Source: Cellulophaga sp. BC115SP (GTDB lineage: Bacteria; Bacteroidota; Bacteroidia; Cytophagales; Spirosomataceae). From it: a stretch of DNA of 64,000 nt. The stretch spans positions 62,001 through 126,000 of the forward strand of contig NZ_JAAALB010000007.1 in assembly GCF_009905545.1 (NCBI RefSeq). The letters are read 5' to 3'. The stretch's first letter is position 1. Every line of letters begins with the position of its first letter. Position numbers and translations under genes: made by a program. Positions 1-64,000 of this stretch are shown here, piece by piece. The notes under the pieces are model-generated. The model was not told the DNA's origin. It saw nothing but the letters and a program-made list of their open reading frames with translations, and searched no databases.

Positions 1-2290
1 ACTCAACCGCTTTTTTACCGATCTCCACATCATTGTAGTTCGTGAATTCATCAGCAAAGAGATAAACTTTTTTACTTAAACCAGTTGCTTTTGAGCGTTT
101 CTTATTCCAATTCAAAAACGTTTCCTTTGCCAAAAGAGGCATCGTACGTTCAGGGTGGAACCCGACGATATTATTAGCAATTTTACGTAGCGCAGGCGTA
201 TCAAATACCAAATTGTAAGCCCAAGGAACATAAGACGCAACTTTTGAAAGTTTCGAGAAATTGGCAATTAATTTACTACGAAGAGGTACTCCATTATCCT
301 TGTAATATTGGTGCAAGAATTCCATCTTTAGTTTTGCCATATCTACGTTCGACGGACAATCAGATTTACATCCTTTACATGCCAAACATAAATCCATCAC
401 TTCTTTGATTTCTTCATGATCAAAACGATTGGCTTTGTCCGAACGAGTCAAAAACTCTCTTAAAATATTAGCACGAGCACGAGTTGTTTCTTTCTCATTG
501 CGAGTAGCCATGTAAGAAGGACACATAGTTCCGCCTGACAAATGCGTCTTACGACAGTCGCCCGAACCGTTACATTGCTCGGCATGTTGCAAGATATCTT
601 GGTCGTAAAAACGGAAAGTTGTTTTGAATTCTGGGGTAGTTTGTCCCGGCGTATAGCGTAGGAACGTATCCATCGGAGGAGTATCTACAATTTTATTTGG
701 ATTGAAGATATTTTTAGGATCCCAGACCTTTTTGATTTCTTTCATCAATTGATAGTTGTGGTCACCAACCATCTGCTTGATAAACTCGCCTCTCAAACGA
801 CCATCACCGTGTTCTCCAGAAAGAGAGCCTTTGAATTTTTTTACTAAAGTAGCAATCTCTTCCGCAATCAATCTAAACTGTTTATTGCCTTCTTCCGTCT
901 TTAAATTAATGATAGGGCGGAGGTGAAGTTCGCCAGAGCCAGCGTGCGCATAATGCACACAATACATATTATTGGCTGCAAGAATTTCATTAAACTCTTT
1001 AATAAATTCAGGCAGGTCATTGACATCCACGGCTGTATCTTCGATAACAGCTACTGCTTTTTCGTCGCCAGGAAGATTTGATAATAGTCCTAAACCAGCC
1101 TTGCGTAAATCCCAAACGCGCTTGGTATCAGCACCGTAAACTCTTGGGAAATGATAGCCAAAGCCAGCAGCACGCATTTCAGCCTCGATAGCAGCAGCCT
1201 GTTTTTCGATTTCGGCAACATCATTATCGCGAAGCTCAACCACCAAAAGTGCACCTGGGTCACCTTCCACAAAGAAACGATTTTGGCGATGCTCAGGGTT
1301 TGCTTTAGTACATTCTAGGATATAATGATCCATCAACTCCGAAGCAGAAGGCTTGTATTTCATCGCAATAAGATTGGCTCTAAGAGCTTCGTCTATGGTA
1401 TTGAAATGAACACATAATAAACCGATTTCTTTAGGAGGTAAATCGTTGACATGAATTTTAATTTCGGTAATAAAACAAAGTGTTCCTTCGGAACCAGCAA
1501 TAAGTTCGCACATATTGAATGCTTTACCATTTGGTGTAAATGGCTCACAGTTCAGTAGCATATCAAGTGCATATCCTGTATTTCTACGTTCGATGGTAGG
1601 CTTAGGAAACTCCGCACGGATTTCGTCTTGATTTTTTGAATCGCTGAGTATATCGTTAGTTTTAAGATAAATCTTATCTAACAAGGTTGCAGAGCCGTTT
1701 TTTTGTTGTGCTGTAGCTACCAAAGAGCTAAAGTCAGCTTTGTCGGTTGACTTAAAAACTGTTTCTGAACCATCTGCCAAAATAGCATGTACTTCTAATA
1801 AATGGTCACGGGTCGAGCCATAAACCACAGAGTTTGAGCCACATGAGTTATTGCCAACCATGCCGCCAATCATAGCACGATTGGCAGTAGAAGTCTCAGG
1901 ACCGAAGAACAAACCATGTTTTTTGAGTTCCATGTTGAGTACGTCACGCACTACACCTGGTTGTACACGTACCCAATGTTCTTCTTTATTAACTTCAAGA
2001 ATTTTTGTAAAGTTTTTGGAAACATCAACGACAATACCATCGCCCACAACCTGCCCAGCTAGCGAAGTACCAGCGGTGCGAGGAATGATGGAAGAACCAT
2101 TATTGGCAGCAAAAGCAATAAGTTTTTTGATGTCCTCCACCGATTTTGGGATAGCAACAGCGGTAGGCATTTCACGATAGGCTGAAGCGTCGGTCGCATA
2201 CAAGGTACGCATTACAGTATCGTAATGGAAATCACCTTCAAGCGTACCAGCAAGTTGTGCTAAGAGCTGATTACTTACTTTTTGACTCAT
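1..2290 (-). CDS. FAD-binding and Fe-S-binding oxidoreductase (D-lactate/glycolate dehydrogenase type), 3' end outside window
   Basis: The reverse strand reads open from an ATG at 2290 to the window edge, giving the first 763 residues; the C-terminus is missing. The N-terminal half is a PCMH-type FAD domain (a PRTAGTSLAGQ nucleotide-binding loop near residue 70, GGMVGNNSCGS near 145). It is followed by the FAD-oxidase C-terminal domain with YAHAGSGELHLRP and SGEHGDGR. Two cysteine clusters follow, CNGSGDC..MCP near 570-590 and CLACKGCKSDCP near 633-645, as in the GlpC-like 4Fe-4S domain fused to such oxidases. Family members oxidise 2-hydroxy acids such as D-lactate and pass electrons to quinone; the exact substrate cannot be read from the sequence. 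Full-length relatives are near 1000 residues, so about a quarter is lost at the edge. Confidence 0.9.
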   Translation of the reverse strand, partial: MSQKVSNQLLAQLAGTLEGDFHYDTVMRTLYATDASAYREMPTAVAIPKSVEDIKKLIAFAANNGSSIIPRTAGTSLAGQVVGDGIVVDVSKNFTKILEVNKEEHWVRVQPGVVRDVLNMELKKHGLFFGPETSTANRAMIGGMVGNNSCGSNSVVYGSTRDHLLEVHAILADGSETVFKSTDKADFSSLVATAQQKNGSATLLDKIYLKTNDILSDSKNQDEIRAEFPKPTIERRNTGYALDMLLNCEPFTPNGKAFNMCELIAGSEGTLCFITEIKIHVNDLPPKEIGLLCVHFNTIDEALRANLIAMKYKPSASELMDHYILECTKANPEHRQNRFFVEGDPGALLVVELRDNDVAEIEKQAAAIEAEMRAAGFGYHFPRVYGADTKRVWDLRKAGLGLLSNLPGDEKAVAVIEDTAVDVNDLPEFIKEFNEILAANNMYCVHYAHAGSGELHLRPIINLKTEEGNKQFRLIAEEIATLVKKFKGSLSGEHGDGRLRGEFIKQMVGDHNYQLMKEIKKVWDPKNIFNPNKIVDTPPMDTFLRYTPGQTTPEFKTTFRFYDQDILQHAEQCNGSGDCRKTHLSGGTMCPSYMATRNEKETTRARANILREFLTRSDKANRFDHEEIKEVMDLCLACKGCKSDCPSNVDMAKLKMEFLHQYYKDNGVPLRSKLIANFSKLSKVASYVPWAYNLVFDTPALRKIANNIVGFHPERTMPLLAKETFLNWNKKRSKATGLSKKVYLFADEFTNYNDVEIGKKAVE

Positions 2291-2710
2291 TTTTGATAAG
2301 GGATTAATCTATCAATAGTGTAATTGCTATTCAGATTAATGCAAAATTAGTACGAATTATGAAAGAGTTTTTTGGTTCATCAATACAGAATTGAATGCTC
2401 AAAGATACGAAATTAAAGGCATAAGCCTAAGTAAAATTACGGTAATAAAAGATTGAAAAAGTAGAAATGGAATAATCTGGGGTATACTTATTAATTCCTG
2501 TAGAAGAGCTCTTGGAAAGTGTAGATAACTTGGTTAAATAGAGCGATAAATAAGAAGGAGTTAGGTAATTAAGTTAAAAGCAAATTCCTGCAAAAATATA
2601 CTTATGAGCCTTTCAGAAATATTTATTTTGAGGGAAAAATTGAGAATGATTTAAACCATAAAGTACAGATTATTTAGAATATACATAACGATGATTAAGG
2701 TGAAATATTT

Positions 2711-2747
2711 TGCAAATGATTGCAAATATTATGCAAACTTGTTCAAA
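2711..2747. repeat. Helically phased TGCAAA repeats, array 1
   Basis: TGCAAA occurs at 2711, 2721 and 2732, and the variant TTCAAA at 2742, a spacing of 10-11 bp. The words therefore fall on the same face of the helix. This could be a cooperative binding site for a regulator of the downstream susC gene; no known consensus is matched. Confidence 0.45.
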
Positions 2748-3051
2748 CTATTGCTCCAAAGCATGCACGCGATAAACGAAGAAATTAAGGGGTCTTTTAA
2801 TAGATACCAAATAAACATTATATGAAGTAAAATACCAAAATGATTTTGAATTAAGTAAAATAAATAATTGTACTTTTTTGTGATGATAGGCTCAAATGTA
2901 GAAATTTTCCTGTTTTAATGTATTAATAAAAGAATGTTAGACTGTTCTAAAGAGTACAAAATTCATTATTTTATTTATTGGAAAAGTACAATGTTTTTTT
3001 ATTGTGTTATTGAAGACGTTTTTAACATTTATTAACAAAAAACGTGAATAC

Positions 3052-3106
3052 GCAAAGTTTTACAAAGTTTTGCAAATCTGTCCTACACTGTGCTAAGTTT
3101 GCAAAG
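3052..3106. repeat. Helically phased GCAAAG-type repeats, array 2, overlapping the susC promoter
   Basis: Related words sit at 3052 (GCAAAG), 3062 (ACAAAG), 3072 (GCAAAT), 3092 (GCTAAG) and 3101 (GCAAAG), about 10 bp apart with one step skipped. The last copies coincide with the candidate -33 and -7 elements, so part of the pattern may be the promoter itself. Confidence 0.4.
3069..3101 (+). promoter_or_regulatory. Candidate Bacteroidota promoter for susC
   Basis: TTTG at 3069-3072 is followed after 21 nt by TAAGTTTG at 3094-3101, a perfect match to the TTTG / TAnnTTTG pattern of Bacteroidota sigma factors. Transcription would begin near 3108 and leave an untranslated leader of about 260 nt. 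Confidence 0.5.
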
Positions 3107-3370
3107 TATCGTTTTAGTGCAATTTTGGTAAAAATAAGTATTTTTTTGAAATAAAATTTTTTCCAAAAAAAATTGAATTATAGAAACTTTATCGCCTACT
3201 TTGTTGTGTGAAATCACAGCAAATTCATACTTTTTAGTAAGAAAATTCCATAACTAGACTAACTACTAATTCCCAAAACAATCCTTCTAGTATGATGGTT
3301 TTTACTTAAAAATGCTGTGAAGAGCATTCTCAAATTTCATTAACCATTTTTCCCAATCTTAATATTACCT

Positions 3371-6300
3371 ATGAAAAATCATTTTTACCGATGGTTTGGT
3401 CGCCCAATGCGACAAGGTGCAGTATCAACGGGACTTCTTAAGTTCGCGACGATAGCTGTAGCTATGCTTTTGTCTATTGGGGCTTATGCTCAAGACAAAA
3501 CTGTTACCGGAAAAGTTACTGACAGTGGCGATGGCTCTGGACTACCAGGTGTATCTGTAAGTGTAAAAGGAACAAACAAAGGTACACAAACAGATGCTAC
3601 GGGTTCATTCAAACTGAGCAATGTATCAGACAATGCTGTTTTGGTTTTCTCATTTGTAGGTTATGCAAAACAAGAAGTTTCAGTAGGTGGTCGTTCTCAA
3701 GTGAACGTATCGTTGGCATCTGAAACAAAAGCATTAGAAGAAGTTGTAGTAGTAGGTTATGGTACTACAACGAAGAAAGATGCAACAGGTGGTGTTGTAG
3801 CGTTGACTGCTAAGGATTTTAACAAAGGTGTGATTGCTTCTCCTGAACAATTATTGCAAGGCCGTGCGGCGGGTGTACAAATGACTCCTAACTCTGGTGA
3901 GCCAGGTGCAGGTATCAATATTCGTATTCGTGGTACAACTTCAATTCGTTCAGGTAATGGTCCATTGTATGTTGTAGATGGTATTCCATTGGATGGTGGT
4001 AACACTTCTGATGGTACAGATGGTAGTGCAGGTGTTGGTACAACAGCGGCAAGAAACCCATTGAACTTCTTGAACCCAAGTGATATTGAAAACATCTCTG
4101 TATTGAAAGATGCTTCGGCTGCTGCTATCTACGGTTCTCGTGGTGCAAACGGTGTTGTTTTGATTACAACTAAAAAAGGTAAATCTGGTCAAAGTAACTT
4201 GAACTTCTCAGCAAACACTGCGATTTCAAACAACTACAAAAACTATGATGTATTGTCTACTGCTGATTTCTTAAAGCAAGCTACTGCTGCAGGTTTGGAT
4301 GCAAGCAACAAATTGATCAACGCTGGCTCTAGTACAAACTGGCAAGATCAAGTATATCGTACTGCGGTTGCTCAAAACTACAACTTAAGCTACGGCGGTG
4401 GTAATGATAATACTAACTACTTCTTCTCTTTGGGTTACAATGACCAACAAGGTACTATCAAAAACTCAGGAATGAAGAAAGTTACGGCTCGTGTAAATGC
4501 TACTCACAAATTGTTTGATAATAAAGTTGTTTTGGCTGTAGCAATGACTACATCTAAAGTAACTGACCAATTGTCTGCAACAGGTGGTGACATCGGTTTT
4601 GAAGGTAACGTTATTTCAACAGCTATCAAAACTAACCCAACTTACCCAGTTTATGCTGCTGATGGTTCTTATTTTACAAGTGGTACGCCATCGTTCCGTA
4701 ACCCAGTTTCTTTGTTGAACCAATATAGAGGTGGTGTTGTAACTAACAGAACGTTAATGAACATCAGTGGTACTTGGAATATCCTTCCAAACTTGTCTTA
4801 CAAAGCTAACTTCGGTTATGACAACTCTGATGGTGTAACAAGAACAAGTGTTGACCCTAATACACCAGGTTTTGCAACAAACATTCCAGGTAACCAAGGT
4901 TATGCTCGTATTGCTAACCGTTACTTGACTACTACAACTTTAGAACACACGTTCAACTATAAGTTGGATTTGGGTAAAAACAAAATCGACGCTTTGGCTG
5001 GTTTCTCTTATCAAAAATTTGAAAACCAAAGTAACTATGTTCAAGCTAATTATTTTGTTTCTCCTGCGGGATTTGATTTGGTAAACAACATAAACTTTGT
5101 AGATAACTCAGGAACAAACAAAGCTTACTCTGGAGGTTCTAGCAAAGGTATGAGTGAATTGCAATCATATTTTGGTCGTGTTAACTACAACTACTCAGAC
5201 AAGTACTTATTAACAGCTACTTTACGTGTGGATGGTTCATCAAAATTTGGTGCTAACAACAAATATGGTTATTTCCCATCATTTGCAGGTGCATGGAGAT
5301 TATCTAACGAAACTTTCGTTCCGAAAGAAGTATTTACTGATTTGAAATTGAGAGCTGGCTGGGGTGTTACAGGTAACCAAGAGTTCCCTACAAATACTTC
5401 TTTGGCTACTTTTGCTCCTAACTCTTCATCAGGTGGTTTGCAAAAAGAAAACGTACCTAACCCTGACATCAAATGGGAAACTACAACGGCCTATAACATC
5501 GGTTTAGACTTCTCATTGTTGAAAGGAAGATTGTCTGGTACTGTTGACTACTTCAACAAATCTACTAACAACTTGTTGTTCCCATTTGCTGCACCACTAC
5601 CAGATGTAGCTATTACAAGATGGAGCAATATTCCTGCTGACATCAGAAACAAAGGGGTTGAAGTTTCTTTAACTTACCAAGTATTGGCAGGTAAAAAATT
5701 GGATTGGGAAGTTTCTGGTAATGCAACATTCTTGAAAAACGAAGTAGCTAGTTTAAACGTAGCAACTATTCAAACTGGTAACTTGTACGGTCAAGGCTTG
5801 TCAGGAGCATTTATCCAACCAATCACTCAAGGCTATCCATTGTATGGATTCTTCTTGTCTGATTTCTTAGGCTATGACTCAAACGGTAATACTAAATTGT
5901 CTGCAGATAAATCATACAAAGGAAGTCCATTCCCTACAATGACTTGGGGTTTGAACAACAGTTTCTCTTTGGGTAGCTGGAATGCTAGTTTGTTTATCAA
6001 TGGCCAACAAGGTGGATACGTTTACAACAACACTGCTAACGCTGTATTGAACAGAGCATCGGTAAAACAAGGTAACAACGTTACAAACTACACGATCTCT
6101 AGCACTACAGGTCAAGCATTCGGTGACGCTCCAGTACCGTCATCATTCTACCTAGAGAAGTCTGATTTCATTCGTGTATCTAACTTCTCATTGGGTTATA
6201 CATTCAAGTTACCTGCTAACAGTTTTGCTAAGTCTCTTAACATCTCTTTGACAGGACAGAACTTATTGTTGATCTCTAATTACTCAGGTCTAGATCCAGA

Positions 6301-6409
6301 AGTGACTAACACTGCTGCTACTAGAAATGGTGTTCCTTCATTAGGTATTGATTACATCTCATATCCTAAGGCTAGAACATTCTCATTGGGTATCAACGCT
6401 AACTTCTAA
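3371..6409 (+). CDS. susC: SusC/RagA-family TonB-dependent outer-membrane transporter
   Basis: The 1012-residue product starts at an ATG followed by a signal peptide ending near AYAQ (residues 37-41). A carboxypeptidase-like regulatory domain follows (about 44-115, ending VVVVGYG). The plug includes LYVVDGIPLDGG and the DASAAAIYGSRGANGV signature near residues 195-270, and the rest forms the beta barrel, ending in a terminal phenylalanine. SusC proteins import glycan fragments across the outer membrane with a SusD lid, powered by TonB-ExbBD. The susD gene follows after 69 nt, so the pair is one transcription unit. The imported substrate cannot be told from the sequence; the nearby GH97 enzyme suggests an alpha-glucan, but that gene is 9.6 kb away. 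Confidence 0.97.
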   Translation: MKNHFYRWFGRPMRQGAVSTGLLKFATIAVAMLLSIGAYAQDKTVTGKVTDSGDGSGLPGVSVSVKGTNKGTQTDATGSFKLSNVSDNAVLVFSFVGYAKQEVSVGGRSQVNVSLASETKALEEVVVVGYGTTTKKDATGGVVALTAKDFNKGVIASPEQLLQGRAAGVQMTPNSGEPGAGINIRIRGTTSIRSGNGPLYVVDGIPLDGGNTSDGTDGSAGVGTTAARNPLNFLNPSDIENISVLKDASAAAIYGSRGANGVVLITTKKGKSGQSNLNFSANTAISNNYKNYDVLSTADFLKQATAAGLDASNKLINAGSSTNWQDQVYRTAVAQNYNLSYGGGNDNTNYFFSLGYNDQQGTIKNSGMKKVTARVNATHKLFDNKVVLAVAMTTSKVTDQLSATGGDIGFEGNVISTAIKTNPTYPVYAADGSYFTSGTPSFRNPVSLLNQYRGGVVTNRTLMNISGTWNILPNLSYKANFGYDNSDGVTRTSVDPNTPGFATNIPGNQGYARIANRYLTTTTLEHTFNYKLDLGKNKIDALAGFSYQKFENQSNYVQANYFVSPAGFDLVNNINFVDNSGTNKAYSGGSSKGMSELQSYFGRVNYNYSDKYLLTATLRVDGSSKFGANNKYGYFPSFAGAWRLSNETFVPKEVFTDLKLRAGWGVTGNQEFPTNTSLATFAPNSSSGGLQKENVPNPDIKWETTTAYNIGLDFSLLKGRLSGTVDYFNKSTNNLLFPFAAPLPDVAITRWSNIPADIRNKGVEVSLTYQVLAGKKLDWEVSGNATFLKNEVASLNVATIQTGNLYGQGLSGAFIQPITQGYPLYGFFLSDFLGYDSNGNTKLSADKSYKGSPFPTMTWGLNNSFSLGSWNASLFINGQQGGYVYNNTANAVLNRASVKQGNNVTNYTISSTTGQAFGDAPVPSSFYLEKSDFIRVSNFSLGYTFKLPANSFAKSLNISLTGQNLLLISNYSGLDPEVTNTAATRNGVPSLGIDYISYPKARTFSLGINANF

Positions 6410-6478
6410 CAACTTGTATAGTTTAGTTTTGACATAGCTTAAGACTTTACTTTAATCCACATTATCCGAAATAAAAAA

Positions 6479-8017
6479 ATGAAAAATTTTAAAAATATAT
6501 TGTATCCTTCGTTGTTAACACTAGCAATGGGAGGCGCGATCGGATGTACGAACTTGGATGATGCTGTGCTAGATCGTTTGACGGACGCTTCATCTATTTC
6601 GCCTGATTTAACATTGAAGTCTGCTTATCAAAGTCTTGGATCTAACTTTACGGATCAAGCCAACGTATACGCATTGACAGAGCATCCTTCCGATGAAATG
6701 CAAGGTCCTACGCGTGGTGCTGACTGGGATGATAATGGTCGTTGGAGAAACCTTCACACGCACACTTGGACAAACCAGAGTGATGATGTTCTTGGCGCTT
6801 GGAATAATTTAAATAGAGGTCATGCTCTTGCTAATGAAGTAATTAACAATCCTAAAGCAACGGCAAAGCAAAAAGCTGAAGCTATTTATCTTCGTGCATT
6901 CTACATGTTTTATACCATGGATTTGTTCGGTCAAGTAGCATTTAGAGATCCAGCTAACCCAGGGGCATTGCCAAAAGCTTTGAGCCGTAAAGAAGCTGCT
7001 GCTCAAATCATTTCTGATTTGAATGCTAATATTCCATCATTGGATAATGCTTCTGGCTCTAACTCAGGTACAGCAACTAAAGAAGCAGCTCGTTTCTTAT
7101 TGGCTAAAGTTTATTTGAACAAAGCTGTTTACGATCAAGATCCATCTAGCCCAGCAGGTCCATTTACTTTTGCAAAAGCTGATATGGATCAAGTAGTATC
7201 ATTAGCAGATGCCATTACTGGTTCTGGTAAATTTAGTTTGACAGCTAACTATTTTGATAACTTCCACTTCGAAAACTCATCTCGTTCAAAAGAATTGATT
7301 TTTGTAATTCAGAACGAAAAAGGTGCTAGTAATAATAATGGTTCTTCTGTAAGAAACCGTTATTACATGACAACGCACTACAACCAAGTTCCTAGTGGTT
7401 GGAATGGTTTTACTACTTTGTCTGATTTCTATAATAGCTTCGAAAAAACGGATAGCCGTTTGGGAGCAGCCGTTCCAGGATTGACTGACAAGTCAGGCTT
7501 GCGTGCAGGTTTCTTGGCAGGTCAACAATATGATCAAAACGGTGTAGCATTGAATGACCGTTCTGGTAAACCACTTAGCTTTACTGCAAAGTATGACTTT
7601 AAAGTGGCAAGTGAAGCAGATGGTATCCGTGTTATCAAATATATTCCAGATTTGTCAGACATCGATTCTCCTGCGAATGACTACGTTTTCTTCCGTTATG
7701 CTGACTTGTTATTAATGAAAGCTGAGGCTTTGTTTAGAGGTGGAAACACAGCTGGTGCTTTAACAATCATCAATGACTTGAGAAAAACTCGTGGTGTAGC
7801 TGCTTTGGCTGCATTAACTGCAAACGATATCTTGGCTGAACGTGGTCGTGAATTGTACTGGGAAGGTTGGAGAAGAAACGACCAAATCCGTTTTGGTACT
7901 TTCGCAAACCCTGTTGATAACAGAACAACAGCGTCTCCTGCTTACCGTGTTGTATTCCCAATCCCTCAAAGAGAATTGGAAATCAACTCAAACTTGAAAC
8001 AAAACGTTGGATATTAA
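6479..8017 (+). CDS. susD: SusD/RagB-family surface glycan-binding lipoprotein
   Basis: The 512-residue protein has a lipoprotein signal with the lipobox GAIGC (Cys23), so it is expected to be lipidated and surface-exposed. The body is helical and TPR-like, with typical SusD features: AIYLRAFYMFYTMDLFG near 135-152, a RYADLLLMKAEALFR segment near 405-420 and the closing RGRELYWEGWRRNDQIRFG near 465. SusD proteins cap the SusC barrel and bind the oligosaccharide being imported. It lies directly downstream of its SusC partner and a strong terminator follows, so the susCD operon ends here. Confidence 0.96.
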   Translation: MKNFKNILYPSLLTLAMGGAIGCTNLDDAVLDRLTDASSISPDLTLKSAYQSLGSNFTDQANVYALTEHPSDEMQGPTRGADWDDNGRWRNLHTHTWTNQSDDVLGAWNNLNRGHALANEVINNPKATAKQKAEAIYLRAFYMFYTMDLFGQVAFRDPANPGALPKALSRKEAAAQIISDLNANIPSLDNASGSNSGTATKEAARFLLAKVYLNKAVYDQDPSSPAGPFTFAKADMDQVVSLADAITGSGKFSLTANYFDNFHFENSSRSKELIFVIQNEKGASNNNGSSVRNRYYMTTHYNQVPSGWNGFTTLSDFYNSFEKTDSRLGAAVPGLTDKSGLRAGFLAGQQYDQNGVALNDRSGKPLSFTAKYDFKVASEADGIRVIKYIPDLSDIDSPANDYVFFRYADLLLMKAEALFRGGNTAGALTIINDLRKTRGVAALAALTANDILAERGRELYWEGWRRNDQIRFGTFANPVDNRTTASPAYRVVFPIPQRELEINSNLKQNVGY

Positions 8018-8040
8018 TCATCTGATAGTTTTATAATACT

Positions 8041-8070
8041 GGAAAATGCTCGATTTATCGAGCATTTTCC
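8041..8070 (+). terminator. Rho-independent terminator after susD
   Basis: A perfect 14-bp stem (8041-8054 with 8057-8070) with a 2-nt loop is followed by TTTT. It lies 24 nt after the susD stop. Confidence 0.85.
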
Positions 8071-8242
8071 TTTTAAGGATGTTGTTATATGCCTTTTTCA
8101 GCAATCGGCTTTCGGCAACAATAACCCCAATGAATTCATTTTTGGCTTAATGCCTACGGCTTATAGCCTAATGCGTAATAATGCAATTTTATTTTACATT
8201 ATTACTTAATTACTCCATAAACATTAATAAGCTCTCAAAATA

Positions 8243-8806
8243 ATGGTACGTCAATTCTTTTTTATTATTGGAATTTTATTGTTGGTTTCGGGTTGTACAA
8301 TTTCAGATAAATTCAAGGTTGATGAAGTTTATAATCAGTTGAAGGACGACCAAGCAAAAATTATTTTACATATCAAAGGTAGCAACTTTTACAAGGAGGA
8401 AAGTATCTTTCATGGTCACCTCGAAATCGTAGAAAAATCTTTTACTATTAACTATTTCGATCAGTTTGATAGCAATGTAATGATTCATTTCGGTGCGGAT
8501 AAATGGTATGAAGAAAAACCCATTAAAGCCCCTATCAGAATGTTTAACTCCTCAACTTCTACGGTAATGTTTGGTAAAATCAAAGACAAAGCGAAAAGAA
8601 AAGGTGAAGGGTACTTGATGAGCCAAGGGCTTCTTACGTTCAAATCTCTTAACAAAGATAAAATCGTTATTGAGGTAGTCGGAAAAGCAAAAAAATACCC
8701 TAATGTTGGTGAAACAGATCCAGCTTTTGAGGTGGAAGGTATTATTGTGTGCAAAAAACCAAAAATAGCTTTTCTGGATGTAAATGAAGCCAATACGCTT
8801 TACTAG
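8243..8806 (+). CDS. Small hypothetical lipoprotein
   Basis: A 187-residue protein with a clear lipoprotein signal: MVRQFFFIIGILLLVSGC, lipobox VSGC with Cys18. The mature part is lysine-rich and beta-strand-like, with no motif I recognise. It sits 29 nt before the TonB receptor at 8836 and is likely cotranscribed with it. Ordinary codon use and a plausible leader support it as a real gene. The function is unknown; a periplasmic or outer-membrane lipoprotein is inferred from the signal only. Confidence 0.75.
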   Translation: MVRQFFFIIGILLLVSGCTISDKFKVDEVYNQLKDDQAKIILHIKGSNFYKEESIFHGHLEIVEKSFTINYFDQFDSNVMIHFGADKWYEEKPIKAPIRMFNSSTSTVMFGKIKDKAKRKGEGYLMSQGLLTFKSLNKDKIVIEVVGKAKKYPNVGETDPAFEVEGIIVCKKPKIAFLDVNEANTLY

Positions 8807-8835
8807 ACAACTGAATCGTTTGAACCTATGAATTA

Positions 8836-11316
8836 ATGAGAAAAATTAAACCTATTAATAGCATTACGCTTCCTATAGTCATCCTACTAGTAGGTATTTT
8901 GGGAGCTAACTTTTTTTCTTTGGGACAAACTCAGAGGAGTTCAAATGAATTACTAGCTAGATTGAATTCGTCAGTCAACAGAGATAGAACCTTCCTACGA
9001 ACCTTTGCTCTTGTTGGAAATGTGGTTGATCTAGAAAACCAAAAGCCCATTCCAAATGCAAGTGTTTCAATTGATTATGTGAAGTCAGGGGTGATTACAG
9101 ATTCTACCGGTAATTTTTATATGAGATTGACACAAGGTGAATATATTTTGAAAATCTCAGCCGTAGGATATAAGATATTTAGAAAGTATATCAAGCTAGA
9201 TAAAGATACTAAAATGAAGATTGAACTTCAATCTGTATCTAATATGCTTGAAGAAGTGATTGTTTCGAGTGTAGCAACTCGTAAGGATATTCAGACACCC
9301 TCTTTAGGGGTTTCTTTGTTGAGCTTAAAAGGTATCAAAAAGATTCCTGCTATGATGGGAGAAGTGGATATTTTGAGAAGTTTGCAGACTCTCCCAGGTG
9401 TAAGCTCCGTGGGCGAAGGTAGCAATGGTATCAATGTACGTGGAGGAGCTGTTGATCAAAATTTAATATATGTTGACGACACTCCCATTTTTAATCCAAC
9501 GCATTTGTTTGGGTTATTTTCCATTTTTCCATCCGATGCGATTCGCGAGGTTGAATTGTACAAAGGTGGTGTTCCTGCTCGTTTTGGAGGACGCACTGCT
9601 TCTGTGTTAGATATTAAGATGAGCGAGCCTAGTCTCGAAAAGGGGAGTGTACAGGGTGGAATCGGTGCCATATCAAATCGTTTGACATTTGAAACGCCTT
9701 TAATTAAGGATAAACTGTCATTGATGACTTCTGCTCGGGTATCCTTTAATGATTTTTGGTTTAAATGGTTTGGCTCTCCTGAAGTAAGAAATACCAGAGC
9801 TAACTTTTACGATTTGGCATCTAAAGTATTTTTTAAGCCTGATAAGAAAAATACGATTTCGCTGACCGCTTATATTAATCATGATTTTTATCGAGTAGAT
9901 TCCTTGTTTAGCCTTGAAAATGTAGTAGCCAATCAAACGGATTTTACTTACGGACATCAGAATTTAGCCCTACGTTGGAATCATTTTTTTTCAAGTAAAA
10001 GTAGTTTAGAGGTTTCTGCGATTTCTAGTTTGTACAAAAGCCAGACGGTTGCTCCTGATACTGCTAATAAGATAGACCTTCGCAATTCGATTCGATATTA
10101 TAATTTCAAAGCTCAATTTTCCTACTATCCTAACGAGAAGCATAAAATCAATGCGGGTATATCGGGTATTCGATATGAGTTAGAGCCAGGTATATTGAAC
10201 AAGGATATTGTGTCAAATATTGCCAAAGTTATTTTGGATAAAGAACAGGGCTACGAACTGGCAACTTATGTTGATGATGAATATAAGCTTAGTGAAAAAC
10301 TAAGAGTTCAATTGGGTTTGCGCTATGTACAATACTTGAGTATGGGACCAGCTCCTAAGCGAGTATATGTGGCTGGTGAGCCTCTTTCGGGCGAAACGCT
10401 TTTACAAAGTACATTGACATCAGGAGTGATTGAAAATTATGGAGGACTAGAACCTCGTTTGACCGCACTTTATACCATCGACGCAAACTCTTCTTTGAAA
10501 CTAGGTTATAACCGAATGCATCAGTTTTTGCAATTAGTTTCCAATAATACAACGCCTTTGCCAACGGCTAGATGGAAATTGTCGGACAATAATATCAAGC
10601 CTCAAAGTAGCGATTTGGTGTCATTGGGATACTTCAAAAATTTGAAAGAAAGTATTTGGGAGTTATCTGTAGAGACTTACTATCGCAGAACTCAAGATAT
10701 GATTGATTATATTTCAGGCGCAAATCTACAGCTCAATCCTACGATCGAAACTCAATTATTAAACGGAAAGGGTTTGGCTTATGGCGCAGAGTTGATGCTT
10801 ACGAAGAAAAAAGGAGAGGTTACAGGCTCGATTGGATATACCTTCGCTCGTTCGTTTTCGAAAGTTGATGGTCAATATCCAGAACAACGTATTAATAAAG
10901 GAGACTGGTATCCGACTAATTATGATAAGCCTCATACGCTCAACTTGATGTTTAATGCGCAGCCTGATAAGCATAATAGTTTTTCCTTCAACTTTGTCTA
11001 TAGCACAGGACGTCCGTTGACAGCACCTGTAGGAACTTATACGCTTGATGACCAGAAGATTCTGGTATATACGAGTCGAAACAATGACCGCATTCCTGAC
11101 TACTACCGACTAGATTTTTCTTGGATTATTTCTAATCCGAGTATGAAAACCAAACGATGGGAAGGAAGTTGGGCATTTACGGTATATAACCTTTTGGGGC
11201 GCTCAAATGCTTATTCAGTATTTTTCAAAACACAAAACGACGTAATTAGAGCTTACCGATTGAGTGTTTTCGCCTCGCCGATTGTTTCCTTAGGTTATAA
11301 TTTCAAGTTCAAATAA
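8836..11316 (+). CDS. TonB-dependent receptor with carboxypeptidase-like regulatory domain (DUF4249-partnered type)
   Basis: An 826-residue outer-membrane receptor. An N-terminal hydrophobic segment (residues 10-30) is followed by a carboxypeptidase-like regulatory domain (about 58-135). The plug includes LQTLPGVSSVGEGSNGINVRGG and the YKGGVPARFGGRTASVLDI segment, then a beta barrel ending SLGYNFKFK. The protein is shorter than SusC and lacks a SusD partner; instead a DUF4249 lipoprotein follows after 29 nt, a common pairing in Bacteroidota. The substrate is unknown, with peptide, siderophore or glycan all possible. It seems to be the second gene of an operon that starts at 8243 and may run through 15757. 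Confidence 0.93.
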   Translation: MRKIKPINSITLPIVILLVGILGANFFSLGQTQRSSNELLARLNSSVNRDRTFLRTFALVGNVVDLENQKPIPNASVSIDYVKSGVITDSTGNFYMRLTQGEYILKISAVGYKIFRKYIKLDKDTKMKIELQSVSNMLEEVIVSSVATRKDIQTPSLGVSLLSLKGIKKIPAMMGEVDILRSLQTLPGVSSVGEGSNGINVRGGAVDQNLIYVDDTPIFNPTHLFGLFSIFPSDAIREVELYKGGVPARFGGRTASVLDIKMSEPSLEKGSVQGGIGAISNRLTFETPLIKDKLSLMTSARVSFNDFWFKWFGSPEVRNTRANFYDLASKVFFKPDKKNTISLTAYINHDFYRVDSLFSLENVVANQTDFTYGHQNLALRWNHFFSSKSSLEVSAISSLYKSQTVAPDTANKIDLRNSIRYYNFKAQFSYYPNEKHKINAGISGIRYELEPGILNKDIVSNIAKVILDKEQGYELATYVDDEYKLSEKLRVQLGLRYVQYLSMGPAPKRVYVAGEPLSGETLLQSTLTSGVIENYGGLEPRLTALYTIDANSSLKLGYNRMHQFLQLVSNNTTPLPTARWKLSDNNIKPQSSDLVSLGYFKNLKESIWELSVETYYRRTQDMIDYISGANLQLNPTIETQLLNGKGLAYGAELMLTKKKGEVTGSIGYTFARSFSKVDGQYPEQRINKGDWYPTNYDKPHTLNLMFNAQPDKHNSFSFNFVYSTGRPLTAPVGTYTLDDQKILVYTSRNNDRIPDYYRLDFSWIISNPSMKTKRWEGSWAFTVYNLLGRSNAYSVFFKTQNDVIRAYRLSVFASPIVSLGYNFKFK

Positions 11317-11345
11317 GTTTTACCGACCTTTAGCATTCATAGCGT

Positions 11346-12488
11346 ATGAAAACCTATTTAAGATTTTTAATTCTGAGTTTAATGCTGGGCTTGAGTTCTT
11401 GTATCGACGAACTTAGAGATTACACCCAAGCTGCAGGAGAACGATATTTGTCGGTAGAAGCCTCGCTTTCGGATTTGAAAGGACCTCATAGAGTATACCT
11501 GTCTTTTTCGTCTCCCAACATCAATATCAATACCGAAAGTACACCCATAACTGGTGCAACGGTATTTTTTGAAGATGATTCAGGAAAACAGGAAAGGCTC
11601 TCAGAGCTTTCAGGAGGAGTTTATGAGTCTTCATCCACATTTCAAGGCGTTGTAGGTAGAAGTTATACCTTAAATATTACCTTGCAAAATGGTAAAAAAT
11701 ATAAATCAACACCAGAGCAAATTACGGCATCGCCTGCGATAGATAGTGTTTATACACAGTTTAAAATAGATACGGATTATCCGACCAACGATGCACGAAG
11801 ATATGCTTTTCAAGTATTTGCCGATTTTAAAGACCCGGCAAATCCACAGCAATATTATGAATGGAAATGGACACATTATGAGCGTACTCTCTATTGTGCA
11901 AGTTGTGAACGTGGTTACGATTATATTCAAAATAAATGTAGCATAGAAAATAATTTTCCTTTAGGGCAAACAGTCCCAGAGTTGATAAATTACAAATGCT
12001 CAGAGACTTGTTTTGATATAGAATATTCAACTTTAATTAATATTCTTTCTGATAATTTGTTGAATGGACAAACAATCAGAGGCGTAAAAGTAGCGAGTGT
12101 TCCTTACACTGATAAATCTTTGTATTATTTGAAGATTGAACAAAGAGCTATTCCGACTAAACTTTATCAGTATTTGAGAACAATCAAAAATGTATCTCAG
12201 AGCTCAGGAACGCTATTTGACGTACCTGCCGAAACACAGTTTAGCCCCAATATCACTTCTGTAGATTTTCCTGAAGAAAAGATTTTAGGTGTTTTTGAAG
12301 TATTCGGAGCCAAACAAAAAATAGTATATATTGACCGCTCGATTGGTTCAGACGGATATACGGCTATTCCAAAAGTATATCAAGGAAGAGCCATTCCACC
12401 GCCTCCAGGTGCCATTAGTGGTCCATTAACCCCTTGCATTGAGGGTAAATTTCGAACAAAAAAAGAACCTGAAGCTTGGCGTGAATAA
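11346..12488 (+). CDS. DUF4249-family lipoprotein
   Basis: A 380-residue protein with a lipoprotein signal (MLGLSSC, Cys19), probably the surface partner of the TonB receptor just upstream. An Ig-like beta-rich N-terminal half (residues 30-125) precedes a cysteine-containing middle (CASCERGYDYIQNKC near 178-192 and CSETC near 210), as is usual for the family. The C-terminal region has a glycine/proline-rich tail. DUF4249 proteins have no proven activity; the constant pairing with a TonB receptor suggests a role like that of SusD. The next gene starts 17 nt downstream. Confidence 0.88.
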   Translation: MKTYLRFLILSLMLGLSSCIDELRDYTQAAGERYLSVEASLSDLKGPHRVYLSFSSPNININTESTPITGATVFFEDDSGKQERLSELSGGVYESSSTFQGVVGRSYTLNITLQNGKKYKSTPEQITASPAIDSVYTQFKIDTDYPTNDARRYAFQVFADFKDPANPQQYYEWKWTHYERTLYCASCERGYDYIQNKCSIENNFPLGQTVPELINYKCSETCFDIEYSTLINILSDNLLNGQTIRGVKVASVPYTDKSLYYLKIEQRAIPTKLYQYLRTIKNVSQSSGTLFDVPAETQFSPNITSVDFPEEKILGVFEVFGAKQKIVYIDRSIGSDGYTAIPKVYQGRAIPPPPGAISGPLTPCIEGKFRTKKEPEAWRE

Positions 12489-12505
12489 GCCAAAGGAATA
12501 AAAGC

Positions 12506-15500
12506 ATGATAAAGAATCTGATAGTGATTAAACATATTTTCAAAAACATATTCTACCTAGGTCTTTTGGGTATAATGGGTATTTCTTGCCAACAACAAGA
12601 AACACTTTTTACGCTTAAAACACCTGAAGAAACTGGTATTCAGTTTGCCAATATCGTGACAGAATCTGAACAGGAAAATATTCTCAATTATGAATATTTT
12701 TATAACGGAGGAGGTGTTGCTGCTGCCGATTTCAATAATGATGGCTTGACAGATTTGTATTTTACAGGAAATCAGGTGCTTAATGCTTTGTATCTGAACA
12801 AAGGAGAAATGCAATTTGAGGATATCACGTCCAAAGCTGGGGTAGCGGGTCGCCAAGGTGCTTGGAAAACAGGTGTTTCGGTAGTTGATATTAACGCCGA
12901 TGGTTGGCTGGATATTTATGTGTGTTACTCTGGTTTAAGGTCAGAAGATTTGCGTAAAAACCAGCTTTTTATCAATAATCATAATCTAACATTTACCGAA
13001 AAAGCACAAGAATATGGATTGGATGATTCAGGGTATTCTACGCAAGCTAGTTTTGTTGATTATGACCTTGATGGCGATTTAGACTGCTTTTTAATTAATC
13101 ATAATCTGGCTGGATACCAACGTAAGGAGGCCGCCGTTATGCGTGCTGCTCGTGATTATAATGCAGGAGATAAACTTTTCAGAAATGATAAGGGGCATTT
13201 TACTGATGTGTCCGAACAAGCTGGTATCAAAGGAAACCCATTGGGTTTTGGTCTGGGAGTAATGGTTTCGGATGTTAATCAGGATGGGTATCCCGATATT
13301 TATGTAACCAATGACTACGTGGAGGATGATTATTTATACATCAACCAGAAAAATGGTACCTTCAAAGATGAACTTCGTGAGCGTATCGGACATACGTCGT
13401 ATTCGTCGATGGGAGTTGATATTGCCGACATCAACAACGATAACCTACCTGATATTTTTACCCTAGATATGTTGCCAGAGGATAATGCTCGCCAGAAATT
13501 GTTGCTTTGGCCAGACAACTGGAATACCTATCAGGCACAATTACAAAATGGCTTCTGGCATGCCAATATGCGTAATATGTTGCAGGTAAATCAAGGAAAC
13601 GGACAATTTGCTGAAATCGGTCAATTGGCTGGTGTATCTAATACCGATTGGAGTTGGGGAACACTCATGGCAGATTTTGACTTGGATGGTTACAAAGATA
13701 TTTTTGTAAGTAATGGACTAGGAAAAGACTATACCAATGCCGACTTTATCAAATATTACAACGATGAGGAGGCTTATGGTTCTAAAAAGCCATTATTAGA
13801 GCATTTGAAGCAGATGCCAACGAGTCAAACCAAGAATTATATTTTTAGAAATAATCACCAATTAGGCTTTATCAATGAACAAGTAAATTGGGGTTTCGAC
13901 CGTGCTACTGTAGCAAGCGGTGCAGTGTACGCAGACTTGGATAATGATGGGGATATTGAAATTATTACAAACAACCTAAACGATAAGGCACACGTTTATG
14001 AAAATCAAAGTCAAAAAATTCAGCCAGATTTTCATGCGGTAAAAGTAAAATTGACAGGTTCTTCACAAAACCCTTTTGCTATAGGTGCTAAAGTGCAGGT
14101 TCGTGTGCAAGGAAAAGATTCCACAATGACTTTGACCCAAGAAATAGCCAATAGTCGTGGTTTCCTGTCAAGTAGCCTTGAGCCCTTGACTTTTGGGATT
14201 GGTACTGGGAAAGTTATTTCTGTAAAAGTATTTTGGCCTGATGCACAAGGTTCTATTACAGAACTGTGTCAACCTAAAGCTGATAATAAATACGACATAA
14301 TTTATCAGAAAACACCAACTTGTAATGCTCTTCAATCGGAGCAAAAAGTAAATCCAATTTTTACCAAAACAACCATTCCTTCGGTGGTTTCTGAGATTGC
14401 TCTTACCAATAACTTCGACCGTCAGGTAATGTTGCCAATGCACTATTCTTATACAGGTCCCAAAATGGTGGCAGGTGATTTTAATAAGGATGGACAAATG
14501 GATGTTTGGGTATGTGGAAATGCTTTGTCGTCGCCAGTAATCTATCTGGCAAACGGAGAAGGTTTCAAGCAGCAAAAACTTTCATCTCCGCCTGCTTTTC
14601 AACAAGATGCAGTCGTAGGCGATTTTAATGGTGATCAGTGGCCAGATGTATATGTGACAGTTGGTAACTATGCCAACGCACAATTGAGCGAACAGCAAGA
14701 CCAGTTATGGTTAAATGATGGAAAAGGAAATCTAAAACTCGCTCAAACTATCGAAGATGGTTTGAATACTAAAACAGTAAAAGCTGCTGACTTGGATAAA
14801 GACGGCGATTTAGATGTTTTTGTTGGTGGTCATATTCAGCCTAACCGTTTTCCAGTGGCAGAAAAGAGTGCTATCCTTTGGAATGACGGGAAGGGACATT
14901 TTACCAAACAAGAACTAGAAGCCTACGGCTTGATCACGGGTGTTGAAGCAGATGATTTTGATCAAAATGGTACAACTGATTTAGTTGTCGTAGGAGAGTG
15001 GATGAGTCCGATAATCCTAAAAAATAAGGGTAATAGAGCGTTCGAGATTCAGGCAACAGATATTCCTTCAGGCTGGTACACAAGTATTGCACAAGTCGAC
15101 TTGGATGGAGACAAAGACTTGGATTTAGTACTGGGAAATATGGGACTCAATACCCAAATTCGTGCTTCGAAAGCAGAGCCAGCTAGCTTGGTTTTTGATG
15201 ATTTTGACATGAACGGAACGGTTGACTTTTTCCTTAATTATTATATTCAAGGAAAGTCGTATCCTGCTTGTACCAGAGATGAAATGGCAGAACAGATGCC
15301 AATTTTGAAAAAGAAATTTCCAGATTATGCCACTTTTGCGAAGGCAACCATAGAGGACGTTTTTGACCAAGCAGCTTTAGAGAAAGCACATAGACTGGAG
15401 ATTACTAACTTGAAAACGCTGGTTCTGGAAAATCAAAAAGGGAAATTTGTGGCACATCAATTACCGATGCAAGCCCAATACGCTCCTGTGTATGCGATAG

Positions 15501-15757
15501 CTTTGCAAGATTTTGATAAGGATGGCAAAACTGATATTTTGTTGGCAGGTAATAATAGTAAATTGCGTTTGAGAATTGGTAAGGTTGACGCTAATTATGG
15601 TATTTTGTTGAAAAATAAAGGAAAGTTTGCCTTCGAAAGCATGTCCGTCGCTCAAACAGGTCTATTTTTCAAAGGAGATATTAAATCTATCCTAGCGTTA
15701 CCAAAACATTTATTCGTTGGAAAAAATAGCGAAGGAGTTGAAGGGTATGTGTGGTGA
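12506..15757 (+). CDS. FG-GAP/VCBS repeat lipoprotein with ASPIC/UnbV domain, paralog 1
   Basis: A 1083-residue protein with a lipobox (LGIMGISC, Cys28). It carries two blocks of FG-GAP/VCBS repeats, each with calcium-loop-like motifs such as DFNNDGLTDLYF, DINADGWLDIYV and DYDLDGDLDCF. A UnbV/ASPIC domain lies between them near residues 505-590 (NPFAIGAKVQV...). Such proteins form beta-propellers and occur around SusCD loci; a role as surface glycan- or protein-binding lipoproteins is inferred, since no activity is established. It is the first of four similar genes here, separated from the others by the GH97 gene, and lies 17 nt after the DUF4249 gene, so is probably in that operon. Confidence 0.92.
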   Translation: MIKNLIVIKHIFKNIFYLGLLGIMGISCQQQETLFTLKTPEETGIQFANIVTESEQENILNYEYFYNGGGVAAADFNNDGLTDLYFTGNQVLNALYLNKGEMQFEDITSKAGVAGRQGAWKTGVSVVDINADGWLDIYVCYSGLRSEDLRKNQLFINNHNLTFTEKAQEYGLDDSGYSTQASFVDYDLDGDLDCFLINHNLAGYQRKEAAVMRAARDYNAGDKLFRNDKGHFTDVSEQAGIKGNPLGFGLGVMVSDVNQDGYPDIYVTNDYVEDDYLYINQKNGTFKDELRERIGHTSYSSMGVDIADINNDNLPDIFTLDMLPEDNARQKLLLWPDNWNTYQAQLQNGFWHANMRNMLQVNQGNGQFAEIGQLAGVSNTDWSWGTLMADFDLDGYKDIFVSNGLGKDYTNADFIKYYNDEEAYGSKKPLLEHLKQMPTSQTKNYIFRNNHQLGFINEQVNWGFDRATVASGAVYADLDNDGDIEIITNNLNDKAHVYENQSQKIQPDFHAVKVKLTGSSQNPFAIGAKVQVRVQGKDSTMTLTQEIANSRGFLSSSLEPLTFGIGTGKVISVKVFWPDAQGSITELCQPKADNKYDIIYQKTPTCNALQSEQKVNPIFTKTTIPSVVSEIALTNNFDRQVMLPMHYSYTGPKMVAGDFNKDGQMDVWVCGNALSSPVIYLANGEGFKQQKLSSPPAFQQDAVVGDFNGDQWPDVYVTVGNYANAQLSEQQDQLWLNDGKGNLKLAQTIEDGLNTKTVKAADLDKDGDLDVFVGGHIQPNRFPVAEKSAILWNDGKGHFTKQELEAYGLITGVEADDFDQNGTTDLVVVGEWMSPIILKNKGNRAFEIQATDIPSGWYTSIAQVDLDGDKDLDLVLGNMGLNTQIRASKAEPASLVFDDFDMNGTVDFFLNYYIQGKSYPACTRDEMAEQMPILKKKFPDYATFAKATIEDVFDQAALEKAHRLEITNLKTLVLENQKGKFVAHQLPMQAQYAPVYAIALQDFDKDGKTDILLAGNNSKLRLRIGKVDANYGILLKNKGKFAFESMSVAQTGLFFKGDIKSILALPKHLFVGKNSEGVEGYVW

Positions 15758-15889
15758 AGAGGGGATAGGGTTTAGGGGATAGGCAAGGAGGAGTTGGATT
15801 TTAGTGAACAGGCACAAAGGTACAGCGGTACAAAGTGTTTTTAGGGGATAGGGTTCAGGGTATAGGTAAAGAGAAGTTGGGTTTTAGTG
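15758..15889. repeat. Imperfect direct repeat of GGGATAGGG-rich words
   Basis: Two copies of a roughly 46-bp unit (about 15758-15804 and 15844-15889) share GGGGATAGGGTT, an AGAGTTGG-like middle and a TTTTAGTG end. A stretch of ACTCAACTCATCACTCA-like words follows. The region is non-coding low-complexity sequence upstream of the GH97 gene. Confidence 0.55.
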
Positions 15890-16011
15890 GGCAATTAAAA
15901 TTTTACATTCATTACTCAACTCATCACTCACAACTCTCAACTCACAATTCGCCCTTTATGCCTTATCCCTCAAAAAAAGAACCATTTTTATTTAAACAAT
16001 TATATCAATCT

Positions 16012-18075
16012 ATGAAATTCACTGGCTTATTATTGGGGCTTTTGCTGTTTTCAGCAGAGGTTTTTTCTCAAAAGGCATATCATCTTGCCTCTCCGAATGC
16101 ACGTGTTAATTTGACTCTAAATGTCACCAAAGAAGGTAAACTTACGTATGCCTTAAATTTGGCTCAAACCTCGGTTGTAAAGCCTTCTGCTCTAGGTTTT
16201 AAGCTCCAAAAACCTGCTATTTCTCTCACAAACTTTACCCTTATTTCTGCTGATTCTAGTGAATTTTCTGAAACTTGGAATCCTGTTTGGGGAGAAGTAA
16301 AGAGTATCGAAAATCATTATAAACAACTAAAACTTCGTGTAAAAGCCATTCCTGCGAATGTATTGGTAGATGTTGTGTTTAGGGTTTTTAACGATGGTAT
16401 TGGATTTCGATATGAGTTTCCAGAGCAAGAAGGGTTTAAGCATTTTATTGTTGCTGATGAGCTAACGCAATTTAATTTGGCGACTAATAACAAAACTTTT
16501 TGGATTCCAGGAGATTATGATACCAACGAATATTTGTACAATACAACCTTATTTTCAGAGATTCATGCCTTAGCTGCTGCTAAAAAAGAAAAGGATATTG
16601 CCCTACAATCCTTGATTGCGGATAATGCCGTTCAAACGCCTTTGATGATGAAAACCCCTCAAGGAATTTATCTCAATATCCACGAGGCTGCTTTGGTCAA
16701 TTATCCTGTTATGCACCTGATGGCAAATACCAAAACTTTTGGGCTTACTTCTCATCTTACGCCTGATGCGGTAGGGAATAAAGCCTATTTGCAAACACCT
16801 TTTAATACCCCTTGGAGAACGATTGTTTTGAGTAATAAAGCTGAAGAAATTTTGTCATCTAAACTTATTCTCAATCTTAATGAACCATCTAAAATTGAAA
16901 AGACTGATTGGATAAAACCACAAAAGTTTATCGGTATGTGGTGGGAAATGCACGTGGGCAAAGCTACTTGGGAAAAAGTAGGTGGAAAGCATGGGGCAAA
17001 TACCGAAAATGTAAAAAAATACATTGATTTTGCTTCTGACAATGGCTTTGACGGTGTGCTAGTAGAAGGTTGGAACGAAGGCTGGGAAGATTGGTTTGGG
17101 AATTGGAAAGAGGAAGTTTTCGATTTTGTTACTCCATATTCGGACTATGATGTAGATGCGTTACTCGCTTATGCCAAAAAGAAAAATGTAAAACTGATTA
17201 TGCACCACGAAACATCGGGTTCGGTGACCAACTATGAGCGTCGAATGGATAAGGCATTTCAGTTTATGAAAAATAAAGGCTTTGAAACAGCCAAAACGGG
17301 CTATGTAGGTCGTATTATTCCTCGTGGCGAGCATCATGATAGTCAATGGATGGTAAATCACTTCAATCGTGTAGCAGCAAAAGCTGCTGAGTACCAAATT
17401 ATGATTGAAGCGCATGAGTCATCTCGTCCAACGGGCTTGCACCGTACGTATCCAAACTGGCTTGCCAACGAAGCTGCTCGTGGGAATGAGTTTAACAACG
17501 CCCCAACGTTGGGTTTGGTCCCAGAGCATGAAACCATCTTGCCATTTACTCGCTTGATGGGCGGTCCTATGGATTATACGCCAGGTTTTTTCAAAATGCA
17601 CCTCAATCAGTTTATTCCATCTCGCACCACTCGTGTGCGCACGACCTTGGCAAAACAATTGGCGTTGTATGTGACCATGTACAGTCCTTTGCAGATGGTG
17701 GGCGATTTGCCAGAAAATCTCAAGGTTTATCCCGATGCTTTACAATTTATCAAAGATGTTCCTGTAGATTGGGACGATACCAAAATTTTATCGGCAGAAC
17801 CAGGAGAATTTATCATGATTGCTCGTAAGCAAAAAGGACAGAACCAATGGTTTGTAGGAGCTGTGAGTGATGAAAATTCAAGAGAGCTTTTAGTAAATTT
17901 TGATTTTTTGCCTTCTGGTAAAACTTACACAGCAACCATCTATCAAGATGCTAGCAATGCGGATTGGGAGAAAAATCCAGAAGCTTATCAAATCCAAAAA
18001 GTTTCGGTAGATTCACAAACCAAGCGCACAATCAAAATCGCTAAAGGTGGTGGTTTTGCAATCAGTATTAAATAG
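16012..18075 (+). CDS. susB: Glycoside hydrolase family 97, SusB-like inverting alpha-glucosidase
   Basis: A 687-residue secreted enzyme. I chose the ATG at 16012 because it starts a signal peptide (MKFTGLLLGLLLFSAEVFSQ); a longer frame back to 15835 runs through low-complexity repeat DNA. The N-terminal beta-sandwich is followed by a TIM barrel and a small beta domain. Glutamates E352 (VLVEGWNEGWED), E400 (HHETSGS), E469 (IEAHESSR) and E493 (ARGNEF) have the same mutual spacing as E391, E439, E508 and E532 of the Bacteroides SusB enzyme as I recall them, which supports the inverting, calcium-dependent subgroup rather than the retaining alpha-galactosidases. It would release glucose from alpha-glucans in the periplasm. 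It lies between FG-GAP paralogs 1 and 2. Confidence 0.9.
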   Translation: MKFTGLLLGLLLFSAEVFSQKAYHLASPNARVNLTLNVTKEGKLTYALNLAQTSVVKPSALGFKLQKPAISLTNFTLISADSSEFSETWNPVWGEVKSIENHYKQLKLRVKAIPANVLVDVVFRVFNDGIGFRYEFPEQEGFKHFIVADELTQFNLATNNKTFWIPGDYDTNEYLYNTTLFSEIHALAAAKKEKDIALQSLIADNAVQTPLMMKTPQGIYLNIHEAALVNYPVMHLMANTKTFGLTSHLTPDAVGNKAYLQTPFNTPWRTIVLSNKAEEILSSKLILNLNEPSKIEKTDWIKPQKFIGMWWEMHVGKATWEKVGGKHGANTENVKKYIDFASDNGFDGVLVEGWNEGWEDWFGNWKEEVFDFVTPYSDYDVDALLAYAKKKNVKLIMHHETSGSVTNYERRMDKAFQFMKNKGFETAKTGYVGRIIPRGEHHDSQWMVNHFNRVAAKAAEYQIMIEAHESSRPTGLHRTYPNWLANEAARGNEFNNAPTLGLVPEHETILPFTRLMGGPMDYTPGFFKMHLNQFIPSRTTRVRTTLAKQLALYVTMYSPLQMVGDLPENLKVYPDALQFIKDVPVDWDDTKILSAEPGEFIMIARKQKGQNQWFVGAVSDENSRELLVNFDFLPSGKTYTATIYQDASNADWEKNPEAYQIQKVSVDSQTKRTIKIAKGGGFAISIK

Positions 18076-18147
18076 GATATCGACTGTTGGGTTGAAAAAT
18101 GGAATACTTTTCCCAACAACCATAACTAACCTTATATAAACAAAAGA

Positions 18148-21100
18148 ATGAAAGTATTACAACAATTGTCGCTTATAGCCCTCATGGGAATTGGATTGGG
18201 ATGTTCGAGTAAAAGCGACACCGTGTTCGAACTCATGGATAGTAAGGATACGGGCATTGATTTTGTGAATAAAGTCGAAAACTCAAAAGACTTCAATATA
18301 TTCAATTACCGCAATTTTTATAATGGCGGAGGCGTAGCCATTGGCGATATCAATAACGACGGTTTGCCCGATATTTTCTTGACATCCAACATGGGCGCCA
18401 ACAAACTATATCTTAATAAAGGCGACTGGAAATTTGAGGATATTTCCAAAAAAGCAGGCGTAGAAGAAATAGGTAAATGGAATACTGGCGTGGTCATGGT
18501 AGATATCAATCATGATGGTTTTCTAGATATCTATGTGTGTAATGCAGGGATTAATAAGTTTACCCAAAAACAAAAAAATGCCCTTTTTATCAACAATGGT
18601 AACTCGACTTTTACTGAGTCAGCCGCAAAATATGGCTTGGACGAAGGAGGTTATACTACCCATGCGGCATTTTTTGATTATGATTTGGATGGCGATTTGG
18701 ATTGTTATATTCTCAACAACAGCTTTATCCCTGTCAATACGCTCAATTATGCCAACAACCGTGAATTACGTGCTGAGGATTGGCCAGTAAAAGATTTCTT
18801 GAAAGGTGGAGGTGATAAATTGATGCGTAACGATAACGGCTTTTTCCATGACGTATCCAAAGATGCAGGTATTTACAGCTCTTTGATTGGTTTTGGTTTG
18901 GGCGTAACCATTGGCGATGCTAACAATGATAACTATCCAGACATCTATGTTTCTAACGATTTTTATGAAAAAGACTATCTCTATATCAACCAAAAGGATG
19001 GAACTTTCAAAGAAGAAATCGAACAGCGTATGAAACATATCAGCCTTGCTTCTATGGGTGCTGATATGGCTGATATCAATAATGATGGTTACCAAGAAAT
19101 CATTACTACAGATATGCTTCCACGTGATGAATATCGTTTGAAAACTACTTCTTCTTTCGATAATCATTATGTTTTTAAACTGAAAAAAGAACGTGGTTTT
19201 TATAACCAATTTCAGCAAAATAGTCTTCAGTTAAATAACCAAGATGGTACTTTTTCGGAAATAGGAAATTACGCTGGTGTAGCAGCGAGTGACTGGAGTT
19301 GGGGTGCCTTAATGTTCGACGCCGATAACGATGGATACAATGATATTTATGTTTGTAATGGTATTTATAACGACGTAATCGACCAAGATTTTATTGACTT
19401 TTTTGCCAATGAACTGGTACAGGATATGCGCATGACAGGCGTGAAGCAAGATTTTAATAAAATCATTGAAAAAATGCCTTCAACGCCGATTCCTAATAAT
19501 TTTTTCCATAATACTAAATCATTGAAGTTTGAAGAAAAGGCTAAGGATTTTGGTTTTGATGCACCTTCGTTCTCTAATGGTGCGATGTATGCCGATTTGG
19601 ATAACGATGGAGATGAAGATTTGGTGGTAAACAACGTGAACGCTCAATGTTTTGTATATCGCAACAATTCTGACAAACAAGCAGAAAAACCTCATTTCTT
19701 AAAAGTTAAACTTCAAGGCGAAGGTCAGAATACCTATGCAGTAGGAGCTAAAGTAGATGTTTTTACAGGAAAAGAAACACAAACTCGTTCACTGATTCCT
19801 TCTCGTGGATTCCAGTCGAGTGCGGAGTATGTCTTGAATTTTGGTCTGGGAAAAAATACCAAAGTAGACTCCCTCATTATTACTTGGCCTGATCAACGTA
19901 TTAGTATTTACAAAAATCCGAAAATTGATGGCTTGGTTTCGTATCAAATGAAGGATGGTAAAAAAATGTCTTATCCAAAGGCAAAGCTAGTAGATGGATA
20001 TTTTCAATGGGTAACTCAGCCGTTTGAAAAACATCAAGAAGATCCATACGAGGATTTTTACCAAGAAAAAAATCTTCCTGCTATGCTTTCGAAAGAAGGA
20101 CCAAAGGCTACCGTTGGCGATGTCAATGGCGATGGTTTAGAGGATATATACATTGCAGGGGCAAAGGATCAAGCAGGTATGTTGTATTTGCAAACAGCCA
20201 CTGGGTTCAAATTGTCCAAACAAGAATCGTTTGAAAGAACAGCCTTTTTTGAAGATACTGCGGTGCTATTTTTTGATGCCGACAAAGATGGTGATTTGGA
20301 TTTGTTGGTAGGTAGCGGAGGTAATGAGGTTTCGGAAGGTACGAATGACTTGTTGGATAGACTGTATCTAAACGACGGTAAAGGCAAATTTACGTATTCG
20401 TCAGGGGCTATCCCGATGAATACCTTGAATACTTCTGTAGTATTGCCACTCGATTATGATGCTGATGGCGATATAGATTTGTTTGTAGGAAGTCGTAGTG
20501 TACCGATGCAATATGGTTTAAATCCTAATAGTTTTATTTACCAAAACGACGGTAAAGGTGCATTCAAAGATGTGACAGCAAGCGTTGCGCCACAATTGAA
20601 AGAACTCGGTATGGTACGTGATGCCTCTCTGTCGGATGTCAACAAAGATGGCAAGAAGGATTTGGTCATCGTGGGCGACTGGATGGCACCTGTCACCTTA
20701 TTATCTAAAGGTGCCAAATTCGAAAAAGCAGATAATGGTCTAGAAGAATACACAGGCTTCTGGGGAGCTATTAAAGTATTAGATGTAGATGGCGATGGCG
20801 ATAACGATATGGTATTGGGTAATATGGGTGAAAACTTTACGCTACATACCCAGTTAGATGCTCCTTTGAAGATTTGGGTGAAAGATTTTGATAAAAATGG
20901 AAGCATTGATAAAATTTTAACCAAGACAATTGACGAAAAGGATTCTCCTGTTTTCTTGAAAAGAGAAATGGCAGAGCAATTCCCAGCCTTGAAAAAGCAA
21001 ATTCTGCAACATGCTGAGTATGCTAAAAAGTCATTGCAAGATTTGTTCCCATCGGATGTCTTAGAGGGAAGCTTGACCAAAACAGTGACTTACTGTAAAT

Positions 21101-21462
21101 CTATAGTGGCTATTAACGATGGCAAAGGTAAATTTACGGTAGTAGCTCTACCAGAGGTAGCTCAGTTATCATGTATCAATGCTATCGAACAAGCTGACGT
21201 AAACCACGATGGTAAACCAGATTTGATTATTGGAGGCAATTACACAGGCTTTATTCCGCAGTTGGCGATGATTGATGCAAGTCGTGGAAATGTATTGATT
21301 AATAAGGGAAAAGGACAGTTTGAAGTACTTACCAATCAAGAAAGTGGTTTTGTTTTGAATGGTGAAATCAAGCAAATTTTGCCTGTTAAAGTAAAAACTC
21401 AAACCGAATATTTGGCACTCATTAATAACGAAGTACCAAGGTTATTTGCGCTCAAAAAATAG
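18148..21462 (+). CDS. FG-GAP/VCBS repeat lipoprotein with ASPIC/UnbV domain, paralog 2
   Basis: A 1104-residue paralog of the product of 12506-15757, with the same layout: a lipobox (MGIGLGC, Cys19), the family-defining opening ..TGIDFVN..NFYNGGGVAIGDINNDG, an N-terminal FG-GAP block, a UnbV/ASPIC domain (about 500-580, with SLIPSRGFQSSAEYVLNFGLG) and a second FG-GAP block. It begins 72 nt after the GH97 gene, so a shared transcript is possible. A terminator follows it. Confidence 0.92.
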   Translation: MKVLQQLSLIALMGIGLGCSSKSDTVFELMDSKDTGIDFVNKVENSKDFNIFNYRNFYNGGGVAIGDINNDGLPDIFLTSNMGANKLYLNKGDWKFEDISKKAGVEEIGKWNTGVVMVDINHDGFLDIYVCNAGINKFTQKQKNALFINNGNSTFTESAAKYGLDEGGYTTHAAFFDYDLDGDLDCYILNNSFIPVNTLNYANNRELRAEDWPVKDFLKGGGDKLMRNDNGFFHDVSKDAGIYSSLIGFGLGVTIGDANNDNYPDIYVSNDFYEKDYLYINQKDGTFKEEIEQRMKHISLASMGADMADINNDGYQEIITTDMLPRDEYRLKTTSSFDNHYVFKLKKERGFYNQFQQNSLQLNNQDGTFSEIGNYAGVAASDWSWGALMFDADNDGYNDIYVCNGIYNDVIDQDFIDFFANELVQDMRMTGVKQDFNKIIEKMPSTPIPNNFFHNTKSLKFEEKAKDFGFDAPSFSNGAMYADLDNDGDEDLVVNNVNAQCFVYRNNSDKQAEKPHFLKVKLQGEGQNTYAVGAKVDVFTGKETQTRSLIPSRGFQSSAEYVLNFGLGKNTKVDSLIITWPDQRISIYKNPKIDGLVSYQMKDGKKMSYPKAKLVDGYFQWVTQPFEKHQEDPYEDFYQEKNLPAMLSKEGPKATVGDVNGDGLEDIYIAGAKDQAGMLYLQTATGFKLSKQESFERTAFFEDTAVLFFDADKDGDLDLLVGSGGNEVSEGTNDLLDRLYLNDGKGKFTYSSGAIPMNTLNTSVVLPLDYDADGDIDLFVGSRSVPMQYGLNPNSFIYQNDGKGAFKDVTASVAPQLKELGMVRDASLSDVNKDGKKDLVIVGDWMAPVTLLSKGAKFEKADNGLEEYTGFWGAIKVLDVDGDGDNDMVLGNMGENFTLHTQLDAPLKIWVKDFDKNGSIDKILTKTIDEKDSPVFLKREMAEQFPALKKQILQHAEYAKKSLQDLFPSDVLEGSLTKTVTYCKSIVAINDGKGKFTVVALPEVAQLSCINAIEQADVNHDGKPDLIIGGNYTGFIPQLAMIDASRGNVLINKGKGQFEVLTNQESGFVLNGEIKQILPVKVKTQTEYLALINNEVPRLFALKK

Positions 21463-21470
21463 TTTTGTAT

Positions 21471-21502
21471 CCCCTTACATTGGCAATCACCCTTGTAAGG
21501 GG
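21471..21502 (+). terminator. Rho-independent terminator after FG-GAP paralog 2
   Basis: CCCCTTACA (21471-21479) pairs with TGTAAGGGG (21494-21502) across a 14-nt loop and is followed by AATTTTT. Confidence 0.7.
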
Positions 21503-21537
21503 AATTTTTCGATATACACATCATTCTCGCTGATTCG

Positions 21538-24500
21538 ATGAAAAGATTTTCATTTCTTATATACCTCCCTCTCGTCCTATTCCTTCTTTTTACGCAAAGT
21601 TGTCAGAAGAAAACGCCACCTGCATTTGAGTTGTTAGAGAGCGAAACTACAGGTATCGACTTTTCGAACGACCTCAATCCAACTAAAGATTTTAATATTT
21701 TCCGCTATATGTATTTCTACAATGGTGGAGGTATAGGTGCAGGAGATTTAAACAACGATGGTTGGGTAGACTTGGTGTTTACAGCCAACATGACCGACAA
21801 CAAGGTCTTTTTGAATAAGGGTAATATGAAATTTGAAAATGTTACCGAAAAAGCAAACTTCAAAGGTGGAAAAGGTTGGTCAAATGGCGTATCGATTGTC
21901 GATATAAATCAAGATGGATTATTGGACATTTACGTCAGCCAAGTTGGTGATTTTGAGATTTTAAAAGGACATAACTTATTGTTTGTTTGCCAGAAAATAG
22001 GCGCTGATGGCGTGCCTGTTTATGAGGAACAATCCCAAAAATATGGACTTGATTTAATTGGGTTTGGCACACAAGCGGCCTTTTTCGACTATGATTTAGA
22101 TGGTGATTTGGATATGTTCCAATTGAATCACTCGGTGCATCAAAATGGTACTTTTGGTTCTAGAGATAATTTTAAGGGAAGCATTCACCCTTTGGCTGGC
22201 GATAGATTTTACGTAAACAATAATGGCAAATTTGAGGAAATCACCCAGCAAGCAGGCATAGCTGCCGATGCTTTGGGCTATGGATTAGGGATTGGTTTGG
22301 GCGATTTCAACTTTGACGGCTACCCAGATATGTACATTGGAAATGATTTTCATGAAAATGATTATTTGTACATCAATCAAAAAAATGGAAGCTTTGCCGA
22401 TCAACTTACGAGTCAGATTGGTCATACAAGCCAGTTTTCGATGGGAGTCGATGTGGCCGATTTGAACAATGATTTTTGGGACGATATTGTGTCTATGGAT
22501 ATGCTTCCTTATGACCGAGAAATCCTCAAACGCTCGGAAGGGGAAGATTCTTACTCTACTTTTTTTTACAAAATCCAAGCAGGTTATGGGTATCAGTTTT
22601 CAAGAAATAATTTACAACTGAATCGAGGCGATAATACTTTTAGTGAAATAGGTTTATATGCCAATATGTTTGCTACAGACTGGTCGTGGTCGCCATTGAT
22701 TTTTGATTTTGATAATGATGGTCGTAAAGATTTATTTGTGTCCAATGGTATTCCGAAACGGGTAAATGATATGGATTATATCAACTTTATTTCTTCGGAG
22801 GAGGTTCAAAATAAGCTAGACCAAAAGCAGATGGATGAGAAGGATATTTCTTTAGACGGGAAACTTCCTGAAATCAAAATTCCCAATCAGTTTTTTAAGA
22901 ATAAACCTGACTTAGCTTTTGAAGAAATCGCTTCTCAAATTACCAATAATCAAAACTCCTATTCCAACGGCGCTATCTATGCCGATTTGGACAATGATGG
23001 CGATTTGGATATTGTGACCAATAATATCAATGAAAAAGCATACGTCTACAAGAACTTAGCGGATGCCTACGCCCCAGAACGAGGACATACGCGTTTGTAT
23101 TTGAAAGGGAAAGCTCAAAACCTGAATGCCATAGGAGCGAAGGTCTTGATTTTTAAGAAAAATGAAACCCTTTATTTTGAAAAATTTCCCGTAAGAGCAT
23201 TCCAAGCGAGTATGGAGATTCCGATGGTGATGGGATTAGGCAATCGTGCCGAGGTGGATTCGGCTTATTTGATTTGGCCCGACCGAACTTTTCAGAAAAT
23301 TAGAAAAGAAGACTTGAAAGATTCTTTAACGATTTCGTATAAGGCTAATCTTCCTGTATTTGATTTTGAAGGTTTCAAAAATAAATATCGTCCGAAAACA
23401 TATTTTAAGGATGCTTCAGACATTTTAGGAGTAACAGTAAAGCATGAAGAAAATCTTTTCCATGAGTTTGAAAGAGAAGCGTTAATCCCGCACAAAATGT
23501 CATCGGAAGGACCAGCTTTAGCGGTCGCCGACATCAACCATGATGGTTTGGAAGATTTCTTTATTGGGTCATCGCAAACCAGTTTGGCAAAAGTGTACCT
23601 TCAGCAAAGTAATGGGAAGTTTAAAGAAATCGCTCAACCCGATTTGCAAAAAGACCTGAATTATGAGGAGGTAGATGCGCAATGGGTAGACATCAATGGC
23701 GATTCACATTTAGATTTACTAGTGGCAGAAGGTGGAAATCAATACGCTGTTGGCTCCGAATATATCCAGCCTCGTTTGTATCTCAATGATGGTAAAGGTC
23801 TTTTAAAAGCTCAAGAAGGCGCTTTTCCAGCTGTAAAAATGACCGAAGCTTGTATCAAAGCCCAAGATATTAACGGTGATGGTCGCCCAGAAGTATTTGT
23901 GGGTGGGCGCTCGGTGCCGTTTGCTTATGGTAAAATTCCTCATTCGTATTTGTTCAAATACAATGGAAAACAATTTGTGGATATTACAGCCAAAACAGCT
24001 CCAGAATTATCAGAAGTAGGTTTGGTCAAAAATACTGAAAGTGTAGATTTAGATAAAGATGGCGACACGGATTTACTGTTGTCTTTGGAATGGGATGGAC
24101 TTTGTTTATTCGAAAATCAAAAAGGAAAGTTGGTGAAAAAAATGCTAACGCAAGAAAGAGGTTGGTGGAATTTTACCTACACTACTGACATTGATGCTGA
24201 CGGCGATTTGGATATTGTGGCAGGGAACTTAGGCTTAAATAGTCGATTAAAAGCCTCTCCTGAGCAACCTGTGCGTTTGTATGTGAATGATTTTGATAAA
24301 AATGGCTCAACCGATGGCTTATTGACCTATTATTTAGGTGGACAAGAAATTCTATTTGCCAATAAGACCGAGACCCAAAAGCAGTTTCCTTTTATGAAAA
24401 AGAAATTTTTGCTAGCCAAGGATTTTGCCAAAGCCGAAATCAAAGACTTGGTGGGAAGCACTGAACTAGAAGCTGCCAAAACCTTAGAAGCCAACTATTT

Positions 24501-24855
24501 TTCAAATGCCGTGCTTCTGAATGATGGTAAAGGAAACTTTAGCATCAAAGCCTTGCCATATCAGGCGCAACTTGCCCCATACTTTGCGGCACAAGCCATA
24601 AATGCCAATAGTGATAATCTGCCCGATTTTCTCCTGATGGGCAATTTTTACGATTGTAATGTCCAAATGGGACGCTACGATGCCGATTACGGAACCTTGT
24701 TGGTTAATAAGGGAAAAGGAGATTTTGAGGTGAAACCTTTAGGTATTTCTATCAAAGGACAAGTCAAGCGTTTGAAGCCGATTAAAATACAAGGGAAGAC
24801 CTATATTTTGGTGGTTAGAAACAATGATACATTGATGGTGCTGTCTCAAGTCTAA
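21538..24855 (+). CDS. FG-GAP/VCBS repeat lipoprotein with ASPIC/UnbV domain, paralog 3
   Basis: A 1105-residue paralog with a lipobox (LFTQSC, Cys22) and the same two-block FG-GAP plus UnbV layout. Motifs include DLNNDGWVDLVF, DINQDGLLDIYV and DYDLDGDLDMF. It has terminators on both sides (21471-21502 and 24887-24930), so it is probably transcribed alone. Its sequence has clearly drifted from paralogs 1, 2 and 4, so the array is not a very recent duplication. Confidence 0.92.
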   Translation: MKRFSFLIYLPLVLFLLFTQSCQKKTPPAFELLESETTGIDFSNDLNPTKDFNIFRYMYFYNGGGIGAGDLNNDGWVDLVFTANMTDNKVFLNKGNMKFENVTEKANFKGGKGWSNGVSIVDINQDGLLDIYVSQVGDFEILKGHNLLFVCQKIGADGVPVYEEQSQKYGLDLIGFGTQAAFFDYDLDGDLDMFQLNHSVHQNGTFGSRDNFKGSIHPLAGDRFYVNNNGKFEEITQQAGIAADALGYGLGIGLGDFNFDGYPDMYIGNDFHENDYLYINQKNGSFADQLTSQIGHTSQFSMGVDVADLNNDFWDDIVSMDMLPYDREILKRSEGEDSYSTFFYKIQAGYGYQFSRNNLQLNRGDNTFSEIGLYANMFATDWSWSPLIFDFDNDGRKDLFVSNGIPKRVNDMDYINFISSEEVQNKLDQKQMDEKDISLDGKLPEIKIPNQFFKNKPDLAFEEIASQITNNQNSYSNGAIYADLDNDGDLDIVTNNINEKAYVYKNLADAYAPERGHTRLYLKGKAQNLNAIGAKVLIFKKNETLYFEKFPVRAFQASMEIPMVMGLGNRAEVDSAYLIWPDRTFQKIRKEDLKDSLTISYKANLPVFDFEGFKNKYRPKTYFKDASDILGVTVKHEENLFHEFEREALIPHKMSSEGPALAVADINHDGLEDFFIGSSQTSLAKVYLQQSNGKFKEIAQPDLQKDLNYEEVDAQWVDINGDSHLDLLVAEGGNQYAVGSEYIQPRLYLNDGKGLLKAQEGAFPAVKMTEACIKAQDINGDGRPEVFVGGRSVPFAYGKIPHSYLFKYNGKQFVDITAKTAPELSEVGLVKNTESVDLDKDGDTDLLLSLEWDGLCLFENQKGKLVKKMLTQERGWWNFTYTTDIDADGDLDIVAGNLGLNSRLKASPEQPVRLYVNDFDKNGSTDGLLTYYLGGQEILFANKTETQKQFPFMKKKFLLAKDFAKAEIKDLVGSTELEAAKTLEANYFSNAVLLNDGKGNFSIKALPYQAQLAPYFAAQAINANSDNLPDFLLMGNFYDCNVQMGRYDADYGTLLVNKGKGDFEVKPLGISIKGQVKRLKPIKIQGKTYILVVRNNDTLMVLSQV

Positions 24856-24886
24856 TAGTTTTTCCAAATGGTCGAATAAATGCTAA

Positions 24887-24930
24887 AATACAAACCTCAC
24901 TATGCGTAAAAGCGTGGTGAGGTTTGTATT
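24887..24930 (+). terminator. Rho-independent terminator after FG-GAP paralog 3
   Basis: A perfect 14-bp stem (24887-24900 with 24917-24930) with a 16-nt loop is followed by TTTG. Confidence 0.7.
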
Positions 24931-25093
24931 TTTGTAAGGAAAAGTTGTAGATAGTGGGAATAAGGGAAAAGGTTTATAGGCACAAAGTGAGAACAGTATG
25001 ATCAGCGTAAGTTTATCCCTTTTTTCAAACATACCCATACAAAAAATGACCTTAGAAAATGCCTAAAGCTTTGGCTCATAGCATTCTGTTTAT

Positions 25094-28000
25094 ATGAAAA
25101 AAATAGTTGGATTACTAGTAGCAATATCGTGTTTATGGAGTTGTTCTACATCGCCCAAGGATACCCTTTTTGAAGAGCTTTCTGCTAGTCAAACGGGTGT
25201 GGACTTTACCAATCATATTCTTGATCGACCAGATTTCAACATTTTTAACTACCGTAATTTTTATAATGGCGGTGGTGTAGCCCTTGGCGACCTCAACAAT
25301 GATGGTTTGCCTGACCTATTTTTGACTTCAAATTTTGAACAAAACCGTTTGTATCTCAACAAAGGCAATTTACAGTTTGAGGATATTACCGAAAAAGCAG
25401 GGATTTCTGGGAAAAAGTTTTGGAGTACAGGCGTAACCATGGCGGATGTCAATGGCGATGGTTTGCTGGATATTTATGTTTGTAATTCAGGAAATAAAGA
25501 TAACCGAGGTAACCAACTTTATATCAATCAGGGAATAAAAGATGGAATGCCAACTTTCAAAGAGCAAGCCCAAGCGTATGGTTTGACCAATGGTGGTTTT
25601 ACAACCCATGCCGCATTTTTTGATTACGACCGCGATGGTGACCTCGATATGTACTGTCTCAACAACAGCTTCACGCCAATGGATAGGCTAGGATATGCCA
25701 ATCTCAGGGCAAAAAGAGACTCTTTGGGTGGCGATAAGTTGTATCGGAATGATAATAACCACTTTGTAGATGTCAGCGACCAAGCAGGTATTTATGGAAG
25801 TTTAATTGGCTTTGGGTTGGGTGTAACTGTCGGCGACGTCAACAATGATAACTGGCCAGATATTTATGTGTCAAATGATTTCTACGAAAGAGATTATCTC
25901 TATATCAACCAGCGTAATGGTACTTTTAAAGAAGCTATTGAAGAACAAATCGGACATACCCCATTATCATCTATGGGCTCAGATATTGCCGATTTGAATA
26001 ACGACGGGTGGCAGGATATTATCGTGACTGAAATGTTTCCAGAAAGTGAAGAGCGTGTCAAGCGTACTGCCACTTATGAAAGTTACGATTTCTTCCAGTT
26101 TAAGCTCAAACAGGACTATTATTACCAATATATGCGCAATATGGTGCATATCAATAATGGAGATGGGACATTTTCAGAAATGGGGCAGCAGCTAGGTTTA
26201 CATGCGACCGACTGGAGTTGGGGCGGTTTGATGTTTGATATGGATAATGATGGTTTAAAAGACTTTTTCGTGGCAACAGGCATCATGAAAGACCTTACCG
26301 ACCAAGATTATATTGCCTTCTTGGGCGACGAAAATACCATGCAACAAATGTTGAACGGGAAGAAGTTTGATTACCATGAGTTTGTTGATAAAATGACCTC
26401 TACACCAGTGCCCAATTATGCTTTCAAGAATTTGGGGAATCTAAAATTCGAAAATCATGCTGAAGATTTTGGACTTGAAGGTCCAGGATTTTCGAATGGC
26501 GCTGCCTATGCCGATTTGGATAATGATGGTGATTTGGATTTAGTGGTAAACAACAATGACTCTCCTGTTTCGATTTACAGAAACAAAACCAACGAAAAAC
26601 TTCAGCGTAATTACTTGAAGATTCGTTTGAAAGGATATGAAAAAAATGTTTTTGGTGTAGGAGCGAAGGTTTCAATTTTTCAAAAGGGAGAACAACAGGT
26701 TTTACAACAGCTACCCAATCGAGGCTTCCAGTCTTCAATGGACTTGTCTTTAAACTTTGGTTTAGGAAAAAATACAACTATCGATTCTTTAGTGGTTATT
26801 TGGAGTGATGACGCTAAACAGACACTTCGCAACATTAAAGCGAATCAAACTCTTACGTTGGAACACGCTCAAGCTAAGGAGAGATTCGTCTATAAAACGC
26901 CAAACAATCTAAAGCCATTATTAGTAAATCATACCGTACAGTCTGGTTGGAAATATACCCATGTTGAAAATGACTTTGTAGATTATAACCGTGATGGTTT
27001 GCTCAAGCAAAAATACTCTACCCAAGGACCAGCCTTAGCTGTAGGAGACATCAATGGCGACGGCATCGAGGATGTATTTATCGGTGGTTCGGCAACGCAA
27101 CCCAAGCAAATCTATTTGCAGTCAACATCGGGACAACTATCGCCTAAAAATATGCCTTCTTTTGAACCATATAAGGGTTTTGAGGTGGTTGATGCCTTAT
27201 TGTTTGATGCTGATGGTGATAAAGATTTGGACTTATACTGGGTCACAGGCAGTAACGAGTTTTTACCTAACGACCCACAATTGGCGGATTGTCTTTTCTT
27301 GAATGATGGGAAAGGAAATTTTACTTATAGTCCAACTCTCCCAACTAATCGTACCAGTGGAGCTTGTGCCAAGGCATTAGATTATGATTTAGATGGGGAT
27401 TTAGACCTATTTGTAGGTACTCGTATGACTCCCGCACGCTATGGGCAGAACCCAAACAGTTTTATTCTACAGAATGATGGCAAGGGTAATTTCAAAGACG
27501 TATCGGGTCAGCTTCTAGGTACTAACCAAGCACTAGGAATGATTACCGATGTGACTATTCAGGATTTGAATGGCGACCATTATCCCGAAATAATAGCTGT
27601 TGGCGACTGGATGTCTGTAGTTATTTTACAAAATAGCAAAGGTAAAAACTTTACAAAATCAGACCTTGGGAATCAAGCTTTAAACGGTTGGTGGAACGCC
27701 ATCCAAGCAGCGGATTTGGATAATGATGGAGACTTGGATTTTGTGTTGGGTAATCTAGGCAATAATCATCACTTCAAAGTATCTGCCACCGAACCAGCAG
27801 AATTATATGTAAATGATTTTGATAAAAATGGTTCTTTCGAGCAAATCATGACTTGTTATCGTCAAGGAGAGCCTTGGCCAATGGTTTTGAAAGCCGATTT
27901 GCAAAAGCAGTTACCAGAAATAAAACAGAAGTTTTTGAAGTTTTCAGATTATGCTTCAGCCCAAATGGGGGACCTTTTTGAAGACAGTCAATTGGAATCT

Positions 28001-28396
28001 GCTACAGTCCAAAAGGTCAATAATAGTGAGTCTGGCGTTATGTGGAATTTGGGCAAAGGACAATTCAAGTTTACACCATTCCCCATGATGGCACAAACCT
28101 CGCCTATTACCAGTATCCAGTGTGTAGACTTGAATAAAGATGGCGTACTAGAAATTATCATGAATGGAAATTTCTTTGATGTTTTACCAGAAATCGGAAG
28201 ATTTGATGCCAACTTCGGTATAATTCTTCAAAATGATGGGAAAGGTAATTTTAGGAAAATGACCTCTTTAGAAACAGGATTTTTAGTAAAAGGACAAGTG
28301 CGCAAAACAAGAATTCTCAAAAAAGCAAATGGTAAAAAAGCCCTACTCATTGCCAAAAATAATGATACGGCAGAGATTTGGGATATTGTGAATTAG
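25094..28396 (+). CDS. FG-GAP/VCBS repeat lipoprotein with ASPIC/UnbV domain, paralog 4
   Basis: A 1100-residue paralog with a lipobox (CLWSC, Cys17). Its closest relative here by eye is paralog 2 (both share FNIFNYRNFYNGGGVALGD-like text and SLIGFGLGVT.GD.NNDN.PDIYVSNDFYE). The UnbV domain lies near residues 505-590. It is the last gene of the glycan-uptake region; the next gene begins an unrelated, more AT-rich module. Confidence 0.92.
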   Translation: MKKIVGLLVAISCLWSCSTSPKDTLFEELSASQTGVDFTNHILDRPDFNIFNYRNFYNGGGVALGDLNNDGLPDLFLTSNFEQNRLYLNKGNLQFEDITEKAGISGKKFWSTGVTMADVNGDGLLDIYVCNSGNKDNRGNQLYINQGIKDGMPTFKEQAQAYGLTNGGFTTHAAFFDYDRDGDLDMYCLNNSFTPMDRLGYANLRAKRDSLGGDKLYRNDNNHFVDVSDQAGIYGSLIGFGLGVTVGDVNNDNWPDIYVSNDFYERDYLYINQRNGTFKEAIEEQIGHTPLSSMGSDIADLNNDGWQDIIVTEMFPESEERVKRTATYESYDFFQFKLKQDYYYQYMRNMVHINNGDGTFSEMGQQLGLHATDWSWGGLMFDMDNDGLKDFFVATGIMKDLTDQDYIAFLGDENTMQQMLNGKKFDYHEFVDKMTSTPVPNYAFKNLGNLKFENHAEDFGLEGPGFSNGAAYADLDNDGDLDLVVNNNDSPVSIYRNKTNEKLQRNYLKIRLKGYEKNVFGVGAKVSIFQKGEQQVLQQLPNRGFQSSMDLSLNFGLGKNTTIDSLVVIWSDDAKQTLRNIKANQTLTLEHAQAKERFVYKTPNNLKPLLVNHTVQSGWKYTHVENDFVDYNRDGLLKQKYSTQGPALAVGDINGDGIEDVFIGGSATQPKQIYLQSTSGQLSPKNMPSFEPYKGFEVVDALLFDADGDKDLDLYWVTGSNEFLPNDPQLADCLFLNDGKGNFTYSPTLPTNRTSGACAKALDYDLDGDLDLFVGTRMTPARYGQNPNSFILQNDGKGNFKDVSGQLLGTNQALGMITDVTIQDLNGDHYPEIIAVGDWMSVVILQNSKGKNFTKSDLGNQALNGWWNAIQAADLDNDGDLDFVLGNLGNNHHFKVSATEPAELYVNDFDKNGSFEQIMTCYRQGEPWPMVLKADLQKQLPEIKQKFLKFSDYASAQMGDLFEDSQLESATVQKVNNSESGVMWNLGKGQFKFTPFPMMAQTSPITSIQCVDLNKDGVLEIIMNGNFFDVLPEIGRFDANFGIILQNDGKGNFRKMTSLETGFLVKGQVRKTRILKKANGKKALLIAKNNDTAEIWDIVN

Positions 28397-28468
28397 TATG
28401 AATTCTATCTAAATTCATGTAGATTAGCATTAAAATGTATTCTAAATAGATACTAAAGTTCACCCTAT

Positions 28469-28476
28469 TATATTTG
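28469..28476 (+). promoter_or_regulatory. Candidate -7 element for the ATPase/DUF262 operon
   Basis: TATATTTG matches TAnnTTTG exactly. Transcription would begin near 28483, upstream of both possible starts of the ATPase gene. No clear -33 TTTG is seen. Confidence 0.4.
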
Positions 28477-28526
28477 GATATGACATTTATATTCTTGAAA
28501 AATAAATGTTTCAAAACGCAAAAGAT

Positions 28527-29714
28527 ATGATTAGCAAGATAAAATTTAAAAACTTTAAGTTGTTTAAAGACTGGCAAACATTGGAAATAAAGCCTATTAC
28601 TATTCTTATAGGCAAGAATAATACTGGTAAAACGGCTGTGTTGAAGCTCCCTACAATGCTGGGAGATAGTTTAAAAGGTAAAATTAATGAAGCTTTAAAG
28701 CTTGAATCTGGAGGAGTAAAAATTGGTTCAGAATATAGAGACTTAGTTTATAACAGAAGAATATTTCCAGGGGAGTATTTAAGATTTGAAATTTCCAATA
28801 GTGAGGATGACTCTACTTTTGGGTTATTAAAGGTTGCCGTCAAACTTCCAACAAATATGATTAAAGATAAGTCGGAAATAGAAGAGTGGACATATTTTGA
28901 AAATGATAAAGTCCTTTTTACAAAGGAGGAAGAGTCATTATTTCAAGGGTTTGTACGGGAAAATAATGTTATTGAAGATATACAACTAAATTACGACTAT
29001 ATAGAAGCATTACGCGTAAAGCCTGAGGAGGAATACACATTTAAAAATGAAGAGTTTACTAAAATTGGATTACGAGGAGAAAATGCCTATTCTATTTTAA
29101 TTAATGATTATAATAATGAAAAAGAAATTTGCAACGCAGTAAGTAGTTGGTATAAATCTAATTTTGAAAATTGGTCTTTTGAAATTCAAGATCATCAAAT
29201 TCCAGGGTCTTCAAATCTCAAATATAGATTTACTCTGAAAAATAATAATATAGAGCCTGTCAATATCGTAAATACTGGACAAGGAATTACACAAGTATTA
29301 CCTCTGATAACAAGGTCTTTTATGAAAGAAATAGAGCCTACTCTTATCATCATAGAGGAGCCTGAGAGTCATTTACATCCCGCTGCTCACGGCAATTTAG
29401 CCCAGAGATTTGTAGAATCATTTTTAGAGGATAATAACAAGAGATATCTGGTCGAAACTCATTCTGAAAATTTTATTTTAAGATTACAAAATCTAATTGC
29501 CGATCCTGATTTTCATTTTACGCCAGATGATCTCCAAATTTACTATGTAGATTATGATGAGAACAATCAAATTAGCACTTTAAAGCCAATCGTAATAGAG
29601 GAGGATGGCGAGATTGAAGATTGGCCTGACAATGTATTTAATGAGAGCATTGATGAAGTTTACAAATTGAGAAGAAACCAAAAAAAGAGAAAAACGGATG
29701 CAAGTAAAAATTGA
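28527..29714 (+). CDS. AAA/ABC-type ATPase, DUF3696-like, putative defence protein
   Basis: An OLD/SMC-like ATPase. Translation could begin at 28506 (402 residues) or at 28527 (395), where MISKIKFKNFKLFKD matches the usual opening of the family; I prefer the latter. Walker A is GKNNTGKT (about 29-36), Walker B is LIIIEEPESHLHP, followed by a VETHSEN switch. The tail with EDGEIEDWPDNVFNE resembles the DUF3696 C-terminus. Such ATPases typically act with a nuclease partner in anti-phage systems. The gene overlaps the next by 17 bp, and the module is more AT-rich than the FG-GAP genes, which fits recent transfer. A named system could not be assigned. Confidence 0.85.
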   Translation: MISKIKFKNFKLFKDWQTLEIKPITILIGKNNTGKTAVLKLPTMLGDSLKGKINEALKLESGGVKIGSEYRDLVYNRRIFPGEYLRFEISNSEDDSTFGLLKVAVKLPTNMIKDKSEIEEWTYFENDKVLFTKEEESLFQGFVRENNVIEDIQLNYDYIEALRVKPEEEYTFKNEEFTKIGLRGENAYSILINDYNNEKEICNAVSSWYKSNFENWSFEIQDHQIPGSSNLKYRFTLKNNNIEPVNIVNTGQGITQVLPLITRSFMKEIEPTLIIIEEPESHLHPAAHGNLAQRFVESFLEDNNKRYLVETHSENFILRLQNLIADPDFHFTPDDLQIYYVDYDENNQISTLKPIVIEEDGEIEDWPDNVFNESIDEVYKLRRNQKKRKTDASKN

Positions 29715-30747
29715 TAATAATTGCTTTTTAAACTCACAAAATTTTGATTCTCTTGATGAAATCCTAGACTTTTTTATATCTGGTAGACACACATGGCTAG
29801 GTATGGATCTTGAAAGTATCGAGCAAACAGAATGGTATAAAGAATTAGGTACAAGAGATATCAAATCTTTGGAAAAACTTTTTCAAAGAAGTATAAGACC
29901 CTCTTCTACAAAAAAAACTATTAATATCAGTGAAAATGCCTCAGACAGTTTCAATACCTTTGAAGCTCAATTGTATCTAAATCAACCTCTAACTATTATA
30001 GTTGAGAATTATGAATATGAACCAGTGTTTATTAATTGTATATTCAAAAATTTTGCCAATGAATTAATTGAAGCAAAAGATAATCATTGGTTAAAATTTG
30101 AAAATGGTGGTGGAGGAAGTGATAATACAGTAAATGGTATGTTAAAAGAGATGTTCAATCATCCGCAACTTACAAAAAATAAAGAAGACTATTTGCGTTG
30201 TTATGTAATCAAAGATAGTGATAGAGAGTATTGTATAGTGAATAATGATGGAACGATTAGCCTGCCAAGTTTGCCTAAAAGTAAAACACAGTATTTAGAG
30301 AAAAGAAATATTGCATATCACATTTTATTCAAACGAGAAAAAGAAAACTATATGCCAAAATCTGTATTTAATAGCATGCTACATAAGCGTGATAAAAAAG
30401 ATTTCATAAAAGCATATATTAAATTAGAGCCATATCAAATGGACTTTTTTGATTTAGAGGAAGGCTTTTCATCAAAAGGGAAACTTAGGGATAGGGCATC
30501 ATTAAAACCTGAAATCAAAAATCTGTATGCTAATTTGAGTGATGATCTATTTAGGAGAATTGGTTTAGGACTACCTTTCCCAAATTTTAAATCTAATTTT
30601 TCTTCTAATTTTGAACATGTTGGTAGGAAAGATTTAGAGGAAATAATAAGACACCAGCCATTATTCAAATCAAAGGTTAATAATCGAGATAGTACTGAGC
30701 GTAATGAATTTGAACACATCATTCATGAAATAAATTACCTTTTATGA
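29698..30747 (+). CDS. Hypothetical protein with TOPRIM-like motifs, ATPase partner
   Basis: A 349-residue protein of no family I recognise with certainty. Residues around 99-112 (LTIIVENYEYEPVFI) contain an acidic residue after a hydrophobic strand, and residues near 171-177 read VIKDSDRE, a DxD motif. That E...DxD arrangement is what TOPRIM nuclease domains show in OLD- and PARIS-type effectors, so a nuclease role is plausible but unproven. The rest is lysine-rich and soluble, with no signal peptide. It overlaps the ATPase gene upstream by 17 bp and the DUF262 gene downstream by 4 bp (ATGA), implying translational coupling and a shared complex or function. Confidence 0.7.
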   Translation: MQVKIDNNCFLNSQNFDSLDEILDFFISGRHTWLGMDLESIEQTEWYKELGTRDIKSLEKLFQRSIRPSSTKKTINISENASDSFNTFEAQLYLNQPLTIIVENYEYEPVFINCIFKNFANELIEAKDNHWLKFENGGGGSDNTVNGMLKEMFNHPQLTKNKEDYLRCYVIKDSDREYCIVNNDGTISLPSLPKSKTQYLEKRNIAYHILFKREKENYMPKSVFNSMLHKRDKKDFIKAYIKLEPYQMDFFDLEEGFSSKGKLRDRASLKPEIKNLYANLSDDLFRRIGLGLPFPNFKSNFSSNFEHVGRKDLEEIIRHQPLFKSKVNNRDSTERNEFEHIIHEINYLL

Positions 30748-32387
30748 CCAATCTACAGATAAATGCACGAGTTAGGCGATTAGCGTATTATTTAGATGAC
30801 TTTGAAAAGGGCAATTTTAGAATACCATTTTTCCAAAGAAGATATAAATGGAGTCCCGAAGAACGCCGAGATTTGTTTGATAGTATAATTAAAGGATATC
30901 CGATTGGAACAGTATTATTGTGGAAACCCAGTGATGATATAGCTTATGATCCAGACTATGAAGATAGGAATATAGGCTCATATACATCCGACACTCCAAG
31001 TGAATACTCCAATTATATTTTAGATGGATTTCAAAGACTTTCGACTATTGTTGGGTGTCTAATAAATCCGAATACGACAAATCTAATTAGAGATGAAATA
31101 GAATGGTTAGAGAATTTTAATTTGATTTATAATTTTAAGGATGATCGTGTTGAAATTGGCCCCAAAAATATTGAGAAACTGGATTTCTATAAAGTACAAT
31201 TATATAAACTAGCTGATACAAGAGAATTTTATGATATTCAAACCAAGTTTGCACAAAATATAAATCTTTTGAATGGCGAAGATATTAACAATTACCTATC
31301 AAAATTTAAGGAAATAGCATATAAAATACAGGACTATATGCTGCCTTCTGTAGATATATCAGGAGGAGATTTTGAGACTGCCAATCAAATGTTTGTTAGA
31401 GTAAATACACGAGGAAAACCTGTAAACGAAGAGGAACAATTATCTGCTATTACATCAACTGAAAGTTTTAGATTAGGGGCTCGAATATCAGAATTGGTTG
31501 AAAAAATTGAAAAAGGAAATTTTTTCAACAAAAAGAAAAGAGAATCATTCAGAGAAAATATTTTCCGAACTATTCAAAGCTCTTTTGGTCCATTATATTT
31601 AGATAGTAAAGCGACTGATGTAGAGGTGCTTAGTAAAAAGCCAAATTTTTCTGAAGTTGTTACAAGGACATTAGAAAATTGTAATTTTTCTGTAGATTTT
31701 TTTAAGAAATACTTAGCAATATTTGATTTGAAATATATTCCTGCAAATCTACATTTTATCTTTTTAGTTCAGTATTTTAATATTAAAGAAAAGTTAGTAA
31801 AAGAGGATATTTATAATTTAAAACTATGGTTTTGGCAGTCTGCTTATACAAATTGTTTTACCAAGTATAATCCTTCAAAACGTAAAAAAGCGTTTGAATA
31901 CTTCTTGAAGTTTTGCAGAGAGAATAACACAAACGCTTTTTATTGGGATCCAGATGTGCAGCTTGATATAGAGACATTTCCAGATAAAATTGACTTTGGT
32001 GGTGTAAGAAAGCAAACTTTAGCTTTATTCATGGTTAACTATGCTATTCATAAAAATAGTATTTTAACTACCGAACCAATTAATTCCAATATCATTACAG
32101 GTATTAATGAGTATAAGCTATTTCGTAATGAAAACTCGATAGGAAATACTGTTTTTGTACCTATTCAGAGAAACATGCTTAATGATTTAAATAAAAAGCA
32201 AACCTCGTTACAGTATCTTCTTTCTGATGAGTTTAGAGGGCAATATGAAGAATTATTCATAACTGATGAAATGCGTGATTTATATGCGCAAAGAAAAAAT
32301 AAAGATTTGTTGTTAATAAGGGAAAAACTAATTGAAAAGAAAGAACATGAATTTATTGAAAGGATAGAATTATATTTAGACTTTTAG
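30744..32387 (+). CDS. DUF262-domain protein (GmrSD/ParB-Srx-like N-terminal domain)
   Basis: A 547-residue cytoplasmic protein. The N-terminus is a typical DUF262 domain: IPFFQRRYKWSPEERRDLFDSI near 27-48, GYPIGTVLLW, and YILDGFQRLSTI near 91-102, the NTPase-like motif usually written DGQQR, here DGFQR. MFVRVNTRGKPVNEEE follows near 215. DUF262 proteins include GmrS/GmrD enzymes that attack modified phage DNA, often with a C-terminal DUF1524 HNH nuclease; no HNH signature is visible here, so nuclease activity may come from the partner gene. Its start overlaps the stop of the upstream gene (ATGA), and a terminator follows, closing a three-gene operon. Confidence 0.85.
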   Translation: MTNLQINARVRRLAYYLDDFEKGNFRIPFFQRRYKWSPEERRDLFDSIIKGYPIGTVLLWKPSDDIAYDPDYEDRNIGSYTSDTPSEYSNYILDGFQRLSTIVGCLINPNTTNLIRDEIEWLENFNLIYNFKDDRVEIGPKNIEKLDFYKVQLYKLADTREFYDIQTKFAQNINLLNGEDINNYLSKFKEIAYKIQDYMLPSVDISGGDFETANQMFVRVNTRGKPVNEEEQLSAITSTESFRLGARISELVEKIEKGNFFNKKKRESFRENIFRTIQSSFGPLYLDSKATDVEVLSKKPNFSEVVTRTLENCNFSVDFFKKYLAIFDLKYIPANLHFIFLVQYFNIKEKLVKEDIYNLKLWFWQSAYTNCFTKYNPSKRKKAFEYFLKFCRENNTNAFYWDPDVQLDIETFPDKIDFGGVRKQTLALFMVNYAIHKNSILTTEPINSNIITGINEYKLFRNENSIGNTVFVPIQRNMLNDLNKKQTSLQYLLSDEFRGQYEELFITDEMRDLYAQRKNKDLLLIREKLIEKKEHEFIERIELYLDF

Positions 32388-32400
32388 CTTCTCTAACCTA

Positions 32401-32439
32401 AAAAAGCCCTCATTCGAACATTTCGAATGAGGGCTTTTT
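32401..32439. terminator. Bidirectional terminator between convergent genes
   Basis: A perfect 18-bp stem (32401-32418 with 32422-32439), A-rich on the left and T-rich on the right, with a 3-nt loop. It serves the DUF262 gene on + and the porT-like gene on -. Confidence 0.85.
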
Positions 32440-32481
32440 TAATGAATTATCCAATAACGAATAACTATTAACAAATAACGC

Positions 32482-33234
32482 TTACTCAAACATCAAATAC
32501 AGTGTAACTGAATGAGAATTAAGTCTTTGTATGGCATTAGAATATGAAAGTGGATTAGTTGGCGCCACATACATATTGGCTAATCCATGTGAGAATCGTA
32601 GTTCTGGGGTGAATTTGAAGTATTTGAAAAATTGTTCAAATCCAATGCCATATTCAATCGAAAAATCTCCCGTTTTGGTATTTAATCGAGTGGTTGTCGC
32701 TGCATTTTTACGAACATTTGCCTCAAGGCCTATCTTAAATCCTGCATCGACAAACATCCTCGAATTACCCCTTCTTTGAGATTTTAGTTTTAATAATACA
32801 GGTATTTCAAGCCATGTTGATTCTCGCAATTCGGGTGGGTAATTGGGAGAATTGTTGAAACGGTAATCAATTTCACGACCATAGAGCGCAATATTAATAC
32901 CCGTTTTAAGGTCAAAATGCTTACTTAGCGTAAAGTTAGCAATACCTCCAACGAGGAAGGCAAAATTGCCTGGCGAAACGATCGACCTTGATGTATCGGA
33001 AGGCGCTGCTACTTGAGGACCATGATACAAGTTGAATCGAGCGTCACCAAAACCAAAAAGAAAACCAAAATGTACAAGTTTTTCATCATAAAACTCGTCA
33101 TAGATTCTTTTGTATTTGTAGCGTTGCGCCTGAGATTTTGGAGAAAACCCTAGCACCAATATGCCTGTAACAATCGCAAAAATTATTTTTTGCCAATGTA
33201 AATCGTACTTATTCCGAACGTAAGTGGTAAGCAT
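32482..33234 (-). CDS. porT: PorT-like outer-membrane beta-barrel protein (type IX secretion)
   Basis: A 250-residue protein with a signal sequence (about 14-37, ending SKSQAQ) and an eight-strand barrel-like body: alternating aromatic strands such as HFGFLFGFGDARFNLY and TWLEIPVLLKLK, and a C-terminal phenylalanine region. Length, layout and position just after menG match PorT/SprT, a type IX secretion and gliding component that in many Bacteroidota is encoded beside the menaquinone methyltransferase gene. The start lies inside menG (52-bp overlap); no better start is visible downstream. If the family call is wrong it is still a small porin-like barrel. Confidence 0.75.
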   Translation of the reverse strand: MLTTYVRNKYDLHWQKIIFAIVTGILVLGFSPKSQAQRYKYKRIYDEFYDEKLVHFGFLFGFGDARFNLYHGPQVAAPSDTSRSIVSPGNFAFLVGGIANFTLSKHFDLKTGINIALYGREIDYRFNNSPNYPPELRESTWLEIPVLLKLKSQRRGNSRMFVDAGFKIGLEANVRKNAATTTRLNTKTGDFSIEYGIGFEQFFKYFKFTPELRFSHGLANMYVAPTNPLSYSNAIQRLNSHSVTLYLMFE

Positions 33235-33905
33235 TGCGTCTGAGTAAAACCTGCTTTGTGATATACTTTCAAAAAGTCTTCACCATCAGGAAATGCTTGT
33301 ACAGACTCTGGAAGATATGTATAAGCCGATGAATCTTTTGAAACCATATTACCAATAGTAGGCAAAATGTATTTGAAATAGAAATTATATATCTGTTTGA
33401 AAGGGAATGACTTCGGTTTTGAAAATTCCAAAACGATACATGTACCTCCTGGTTTTAACACACGGCACATGTCTGTGAGTCCTTTCTCCAAATTTTCGAA
33501 GTTTCTTACGCCAAAACTAACGATGACAGCATCAAAAGTATTGTCTTCGAAAAGTAATCTTTCAGAATCGCCCAATTGCATGTCGATGATATTATCAACG
33601 CCCAATTTCTTGATTTTCTCTTTACCCACATTCAACATTCCTTCCGAAATATCCACGCCGACAATTTTTTCAGGCTTTAAAGCTAAAGCTTCAATAGCAA
33701 AATCACCCGTTCCTGTAGCAATATCCAAAATTGTTTTTGGTTGAGCAGCTTTCAATAATTTGATGGCTTTTTTACGCCATAAAATATCAATACCACCACT
33801 CAAAAGGTGATTCAAAAAGTCGTACTTATGTGAAATATTATTAAACATTTGAGCTACTTGCTCTTTTTTGCTAGCCTCTTGCTCTTTGTATGGAAGTACT
33901 GTCAT
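33183..33905 (-). CDS. menG: Demethylmenaquinone methyltransferase
   Basis: A 240-residue class I SAM methyltransferase of the UbiE/MenG family. Signatures are NNISHKYDFLNHLLSGG near 22-38, the SAM-binding loop LDIATGTGDFA near 60-70 and FGVRNFENLEKGL near 132-144. It methylates demethylmenaquinone in the last step of menaquinone synthesis. Since Bacteroidota use menaquinone, menG is a better symbol than ubiE. The ATG at 33905 gives the standard N-terminus. The porT-like gene overlaps its 3' end. Confidence 0.95.
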   Translation of the reverse strand: MTVLPYKEQEASKKEQVAQMFNNISHKYDFLNHLLSGGIDILWRKKAIKLLKAAQPKTILDIATGTGDFAIEALALKPEKIVGVDISEGMLNVGKEKIKKLGVDNIIDMQLGDSERLLFEDNTFDAVIVSFGVRNFENLEKGLTDMCRVLKPGGTCIVLEFSKPKSFPFKQIYNFYFKYILPTIGNMVSKDSSAYTYLPESVQAFPDGEDFLKVYHKAGFTQTQCLPLTFGISTIYIGKK

Positions 33906-33984
33906 TGTACAAAATATTTTGATGAAAAAAATGCCTTGAAAGTCTAACTGCGCTTCTGTAATTTATAGAATCCAAAACAGACCA

Positions 33985-33992
33985 CAAAGTTA
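33985..33992 (-). promoter_or_regulatory. Candidate -7 element for menG
   Basis: On the reverse strand the site reads TAACTTTG, an exact TAnnTTTG match, about 80 nt before the menG start. No good -33 element is visible. Confidence 0.4.
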
Positions 33993-34133
33993 CACTTCCT
34001 ATCTGAGATAACAGCCTGTAAAATAAGAATGTTTTAGGATACATAAATTATCCCTACCTTAGTGTAACTGGAGTGTAGAACTATCATAAGGATTTCGGAT
34101 TTTAGATTTTGGATTTCAGATTCGTAAATATCG

Positions 34134-34346
34134 AAGCTGTTTAAACTTTTCGAAAAACATATTTTATTGATTAATTCTTCGTCTTACTTTTTAACTAGGT
34201 GTTCCCGCCTTGATACAAAAAGTAACCGCAGCGGCGGCCGCAAAAAAATCAAGAATTATAATCGGAGTGGCGTACCACCTCGCTTCGCTCAAACAGTATA
34301 AATTCATTGCTTACGAAAGCAATTTTAAGAAAGTTTAAACAGCTTC
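34134..34346. mobile_element. Putative MITE-like element with 17-bp terminal inverted repeats
   Basis: GAAGCTGTTTAAACTTT (34134-34150) recurs as its exact reverse complement at 34330-34346. The 213-bp interior has no ORF and contains a CTTGATACAAAAAGTAACC-like segment and a very GC-rich GCAGCGGCGGCCGC stretch at 34228-34241. No target-site duplication is obvious, so mobility is only inferred. Confidence 0.4.
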
Positions 34347-34426
34347 TTAAAAAATTTATCATAATCCCAAATCAGCAATCAAAAATCTCAAATCAAACAT
34401 ATTCCTAACCTTTCAAATCCATAGCT

Positions 34427-34762
34427 ATGATGTACTTATTGAGTTTACTGATGGTATTGGCTGGCATTTTTCACTTTGTCAAACCTAAGTTTTTTCTAGC
34501 AATAATGCCACCGTATATTCCTGCTCATCAACTGATGGTGGCACTAAGTGGTTTTGCTGAAATTATTTTTGGCGCAGGGCTATTACTCGAAAATACTCGC
34601 TCATGGGCTGCTTGGGGGCTTATTGCACTTTTTGTTGCCGTATTTCCTGCCAACATTTATATGGCTACTTCCGATAAATTCAAACAATTTCCTAAATGGA
34701 TTTTGTATGCTCGTTTGCCACTCCAATTTGCTCTCATGGCATGGGCATATAGCTATGTGTGA
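34427..34762 (+). CDS. DoxX-like small integral membrane protein
   Basis: A 111-residue, four-helix membrane protein with hydrophobic stretches near 1-12, 36-53, 58-76 and 88-108. HFVKPKFFLAIMPPYIPAH after the first helix and the overall size fit the DoxX/DoxD-like family, whose roles are mostly uncharacterised. Two adjacent ATG codons (34427 and 34430) are possible starts. It stands alone between non-coding repeat regions. Confidence 0.75.
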   Translation: MMYLLSLLMVLAGIFHFVKPKFFLAIMPPYIPAHQLMVALSGFAEIIFGAGLLLENTRSWAAWGLIALFVAVFPANIYMATSDKFKQFPKWILYARLPLQFALMAWAYSYV

Positions 34763-34765
34763 TGG

Positions 34766-34930
34766 CTTTCGGCTTTCGGCTTTCGGCTTTCAGCTTACAG
34801 CTGTCGGCGGTTTGTGGCTATTGGTCTTCGGCTTTCGGTAGTTAGTGACTATCGGCTATCGAAAGGATATATTTCCAATAGCCGACCGCCGATAGCCGAC
34901 TGCCAACGGCTGACCACCTGCCACTCTTTC
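34766..34930. repeat. CGGCTTTCGG word repeats with inverted copies
   Basis: The region opens with tandem TTTCGGC words, then CAGCTTACAGCTG and more CGGCTTTCGG. Inverted CTATCGG/CCGATAG and GCCGAC words follow at about 34848-34905. It is non-coding; any short frame through it is an artefact of the repeats. Confidence 0.6.
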
Positions 34931-34948
34931 TAACTCATAAAATAATCT

Positions 34949-37744
34949 ATGAAAACACGTTTACTACTAGTAGGATTATGCCTGTTTTTAGGCTTTTCTT
35001 CATTTTCTCAAAATGCCTATTATGATGCGCTCACGCTGCGGGTGTACAAGGATTCTTTGGAGAAAATTTATCCAAACTCAAGCCGTGGTGGCGCCAAACG
35101 GACTTTCTTTGGCTATTTGGATACGAAAAGAGTCATGAATGCCAAAGATTATGAGGCGATTAAAAGTTTTGTCAAAAAGCCTTTCTCTAAAGTCAATAAT
35201 GAGTTGAATACGATTAATCAGCTCCCAAATGCCTTTAAACTTTTTCATGAGTTTGACGGAGCCCAGTCGGTGATTAATGACAAGGCTCGTGTAACGGCTA
35301 AGGCGATAGATACCCTCATGAGCAAACTCAAACTGCGTATAGATTCGCTCAATACACGCTACAAAGTCAATGTGGTATATAAAACGACTAGTTTTGTAGG
35401 GGCTGAACGTTTGCCTATTTCGAGCCGTAATTTGTATGTAAAGTTTGAACCGATGCCTGATTCTATTCGCCAAAAGTATCAGGAGTCGATTCAGATAACT
35501 CAATTCAAAGTAGGTGAAATAGCCTCTGATTTGGATTCTACTTTGAGTGAAATGGCAGGTGCTCGTATAGCGATTATGGATTCGGTCATTAACAAAAATC
35601 TTATCAAGAAAAAGGAAAAAGAAATTCTCGAAACACAATCATTTGTTACGACTGATGCGCTTAATAATACACGAAAACCTCAATTACAAAATGTTTCATC
35701 CTCGGGCTCAGGACTATCTTTGGACATGACCACTCGCATGGTGGACGCCACTGCCAGATGGTTGGTCAAACGTACTAAACAGGAATTGACATTGGCCTTT
35801 TTTGATAAACTCCGAAATCGACTTGATACAATTCCAGAGCTTCGGGCTTTTTTTCCTGCTACTTACTTGATGTTGCAGAATGATGAAAATATTTACCGAT
35901 TGCCCTCATTAGGAAATACGTGGTTGGCGGCTTTTCATACTGATGTAACCAAAATTCCTCAAAATTTTGAAAGCTATATTCAGCAATATCATCCAGAAAT
36001 GTTGAAGGAAGATAGCTTCAAAATCTTTTTGATGACCTATCATTCTTTTGATTTATTGGAAAAAGGTACTAATCCTGCTACACTTTTAGATTTTCTGAAA
36101 ACACGTTATGCGACCGATGCCGACATTCGAACTTCGGAGGTGAGTCGCACGATACGTTTGTTAGCTTTGTTGTCAGACAACCTTATTGATTTGACTAACG
36201 ACCCTGCCAATAAAATGTGGATTCGTCCTTCGGAGGCATTGAAGCAGTTTTCTGACCCTTTGGTTGGTCGCTATTTCTTGGGCTTGTTGTACCAAAAAGA
36301 CACCTTGCTTTTCAATAATTTGAAAGTAGGTGCGGACGGGCAGAGTCTTGGAAATTGGCTAGGCGAGTCCAATAATCGTTTAGAATATTTTAATCAGACG
36401 GTTAGCCAGTTTTTACTCATGCTAGATGATATTCAAAAGCAAATTATCTATAATTCTACCTCCGATAATCTGCCTTTGCGAGATGTAAAGCCCTTTTTAC
36501 ATTATACCCAATCGATTTTTGATATGGTAAATGTAGGTTTTCAAATCAAATATTTGCTCAAAAGTGGTGAGCCCGATACGAGTTTTTACAAAAGTGCTTA
36601 TAATCAAAAATGGAAACCCATCGCCACCGATGCCATCGAAGCTATTAAGGCATTTTATACCAAAAGTTACGGTTCAGGCTTACTGCATACTATTGCAGCG
36701 ATGAAGCCTATTTGGGCAGAGGTTAGTCCCAAAGATATACGCTTAGGACTTTTGAATAATGGTTTGGCAATTTTACAAAAAACACATATTGCTCAGGTAG
36801 AAAAGGATTTGCTAGCCAATAAAGGTTTGATAGCAACAAAAGAGAAAGAAGCGAATCAGCTTTTGAAGCAACTAAAAGACAACATGGACAAAGATTCTTT
36901 GAGAATTTTGACCATCAAAAAATTACAAGAAACCAAAATACAGCTGGAGTTGCTACAAAAGCAAGTAGAAGATTTGACAAGTCAGAAAAGGACTTTTGAA
37001 AGTATTCAGAAAAGCTTATCGGAAGTAAAAAATATCGATGAATTGATGGCTCAAAATAATACCAAGGTTCAGGAAAAACAGAAGGAACGTCTTAAAGCAA
37101 AATTTGACCAAATTACGTTTTATGCCAATTTTATGACCGATGTAATTACCTCTGATTCGACCACGGATTTGCAGGAGATTATTGATAAATATGCAGCTCC
37201 TGTTGGCTCCTATAGTCTTAAGCGCAAAAATGCTTTTAGTCTCGATATCAATGCTTACCCAGGGTTGTATGCGGGCGTTGAGCAACCCATTGCTTCAAGT
37301 AGAGGCGTATCGCAAAGTGCCTTCGTTACAGGTATTACTGCACCGATTGGTGTGGCATTTAGTTGGGGCAAAAAACGTAAGGTATTGGGCGGTTACGAAG
37401 GAGATAGTCGTGGAGGACATTCATTGAGTTTGTTTGTGCCAATTGTAGATATTGGGGCGGCATTCAGCTATCGTTGGTCACAAGGAGACGAGATTAATGG
37501 TTTTCCGAAAATTAAGTTTTCTCAAATCTTTTCACCAGGTTGTTATTTGGTTTGGGGCGTTAAAAATGCGCCTATTGCCCTAAAAGTAGGAGCGCAAATC
37601 ACGCCACAATTGAGAGAGGTCAATGTTGCCACTTCGTCAGGAGGATTGACTAATACGGTATCAGAAGTGAGTATGTTGCGTTATGGTATGACTTTAAGCG
37701 TAGATATACCAGTTTTTCATCTTTTTGAAAAAAGGATGAGATAA
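34949..37744 (+). CDS. Large hypothetical secreted protein with coiled coil and possible C-terminal barrel
   Basis: A 931-residue protein with a signal peptide (MKTRLLLVGLCLFLGFSSFSQ). I recognise no family. Residues 22-600 are mostly helical, residues about 620-720 form a strongly charged coiled coil (LELLQKQVEDLTSQKR...), and residues 755-931 contain glycine- and aromatic-rich strands such as SLSLFVPIVDIGAAFSYRW, suggesting an outer-membrane barrel or beta-sandwich. It is transcribed alone; hairpins follow its stop. A role at the cell surface is inferred from the signal and possible barrel only. Confidence 0.7.
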   Translation: MKTRLLLVGLCLFLGFSSFSQNAYYDALTLRVYKDSLEKIYPNSSRGGAKRTFFGYLDTKRVMNAKDYEAIKSFVKKPFSKVNNELNTINQLPNAFKLFHEFDGAQSVINDKARVTAKAIDTLMSKLKLRIDSLNTRYKVNVVYKTTSFVGAERLPISSRNLYVKFEPMPDSIRQKYQESIQITQFKVGEIASDLDSTLSEMAGARIAIMDSVINKNLIKKKEKEILETQSFVTTDALNNTRKPQLQNVSSSGSGLSLDMTTRMVDATARWLVKRTKQELTLAFFDKLRNRLDTIPELRAFFPATYLMLQNDENIYRLPSLGNTWLAAFHTDVTKIPQNFESYIQQYHPEMLKEDSFKIFLMTYHSFDLLEKGTNPATLLDFLKTRYATDADIRTSEVSRTIRLLALLSDNLIDLTNDPANKMWIRPSEALKQFSDPLVGRYFLGLLYQKDTLLFNNLKVGADGQSLGNWLGESNNRLEYFNQTVSQFLLMLDDIQKQIIYNSTSDNLPLRDVKPFLHYTQSIFDMVNVGFQIKYLLKSGEPDTSFYKSAYNQKWKPIATDAIEAIKAFYTKSYGSGLLHTIAAMKPIWAEVSPKDIRLGLLNNGLAILQKTHIAQVEKDLLANKGLIATKEKEANQLLKQLKDNMDKDSLRILTIKKLQETKIQLELLQKQVEDLTSQKRTFESIQKSLSEVKNIDELMAQNNTKVQEKQKERLKAKFDQITFYANFMTDVITSDSTTDLQEIIDKYAAPVGSYSLKRKNAFSLDINAYPGLYAGVEQPIASSRGVSQSAFVTGITAPIGVAFSWGKKRKVLGGYEGDSRGGHSLSLFVPIVDIGAAFSYRWSQGDEINGFPKIKFSQIFSPGCYLVWGVKNAPIALKVGAQITPQLREVNVATSSGGLTNTVSEVSMLRYGMTLSVDIPVFHLFEKRMR

Positions 37745-37786
37745 GGTGTAAATGTTTTTGAATGAGTAGTTATTATTTACAAGTAG

Positions 37787-37806
37787 AGACGCAATACTTT
37801 GCGTCT
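37787..37806. terminator. Hairpin after the 931-residue gene
   Basis: AGACGCAA (37787-37794) pairs with TTGCGTCT (37799-37806). It has no strong T-run, so it may be a dispersed repeat rather than a terminator. Confidence 0.4.
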
Positions 37807-37821
37807 AGCGATATGTCATTT

Positions 37822-37855
37822 CTCTTAGCGGGCGACTTAAGTTGCCCGCTAAGAG
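37822..37855. terminator. Long GC-rich hairpin between convergent units
   Basis: CTCTTAGCGGGC and GCCCGCTAAGAG (37822-37833 and 37844-37855) pair, and the 10-nt centre is also nearly self-complementary, giving a 34-nt stem-loop. It lies between the + strand gene ending at 37744 and the - strand peptide locus ending at 38011, so it probably ends both transcripts. Confidence 0.5.
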
Positions 37856-38010
37856 GGAAACATTTTGAGGTATCGGCTTTCAGCTTTGGGCTTTGAAAAA
37901 AAGTATGTCTTTGATTTTTAAAAATATTTTAGGACTCTTTGCCTTGTGCCTGTTGCCTTATGCCTAAAAAAACTCAAATCTAATGTTGCTCACTTTCTCA
38001 AGTGTCCCCC

Positions 38011-38225
38011 TTACAAAAGCTCTTTTAACAACTCCTTAAGTTTAGGGTCTGATGGGCGAGGGGCGTCAGTATTGATAAATTTGCCATTTTTATCAACAAT
38101 CATATAGCGAGGAATGGATTTAATCTTATATTTTTTGGCAAGCTCCGAACCGAAATCTTTGGACAAAAGATAATTAGCAGATAGAGAAAGATCTTCGGCT
38201 TTTAAAGCCTTTATACCTAAGTGAA
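38011..38225 (-). pseudogene. C-terminal remnant of a TlpA-like thioredoxin gene
   Basis: The reverse strand encodes about 66 residues ending at a TAA (38011-38013): NYLLSKDFGSELAKKYKIK, then SIPRYMIVDKNGKFINTDA and PRPSDPKLKELLKELL. This matches the end of the TlpA-like protein at 52489-53901 closely, including the cis-proline SIPRYMI segment. The catalytic CxxC half is absent and no start fits. It follows a TonB-C gene, as its intact relative does, so it looks like the stump of a duplicated TonB-C/TlpA module. Confidence 0.8.
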
Positions 38226-38270
38226 AATGGGTTGAGCAAGCAGTATTTCTGAAAAACCTTAAAAGCCGAC

Positions 38271-38717
38271 CTAAGGAAACTGAATAGAAAAGTAGGTTTT
38301 ATATCTCAAGCGTTTACCGTCTTGTAAAGCAGGAATCCATGGTGCGGAGGCAAATAACGCTTCTTTTACATGACTTTCTAAACCTTTATCGGTATTGTTG
38401 GTAGGTAGAATATGAACAGAAGAGATGCAACCATTTTTTTCGATAATGATAGAACACAAAACCATGACCTTATCTTGTACGGAGCTTTTAATGTGCTTTT
38501 GTAGATATTGTTTTACAAAACGATTCAGCGCCATATTTCCTTCGAGGAACGTTGCAGGGTGTTGTGTTGCCATATATACCATCGTATCAGGGCTAATTTC
38601 TTGGTAAGAACTCATAAAAGGTTCAATATCAAATACCCTGATTGTATCTTGCTTTTGTGCAAGACTTGTACATGCCATCATACATATAAGAGAGAGATTG
38701 ATGAGAATGAGTTTCAT
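38271..38717 (-). CDS. Secreted TonB C-terminal-domain protein 1
   Basis: A 148-residue protein with an export signal that may end in a lipobox (MMAC, Cys16). The rest is a TonB-C-like domain: HPATFLEGNMALNRFVKQYL near 53-72, VMVLCSIIIEKNGCISSVHIL near 84-104 and PWIPALQDGKRLRY near 127-140. Unlike true TonB it lacks a proline-rich linker, so it cannot span the periplasm in the usual way. A close paralog lies at 54020-54469; the two copies sit at opposite ends of the peptide locus, each followed by a TlpA-like gene or stump. Confidence 0.82.
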   Translation of the reverse strand: MKLILINLSLICMMACTSLAQKQDTIRVFDIEPFMSSYQEISPDTMVYMATQHPATFLEGNMALNRFVKQYLQKHIKSSVQDKVMVLCSIIIEKNGCISSVHILPTNNTDKGLESHVKEALFASAPWIPALQDGKRLRYKTYFSIQFP

Positions 38718-38743
38718 AGTTGTAGGGTTTGTGTATATGTATC

Positions 38744-40204
38744 TTATTTCTTCAAAAACTCGTCCAAAAAACTTCGTATATGTTGATTGGTCGGTCTGGG
38801 TGCATTGTCGCTGATCATTGTGCCATCGCGTCCTACGAGCATATAACGAGGAATGGAACTTACCTTAAACTTGTCAGCAAATGCAGACTTTTTCCCTTCG
38901 GGCATTAGATAGTGAGTCGACGAATCTAAGCCTAATTCAGTAATAGCTTTTTGCCAAGCACTTATATTATCATCAATTGAAACATAAACAAACTTGATTC
39001 CTTTAGTAGAATATGCTTCTCTCAGTTGCTTTGAAGCAGGCATTTCTGCACGGCAGGGAGCACACCAAGAAGCCCAAAAATCTACATAAATAAGTTTATT
39101 CTCGTCTGTACTCAATAGCTCTCTCCATGTATGTGCCTCCAAATCTTTATTTGAAATAAGTTCGCTATCTAAAATGTCATTATTGGGGCCTAATCGTTTA
39201 GCCAGTATTTGTGGTTGAAAACTCTTGATGACGTATTCTTTTAAAAAGCTATCCGAAGCATATTGTAGGTATGCTTCTAGTGTCGTGTTTGTATTTTCTT
39301 GTCCTAATACCACCGCAGCACGGATTAAGTCATACATTGCCATTTCACGGATATTTCCTTTAAATGTTTCACTTGCAATGCTTATCAAGGTAGCTGCGTC
39401 GGTTGGCTGTTTTCTCTTAAGTGCCCAACTGTATAGAAATTGTTGAACGTAACTTCTTTGCTCGCTTGAATAGAAAAGAGCTTCATCTAATTTTACAGTG
39501 GTGCTTATTTCCTGCTCAATCAGCTCATGACTCTTTTTAAATGTTCCTCTATAAACAGAATAATAGCCAGACATCAAGCTTGAGAGTTTTCTGAATAGAA
39601 AAAGTGCGTGTAATTGTGAAATGAAAGAGGGACTTAATTCATGAATTTGCTGGTACTTACTCAAAAAATGCATACGACTCTCGAATTTCTCTCTAGCAAA
39701 TGTAATTTCATCAATGGCAGTGAATTGGACAGGCATTAAATCGGCTCCGAAGCCTTCAAATAAGCCCAGCTCCTTTTCCATTGCGACAAAAAAGCTGAGT
39801 TCATTTGTACGCACTTTATCCTTGGTACTAAAATGAGTGATGTTTTCCTTATCTTTTTCGACTAGGATTGATTCGTTGGGCTGGACTAAGAAGTTATTTA
39901 CCGTAAATCTCCCATGAAACTTACTGTAAAGTGTTTTTCGAGTGGGAGTACTATCAGTTACAATCACCAAAATAGGGTAGTCGAAGTGTAGCTTTAACAG
40001 GGTATCTTTCTGTATTTCGTATAAAACAGGACGTTCACCAAATATATCGTTATAGTAGAATTTGAACGGCTTCTCTTTTGAAGCTCGAATGTCTAATAAC
40101 GTGGAATCAGTTGTACGAATATTTTCAGCATATAGAATAGCGCTATGACTTTTAAATAGAAAGCATATCCAGAAAAAAGAGAGAAGGCAATAGGTTATGT
40201 ACAT
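38744..40204 (-). CDS. TlpA-like thioredoxin-fold protein A
   Basis: A 486-residue exported protein (hydrophobic N-terminus, residues 3-25, no clear lipobox). The first 350 residues are a helical/beta region of unknown function found in all six paralogs of the locus. The last 130 are a thioredoxin domain with VDFWASWCAPC (Cys381, Cys384) and the cis-proline motif SIPRYML. TlpA proteins reduce or reshuffle disulfides outside the cytoplasm. It is the last intact TlpA gene of the locus, 26 nt before the TonB-C gene. Confidence 0.88.
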   Translation of the reverse strand: MYITYCLLSFFWICFLFKSHSAILYAENIRTTDSTLLDIRASKEKPFKFYYNDIFGERPVLYEIQKDTLLKLHFDYPILVIVTDSTPTRKTLYSKFHGRFTVNNFLVQPNESILVEKDKENITHFSTKDKVRTNELSFFVAMEKELGLFEGFGADLMPVQFTAIDEITFAREKFESRMHFLSKYQQIHELSPSFISQLHALFLFRKLSSLMSGYYSVYRGTFKKSHELIEQEISTTVKLDEALFYSSEQRSYVQQFLYSWALKRKQPTDAATLISIASETFKGNIREMAMYDLIRAAVVLGQENTNTTLEAYLQYASDSFLKEYVIKSFQPQILAKRLGPNNDILDSELISNKDLEAHTWRELLSTDENKLIYVDFWASWCAPCRAEMPASKQLREAYSTKGIKFVYVSIDDNISAWQKAITELGLDSSTHYLMPEGKKSAFADKFKVSSIPRYMLVGRDGTMISDNAPRPTNQHIRSFLDEFLKK

Positions 40205-40303
40205 GATTTTATGAGGTTTAGAAATAGGAGTAAAAGTTTGATTTAGAAAAAAACTACTAAATCCTTAGTTATAACAAATTTTAGAAAATATATTTTCATT
40301 TCC

Positions 40304-40347
40304 TAGCCGTGTATCAAAAAGTACAAGTACTTTTTGATACACGGCTA
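40304..40347. repeat. Perfect 44-nt inverted repeat
   Basis: Two 21-bp arms (40304-40324 and 40327-40347) are exact reverse complements around a 2-nt loop. A further AAATTTTAG/CTAAAATTT pair flanks it at 40276-40284 and 40350-40358. It sits in the 205-nt gap between two TlpA-like genes transcribed on -, and could be an intra-operon terminator or processing hairpin, or a small insertion. Confidence 0.7.
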
Positions 40348-40409
40348 AAGCTAAAATTTCTATTTAAGGAAAAGATATTTATACATGAAAGTATGCTAAA
40401 TCAATCGAG

Positions 40410-41888
40410 CTAATTGGTCTTTGTCAATTGCTTAATGATTTCTTGAAGTTTGGATTCGGAAGGACGTGGAGCATTGAAATAAGCTATATTCCCTTGCTGG
40501 TTAATAATGATATAGCGAGGAATAGTGGACAAACCCCAGAATGAACTTAATATGTCATCATTGGCTTTGGTTCCTAGAATCCTATATGATTCAACTCCTT
40601 CGGGTAGATTCTTTTGAGCACTCTTTTGCCATTTTGATTGTTCTGAGTCAATGGAAATATTAATGAAGACCATCTCATTTTTGTATGAACGTATGATTTT
40701 TTTTAAGCTTCCAAATTCAGCTATACATGGACTGCACCACGAAGCCCAGAAATCAACAAAAATGATTTTTCCTTTATGTTTTTTCAAAATATCATTTAGT
40801 TCACTTCGCTCACCAATACTATTTTCTAGTGATAGCTTTTGCACATCTTCTGGGATAGAAAGATTTGATTCTGTGAAGTTTAAGTGGTTAACAACCTTGA
40901 TAAAGAGGCTATCTTTTATCTGATTTTTTGTGTTATGAAAAAACTGTTGAATGGAAAAGTCATAGCGCTGATTTTTGTTTTCAGCAATATCTCTCAACAG
41001 TGTATATAACAGATAGTCTCTTGTAGTCCCCTTAAAATTTGTATTGATAGAATGTGTGAGGCGATTTAAACTCGACAGGTTATTCCAATAGTCATTACCA
41101 TTTTTGATTTGATTCTTGTATTGCCAAATATAGTTTAGGCAAAAACTTCCATACGAAACCATGTGAAGAAGACTATCATTTTGCTGAAAAGAGGTCTTAA
41201 TTTCTTTAAAAAAATCTGCGTCTAGTGTCGTATGATTAGTGTAGTATAGTGTGCTAATTAAACCGTCGAAATATTGAAACTTTAAGTCATTTAGTACCCA
41301 TGATTTGAACTCATTACTAACAGGATATTGAAGACTAAAGTTATTAAACTGGTTTCTGCGAAAATCATATTCCTCTTTTAATCTTGCCTTATACTGACTA
41401 AAATTCTGAAGATAATCTTCAATGTTGATATTCAGTAAACTTGAAGTTTCTGGGTCAGAAAACTGTTGATAATAGAGATAATTACCCTTGTTTTGAGAAG
41501 ACAATACTTGGAAGATTGTCTTGGGTAAATCAGAATGAGCGTCTTTTTTGATGGAAATATTTAGATGGACAGAATCGTGAGGACTAACAAAAATTCCTTG
41601 ATGTGCCAATTGAAAGAGTGCTGGCTTATCGATTTTTAGTTTGATTTGATACTCCTTTTGTGGTTTATCTAATGCTATACGAGCTATTGGGGCTCTATCT
41701 TGAAGCGCATAGTTGAACTGATACAAGGGAATATTATCAATTGATTCTAACTCAGGAGAGACATTGATGGTACCATATAGAGTAGCGTATGACCCACCTG
41801 TATTATCAGATTTTTCTGTTTGTTTACATGAGCCTAATAAACAAATGATTGTGATAAAACAGAGGGTGGTGGTGTAAATCTTGTTCAT
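40410..41888 (-). CDS. TlpA-like thioredoxin lipoprotein B
   Basis: A 492-residue lipoprotein (lipobox LLGSC, Cys21). The N-terminal domain is about 350 residues and the C-terminal thioredoxin domain has FVDFWASWCSPC (Cys385, Cys388) with TIPRYII as the cis-proline motif. It is the most divergent of the six TlpA paralogs by eye. It follows the HlyD gene by 94 nt and so may belong to the export half of the locus. Confidence 0.88.
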   Translation of the reverse strand: MNKIYTTTLCFITIICLLGSCKQTEKSDNTGGSYATLYGTINVSPELESIDNIPLYQFNYALQDRAPIARIALDKPQKEYQIKLKIDKPALFQLAHQGIFVSPHDSVHLNISIKKDAHSDLPKTIFQVLSSQNKGNYLYYQQFSDPETSSLLNINIEDYLQNFSQYKARLKEEYDFRRNQFNNFSLQYPVSNEFKSWVLNDLKFQYFDGLISTLYYTNHTTLDADFFKEIKTSFQQNDSLLHMVSYGSFCLNYIWQYKNQIKNGNDYWNNLSSLNRLTHSINTNFKGTTRDYLLYTLLRDIAENKNQRYDFSIQQFFHNTKNQIKDSLFIKVVNHLNFTESNLSIPEDVQKLSLENSIGERSELNDILKKHKGKIIFVDFWASWCSPCIAEFGSLKKIIRSYKNEMVFINISIDSEQSKWQKSAQKNLPEGVESYRILGTKANDDILSSFWGLSTIPRYIIINQQGNIAYFNAPRPSESKLQEIIKQLTKTN

Positions 41889-41982
41889 GGAATTTAGAAG
41901 TTTACATGAGTTTTGGGAATTTTGAGTGTAGTAATAGGAAAGATATAATATACATGCTAATTGATTTGTGTTTAATACTATA

Positions 41983-43344
41983 TTATATATTTATGCTTAA
42001 CTGTATTATTATCTTTCTAAAACTATAAAATAGACGTTCTAATAATCTTAAATCTTCTGTTACAATTTCAGCACTAGCCATCATTTCTGGTCGGAAGCTT
42101 ATACTTTTATTGAAGGTTGTTTTTAGCTGATGCGGCAATTGTATTTTTATACGGTATTGGTTGTTTGAAGTACTTGATGAAATATCTTGAATAGTTCCAT
42201 CAATACTTCCATACTCCTCTGGTGCATAGTTTGAAAGTTTGATGATTACTTTTTGTCCAACTTTTACTTTTCCAAAGTTTTGTGAGGAAACATTTGCATA
42301 CCCAATATAATGTTGCTTTTGGGGTAATACCGACATTAAAGTATCATTTGCGTGAATCACTTGATTTTCTGTTAAATTCCTTAAAAAAGCAAGGTAACCA
42401 CTTGAAGGAGCCGTAATGATATAATTTTGTTTCCAGTTTGCTATAAGATTATCAATGTTTTGAATAGACTGCGCAATATTATCTCGAAAAGTTCTGGTCT
42501 TTTGGATGTATTCAAAATCTAGCTCGTATAATTGTTTTTCTTTTTCGGAAAGAGTCAAGCTATTTTCTACTAATACCTTTGCATAGTTTTCATTTTCCTT
42601 TTTCTTTTGTAAAAAAGCGTTCTCAAAACCTAGAAATTCAAGTTTACCGTAGACTTTCTCATTGTACATCTTTTTGTCGGCCAGATATTTGGTTTCCACA
42701 TTTCTAAACTCCTCTTTATTTATTTCTACTTGTTTTTGGTTTATTTCTACCAACTTTTTGTAGTCAATAATCTGTTGTGTGAGTATTTTTTTTCTTTGAA
42801 GATAAATGGCATCATTGATAAGTCTTTCTGATTCTTCATAGTTTTTAAGTAATAGGTTGTATTCCGACTGTAGATCTCCGAATGTGATGGTGTGTAATGG
42901 AAAAATAACTTTATCGTTATTATTCGTTAAATATCGTTGTGCTTGATGAGCCAAAGTTTGTAATATAGGAATATTTTCTAAACGTGTGGTATTTTCTATT
43001 TCTGCAATATAGTCTCCTTGATTTATCCACTGCTCTGGCTTGACTAATATTTTTTGTAATCTACCCGAAGACTTTGATATAACCTTCAAGGGTTCTATCT
43101 CAGTTGTAATTATGGCATTACCCTTAATCACCTCGGGATATTTGATATACCATGAAATTATAATACTTAACATTCCTATTAAAGCAATAATAGATAGACC
43201 AAAACGGATAATAAAAGCTGGACGATTTGATAATATATCGTTAACCTCGTCTGAGCGAAGTTCAAGAGGAGGTCTTAGGGTGGGCTTTGGAGAAACTACT
43301 GAACCATTTATAGGTGGCTTGGGTGTTTGGATGATGCTTTCCAT
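41983..43344 (-). CDS. HlyD-family secretion protein (membrane fusion partner of the peptide exporter)
   Basis: A 453-residue type I secretion adaptor. It has one transmembrane segment (about 44-67), a lipoyl-like half motif (VISKSSGRLQKILVKPEQWI near 89-108), a long coiled coil (about 125-300), the second lipoyl half (ITAPSSGYLAFLRNL) and a beta-barrel C-terminus. It would bridge the peptidase-ABC transporter to an outer-membrane channel. The exporter gene ends 35 nt upstream. No TolC-like gene lies in the window, so the outer-membrane exit must be encoded elsewhere. Confidence 0.92.
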   Translation of the reverse strand: MESIIQTPKPPINGSVVSPKPTLRPPLELRSDEVNDILSNRPAFIIRFGLSIIALIGMLSIIISWYIKYPEVIKGNAIITTEIEPLKVISKSSGRLQKILVKPEQWINQGDYIAEIENTTRLENIPILQTLAHQAQRYLTNNNDKVIFPLHTITFGDLQSEYNLLLKNYEESERLINDAIYLQRKKILTQQIIDYKKLVEINQKQVEINKEEFRNVETKYLADKKMYNEKVYGKLEFLGFENAFLQKKKENENYAKVLVENSLTLSEKEKQLYELDFEYIQKTRTFRDNIAQSIQNIDNLIANWKQNYIITAPSSGYLAFLRNLTENQVIHANDTLMSVLPQKQHYIGYANVSSQNFGKVKVGQKVIIKLSNYAPEEYGSIDGTIQDISSSTSNNQYRIKIQLPHQLKTTFNKSISFRPEMMASAEIVTEDLRLLERLFYSFRKIIIQLSINI

Positions 43345-43379
43345 ATATCAAAATTTTATGATAAGTGCATTAAAATGAA

Positions 43380-45569
43380 TTAGTTGCCTAATTCTAATTG
43401 ATTTTTGACAAGATTAAAATACTCACCACGTTTGGATGTTAGACTTTCGTGAGTGCCAATCTCGGTAATCTCTCCATTGTGTAAAACGATAATTTGATTA
43501 GCATTTTTGACAGTGCTGAGTCTATGCGCTACCACAATAACAGTTTTTCCTTTGAAAAATGAATTTAAGTTTTCTAGAATGGTTTTCTCGTTATTGGCAT
43601 CTAAAGCGTTAGTTGCTTCATCAAAAAACAAGTACTCGGGGTTTTTATAGACAGCTCTGGCAATCAACAAGCGTTGTTTTTGTCCTTGACTTATGCCATT
43701 GCCTTCCGAACCAATTTTGGTATTAAAGCCCAAAGGTAAGCTTTCGATAAAGGGCAAAATATTCGCCACTTCACAAGCATGGTATAGTTTTTCAAGGTTG
43801 GGTTGTTCGTCGCCCAAAGCGATATTCCGAGCAATAGTATCAGAAAAAATAAAACCATCTTGCATTACGATACCACACCTACCTCGCCAATCTCGTGCCC
43901 TAAAGCTATCAAAAGGTACATTTCCTATTTTGATTTCGCCTTTTATGTCATAAAACTTCAATAATAGTTTCAGTAATGTGGTTTTCCCACTTCCACTTGT
44001 TCCTACAATTGCAGTTACTTTTCCCTCTGGAATATCTAGATTGATATTTTTTAAAACAGGATCATTACCCGCTCCTGGATAGGTAAAGCTTAAATTTTTG
44101 ATGGAAATGCCCACATGATGTTTACCATTAGGGTTGTACGTAATTTGTTCTTTTTTCTCTTCATCTTCCAATTCATGGATTTCATTCAATCGTTCTAAGC
44201 TAATTTTAGCACTTTGGGCAGCTTGTACAAATTGGATCAGTGCTTCAATCGGGGCATTCAGTTGCCCAATAATGTATTGGACTGCCAGCATTGTTCCTAA
44301 AGTTAGTTGACCATCAACCACGGCTTTGGCAGAGAAAAAAGTGATTAAGATATTTTTCCCTTCATTCAAGAAAAACGCTCCTGCTTGTTGGTACTGGTTT
44401 AAAGCCAATCCTTTTGTTTGAAATTGAAACATTCTGGTTTGAATACGCTCCCATTCCCAGCGTTTGAGGTGTTCGGCATTGGCTAATTTTATTTCTTGCA
44501 TTCCCTGAATCAATTGTACCAATGAGCCTTGATTTTTGGCAGCCACATCAAACATTTTGAAATCTAATTTGCGTCTTTCTTTTAAAAAAAGTATGACCCA
44601 AAATGCGTAGAGAACAGACCCAATCATAAAAATGGAAAAGATAGGCAAACTATATAATGCCAACACACAGCCAAAAATCAGCAGGTTGACCATGGAGAAA
44701 AGCGTATTGAGCGTTTGCCCCGTCATAAACTGCTCAATACGGCTATGGTCGCCAATGCGTTGCATAATGTCGCCAAACATTTTTGTATCAAAAAATGACA
44801 TGGGCAACTTCATCAGTTTTATCAGAAAATCGGAAAGGATTGAGAGATTGATACGGATACTGATATGCAGTAATATCCATGAACGGATAAACTCTACGAC
44901 GGTTCTACTGGCAAAAAGCATCAATTGTGCCGCCAGCATGACATAAATAAAGTTTAGATTACGTGTCTGAATGCCAACATCAACAATAGACTGCGTAAGG
45001 AAGGGAAAAACCAATTGCAAGCCACTGCCCACTAACAAACCAATGGCTAACTGTATCAATAGTTTTTTATATGACCAAAGGTATTTGAGAAGATACGAAA
45101 AATCTAAGCCCTGTTTTTTATCGTCCTCTTGTTCATAAAAAGCAGGGGTTGGTTCTAATAGCAAAGCTACGCCAACAGGTTGACCATCTTCTTGCGTAGT
45201 AGCCCAATGCTCGCAAAAATCATCTTTAGCTATTTTGCGTAAACCTTTGGCTGGATCAGCCAACAAAACAGTGTTTTTTTGTACCTCAACCAAAACCACA
45301 AAGTGATTTTGTTGCCAGTGGATAATACAAGGAAACGGGGCATCTTTGATTAATTTATTAAAAGGAACTTTTACGGCGATAGTTCTAAAACCCATGCTTT
45401 CGGCCGCCTCCGCAATACCCAACAATGAAACGCCCTCCCGACTAAACCCCGAAGCATCTCGAAGCCTTTGAATATTTAGACTCAGCCCATAGTGTTTGGC
45501 TATCATGCGTAAACAAGTAGGGCCACACTCCATTTGGTCGAGTTGTTGGTAGAAGGGGAAGTTGGGCAT
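43380..45569 (-). CDS. Peptidase-containing ABC transporter (C39 family), GG-leader peptide exporter
   Basis: A 729-residue PCAT. The N-terminal C39 peptidase domain has its catalytic Cys15 (QMECGPTC), His89 (QQNHFVVL) and Asp105 (LADPAKG). Six transmembrane helices span about 165-440, and the ATPase has Walker A GTSGSGKTT, signature ISQGQKQRL and Walker B YLFFDEATNALD. Such proteins cut leader peptides after a double glycine and export the core. Three GG-leader peptides in the same locus are the obvious substrates, and HlyD follows directly. Confidence 0.96.
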   Translation of the reverse strand: MPNFPFYQQLDQMECGPTCLRMIAKHYGLSLNIQRLRDASGFSREGVSLLGIAEAAESMGFRTIAVKVPFNKLIKDAPFPCIIHWQQNHFVVLVEVQKNTVLLADPAKGLRKIAKDDFCEHWATTQEDGQPVGVALLLEPTPAFYEQEDDKKQGLDFSYLLKYLWSYKKLLIQLAIGLLVGSGLQLVFPFLTQSIVDVGIQTRNLNFIYVMLAAQLMLFASRTVVEFIRSWILLHISIRINLSILSDFLIKLMKLPMSFFDTKMFGDIMQRIGDHSRIEQFMTGQTLNTLFSMVNLLIFGCVLALYSLPIFSIFMIGSVLYAFWVILFLKERRKLDFKMFDVAAKNQGSLVQLIQGMQEIKLANAEHLKRWEWERIQTRMFQFQTKGLALNQYQQAGAFFLNEGKNILITFFSAKAVVDGQLTLGTMLAVQYIIGQLNAPIEALIQFVQAAQSAKISLERLNEIHELEDEEKKEQITYNPNGKHHVGISIKNLSFTYPGAGNDPVLKNINLDIPEGKVTAIVGTSGSGKTTLLKLLLKFYDIKGEIKIGNVPFDSFRARDWRGRCGIVMQDGFIFSDTIARNIALGDEQPNLEKLYHACEVANILPFIESLPLGFNTKIGSEGNGISQGQKQRLLIARAVYKNPEYLFFDEATNALDANNEKTILENLNSFFKGKTVIVVAHRLSTVKNANQIIVLHNGEITEIGTHESLTSKRGEYFNLVKNQLELGN

Positions 45570-45612
45570 AAATCTTTGTGTTATGTCTTTGTTAAAGACA
45601 GTCTTTGGATAA

Positions 45613-46668
45613 TTATATTAAATGTTTATCCGCAAACTCATTAAAAAAATCATTTGTTTTCATTATACCTAATTCTACTAACTGTTGAGAATCAACATAT
45701 TTAATAGAATCTGTATTGTAGAGCGATAAAGCTGTGGTTTTATCTATGCTATCTTTAAAGCTTTTGTAGTAAAATGCTCCTCCAAAATGCTGTTTTCTTT
45801 GTGTTTCTTCTTGAACCTCTTCAATGAAATCGTATAAAAATTTTGTATGTAAAACTGCACCCTGAATATCACTTAACTTAGAACCGTCAATGGCATGCAT
45901 ACCTTGAACGAGATAAGAGCCTTTGACGTTTTTAAAGAATGGTATTTTGGACAAAATGTGTGGTGGTGATGTTTTTCCAAATACTCTATCTCTTACTCCA
46001 CCTGTAAAAATTGATGAATAAAAAGTATGGAATGTTTTTCTATTTAAAAACTCAAAATGGGTTTTCGTATAAAACTTATCGAAATACGCTACTGAATCGA
46101 TGGGGTTCTGTCCTGCCACATAAGTTGTTTGCTGAACGCTTTGATTTGAATACATATCCAATAAAAATGTCTGTATAGCAAGAGTATTTTCATTATTCAT
46201 GTATTGTATTAAATCTCTTAAAGTTAGCTTTTCAGAGTAGGGAAATGTAAACAACTCATCAATATCTACAACAACACACCAATGATTTTTGCCATATTTG
46301 TCTAACAAATACTCCATCCAGCACCAATGATTCACATACGTTTCTTGTGTATAAAAGAGATGTGTATTGGACTCTTTTAAAAGTATTTGGGCTGAATGGT
46401 CAGTAGAGTTGTTATCAATAAAAAAAAGCCTATCTACTCCTAATTTTTTATAGTAATTCAGGAAATGTGGCAGTCGTAATGATTCATTTCTAATTATGGC
46501 AAAAAGACGAATTTCGTCATTGGTATCAGGTATAAAGTGGTTATCTATTCGATGTAGGTTGTTTAAAGAAATTTTGATGCTTTTATCATATATATATTTT
46601 TGTTTTTGAGCATGAATATATTGATTTATGCTCCTTCTCCATGTTTTGATTAAATACCTTAGTTCCAT
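45613..46668 (-). CDS. GT-A glycosyltransferase (GT2/GT92-like)
   Basis: A 351-residue cytoplasmic glycosyltransferase. Residues 54-62 (RLFAIIRNE) open the nucleotide-sugar fold, FFIDNNSTD (82-90) binds the nucleotide, and VVVDIDELF (132-140) is the DxD metal site; a NHWCWMEYLL segment lies between. The family transfers sugars to varied acceptors. It lies 43 nt upstream of the peptide exporter, where glycocin loci keep their S-glycosyltransferase, so peptide glycosylation is a reasonable guess. A role in surface polysaccharide cannot be excluded. Confidence 0.8.
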   Translation of the reverse strand: MELRYLIKTWRRSINQYIHAQKQKYIYDKSIKISLNNLHRIDNHFIPDTNDEIRLFAIIRNESLRLPHFLNYYKKLGVDRLFFIDNNSTDHSAQILLKESNTHLFYTQETYVNHWCWMEYLLDKYGKNHWCVVVDIDELFTFPYSEKLTLRDLIQYMNNENTLAIQTFLLDMYSNQSVQQTTYVAGQNPIDSVAYFDKFYTKTHFEFLNRKTFHTFYSSIFTGGVRDRVFGKTSPPHILSKIPFFKNVKGSYLVQGMHAIDGSKLSDIQGAVLHTKFLYDFIEEVQEETQRKQHFGGAFYYKSFKDSIDKTTALSLYNTDSIKYVDSQQLVELGIMKTNDFFNEFADKHLI

Positions 46669-46678
46669 AAAGCTTATC

Positions 46679-46947
46679 TTATTTGTCCTTTAATAATTCA
46701 TCAAAAAACTCTTTTAACTTAGTGTATTAAGCAAAGAAAATCAATCAATAAAGATTTCCATCTTCAAAGGTTTTTCGACAATAATGGTGATGTTTTGAGA
46801 TAGCTCTGTTGATTTTGAATCTGAAACTGCACTATTATTTTTTTCATTATTACATGAAAAGAAAATGATACCTAAAATGACGAGAAAGCAATATTTTATA
46901 TTTGTGAAGTTTAGCATACAATCAGAAAGAGAACACATAATATACAT
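46679..46947 (-). pseudogene. Internally deleted copy of TlpA-like gene E
   Basis: The 5' part matches the start of the gene at 50582-52039 almost base for base for about 130 nt (46786-46916 against about 51896-52030), giving KYCFLVILGIIFFSCNNEK and STELSQNITIIV. The ATG of the intact gene is ATA here (46897-46899), so the natural start is lost. The frame then stops after EIFID, and a short tail (KLKEFFDELLKDK before a TAA at 46679-46681) matches the C-terminus of the family. Everything between is deleted. Confidence 0.85.
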
Positions 46948-48458
46948 TACTTCAATAGCTTTTCAAACGTTGCTTCCAATTCCTTACTCTCAGCACTTGG
47001 GGCGTTGGCAAAGGCTAAAACTCCCTTTTTATCAAAAATCATATATCTGGGAATAGCACTTACATTTTGCTTTTTCAGAAAATTGGAAGTTTTGGTATTA
47101 ATGACCAAGTAGCTTTCGGCATAATTACTTAAACCCTCAGCATTCATTGCTTTTATCCAAGGTTGGGGAGAATTGTCTATGGATAAATAGGCAAAAATTA
47201 CTTCTTTGTTTTTATCTTTTATTTTTACAGAGGCAGGTAAAGCTTTGCGACAAGGAGCACACCAACTTGCCCAAAAATCAACATAAATCAATTTCCCTAC
47301 ATGGCGTTTTTTTAGATCATCAAAACTTAATTGTTTTTTATCTGACGACATCAAAACTAAGGAATTGGTCTCATTTCTTTTATCATTAAACTTTAGTGTG
47401 TGATTACTTCTAATGTAGTTGACATAGGTTGTATCTGTAACGTCTTTTTCAAAAAGAGAGAAATAGGCTAAAAAATCTTTACTGGAAAATGAATTGGCTA
47501 TACGATTTACTTCACGGGCAAGTAAATAATTTCTATCATCCACTCCTAAAAAAGAAATCCCTTTTATCATTTGGTAGGCTTCTTTATAATCTTTGTTTAC
47601 GCCATCTTTCAAGTCTCTTGGAGTTGTTTTACTCAACCAAAAAGTATCAAAGCCACTTTCTAAAAAGGATTTGTAATTAAGGTCTTTTATGATTTTATCA
47701 TTACTCTGAGTTAGTATTTTCTCAAATCCACCTAATTGTAATTGTTTATCTGCAAGGTAGAGTTTTTGTTTAGTAAAAAAGTTTCGGTTTTTATAATACC
47801 CAAAAGCATCTTCGGATATTAATTTTTGTGAAAGTAGAGAATCTAAAAAAATGCTCTCTTCAGTAACTAAATCAAGAGATAGTTTTAAGTTTACTTTTTT
47901 GATATTAATCACTTCATTGCTGACTTCTTTTACAAAATCTTTGTGGGGAAGTTTTGAAATGTTAAGAGCGAATAATGGTTCAAAGTACTTATCAATAGGT
48001 GAAATAATTTCACGGTGAAACCTTTTTTTTATAAGACTATCATACTGTACATCATATTTTAGCACAGTTCGATTTAATATTTTTAGTGATGGACAATCAC
48101 CCTTATATTCAAAAACTGCTATATCTCCTTTTCTAAGTAAATAATCATTTTTAGTAATGGAGTTGAATCTATGAGTAACAACAATATAATCGGCAACCAC
48201 CTTAATTCTTACAGTATCCATCTTTTTTTCTGTATTCACAGGTATAAAAACAGACTTCTTAGAATCATAATATGAAACTCTGGGAGAATCGTCTGTATAT
48301 GTTTGTCCGCTGCCAAAGATAAAATGGGTTTCTTTTGAGGGATAGCCTTTAAAAATGATTAGCACTTCATTACTTTTTTCGGAGTGATTGCAACCCAGTA
48401 ATCCAATATTTAATAAATATATTAAGATAAGCGTCGAAACAATAAAGCTATATCGCAT
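46947..48458 (-). CDS. TlpA-like thioredoxin lipoprotein C, downstream of peptide 1
   Basis: A 503-residue lipoprotein (lipobox IGLLGC, Cys23). The N-terminal domain is unlike those of A and F in sequence but similar in length; the thioredoxin domain has YVDFWASWCAPC (Cys400, Cys403) and AIPRYMI. It starts 98 nt after the peptide 1 gene, with a strong hairpin between them. The pairing of a peptide with a dedicated TlpA lipoprotein recurs in the locus. A cognate role such as folding aid or self-protection is inferred. Confidence 0.88.
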   Translation of the reverse strand: MRYSFIVSTLILIYLLNIGLLGCNHSEKSNEVLIIFKGYPSKETHFIFGSGQTYTDDSPRVSYYDSKKSVFIPVNTEKKMDTVRIKVVADYIVVTHRFNSITKNDYLLRKGDIAVFEYKGDCPSLKILNRTVLKYDVQYDSLIKKRFHREIISPIDKYFEPLFALNISKLPHKDFVKEVSNEVINIKKVNLKLSLDLVTEESIFLDSLLSQKLISEDAFGYYKNRNFFTKQKLYLADKQLQLGGFEKILTQSNDKIIKDLNYKSFLESGFDTFWLSKTTPRDLKDGVNKDYKEAYQMIKGISFLGVDDRNYLLAREVNRIANSFSSKDFLAYFSLFEKDVTDTTYVNYIRSNHTLKFNDKRNETNSLVLMSSDKKQLSFDDLKKRHVGKLIYVDFWASWCAPCRKALPASVKIKDKNKEVIFAYLSIDNSPQPWIKAMNAEGLSNYAESYLVINTKTSNFLKKQNVSAIPRYMIFDKKGVLAFANAPSAESKELEATFEKLLK

Positions 48459-48494
48459 TTTTATTTAATTAAAATTGTGCATGACTTAATTATT

Positions 48495-48535
48495 ATATGA
48501 GCAGTTAATGTTATCAAAACACTAACTGCTCATAT
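48495..48535. terminator. Hairpin between peptide 1 and TlpA-like gene C
   Basis: ATATGAGCAGTTAATGTT and its near-complement (17 of 18 pairs plus a G-U) flank a 5-nt loop. On the - strand the sequence after it is AT-rich but not a run of T. It may act as an attenuator or as a stabilising 3' end that lets the peptide be made in excess over downstream genes. Confidence 0.55.
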
Positions 48536-48556
48536 CAAGTAGGAGAAGGGGAATTA

Positions 48557-48760
48557 TTATGTCCAAGATGCTGTACTACAGCCAGTACAACACCAATGTG
48601 TACCCCACATTCCTGCTAATCTTTTTGCTTCACTCTTAGTATAGCCTCCAACAGCCTTACCGCTTACTTTGGTTTGAACCATACAAGTACCACCTCCATT
48701 AATTAATTTCATCTCTGTCCTTGACAAAGCTGAACCAGAAAAATTTACTAAACTTTTCAT
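48557..48760 (-). CDS. GG-leader cysteine-rich peptide 1 (putative bacteriocin precursor)
   Basis: A 67-residue precursor. Its 23-residue leader (MKSLVNF, SALSRTEMK, ending INGG) is nearly identical to those of two other peptides in the locus and ends in the double glycine cut by C39 peptidases. The 44-residue core has four cysteines (26, 57, 58, 61) in a frame shared with peptide 2: one Cys near the N-terminus, a TKSEA helix-like segment and WCCTGC near the end. No radical SAM or lanthionine enzyme is nearby; the VKOR-thioredoxin oxidase suggests disulfides. Function unknown; an antibacterial or signalling peptide is inferred. Confidence 0.85.
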   Translation of the reverse strand: MKSLVNFSGSALSRTEMKLINGGGTCMVQTKVSGKAVGGYTKSEAKRLAGMWGTHWCCTGCSTASWT

Positions 48761-48930
48761 TGTTCTTGTTTTTTAAGGTTAAAAATAAATCTATTGTTGA
48801 TTTGCAAATCCTATTGTTGAGTAATGCTTGATGATTTTCTCTACATCACGAGGCAAATAAATTTTTGGTATTTCACAATTGTTTAAAAAAGTAGTTGGTG
48901 CTTCACTTATTCCTGCTAATTCAAGCCAAC
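48692..48930 (-). repeat. Repeat block copy 1: VKOR-gene tail plus GG-leader start
   Basis: 48791-48930 repeats the last 140 bases of the VKOR-thioredoxin gene (54775-54914) with only three differences by eye, including its TAG stop. The short gap and the leader coding part of peptide 1 (to 48692) are also shared. The VKOR piece has no start and is not a gene. Confidence 0.85.
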
Positions 48931-48958
48931 TACGACAATCTAATTTGGTATATACACC

Positions 48959-50428
48959 TTATTTTTCTTTAAGTAATTCATCAAAAACCTTTATCAGTCG
49001 AGGGTCGGAAGGACGTGGGGCATTTTGATTAATCACTACCCCTTTAGCATCAATAATCATGTACCTAGGAATAGAGATAACCTTATATTTTTGAATTAAT
49101 GTATTGTTTTTAGGATTGGTTATTAAGAAGTTTTTCTTCAAAGGTAGAGTAAGTTGATTTATCGCCGTTTTCCATTGAGTAGCATTTTGATCAGTGGAAA
49201 GGTATATGAAGTTTATATCCTTTTCATACTTTTCTTGTAACTTTTTAGAATGCGGTACTTCGACTCTACAAGGGCCACACCATGATGCCCAGAAGTCAAC
49301 ATAGGTAAGTTTATTTTCCTTTAGTAATTCACTCAATGACTGCTTTTGATTTTGTACAGATAACACTTCATCACGGTTATTGATTGGAGTAAAAAAGAAT
49401 GCATATTTATCACGGACTATATTTTTAGCTGTACTATCTTGAGTATTGGTAAGAAAAGAATCGTAGTATCTTTTACTAATATTTCTCGAAAAAGACTTGA
49501 AAATCCTGTCTAATTCTCGCATTAAAAGAAAGTTTTTATGTCTTGTTAGAAATAGGTCACTCTGGTTTATTTTATCATATATTTCAGCGTAGTCTCTATT
49601 AGTAAGATCATTAAATGGAATTTCTTTAGCTTTTTCGACAATAAATTTATCGGTAATACATTCAGCTAATTTGTAATGGTATTTGTCGGGGTACAGAAGC
49701 GTATTAGGGTAGGAGTTTAGTAATATTCTGGCAGAATCAAAGTTTATTTTAGATTCCAAGATATTTAGTGAAAGCAAGAAGGTCTTAAATTTTGTTTTAT
49801 TAAAACTAGCCGTATTGGAGGAAATTAAGGCATTTTGCTCTAAAGAATCTACTATTTGAGTAGCCGATTTTATACAAACGGCAATTTCCTCAAATGCTTG
49901 TTTTTTTACGAGATACTTTTTTTTAGGAGTCTTCAATGCCTCCTCAATAGACATAAAATGTAGTGGATTGTAGTATTTTTTAACTAAAATTAATGGGGTT
50001 TTCTGTCTGTGATATAATATTTCATCTACCTTAAATTCTAAAGGCTGAGTTGTTCTGTTGGTAACATTTATCGCTATTTGCTCATTATTTAAAGATAGAA
50101 TAACCTTATCTCCATTTTTAACAACTACTTCAACTTCACTTTGTAAGGTTCTACAATTGAGTATATAGAAATCGTCTTCAGTAGAGAATAATAAGGTTGT
50201 GATTGTATCTTTTAATGACTGTTTGTTGAGTATTTCAATCCCATTAGGATGATGACTATCATACACAGTTACATACGGAAATAAATACCAAAAATTATTG
50301 TACTTATCAATATTACGTTTTGTTTGTTTATCCATTGTCACGACTATAGAATCAGGTTTTTGAGTCTGTGAAATAGATGAAAAACAGATGGTTATGAAAA
50401 GTAATAGGAAGATGAGATTGACTTTCAT
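48959..50428 (-). CDS. TlpA-like thioredoxin protein D
   Basis: A 489-residue secreted protein (signal MKVNLIFLLLFITICFSSIS, no lipobox). The thioredoxin domain has YVDFWASWCGPC (Cys384, Cys387; CGPC is the classical reducing thioredoxin pair) and SIPRYMI, and it ends PRPSDPRLIKVFDELLKEK as in E and F. It lies between TlpA-like gene E and repeat block 1 and is not directly next to a peptide gene, so it may have lost its partner or come from a separate duplication. Confidence 0.88.
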   Translation of the reverse strand: MKVNLIFLLLFITICFSSISQTQKPDSIVVTMDKQTKRNIDKYNNFWYLFPYVTVYDSHHPNGIEILNKQSLKDTITTLLFSTEDDFYILNCRTLQSEVEVVVKNGDKVILSLNNEQIAINVTNRTTQPLEFKVDEILYHRQKTPLILVKKYYNPLHFMSIEEALKTPKKKYLVKKQAFEEIAVCIKSATQIVDSLEQNALISSNTASFNKTKFKTFLLSLNILESKINFDSARILLNSYPNTLLYPDKYHYKLAECITDKFIVEKAKEIPFNDLTNRDYAEIYDKINQSDLFLTRHKNFLLMRELDRIFKSFSRNISKRYYDSFLTNTQDSTAKNIVRDKYAFFFTPINNRDEVLSVQNQKQSLSELLKENKLTYVDFWASWCGPCRVEVPHSKKLQEKYEKDINFIYLSTDQNATQWKTAINQLTLPLKKNFLITNPKNNTLIQKYKVISIPRYMIIDAKGVVINQNAPRPSDPRLIKVFDELLKEK

Positions 50429-50581
50429 TCTGGATTGTTTTGAGGTTTAGACTATATTGATTGTTGGATAATACTTGTTAACTGGTAAACTGTGAATTGA
50501 TAAATGTTGCGATTTTTCCAAGAGAGAGCTCCACTCACAGAAATTCATTCAATTCTACATAAGTGTATTGCTATTCGTTCA

Positions 50582-52039
50582 TTACTTTTCTTTGAGTAAT
50601 TCATCAAAAACTGTCTTAAGTTTAGCATCCGAAGGACGTGGAGCGTCAGCATTTAAGACTTTACCATATTGGTCAATAATCATATATCTGGGAATACTTG
50701 TGATATTAAACTGCGATAATATGGCAGAGTTTTTAGATGAACCTATCAAATAATGGCTTTCCTTTGACATATTTCGGGCAAGTATGGAGTTTTCCCAATG
50801 TTTGTAGTTTTCATCTTGAGAGAGATAAATAAAGTTAATGTTGGGATATTTTTTCTGAACCTCATGCGAATATTTCATTTCTTCAATACATGGTTTGCAC
50901 CAGCTTGCCCAAAAATCTAAATAGGTGATTTTCCCAGCATTTTTTTCCAGAAACTGTTTCCAAGTAAGCGTTTTTTTGTCTGAAAAATGAATAACAGTCG
51001 AACTGTCTAATGATTTATTTCCACTCGAATTTAAAGTATTCGCCATGAATTGATATTGCTCTTTTAGATTATTTTTCAATACAATATTTTCTGCATCTTT
51101 TTGGAAATAAGTATAAAGCGTAGAGATATGTTTAGAAGTATTGAGAATACAAAAATCAACGAATCGATATAAAATGATGTCTCGTGTTTTGCCTGAGTAT
51201 TTGGTTTTAAGGTTTTGATAGAAGTCTATTTCAGATTTGTCTGATTGCAACAAAGATTCTAACAAAAGGACAGAATACCCATAAATTGGAATTTCGCTGG
51301 CACTATCATCAATTTTAAAATCAGCAAGAAAACGAGCTACTTGAGCATCCTTAACGATAGCTTTATTTTTTAGGAGATTTTCTTGGTAGAGAGCCAAGAA
51401 ATCAGAATATTGTTTGTAGTAAAATTCTTTGCTGATGAAATCTTTGAAAGATGCACTTGAATGATTGACTTTAAAGAATTGATTGGCAAACGCTATACGA
51501 TTTTGATAAGCTTCTTTGATTTTTTGTAGTCTTACCGCTGGTTTATCATCACGGAAGGGTGTTGGCACATACCAGCCTTCATAGTTTCCAAATTGTTCTC
51601 TGAACTGAGGGAAAAATGAAAGCTCTTTACTTCTTTGCTCAGATTTGCCAGAAATGCTGGTGATTGATTGAGGCTTTTCAAGAAATACGGTATCGTTTGG
51701 ATATAACAAAAAAGTATGTTGTACAACCTGAATATTTTTACCGCTTCTAATCATATCAGAACTATTGAGTTTAACGGGAATATTACTTTTTATAAAGATG
51801 GTATCGTGGGCTGAGGTAGCTTCATAAGGTTGAGTAGCGGCATCAAGCAAAGAAGACCAATCAAAAAAGATTTCCTTCTGCAAAGGGTTTTTGACAATAA
51901 TTGTGATGTTTTGAGATAGCTCTGTTGATTTTGAATCTGAAACTGCACTATTATTTTTTTCATTATTACATGAAAAGAAAATGATACCTAAAATGACGAG
52001 AAAGCAATATTTCATATTTGTGAAGTTTATAGTGAGCAT
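50582..52039 (-). CDS. TlpA-like thioredoxin lipoprotein E, downstream of peptide 2
   Basis: The 485-residue frame probably starts at the internal ATG at 52015, giving 477 residues with a clean lipoprotein signal (MKYCFLVILGIIFFSC). The thioredoxin domain has YLDFWASWCKPC (Cys381 and Cys384 in the longer numbering) and SIPRYMI. It begins within 70 nt of the end of the peptide 2 gene. A broken copy lies at 46679-46947, nearly identical at the 5' end, which shows recent duplication. Confidence 0.88.
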   Translation of the reverse strand: MLTINFTNMKYCFLVILGIIFFSCNNEKNNSAVSDSKSTELSQNITIIVKNPLQKEIFFDWSSLLDAATQPYEATSAHDTIFIKSNIPVKLNSSDMIRSGKNIQVVQHTFLLYPNDTVFLEKPQSITSISGKSEQRSKELSFFPQFREQFGNYEGWYVPTPFRDDKPAVRLQKIKEAYQNRIAFANQFFKVNHSSASFKDFISKEFYYKQYSDFLALYQENLLKNKAIVKDAQVARFLADFKIDDSASEIPIYGYSVLLLESLLQSDKSEIDFYQNLKTKYSGKTRDIILYRFVDFCILNTSKHISTLYTYFQKDAENIVLKNNLKEQYQFMANTLNSSGNKSLDSSTVIHFSDKKTLTWKQFLEKNAGKITYLDFWASWCKPCIEEMKYSHEVQKKYPNINFIYLSQDENYKHWENSILARNMSKESHYLIGSSKNSAILSQFNITSIPRYMIIDQYGKVLNADAPRPSDAKLKTVFDELLKEK

Positions 52040-52081
52040 AGGGATAAATACGTATTATCTCTATATTGTAATCAACTTGGC

Positions 52082-52297
52082 TTATGCACAACTAGTACAG
52101 CACCATCCATAACCTGCACCGCCTTGCTTCGCCCATTGAATAGCTTCTGCTTTCGTGAAAATACTTGGACTTTGCTGTCTTATTCCCGCACCTTTAGCGC
52201 CACCTGACCAGTGGACTACTGCACATGCTCCACCTTTTACATTTTTCATCTCTGTCCTTGACAAAGCTGAATCAGTGAAATTCACTAAACTTTTCAT
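52082..52297 (-). CDS. GG-leader cysteine-rich peptide 2 (putative bacteriocin precursor)
   Basis: A 71-residue precursor with the common leader (MKSLVNF, SALSRTEMK, ending VKGG at residue 23). The 48-residue core is glycine- and alanine-rich and has cysteines at 25, 66, 67 and 70. It shares with peptide 1 an early cysteine, FTKAEA against YTKSEA, and WCCTSC against WCCTGC at the end, so the two are members of one peptide family. TlpA-like gene E follows, and a partial VKOR-gene tail precedes it. Confidence 0.85.
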   Translation of the reverse strand: MKSLVNFTDSALSRTEMKNVKGGACAVVHWSGGAKGAGIRQQSPSIFTKAEAIQWAKQGGAGYGWCCTSCA

Positions 52298-52408
52298 TGT
52301 TTTTTAAGGTTAAAAATAAATCTATTGTTGATTTGCAAATCCTATTGTTGAGTAATGCTTGATGATTTTCTCTACATCACGAGCCAAATATTTTTTTGGT
52401 ATTTCATG
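52229..52408 (-). repeat. Repeat block copy 2: shortened VKOR-gene tail plus GG-leader start
   Basis: 52322-52408 repeats the last ~87 bases of the VKOR-thioredoxin gene with a few differences, then diverges. The gap and the leader codons of peptide 2 are shared with the other two blocks. It is shorter than copy 1, which suggests an older or independently trimmed duplication. Confidence 0.8.
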
Positions 52409-52488
52409 GTTATTCAAAGAGCAAAAACCGCACTTAAATCCTTTTATTTAAGCCTGTAACTTTAATCTAATTGTTCATCATGTTTTTG

Positions 52489-53901
52489 CTATTTTTCTTT
52501 TAGTAACTCATCAAAAATCTCTTTTAACTTAGGGTCAGATGGGCGTAAAGCATCGGCATTTATCACTTTACCATCTTTGCCGATAATCATATATCTTGGT
52601 ATAGACTCAATCTTAAATTTCTTGGCTAATTCTGATTCATTTCCTTTTGGAAGCAGATAATTTTCATCTTCTCCTAAACCAATTTGTCTAATTGCTTTTT
52701 TCCAAGCAGAAGGATTCTCGTCTATTGATATATAAATAAAATTTATACCTTTTTTTGAAAAAGCTAATCTCATTTTTTTAGATGCTGGCATTTCTGCTCT
52801 GCAAGGGGCACACCATGAAGCCCAAAAATCAACAAATGAGATTTTCCCTTTTATTACTTTATTTAGAGGAATTACCTCATTATTGATATTAACAAGCTCA
52901 TCTATTTTCAAATTAGTATTATTAAGTATTATTCTTTCCTTTATATAATCCTTAAACTCATCTGTTTTGCATATACTCAAAAATGTGTTTGTCATTTGAG
53001 TTTTTTCTTGCTGAGATACTTTAAATCCATAATTCCTATCATCTGTTTTTTGTAGCAAGTCAAACATTAGCCAATCTCGAATTTTACCTTCAAAATGCTT
53101 AACAGAAATACTCATTAAATTAGGTAATGTATTAAAATCAGATTTATACTTTAAGTATGATATAAGTAAACGATGAAACGATAAATATGATTGAAAATGA
53201 GGAATAAGTAAATCGGCATCTTTTATGTCTTCATTATTGACTTCTGCCGCAAAGGCTTTGATAACATCAGGACTTAATTTATTGTACTGACTAAAATTGA
53301 GCTTTGAAGATAATTTTTCATAAATAAGTGCACGCCTCCATACATTTATAACCATACTATCTAACTTATGTAATTGTGTATATTCATTTAAAAAGGCAAC
53401 TTTTTTATTATACAAGTTGTCATGATATAAGTTTCTTTTTTTAAACTCATCATCATTTTTAATATTACTAAACTTGAAAATTCTATCGAAAGAGTCCTGT
53501 TCGGATTTTATAGGGTCGATAGCTTTTCGAATCACTAAATCAACATTCAATAAATAGTCGAGATTAGGGTTCTGTGTTTCAATAAAAAAATATCCCTCAG
53601 AATCTTTTTTAAACTCAATTCTTTTTATACTGTCTGGGACAAAAAAGCTTAATTGGTGTTTCCAATGAATATCGGTTATAAATACGCCTCTTGGAACTTT
53701 TGTAATACCTCTATTTATATCATAACGATTACCAAATAAGTCATTAAACCCCAATACCACGTCATTGTCATATTGGGTATTTAAAATTACGATAAGCGAA
53801 TCTTTTGATATATTCTTTCTCACTAGACTTCTTTCATCTAGTTTATTTTGACCGCATGAAATAGTTAGAAAGATAAAAGATATCAAATAAATTATTTTCA
53901 T
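52489..53901 (-). CDS. TlpA-like thioredoxin lipoprotein F
   Basis: A 470-residue lipoprotein (lipobox LTISC, Cys16). The thioredoxin domain has FVDFWASWCAPC (Cys364, Cys367) and SIPRYMI. It resembles protein A in the CAPCRAEMPASK stretch and is the closest relative of the 38011-38225 stump. It follows the second TonB-C gene by 118 nt, in the same order as TonB-C and stump at the other end of the locus. Confidence 0.88.
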   Translation of the reverse strand: MKIIYLISFIFLTISCGQNKLDERSLVRKNISKDSLIVILNTQYDNDVVLGFNDLFGNRYDINRGITKVPRGVFITDIHWKHQLSFFVPDSIKRIEFKKDSEGYFFIETQNPNLDYLLNVDLVIRKAIDPIKSEQDSFDRIFKFSNIKNDDEFKKRNLYHDNLYNKKVAFLNEYTQLHKLDSMVINVWRRALIYEKLSSKLNFSQYNKLSPDVIKAFAAEVNNEDIKDADLLIPHFQSYLSFHRLLISYLKYKSDFNTLPNLMSISVKHFEGKIRDWLMFDLLQKTDDRNYGFKVSQQEKTQMTNTFLSICKTDEFKDYIKERIILNNTNLKIDELVNINNEVIPLNKVIKGKISFVDFWASWCAPCRAEMPASKKMRLAFSKKGINFIYISIDENPSAWKKAIRQIGLGEDENYLLPKGNESELAKKFKIESIPRYMIIGKDGKVINADALRPSDPKLKEIFDELLKEK

Positions 53902-54019
53902 ATTATAGTTTGATCACGGTTTATTTTCTATACAGTAAATCCGTACCTCAATTATCAGATTATATGTTTCATTTCGTTCAATATAGTAACAAAAATAGGA
54001 ATCATTAATAAACAATTAT

Positions 54020-54469
54020 CTAAGGAAAGTTAAATGCTAAAATAGTTTTATACCTTAATTTTCTACCGTCTTGAGTTGCAGGAATCCATCTTGGAGATGA
54101 ATATAGAGTATTTTTTATACTATTTTCTAACTCTGGATTATTGTGCGTTATCATTTCTACTTCGGAAATACATCCATTTTTTTCTATAATGACCCAACAC
54201 AAAATCTTAGTTTTGTTTTTAACAAATTTTGTAACATTTCTTAATGAAACTCTTTTGATATAGGAATCAAGTGAGTCTTTACCTCCAATAAATACTGCGG
54301 GGTACTCAGTAAACATATATGCTATTGTATCTGGATTTTTGTTTTGATAAGACTCCATAATTGATTTGACATCTATTACTGTAATGGTATCTCCTCTTTG
54401 TGAAAAAGCACTATTGGTAAAAAATATAGCCAAAATTGTAACCATAAAAAGTACAAATAAGGTTTTCAT
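54020..54469 (-). CDS. Secreted TonB C-terminal-domain protein 2
   Basis: A 149-residue protein beginning at the ATG at 54469, where a signal peptide starts (MKTLFVLFMVTILAIFF..AFSQ); a longer frame would run back through the peptide 3 gene. The mature part is a TonB-C-like domain with YPAVFIGGKDSLDSYIKRV, IIEKNGCISEVEMI and RWIPATQDGRKLRYKT, matching the paralog at 38271-38717. It starts 4 nt after the peptide 3 stop, so the two are probably translationally coupled. The role is unknown. Confidence 0.82.
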   Translation of the reverse strand: MKTLFVLFMVTILAIFFTNSAFSQRGDTITVIDVKSIMESYQNKNPDTIAYMFTEYPAVFIGGKDSLDSYIKRVSLRNVTKFVKNKTKILCWVIIEKNGCISEVEMITHNNPELENSIKNTLYSSPRWIPATQDGRKLRYKTILAFNFP

Positions 54470-54473
54470 AATT

Positions 54474-54743
54474 TTAATGTTTTGTTTTAAATTGATATCC
54501 TCCAACCGTTCCTCCAGGGGCAGTATAACAGCCATAAACTTTTACATGAGAAGCCCCGACAAATTGATTCCTGTAGCCAGTATCACATTTGCCCACAGAA
54601 TTCATACTACAAGCTCCAAGTCCTACTATATGTAAATTATCATACCATACAGAATAACTACAATATATTACATCACCACCTATTACATTTTTCATCTCTG
54701 CCCTTGACAAAGCTGAATCAGCGAAATTCACTAAACTTTTCAT
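54474..54743 (-). CDS. GG-leader cysteine-rich peptide 3 (putative bacteriocin precursor)
   Basis: An 89-residue precursor with the common leader (MKSLVNF, SALSRAEMK, ending VIGG at residue 23). The 66-residue core is unlike those of peptides 1 and 2: it is tyrosine- and glycine-rich with evenly spread cysteines at 28, 45, 53 and 72. The same leader on an unrelated core is what a leader-directed export and maturation system would tolerate. It starts 31 nt after the intact VKOR-thioredoxin gene and ends 4 nt before a TonB-C gene. Confidence 0.85.
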   Translation of the reverse strand: MKSLVNFADSALSRAEMKNVIGGDVIYCSYSVWYDNLHIVGLGACSMNSVGKCDTGYRNQFVGASHVKVYGCYTAPGGTVGGYQFKTKH

Positions 54744-54914
54744 TGTTTTTGTTTTTTAAGGTTAAAAAATAAATCTATTGTTGATTTGCAAATCCTGTTG
54801 TTGAGTAATGCTTGATGATTTTCTCTACATCACGAGCCAAATAAATTTTTGGTATTTCACAATTGTTCAAAAAAGTAGTTGGTGCTTCACTTATTCCTGC
54901 TAATTCAAGCCAAC
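54675..54914 (-). repeat. Repeat block, parental copy: VKOR-gene tail plus GG-leader start
   Basis: 54775-54914 is the true 3' end of the VKOR-thioredoxin gene and 54675-54743 the leader of peptide 3. This is the source arrangement for the copies at 48692-48930 and 52229-52408. Confidence 0.8.
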
Positions 54915-56409
54915 GTAGGTGTATTGCTAATTGCTGTTGTCCTTGAGGGGTAGCTTCTACTTTGTCTATTTTTCGTATCCAATTGTTTATATTTTTGGAA
55001 CTGTCCTTAAACCATTCATCAATCGCTTTCATAATGGCTTCATCAGTGTCTTGACCCAGGATGATTCTTGCAACTTTTGCCGCTTCATCGTCTAAAGCTA
55101 AGGATGTTGCTAAAACTATATGCACGTTAATATCTATATCGCTTTCTAACAACCTTTTTGCTGTTAAATACGAAGTTCTACATGAAGCACACATGGGATT
55201 TAAAACCAGAATTAACCTATTTGAGGCATGTGGATTTCCCAATTGTAAAGTGTTTAAACCTTTGAAAAATGGAGGTAAAAGCAACTCCTTAGATAATAAT
55301 AAACTGATGTATTCTGGAGAAAGCTTAAGTTTTTGAAATTCTATATAGAGACTATCTGTTCGTAGTGATTTTTTTAATGGAGTCTTCACAAAAGCCCAAA
55401 AAATAGGGAAGATGAAGAATGATATACATGATAATAGGAAATTGTATCCTTGAAAAAGGCTTAATTCAACATTCTGAAATGAAATCGGTAACAATAACAA
55501 AAACTCCGTCCAAAGTAAAATCTGAACACATACACACATTGGACACCATTCTTTTACAACAATAGCTTGATAATAGATAGACCAAAATGTATAGGGTAGT
55601 GCCATAAGTGTAAAAAACAGAAGATATTTTGTCGCATCTGTATTTATCAATAATAATGCTAAGAAACCTCCAGTAAAATAGAATAAACCTATTTCAGACC
55701 AAGTTAGCCAACCCCAAAATTTACTTGCTTGAGAGTTTAGAATATTACTACAATTTGTTTTACTATTAATCTGACAAACACTTTTTAAAAAAGAATTATT
55801 AGCATCAAAATCATACCAAACCAACATAGTTGATGTTATGATACCAAAAGTTTTTGTCAGTAATAGAGCATAAAATTGAAAATTACTATCAATCGGTATT
55901 TGTTGCAGAATAGGATAAAGTATTATGCCTATAACTGTAAGCAAACCTGTTATTACGAATGGGATTCTTAGCTTTTCAACGATTTCATTTTTTCGTGCTT
56001 CTTTATAGTTTACTTCTCCAGATTGAGCATTAGGTTCAACCAATAGTGTTATACCATGCCATTTATGGATAAAATTATGAATTGGTTCTTTAAAAACTCC
56101 AGCGGTATCATGATACCATTCAACCAAATCATGCTCAATTTTTTTGATAGTGACAAACGTCCCACCATTTGCTTCAAAATAAGCAATAGCGGGCACTGGA
56201 ATAGTATGTAGTTGTTCGACCGAAAGTTTTGTAGCTAAATTAGGTATGTTAAACTCATTCAAAACATCACTCATTCCTAACAAAGTAGTAGCATTTTGAT
56301 GTTGTAGAAGTTTGTTTTTTAGACTTGTTGCTGTTACATTGATATTTGAGAACTTTATTAATTGCCAAAGTGCCTCAAAAGCATTTTTTTCGTTAGGATT
56401 TAATGTCAT
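54775..56409 (-). CDS. VKOR-family disulfide oxidase with dead C39-like N-terminus and C-terminal thioredoxin domain
   Basis: A 544-residue fusion. Residues 1-130 resemble a C39 peptidase domain (LLGMSDVLNEFNI, PAIAYFEANGGTFVTIKKI, WHGITLLVEP) but lack the catalytic Cys and the His, as in non-proteolytic domains that only bind substrate. Residues about 148-345 are membrane helices with the VKOR loop cysteines (Cys212, Cys220) and active-site pair WCPMC (Cys289, Cys292). Residues 395-540 form a thioredoxin/DsbA-like domain with CASC (Cys407, Cys410). VKOR passes electrons from the thioredoxin domain to quinone, making disulfides. It overlaps the upstream glycosyltransferase gene by 4 bp. Confidence 0.88.
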   Translation of the reverse strand: MTLNPNEKNAFEALWQLIKFSNINVTATSLKNKLLQHQNATTLLGMSDVLNEFNIPNLATKLSVEQLHTIPVPAIAYFEANGGTFVTIKKIEHDLVEWYHDTAGVFKEPIHNFIHKWHGITLLVEPNAQSGEVNYKEARKNEIVEKLRIPFVITGLLTVIGIILYPILQQIPIDSNFQFYALLLTKTFGIITSTMLVWYDFDANNSFLKSVCQINSKTNCSNILNSQASKFWGWLTWSEIGLFYFTGGFLALLLINTDATKYLLFFTLMALPYTFWSIYYQAIVVKEWCPMCVCVQILLWTEFLLLLPISFQNVELSLFQGYNFLLSCISFFIFPIFWAFVKTPLKKSLRTDSLYIEFQKLKLSPEYISLLLSKELLLPPFFKGLNTLQLGNPHASNRLILVLNPMCASCRTSYLTAKRLLESDIDINVHIVLATSLALDDEAAKVARIILGQDTDEAIMKAIDEWFKDSSKNINNWIRKIDKVEATPQGQQQLAIHLRWLELAGISEAPTTFLNNCEIPKIYLARDVEKIIKHYSTTGFANQQ

Positions 56410-57776
56410 AGTCCTAATTGATTTAGCGTTTTGTTTATGTTGTTTAGAGTATAAGAGCTTTTGATATGCTGATTTACTTCTCTGATTTTCTCTCTGAAAA
56501 CATCCTGATTAAGTAATTGATCTATCTTGGTTCTCATATCGTGAGTACGCTCGTAAGCGAAATTCCCTCTAAGTCCAATACCATGTAATTCCACTTTCAA
56601 ACCATTTCCATTTTGGTCGTATTGTAAATCCAAAGGATAAACCAACATGGGTACTTCATATTCAATTGCTTCTTTAATAGAGCCTAAACCGCCATGTGTA
56701 ATGAACAAATCGGCTTTTCTTAATACTTCAAGCTGTGGTACACGAGTAAAAAAAAGGATTTTTTCTGATATTTTTTGTTGTGATTTAAGGGTCTCAATTA
56801 CGAAATGATTTACAGAAATGATTAGGTGAACATCTTCTAACTCATTTATTATACTGATTAAATTTGATATAAAATTTAAAAGTGTTTTATCTGGTCCAGT
56901 ATAGTAAGTGCCAAAACTACAGTATATCATTTTTTGTCCCTTACTTTTAACTTTTGTGAGGTTTTCCCAAGCATCCAGAAACGTCTTATCCAATTCTGTA
57001 TCTCTCCTCTGATTTCTGGTGCATAAGCCTAAGTAATGTTGCCAGTCTCTTTTTACTTCAGACGATACTTCAAATTCGAGTGGTGCTGCGATGATCTCAG
57101 GAATACCTTTAAACATTTTCGTGAAAGCATTGTCTTTATCTAGAGTATCTTCTGTAACTCCGCTTTCTTTAAAAATTCTTCGATTTTGTTGTTCATTTAG
57201 GTAGCTCAATAACCATATTTTAGGTTTTTTAATATGATTCCAAAAATGCGTAGTTATTGAAAACTCAATCTTCCTATTAGCATTACTAATATTTTTATTT
57301 TTTATCCATGTACCATCAGAAACTATAGGGTAACCATCTATCTTATACGTCGATAACATAGGATTAAAAAAAATAATATTCAATTCTTGATTTATCGTTT
57401 TCAACACGAAATAATCGGTACTACTAAATATATCAATAATGACAGTTTGGGGGTTAATATTTTGAATAAGTTTAACAAGCTCTCGTTTTCTGAATTCAAA
57501 AATCTCATTCTTACGATAGGCTCTCACTAAACTCCAAAAACTTAGTGTTTGCTTTTTTTCAGATAAAATATAGCCAGGCTCCATGCCTATCATTATTCTG
57601 AATTGGCTATGCATGACACTATTATAACCATTTTCTTCCACTAATTCCTTTAATACGTCATTTGTTACAGCAAAGTAGATATCATATTTTTCAGCAATGA
57701 GATCTGCAAGATACATGGCTGGCATTACGTGGCTACGAATGGAGGCAGTCAGAAATAAAATATTTGATTTGCTCAT
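56406..57776 (-). CDS. GT-B glycosyltransferase (GT1/UGT, macrolide-transferase type)
   Basis: A 456-residue cytoplasmic enzyme. The N-terminal half opens SNILFLTASIRSHVMPAMYLADLIAEKYD, the C-terminal half has the nucleotide-sugar motif FITHGGLGSIKEAIEYEVP and DLQYDQNGNGLKVE near residues 360-395. GT1 enzymes glycosylate small molecules and occasionally peptides. As the first gene of the peptide locus (overlapping the VKOR gene by 4 bp) it probably modifies the peptides or a related product, but the acceptor cannot be read from sequence. Confidence 0.85.
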   Translation of the reverse strand: MSKSNILFLTASIRSHVMPAMYLADLIAEKYDIYFAVTNDVLKELVEENGYNSVMHSQFRIMIGMEPGYILSEKKQTLSFWSLVRAYRKNEIFEFRKRELVKLIQNINPQTVIIDIFSSTDYFVLKTINQELNIIFFNPMLSTYKIDGYPIVSDGTWIKNKNISNANRKIEFSITTHFWNHIKKPKIWLLSYLNEQQNRRIFKESGVTEDTLDKDNAFTKMFKGIPEIIAAPLEFEVSSEVKRDWQHYLGLCTRNQRRDTELDKTFLDAWENLTKVKSKGQKMIYCSFGTYYTGPDKTLLNFISNLISIINELEDVHLIISVNHFVIETLKSQQKISEKILFFTRVPQLEVLRKADLFITHGGLGSIKEAIEYEVPMLVYPLDLQYDQNGNGLKVELHGIGLRGNFAYERTHDMRTKIDQLLNQDVFREKIREVNQHIKSSYTLNNINKTLNQLGL

Positions 57777-57840
57777 ATTTCAAGTTAGAGTGTAAAATAA
57801 CTATAATTTACCTAGAACAGGTTACTCACTAGAGCCAATA

Positions 57841-57872
57841 CAAAATTGCTTGAAATTAGAGATAATGTTCAA
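57841..57872 (-). promoter_or_regulatory. Candidate promoter of the peptide locus
   Basis: On the reverse strand TTG (57870-57872) is followed by 21 nt and CAATTTTG (57841-57848), one base off TAnnTTTG. Transcription would start near 57834, about 58 nt before the glycosyltransferase ATG. The -33 TTG touches the 37-bp palindrome. Confidence 0.35.
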
Positions 57873-57907
57873 TCTAAATATAGATAATATTTATCTATAT
57901 TTAGATT
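57871..57907. promoter_or_regulatory. Perfect 37-bp palindrome, putative operator
   Basis: Two 17-bp arms (57871-57887 and 57891-57907) are exact reverse complements around TAT. It lies between the divergent glycosyltransferase and XRE genes, next to promoter candidates on both strands. A site for the XRE regulator is the natural guess. Confidence 0.6.
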
Positions 57908-57929
57908 ATATTTATTCTTCAATATTTTA

Positions 57930-57937
57930 TATTTTTG
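57930..57937 (+). promoter_or_regulatory. Candidate -7 element for the XRE gene
   Basis: TATTTTTG matches TAnnTTTG exactly, 22 nt after the palindrome, with transcription starting near 57944. The -33 position would fall at the palindrome edge and shows no TTTG. Confidence 0.4.
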
Positions 57938-58023
57938 TGTTAATTTATAAACCAATACGATTAAATTTTTATATATTCTATAATCTCTCTAGTTTACTCA
58001 ACTTTATAATAGCCTCATCTACT

Positions 58024-58224
58024 ATGTCACACTTAGGAAAAAATATCAGAAATCTACGTTTGAAAAACCGTCTTTCTCAGGCTGAATTGGCCGATTTAGT
58101 TCAAATTCCTTCACAAAGTAAAATATCTGCTTGGGAAAGCGATAAGAGTGTTCCTAATGTTATAGAAGCACAACGCCTTGCTCAAACCTTAGGTGTAAGT
58201 CTCGATACTTTATTACGCTTCTAG
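58024..58224 (+). CDS. XRE-family HTH transcriptional regulator
   Basis: A 66-residue single-domain Cro/CI-type helix-turn-helix protein: LGKNIRNLRLKNRLSQAELADL, then SKISAWESDKSVPN and AQRLAQTLGVSLDTLL. I chose the ATG at 58024 because it opens the domain exactly; a longer frame from 57850 would add 58 residues of AT-rich, non-domain sequence and run through the palindrome region. It is divergent from the peptide locus and separated from it by the 37-bp palindrome, so it may control that locus and itself. Confidence 0.85.
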   Translation: MSHLGKNIRNLRLKNRLSQAELADLVQIPSQSKISAWESDKSVPNVIEAQRLAQTLGVSLDTLLRF

Positions 58225-58258
58225 TAAAAATAATTCCCCATTTTTTGTAAAAATCACC

Positions 58259-58317
58259 TTACTGAGCTGTAAGAGCGAGTCATGATAAAAATCAGACAGA
58301 TTCTTACAGCTCAGTAA
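58259..58317 (+). terminator. Terminator after the XRE gene
   Basis: A perfect 16-bp stem (58259-58274 with 58302-58317) with a 27-nt loop is followed by TTTTTAT. Confidence 0.65.
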
Positions 58318-58416
58318 TTTTTATCATAAATGGTATGCTTGCATAATATTTTTATTTGTATTATTTTTACTTAAAATAGAATATAACTTTTAAAGAAATA
58401 AAATCCTATTTAATAT

Positions 58417-60225
58417 ATGGCACAACAATATTCTCGTCGAAATCTCGACTTTATGCTCAAGGAGGTACTCAAAGTGGGAGAACTTACGCAGTATCCTCAT
58501 TTTCAGGATTACACGCCTGATATGTTTGATATGGTATTGGATACGGCTGAGGAAATTGCCGACAAAATCATGCGTCCTGCCTACGTGGAATCAGACCGTA
58601 AACAACCTGAGCTTATCAATGGTCAGGTAAAAGTGCATCCTGCTGTAAAGGATTATATGAAAGCGATGGGGGATTCTGGCATGATTAGCGCCACTTTCCA
58701 CTATGAGCATGGTGGACAGCAATTGCCTTTGTTGGTCAATGCCGCCAATGAGTTTATTCGTGGAGCTGCGCATAATTCATTTGTCATGTTTACGGGCTTG
58801 ACTGCTGGTTCGGCACATTTGATTTATTCTTTTGGCTCAAAAGAATTGCAAGAAAAATTTGCAGATCGTATGATTACTGCTGAGTGGACAGGCACAATGT
58901 GCTTGACTGAACCTCAAGCAGGAAGTTCTTTGTCGGATGTCGTGACTACGGCTTCACCTCAGGCAGATGGAACCTATAAAATCAAAGGACAAAAAGTATT
59001 TATCTCTGCGGGCGATCATGATATTGCTGATAATATTATTCATTTAGTTTTGGCAAGAATCGAAGGCGCTCCGCTGGGGACGAAAGGTATTTCTTTGTTT
59101 GTGGTACCGAAGTTTAGAGCCGACGACGCTGGTAATTATACGATAGACAATGACGTGGTTTCGACAGGTATTTATCATAAAATGGGTCAAAAAGCTACGC
59201 CAGCGATGCACTTGACTTTTGGCGATAAGGATAATTCTGTGGGATATTTGGTAGGAGAGGCCAATCGTGGTTTGCAATATATGTTCCAAATGATGAACGA
59301 AGCTCGTTTGGGCGTGGGTATGGGTGGTACTTATATTGCTTCGGCTGCTTATTATGCGGCTTTGGAGTATGCCCAAGAGCGTCCGCAAGGTCGTAGATTA
59401 ACCAATAAAAATCTCGTTGATGCACAAACATTCATTATCAATCACCCTGATGTTCGTCGTATGCTGACGTTCCAAAAGGCGATTGTCGAAGGTTGTATTG
59501 GTTTGTTGTTTCAATGTTATTGGTGGCAAGATATGATTCATGGCTTGGGTAGCGATAGCGAGGAGGCAAAAGCTTATCAAACGATGCTAGATTTGATGAC
59601 GACGGTTGCCAAAACGTATCCAGCCGAATATGGTATCAAAGCGGTAAATGAAGGTTTGCAAGTATTTGGAGGGTATGGATATACCGAAGATTTTCCGTTG
59701 GAGCAAATGGCACGTGATGTAAGAATTATGTCGATTTATGAAGGTACGACGGGAATCCATTCTTTGAATTTACTGGGTAGAGGAGTTACCGCTAACGGTG
59801 GTAAAGCGCCTCAACTTCTTTTTGCAGAAGTGATGAAAACCGTCACAGAAGCCAAAACACATGAAGTCTTGTTACCGTATGCCGAAAAGCTAGAAAAGGA
59901 ATTAGGTCGTTTACAAAAAGTGACTATGCACTTGCTTGACTTGGCCGCCCAAGGAAACAATGAGGTATTTTTGGCAGATGCTACTTTGTATATGGAGTTG
60001 TTTGGTATTATCACCGTGGCTTGGCAATGGTTGAAACAAGGCGTTGTTGCACAAAATGCGATAGAACAACAAGCGCCGACGGGCGATGAGTTGGCGTTCT
60101 ATCAAGATAAAATCCACACAATGAAATTCTATTTTCATTATGAACTAATCAAGACTTTGAGCCTTGCCGCAAGATTGTTGGATACAGAAGTACTGACGGT
60201 GTTACATGAGGAGGTAGAAGCCTAG
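58417..60225 (+). CDS. Acyl-CoA dehydrogenase
   Basis: A 602-residue FAD enzyme of the long AidB/FadE-like type, with an N-terminal helical domain, LTEPQAGSSLSDV near 166-178 binding FAD and substrate, and the catalytic region GYGYTEDFPLEQMARDVRI then SIYEGTTGIHSLNLLGR. A C-terminal helical extension (about 470-600) is usual in this subgroup. It oxidises acyl-CoA to 2-enoyl-CoA in fatty-acid breakdown. It is transcribed alone; a convergent DUF1684 gene follows. Confidence 0.93.
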   Translation: MAQQYSRRNLDFMLKEVLKVGELTQYPHFQDYTPDMFDMVLDTAEEIADKIMRPAYVESDRKQPELINGQVKVHPAVKDYMKAMGDSGMISATFHYEHGGQQLPLLVNAANEFIRGAAHNSFVMFTGLTAGSAHLIYSFGSKELQEKFADRMITAEWTGTMCLTEPQAGSSLSDVVTTASPQADGTYKIKGQKVFISAGDHDIADNIIHLVLARIEGAPLGTKGISLFVVPKFRADDAGNYTIDNDVVSTGIYHKMGQKATPAMHLTFGDKDNSVGYLVGEANRGLQYMFQMMNEARLGVGMGGTYIASAAYYAALEYAQERPQGRRLTNKNLVDAQTFIINHPDVRRMLTFQKAIVEGCIGLLFQCYWWQDMIHGLGSDSEEAKAYQTMLDLMTTVAKTYPAEYGIKAVNEGLQVFGGYGYTEDFPLEQMARDVRIMSIYEGTTGIHSLNLLGRGVTANGGKAPQLLFAEVMKTVTEAKTHEVLLPYAEKLEKELGRLQKVTMHLLDLAAQGNNEVFLADATLYMELFGIITVAWQWLKQGVVAQNAIEQQAPTGDELAFYQDKIHTMKFYFHYELIKTLSLAARLLDTEVLTVLHEEVEA

Positions 60226-60253
60226 CTGCTATCTATTTCGGATTTGAGATTTG

Positions 60254-60294
60254 AGATTTCGGAAATGAAGGAATATGCCTTATTTCCGAAATCT
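60254..60294. terminator. Inverted repeat between convergent genes, made of GATTTGAGATTT words
   Basis: AGATTTCGGAAAT (60254-60266) pairs with ATTTCCGAAATCT (60282-60294). Further GATTTGAGAT copies lie to the left and their complement to the right. It probably terminates both converging transcripts, without a long T-run. Confidence 0.5.
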
Positions 60295-60317
60295 TAAATC
60301 CCATATCTCCAACCAAA

Positions 60318-60923
60318 TTAGAGTTTTTCACCTGCTGTTACTGCCATTGGAATCAAGTTTTCTGCTGGTGGTAGCGGACAAGTAAAGGTATGGTTGTAGG
60401 CACAAAAAGGATGATAGGCTAAGTTAAAATCAATCTCAATTTGTGAATCTTTCTCGTTCTTAGGATCAAGATCAATATATCTTCCTGCACCATAAGTTTC
60501 TTTACCAGAGGTCAAGTCTTTGAAAGGTAAGAACAACATTCCTTCACTATTGATAAATAGTTTCAACGAAACCTTTTTACCATCTTTTTCAAAACTAATA
60601 TTCCCGTAAGGTTCATAGGTTTCTGTTTCGCCTCCCGTCATTTGGATTTCGAATTTCTGACCACTTTTTACTTTATCTATTTTTCCTAAAATCTTCCAAG
60701 CTGGATCTATTTCAAAATACGGTAATCCTTTGAAAGTTGCTTTGTCTTCGATAGGGGATTCTTTTCCTGTTTTGAAAAACTCGTCCTTTTCTTTACGAGC
60801 CTTTTGGAGTTGTTGCGTGTAGGCAGCGTTATCCTGCTTCGGTGCCGATTCGCTTCCGTTGAATATGGTATAGCCAACAATGACTAAAATCACTAAACCG
60901 ATAATCCATTTTAAATTTTTCAT
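60318..60923 (-). CDS. DUF1684-domain protein
   Basis: A 201-residue protein from the ATG at 60923 (MKNLKWIIGLVILVIVGY, a signal anchor). A promoter-like -7 element at 60962-60969 lies inside the longer frame that would start at 60986, which supports the shorter start. The DUF1684 core has ARKEKDEFFK near 42-51, GAGRYIDLDP, and the family ending HPFCAYNHTFTCPLPPAENLIP. The family has no proven activity. Confidence 0.85.
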   Translation of the reverse strand: MKNLKWIIGLVILVIVGYTIFNGSESAPKQDNAAYTQQLQKARKEKDEFFKTGKESPIEDKATFKGLPYFEIDPAWKILGKIDKVKSGQKFEIQMTGGETETYEPYGNISFEKDGKKVSLKLFINSEGMLFLPFKDLTSGKETYGAGRYIDLDPKNEKDSQIEIDFNLAYHPFCAYNHTFTCPLPPAENLIPMAVTAGEKL

Positions 60924-60961
60924 TTGCTTCTGAAATTCGCCTTTTGTTCGTTCTTTGTTTG

Positions 60962-60969
60962 CAAAGATA
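60962..60969 (-). promoter_or_regulatory. Candidate -7 element for the DUF1684 gene
   Basis: The reverse strand reads TATCTTTG, an exact TAnnTTTG match, about 40 nt before the preferred start at 60923. Confidence 0.45.
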
Positions 60970-61056
60970 ACAATAGAGGCAATCATTTGTTGGAGCTTGT
61001 TGTTAAAGAATACAAAGGCGCCAAGTTTTGAAGTGAAAGCGATTCCAATAAATCCT

Positions 61057-61064
61057 TAACTTTG
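61057..61064 (+). promoter_or_regulatory. Candidate -7 element for riboflavin synthase
   Basis: TAACTTTG matches TAnnTTTG exactly; transcription would start near 61071, leaving a leader of about 34 nt. A TTTG at 61027 is slightly too far upstream. The short leader leaves no room for an FMN riboswitch. Confidence 0.45.
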
Positions 61065-61104
61065 CGCCTGCTAATGCAAATTTTCATTTTAATCTTTTAC
61101 AACT

Positions 61105-61692
61105 ATGTTTACAGGAATTGTTGAGGCTATCGGCGAGGTGGTGGATATTCATAAAGAAGGTACAAATATTACATTTACGCTCACTTGTCCGTTTACCAAT
61201 GAGTTAAAAATCGACCAAAGTTTATCTCATAATGGGGTTTGTCTTACGGTGATTGCCATAGAAGGAAATCTATACTCAGTAACGGCGATTGATGAGACTT
61301 TGAAGAAAACCAATCTTGGAAAATTGGAGGTAGGCTCAAAAGTAAACCTTGAGCGTTGTATGCCTGCTAATGGTCGTTTTGATGGGCATATTGTACAAGG
61401 GCACGTCGACCAAATTGGTCGTGTAACAGCGATTACCCCACAAGACGGTTCGTGGTTATATGACTTTGAATATGAACCAGAAGGACAAAATATTACGGTA
61501 GAAAAAGGCTCGATTTGTATTAACGGAACCAGTTTGACCGTTTTTAATTCAGGTACTAATACTTTCCGTGTGGCGATTATTCCTTACACGTATGAACATA
61601 CAGTTTTTCATACTTTGAAAGTAGACGATATCGTCAATTTAGAATTTGATATTGTAGGAAAGTACATTCGTAAAATGATGAATTTAGGATAG
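61105..61692 (+). CDS. ribE: Riboflavin synthase, alpha subunit
   Basis: A 195-residue protein with two lumazine-binding repeats: MFTGIVEAIGEV at the start, SHNGVCLTV near 48-56, then FDGHIVQGHVDQIG near 92-105 and GSICINGTSLTVF near 135-147. It turns two molecules of 6,7-dimethyl-8-ribityllumazine into riboflavin. The length is close to the usual 200-215 residues. It is transcribed alone; other rib genes are not in the window. Confidence 0.95.
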   Translation: MFTGIVEAIGEVVDIHKEGTNITFTLTCPFTNELKIDQSLSHNGVCLTVIAIEGNLYSVTAIDETLKKTNLGKLEVGSKVNLERCMPANGRFDGHIVQGHVDQIGRVTAITPQDGSWLYDFEYEPEGQNITVEKGSICINGTSLTVFNSGTNTFRVAIIPYTYEHTVFHTLKVDDIVNLEFDIVGKYIRKMMNLG

Positions 61693-61759
61693 ATTTTGAA
61701 CACTAAATAGCCTAAGGTCAAAAGCCATTTTAAGTGGTTAAAATCATATTTAATTTCTT

Positions 61760-61800
61760 GACACAAGGCAAATAGTGTTTAAAACTATTTGCCTTGTGTC
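61760..61800 (+). terminator. Terminator-like hairpin after ribE
   Basis: A perfect 17-bp stem (61760-61776 with 61784-61800) with a 7-nt loop, built from GCCTTGTG-type words also seen near 37941. No clean T-run follows, so it may be a dispersed repeat acting as terminator. Confidence 0.6.
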
Positions 61801-61925
61801 TCTTGCCTAATAAATAAATATTATTCTGTATAGTTGCTAAATGTAAAATGTTGATAATTAGAAATTTATATTCATAATTTACAATTTATCATTCAACACT
61901 CGTACTGTAAAACCTCTTGTTAATA

Positions 61926-63812
61926 ATGAAATTAGTAAAGTTCCTAGCCTTGGTATTGTGGAGTAGTCCTCTTGTTTTTTCCCAACAAATTATCCCAGAA
62001 CCTGTAGCCCAACAAAAAGCACTTGGCGAGTTTGTCCTTACGGCTGATACGCGTATTCATATACCCAAAGGAAATGCGGAAGTACGAAAGATTGCCGAGT
62101 TTTTGGCAATGACTTTGGCTATTCCTACAGGGGTAAAATTACCTGTATTGGAGACACCCAAAATAGGAAAACATATCAATTTTAAGCTGGAAAGTACACC
62201 TTTCAAAGTCGTTGGACAGGAGGAGGGATATTCTTTGGATATAACGCCTAAACATATCGATATCAAAGCACAAACACCTGCGGGCTTGTTTTATGGCGTT
62301 CAATCTTTGATTCAGCTTTTTCCTAAACAAGTTGAAGGTAAAAAGTACCAAAGAATGGTTTGGAAAATCCCAGCGAGTAGTGTCATCGATTATCCTCGTT
62401 ATGCGTGGCGTGGCATTATGTTGGACGTAAGTCGCCATTTTTTCCCGAAGGAATATATCAAAAGTTTTATCGACCAACTGGCACGTTATAAGTTCAATAC
62501 CTTTCATTGGCATTTGACTGACGATCAAGGCTGGCGAATCGAAATAAAATCTTACCCAAAACTCACCAGCATAGGAGCTTGGCGAGTGCCACGTGTGGGT
62601 AATTGGTGGGAAAGAGAATTGCCTCAAGAAGGCGAGAAACCTACTTATGGAGGATTTTATACCCAAGAAGACATTAAGGAAATTGTGGCGTATGCCCAAT
62701 CAAAGTATATACAAATTTTACCAGAAATCGATGTGCCAGGGCATAGTTTGGCAATTCTGACGGCTTATCCAGAATTGTCATGTGCAGGAGGCAATAAGTT
62801 TCAGGTGAATGCAGGATGGAAGTTTTACCGAGATGTAGAAAACTCACTTTGCCCATCAAACGAAAAGGTATATGAGTTTCTAGACAAAGTCTTTGGCGAA
62901 GTAGCCGAGCTTTTTCCACACCCCTATATCCATATTGGTGGCGATGAATGTTATAAAGGATACTGGGAAAAAAGTGCCGAATGTCAAGCTTTGATGAAAA
63001 GAGAGGGTTTGAAAAATACGGTTGAATTACAAAGTTATTTTGTCAAAAGAGTCGAAAAAATCCTATCGAGCAAAGGGAAGAAACTCATAGGCTGGGACGA
63101 AATTTTGGAAGGCGGCTTAGCGCCAGAAGCTACCGTAATGTCTTGGCGGGGCGATAAAGGTGGGATAGAGGCTGCCAAACAAAATCATGCGGTAGTAATG
63201 ACGCCCAATACTTTTGCCTATTTGGATTTGTACCAAGGTGAGCCAACAGCAGAACCGATGACCTATGATTTATTACGCTTGAAGAGAGTGTATAATTTTG
63301 AGCCAACACCTGCAGGAGTGAGTTCTTCCTTGATTTTGGGTGGACAAGGGAATCTTTGGACGGAGTCTATTCCTAATTCTCGCCATGTTGAATATATGAT
63401 GTATCCACGAGCATGGGCTTTGTCGGAGGTATTATGGAGTAAGAAAGAAAAGCGAAATTGGGATTATTTTATTACCAAAATGGAAAACCAATTTTTGAGA
63501 ATGGACGAAGCTTCTATCAACTATTCACGTAGTGTATATGACCCGCTGGTTAGAACGATGAAGGAAGGTACAAATCTCAAAATCGAGATGCTTTCAGAAA
63601 TTAAAGGCTTGGATTTGTATTATACTTTTGATGGGACAAACCCCGATGCTTTTTCTCCAAAATATCAAAGCAAATTGGATATTCCTAAAAATGCTTCTTT
63701 CTTGAAAATTCAAAGCTATAGAGGAGGCAAACCAATCGGGCAACGATTAAGTATCCCTGTAAAGTCGTTATATGACCGTGCTGGGCGCTATAATGCTGAT
63801 TTTGGGTTTTAA
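61926..63812 (+). CDS. Beta-N-acetylhexosaminidase, glycoside hydrolase family 20
   Basis: A 628-residue secreted enzyme. I chose the ATG at 61926, which starts a signal peptide (MKLVKFLALVLWSSPLVFSQ); a TTG three codons upstream is also open. The N-terminal alpha/beta domain is followed by a TIM barrel with RGIMLDVSRHFFP, FHWHLTDDQGWRIEI and the catalytic pair Asp340-Glu341 in HIGGDECYKGYW. GH20 enzymes use substrate-assisted catalysis to remove terminal GlcNAc or GalNAc from chitin, peptidoglycan or glycoprotein chains. A C-terminal chitobiase-like domain (YYTFDGTNPD) ends the protein. Confidence 0.94.
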   Translation: MKLVKFLALVLWSSPLVFSQQIIPEPVAQQKALGEFVLTADTRIHIPKGNAEVRKIAEFLAMTLAIPTGVKLPVLETPKIGKHINFKLESTPFKVVGQEEGYSLDITPKHIDIKAQTPAGLFYGVQSLIQLFPKQVEGKKYQRMVWKIPASSVIDYPRYAWRGIMLDVSRHFFPKEYIKSFIDQLARYKFNTFHWHLTDDQGWRIEIKSYPKLTSIGAWRVPRVGNWWERELPQEGEKPTYGGFYTQEDIKEIVAYAQSKYIQILPEIDVPGHSLAILTAYPELSCAGGNKFQVNAGWKFYRDVENSLCPSNEKVYEFLDKVFGEVAELFPHPYIHIGGDECYKGYWEKSAECQALMKREGLKNTVELQSYFVKRVEKILSSKGKKLIGWDEILEGGLAPEATVMSWRGDKGGIEAAKQNHAVVMTPNTFAYLDLYQGEPTAEPMTYDLLRLKRVYNFEPTPAGVSSSLILGGQGNLWTESIPNSRHVEYMMYPRAWALSEVLWSKKEKRNWDYFITKMENQFLRMDEASINYSRSVYDPLVRTMKEGTNLKIEMLSEIKGLDLYYTFDGTNPDAFSPKYQSKLDIPKNASFLKIQSYRGGKPIGQRLSIPVKSLYDRAGRYNADFGF

Positions 63813-63833
63813 TAAAGGATGGGAATCCTTTGC

Positions 63834-63869
63834 AAAAAAGGTGCTGGATGAGAATCCAGCACCTTTTTT
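63834..63869. terminator. Bidirectional terminator after the GH20 gene
   Basis: A perfect 16-bp stem (63834-63849 with 63854-63869), A-run on one side and T-run on the other, with a 4-nt loop. It serves the GH20 gene and the convergent flavoprotein gene. Confidence 0.85.
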
Positions 63870-63877
63870 GCTTTTAT

Positions 63878-64000
63878 TTACAGAAACCGCTTTTTCAAAG
63901 TATCCATAATATGCGTGGCGTGCACACGGGAATTTTCGATAAATAAAGAGTGGGTATTCATACCACCACAAATAACCCCAGCTAAGAATACGTTTGGCAA
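63878..64000 (-). CDS. C-terminal end of a YpdA-like flavoprotein (putative bacillithiol disulfide reductase)
   Basis: The reverse strand enters from the right edge and reads 40 residues to a TAA at 63878-63880: PNVFLAGVICGGMNTHSLF, then IENSRVHATHIMDTLKKRF. This matches the end of the YpdA family of FAD/NADPH thiol reductases, where a VAGV..GGM segment binds FAD and IENSRVHA follows. Only the tail is present, so the call rests on that similarity. Confidence 0.65.
   Translation of the reverse strand: MPNVFLAGVICGGMNTHSLFIENSRVHATHIMDTLKKRFL

Follow-up and report, generated by a model that had tools for sequence, protein, structure and literature searches.

Layout of the locus

The locus lies on the minus strand of the window (the whole stretch of 64,000 nucleotides from Cellulophaga sp. 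BC115SP that was analysed), and its genes run from a glycosyltransferase (GT1) to an oxidase, three GG-leader peptides of four cysteines each among TlpA-like (Tlp) genes, a second glycosyltransferase (GT2), a C39-ABC exporter (PCAT), an HlyD adaptor and two more TlpA-like genes. The parts named in the first-pass annotation were all confirmed in their places on this strand. The features in gene order are as follows.

56406..57776, minus: GT1, UDPGT-family glycosyltransferase, heads the run (PF00201, E 6.3e-9)
54775..56409, minus: oxidase with degenerate C39-like domain (about 1-132), VKOR and DsbA/ScsC-type thioredoxin domain; six predicted transmembrane (TM) segments overall
54474..54743, minus: peptide 3, GG leader, four-Cys core; adjoins the oxidase gene on its 3' side
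54020..54469, minus: small secreted TonB_C-like protein beside peptide 3 (weak match, PF03544, E 0.05)
52489..53901, minus: Tlp6, ResA/TlpA-like with variable N-domain
52325..52417, minus: VKOR 3' remnant (codons 514-544), precedes peptide 2
52082..52297, minus: peptide 2, GG leader, four-Cys core with C-terminal GYGWCCTSCA
50582..52039, minus: Tlp5
48959..50428, minus: Tlp4 (intact 96.5% identical copy in relative G066)
48794..48928, minus: VKOR 3' remnant (codons 500-544), precedes peptide 1
48557..48760, minus: peptide 1, GG leader, four-Cys core containing HWCCTGC
46947..48458, minus: Tlp3 (structure predicted, pLDDT 89.3)
46680..46947, minus: chimeric Tlp pseudogene, Tlp5-type 5' end joined to Tlp6-type 3' end (self-comparison)
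45613..46668, minus: GT2 (Glyco_tranf_2_4) glycosyltransferase (PF13704, E 3.6e-21)
43380..45569, minus: PCAT, C39 peptidase-ABC exporter (Peptidase_C39, E 4.6e-37)
41983..43344, minus: HlyD-family adaptor
40410..41888, minus: Tlp2 (frameshifted copy in G066)
38744..40204, minus: Tlp1 (intact 95% identical copy in relative G037, same site)
38271..38717, minus: another small secreted TonB_C-like protein (copies in G037 and G066 are broken)
38011..38166, minus: Tlp 3' fragment (38000-38212 matches part of a 365-aa Tlp frame of G066 at 92% identity)

The three GG-leader four-cysteine peptides recognized at first reading were borne out; for the C39-ABC exporter, HlyD, the two glycosyltransferases and the six Thioredoxin_8/ResA-like proteins named with them, family matches are clear, and the absence of a radical SAM or lanthionine enzyme holds among the 19 locus proteins scanned. 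The protein described there as VKOR-thioredoxin does carry VKOR and thioredoxin-type domains, but its N-terminal Peptidase_C39-like domain had been overlooked and its C-terminal domain is of the DsbA/ScsC type. Likewise, the two secreted proteins assigned to TonB-C are present, but match TonB_C only at E 0.05-0.07, under the curated cut-off; the best start for the one beside peptide 3 is 54469, after the peptide stop. In the chimeric pseudogene, the 5' part (46726-46913) matches 51842-52029 at 94.7% and the 3' part (46680-46725) matches 52490-52535 at 87%. A scan for promoters and terminators gave counts that do not exceed those in shuffles.

The impression that the combination of genes is unusual is not supported. 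Relatives of the oxidase occur in 56/200 genomes of the family. A pattern search of GTDB contigs gave 458 matches, 432 of them relatives, from which 80 were fetched; loci of this type are widely distributed in Bacteroidota. No description of a C39-VKOR fusion with GG peptides was found in the literature searched, and the main text of a VKOR phylogeny (PMC4555120) mentions neither C39 nor Bacteroidetes.

Peptides and the C39-VKOR-DsbA oxidase

The window peptides share a common GG leader of 23 residues, and none of them has a family match above its cut-off; against TIGR04149 (rSAM-modified RiPP) they score 17.1, 22.1 and 17.1 bits, short of the 25 bits required. The peptide family is not due to chance, since a leader HMM finds 127 peptides of this leader type in 101 homologous loci, of which 118 have an even number of cysteines and nine an odd number. 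Counted by core clusters, 96/105 are even (P 8e-20), while the leaders are free of cysteine in all 127. In a parity control, which left out the unreadable L184, L186 and L203, peptides with a VKOR fusion no more than 12 kb away were even in 19/19 cases (a set overlapping with the 127) and other peptides in 3/8 (P 0.0007). Leader positions -4, -7 and -12 carry V/I, M and L, respectively, and these are contacts in the LahT C39 structure according to the accessible part of its report (PMC6363468). The peptides are likely to be hypervariable, secreted and fully disulfide-paired, and two disulfides correspond to a mass loss of 4 Da, the earlier prediction of minus 8 Da being a slip.

The make-fold-export pathway proposed at first reading for disulfide peptides is sustained by the even-cysteine cores, the adjacent VKOR and DsbA-type oxidase and the C39 exporter with HlyD (PCAT in 68/101 loci and HlyD in 62/101, several loci being on short contigs); a bacteriocin or signal role may be supposed for its products. 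The two glycosyltransferases, which may modify the peptides, were rejected as core parts of the pathway, as GT2 occurs in 9/101 loci and GT1 lies within 3 kb of the oxidase upstream in 21/101 and downstream in 14. Sublancin-like S-glycosylated cysteine, considered for the two enzymes, was rejected as the main reading on the even core cysteine numbers: the unpaired cysteine of S-linked glycocins is not seen, because there are four cysteines per window core and an even number in nearly all the homologs, pairing being judged from parity.

The VKOR domain of the oxidase is clear (PF07884, E 2.5e-16), and its N-terminus is Peptidase_C39-like (E 1.1e-11) and matches the PCAT1 peptidase. In an alignment of 77 oxidases (the window protein and 76 of its 77 listed relatives), the catalytic cysteine is retained in 0/77 at the position aligned with that of PCAT (2 gaps), and the domain is therefore not an active C39 peptidase. 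The VKOR cysteines C212, C220, C289 and C292 are invariant in 77/77; in the thioredoxin domain, C410 is invariant and C407 is found in 90% or more. An exception is the fusion of locus L062, in which only one of the four VKOR cysteines is present. The structure model (pLDDT 91.3) renders TM2-TM3 as a single helix, so that six TM segments are counted from hydropathy and from the fold of VKOR proteins.

Lysine and arginine are concentrated on the catalytic side of the membrane (mean K+R 13.1 vs 1.05 on the opposite side), which is the richer one in 77/77 oxidases and in 9/9 further C39-VKOR fusions (86/86 in total), and a signal-peptide-like stretch occurs in 3/77. The catalytic parts are therefore predicted to face the cytoplasm, and the oxidase is predicted to dock the leader and to act before export. 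The periplasm is the site of action of canonical VKOR-DsbA proteins. It is unlikely, though consistent with this known location, that the fusion has the canonical orientation, in which the C39-like domain would be periplasmic and disulfides would arise there once the peptide is exported; in either orientation, the DsbA domain and the two cysteine pairs would share one side. The bias of the fusions opposes that of VKORs without a C39-like match, which is reversed in 18/20 (7/7 in one set and 11/13 in the other). Moreover, the canonical orientation would require an N-terminal domain of 130 residues to be translocated with no signal peptide, and the leader, the expected ligand of the C39-like domain, is normally removed on the cytoplasmic side. 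For these controls 30 loci were fetched, of which 17 were scored by VKOR profile (a C39-like match in 10, the window among them, and none in 7) and the other 13 were examined separately; L214-L217 represent four genomes of one genus. Charge reversal as an exclusive property of the C39 fusion was ruled out, as L218 and L229, two of the 20 VKORs without the domain, share the fusion-type bias; no GG peptide was seen in their neighbourhoods by eye.

Cassettes and putative TlpA-like partners

Remnants of the VKOR 3' end precede peptides 1 and 2, with 244 bp at 93.9% and 196 bp at 91.3% identity when the leader is included, and VKOR stubs also precede secondary peptides in five other loci. Because of these stubs, the locus is read as a cassette array, in which a peptide and its neighbouring TlpA-like gene would be exchangeable behind the oxidase gene.

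A Tlp is present in 56/101 loci and follows 70/127 peptides, and it was thus dismissed as a universal partner. For 29/127 peptides, the gene that follows is unlabelled, and some of these resemble by eye other secreted thioredoxins, N-domain-only proteins or glycosyltransferases. The best 50 Foldseek matches for the Tlp N-domain cover the thioredoxin domain only. The peptide core covaries with the Tlp, weakly by Mantel test (rho 0.10), and a rank test detects this for the thioredoxin domain too; L092 was dropped here as a near-duplicate of L088. A separate Tlp alignment comprised 28 of 56 listed Tlps and the six of the window.

At the corresponding site, the near relatives G037 and G066 have neither peptides nor oxidase nor exporter, yet they keep Tlp genes, and neither genome holds a VKOR fusion or a TIGR04149-like peptide. 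Tlp1 is intact in G037 and two Tlps are intact in G066, whereas the other three of the five at the G066 site are broken (frameshifted, internally deleted, start lost). The 365-aa Tlp frame in G066 is without a start. For two Tlps in these non-producers, dN/dS is 0.11-0.32, a pairwise value against the producer that gives no date for the absence of the producer genes. Of the 20 fetched Tlp stretches, taken from 34 listed rows and selected because most lie away from known oxidase loci, 16 are free of peptide, oxidase and exporter genes. A separate housekeeping clade of solitary Tlps is not supported: in a quick tree, many of whose branches are long, solitary and module Tlps interleave with 12 changes, although the label clusters more than in shuffles (0/500 as low).

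ResA/TlpA-type thioredoxins are usually reductants, and the Tlp thioredoxin domain is of this type. Since some Tlps persist without peptides or oxidase, cognate immunity, perhaps through reduction of the peptide, is mildly favoured over folding for these peptide-paired partners. It is quite possible, at somewhat less than even odds, that the Tlps of the same pathway are instead peptide-specific periplasmic foldases or isomerases which finish or correct disulfides, as in pediocin-type operons, and that those found where peptides are missing are leftovers or serve another purpose. A thioredoxin fold with CxxC in 95/96 locus Tlps, the covariation with the core and the three broken Tlps of G066 suit this function, and so do two precedents, PedC, a putative thiol-disulfide oxidoreductase that raises pediocin potency in the text available on it, and the required oxidoreductase of bacteroidetocins in the accessible text (PMC6671954). 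The intact Tlps of G037 and G066, with low dN/dS in the two compared, the 16 solitary stretches and the reductant type of the domain count against it. More doubtful is a full redox arms system, in which the cytoplasm-facing C39-VKOR-DsbA protein would install leader-directed disulfides, a peptide-specific TlpA-type reductase outside the cytoplasm would disarm each toxin, toxin-reductase cassettes would be swapped behind the oxidase gene and non-producers would keep orphan reductases.

It is rather improbable that the peptides serve as signals or in a structural role after secretion instead of as antagonistic toxins, with the Tlps as receptors or turnover factors. The mean charge of the cores is slightly acidic (net -1.9) and the three peptides lack a family match above cut-off, as such a role would allow, but antagonism accounts better for the hypervariable cores, the displaced cassettes and the retention of partner genes where peptides are missing.

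Proposed pathway and known systems

The locus appears to be a Bacteroidota cassette locus for small disulfide-bonded secreted peptides, in which a membrane enzyme seems to grip the leader and adjacent thioredoxin-like partners may protect the cell. The joint reading of disulfide peptides, a leader-docking oxidase on the cytoplasmic side, PCAT export, exchangeable peptide-Tlp cassettes and Tlps that are likelier immunity proteins is given a probability of about 0.57. It joins what was read from sequence (gene content, domain make-up, cysteine parity, charge bias, stubs, peptide-Tlp covariation and Tlps without peptides) to leader docking, redox direction, cytoplasmic site, mode of cassette exchange, immunity and antagonistic function, which we infer. 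The precursor with its constant GG leader would dock via the catalytically dead C39-like domain, and the oxidase would hand electrons from the core cysteines to quinone, such that disulfides are made on the precursor in the cytoplasm ahead of export. PCAT would then cleave after GG and the peptide would leave through PCAT with HlyD. Displaced cassettes would retain a stub of the oxidase gene 3' end, and the Tlps would be peptide-specific partners outside the cytoplasm, probably for immunity, which bind the core through the N-domain and perhaps reduce it.

The nearest known system is that of the bacteroidetocins, class IIf bacteriocins of Bacteroidales. In both, a single Bacteroidota locus combines GG-leader four-cysteine peptides with a thiol oxidoreductase and a C39-ABC exporter (Coyne et al., 2019; PMC6671954, accessible text). 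The same text gives four genes (a 5-TM protein, peptide, thiol oxidoreductase and transporter) and a leader of 15 residues, against a VKOR fusion, HlyD, glycosyltransferases and Tlps and a leader of 23 here, and it names no HlyD, glycosyltransferase, Tlp array or leader-docking VKOR fusion for bacteroidetocins (PMC6671954). Their thiol oxidoreductase is described there as needed for activity and as conferring no immunity, which counts against immunity by Tlps (PMC6671954).

Pediocin-type class IIa loci with PedC similarly place a thioredoxin-like accessory gene beside a disulfide bacteriocin but, in the text available, have no VKOR and a separate immunity gene. Sublancin-type glycocin operons (sunA-sunT-bdbA-sunS-bdbB) are Gram-positive and have a DsbB-type oxidase. 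They share with the present locus a GG precursor, C39-ABC, thiol oxidoreductase, quinone oxidoreductase and GT2-type glycosyltransferase; the locus differs in its VKOR-type oxidase, C39-like fusion, optional glycosyltransferases and, by parity, lack of a spare cysteine. In Rhs/CDI systems, displaced orphan toxin-immunity modules carry a stub left from the constant gene, and their partner genes persist alone, but here the products are small exported peptides and the stub derives from a maturation enzyme rather than a toxin carrier. HlyB is an example of an exporter with a degenerate C39-like domain. For such exporters the domain has been proposed to recruit the substrate, and in the cases known from the accessible text it is on the exporter, unlike here, where it is on the oxidase (PMC6363468).

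If the joint reading is true, disulfide bonding would be a leader-directed, pre-export modification in RiPP style by an inverted VKOR, and a peptide-specific thioredoxin-like protein would confer immunity by undoing the disulfides of the toxin. Neither was found described in the accessible text of the literature searched, which included few subscription journals. It would also give a mining rule for many Bacteroidota disulfide peptides, namely to look directly behind C39-VKOR fusions, where a peptide lies in 59/101 loci.

Composition of the locus and its relatives

The genome holding the window is 7.08 Mb in 206 contigs. The GG-peptide locus reported by the first-pass annotation is confirmed, and all of its listed parts were found on the - strand, including both genes for TonB-C-domain proteins, whose TonB_C matches lie under the curated cut-off. 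The features are as follows, in transcription order.

57776-56406, - strand: GT1, glycosyltransferase, first in order
56409-54775, - strand: oxidase, second, after GT1
After the oxidase, - strand: peptide 3, small TonB_C-like protein, Tlp6
After Tlp6, - strand: VKOR stub, peptide 2, Tlp5, Tlp4
After Tlp4, - strand: VKOR stub, peptide 1, Tlp3, chimeric Tlp pseudogene
After the Tlp pseudogene, - strand: GT2 (glycosyltransferase), PCAT (C39 peptidase-ABC exporter), HlyD, Tlp2, Tlp1
Last, - strand: second TonB_C-like protein, Tlp 3' fragment

At 48495-48535 and 40304-40347 the window has a long inverted repeat each (88% and 95%), the first of them between peptide 1 and Tlp3; such repeats may limit read-through.

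The combination of parts, earlier regarded as special, is widespread and not peculiar to this genome, with 101 loci assembled from the window, 80 from GTDB contigs and 20 more from family genomes. Named relatives carrying the same oxidase include Emticicia, Runella, Arcicella and Dyadobacter; the type strains of Arcicella aurantiaca and Runella limosa, environmental and culturable, are examples with the locus. A peptide is present in 80 of the 101 loci and directly behind the oxidase gene in 59. PCAT was seen in 68, HlyD in 62 and a Tlp in 56 of these 101 loci, many of which are truncated by contig ends. The sublancin operon works alike, yet the present system is not assignable there. The nearest described system is that of the bacteroidetocins of Bacteroidales, which combines four-Cys GG peptides with a C39-ABC exporter and a thiol oxidoreductase (PMC6671954). 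The present loci differ by a putatively leader-docking VKOR-DsbA fusion of predicted inverse orientation, by HlyD, by Tlp cassettes and by optional glycosyltransferases. No description of such a system was found in the literature searched; the new elements are the oxidase design, the displacement of cassettes and the retention of partner genes without peptides.

A proposed leader-docking oxidase and even cysteine numbers

The 544-aa oxidase contains, by Pfam, Peptidase_C39 (14-128), VKOR (182-305) and a thioredoxin domain. A Foldseek search with its AlphaFold2 model (mean pLDDT 91.3, 77 sequences as input) places the C39-like part with the PCAT1 peptidase and the C-terminal part with proteins of the ScsC/BdbD/DsbA type; a sequence profile agrees. 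None of the 77 oxidase sequences has a cysteine aligned with the catalytic one of the window's PCAT. All 77 keep the four VKOR cysteines, and the thioredoxin CxxC is nearly invariant; a further fusion outside this set (L062) is without three of the four VKOR cysteines. For toxin exporters of Gram-negative bacteria it has been proposed that a degenerate C39-like domain recruits the substrate; in the LahT C39 structure, hydrophobic pockets take leader residues -4, -7 and -12 (PMC6363468). Among the 127 locus leaders, position -4 is V or I in 90%, position -7 is M in 73% and position -12 is L in 93%, an agreement that is partly circular because the leaders were selected with a leader profile. We propose that the oxidase docks the leader and would pair the core cysteines before export; the make-fold-modify-export interpretation is supported in part.

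Of the 127 peptides found with the leader profile, 118 have an even and 9 an odd number of core cysteines (P 1e-25); for the 105 clustered cores the split is 96 to 9 (P 8e-20). No leader of the 127 contains a cysteine. The median core has 50 residues, 11.5% Cys and a net charge of -1.9. The control consisted of 30 loci from the same family that have TIGR04149-like leaders, three of them unreadable. Even numbers occurred in 19/19 peptides lying no more than 12 kb from a VKOR fusion versus 3/8 others (Fisher P 0.0007; the 19 overlap the 127). The oxidase thus accompanies cysteines that would be fully paired. At L157 (1478-8746) in genome G007, where no VKOR fusion was matched, a GG peptide with three cysteines occurs together with two Tlps, PCAT and HlyD, and a similar three-Cys peptide occurs at L082; L157 is possibly a sister system lacking the oxidase.

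Hydropathy gives the oxidase six transmembrane segments, a layout which puts the C39-like domain, Cys loop, CxxC and DsbA domain all on one side; its weak point is the closely spaced TM2 and TM3, drawn as one helix in the AlphaFold secondary structure. Lys+Arg averages 13.1 on the catalytic side versus 1.05 opposite, and 5.5 versus 1.1 in membrane-proximal stretches of similar total length, each in the same sense in 77/77 oxidases. All nine additional fusions, which come from other families in the class and phylum, show the same bias. The positively charged side of a membrane protein is the cytoplasmic side (positive-inside rule), and on this basis the fusion is predicted to face the cytoplasm. 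VKORs facing the cytoplasm exist among archaea. A signal-peptide-like N-terminal hydrophobic stretch was found in 3/77 oxidases. Among 20 control VKORs, which belong to the same phylum and show no C39-like match, the normal bias (more positive before TM1, in the TM2-3 loop and in later cytoplasmic loops) was present in 7/7 of one set and 11/13 of another. The bias is reversed, as in the fusions, in two single-domain VKORs (L218 and L229), so the reversal is typical of fusions and not exclusive to them. The C220-C289 spacing in fusions has a median of 70 residues (66-79), near the 75 of control L215. The stand-alone proteins of L218 (1483-1968) and L229 (1489-1908), with active sites predicted cytoplasmic by charge, had no GG peptide beside them in neighbourhoods read by eye.

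Cassettes and VKOR stubs

Over the VKOR gene end, spacer and leader (196-244 bp), peptide 3 shares 91-94% DNA identity with peptides 1 and 2, whereas their cores do not align. A second VKOR-like match occurs in 13/101 loci, and a C-terminal VKOR stub lies <400 nt before a secondary peptide in the window (twice), L094, L117, L147, L151 and L152, of which L094 additionally has an N-terminal piece and L152 whole VKOR copies. In L168 (genome G024), a stub-peptide-Tlp module is situated beyond HlyD. Displaced Rhs/CDI modules show the same pattern of stubs. Both window stubs depart in the same two small ways from the sequence of the intact VKOR end and spacer, which would be expected had the newest cassette brought a new VKOR end with it. 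The clearest array is that of Sediminibacterium salmoneum (L152), with five VKOR copies or pieces and five peptides in 21 kb. A decayed locus in the genus of the window, L169 (genome G001, 6922-12438), holds a VKOR stub, a Tlp with stops, a split PCAT and HlyD.

Tlp proteins as possible immunity proteins or foldases

The predicted structure of Tlp3 (pLDDT 89.3) has a ResA/TlpA-like thioredoxin domain, and its N-domain had no structural match among the best 50 entries. CxxC is present in 95/96 locus Tlps and 22/22 Tlps labelled solitary. A reductive direction is suggested by the ResA/TlpA resemblance. With oxidase similarity removed, a partial Mantel test on 62 peptide-Tlp pairs of 46 loci related core similarity to that of the N-domain (rho 0.10, P 0.014) and did not relate it to that of the thioredoxin domain (P 0.33). 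When 36 ordered pairs were rank-tested, both domains tracked the core, with a top-3 share of 0.58 for the N-domain and 0.44 for the thioredoxin domain (both permutation P 0.002). Tlp and peptide therefore tend to move together; it is less certain which of the two domains determines specificity.

Two same-genus relatives, G037 and G066, have the same chromosomal site with flanks 91-97% identical to the window, where oxidase, peptides, exporter, HlyD and glycosyltransferases are absent. Neither a VKOR fusion nor a TIGR04149-like peptide was found anywhere in the two genomes; a C39 match was found once elsewhere in G037 and not in G066. G037 retains an intact Tlp1 (95%) at the site and G066 an intact Tlp4 (96.5%) plus another intact Tlp of 456 aa, alongside a frameshifted Tlp2, an internally deleted Tlp1 and a 365-aa Tlp frame without a start. 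Compared pairwise with the window, Tlp1 has a dN/dS of 0.23-0.32 and Tlp4 one of 0.11-0.17, half of the path being the producer's branch. Twenty further stretches were taken around N-domains of the Tlp3 or Tlp1 type, the main criterion being a position outside known oxidase loci; in 16 of them (15 genomes, 11 without an oxidase match) peptide, oxidase and exporter are absent within the stretch. In a quick tree, solitary and module Tlps interleave with 12 changes.

A foldase would be idle in peptide-less genomes and an immunity protein would not, which mildly favours the Tlps being immunity proteins. That they are foldases instead is a somewhat less probable yet substantial alternative. Against immunity, a Tlp is found in only 56/101 loci, some peptide-less copies decay, and the bacteroidetocin oxidoreductase is reported to be needed for activity and to give no protection (PMC6671954).

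Read by eye, the same site in G037 (L153, 3128-14255) holds a different insert with P450, ferredoxin, FAD reductase, aldehyde dehydrogenase, PEP-synthase-like genes and a regulator, and in G066 (L154, 11287-15040) a TonB-dependent receptor and a partner lipoprotein. The site appears to be a hotspot of exchange.
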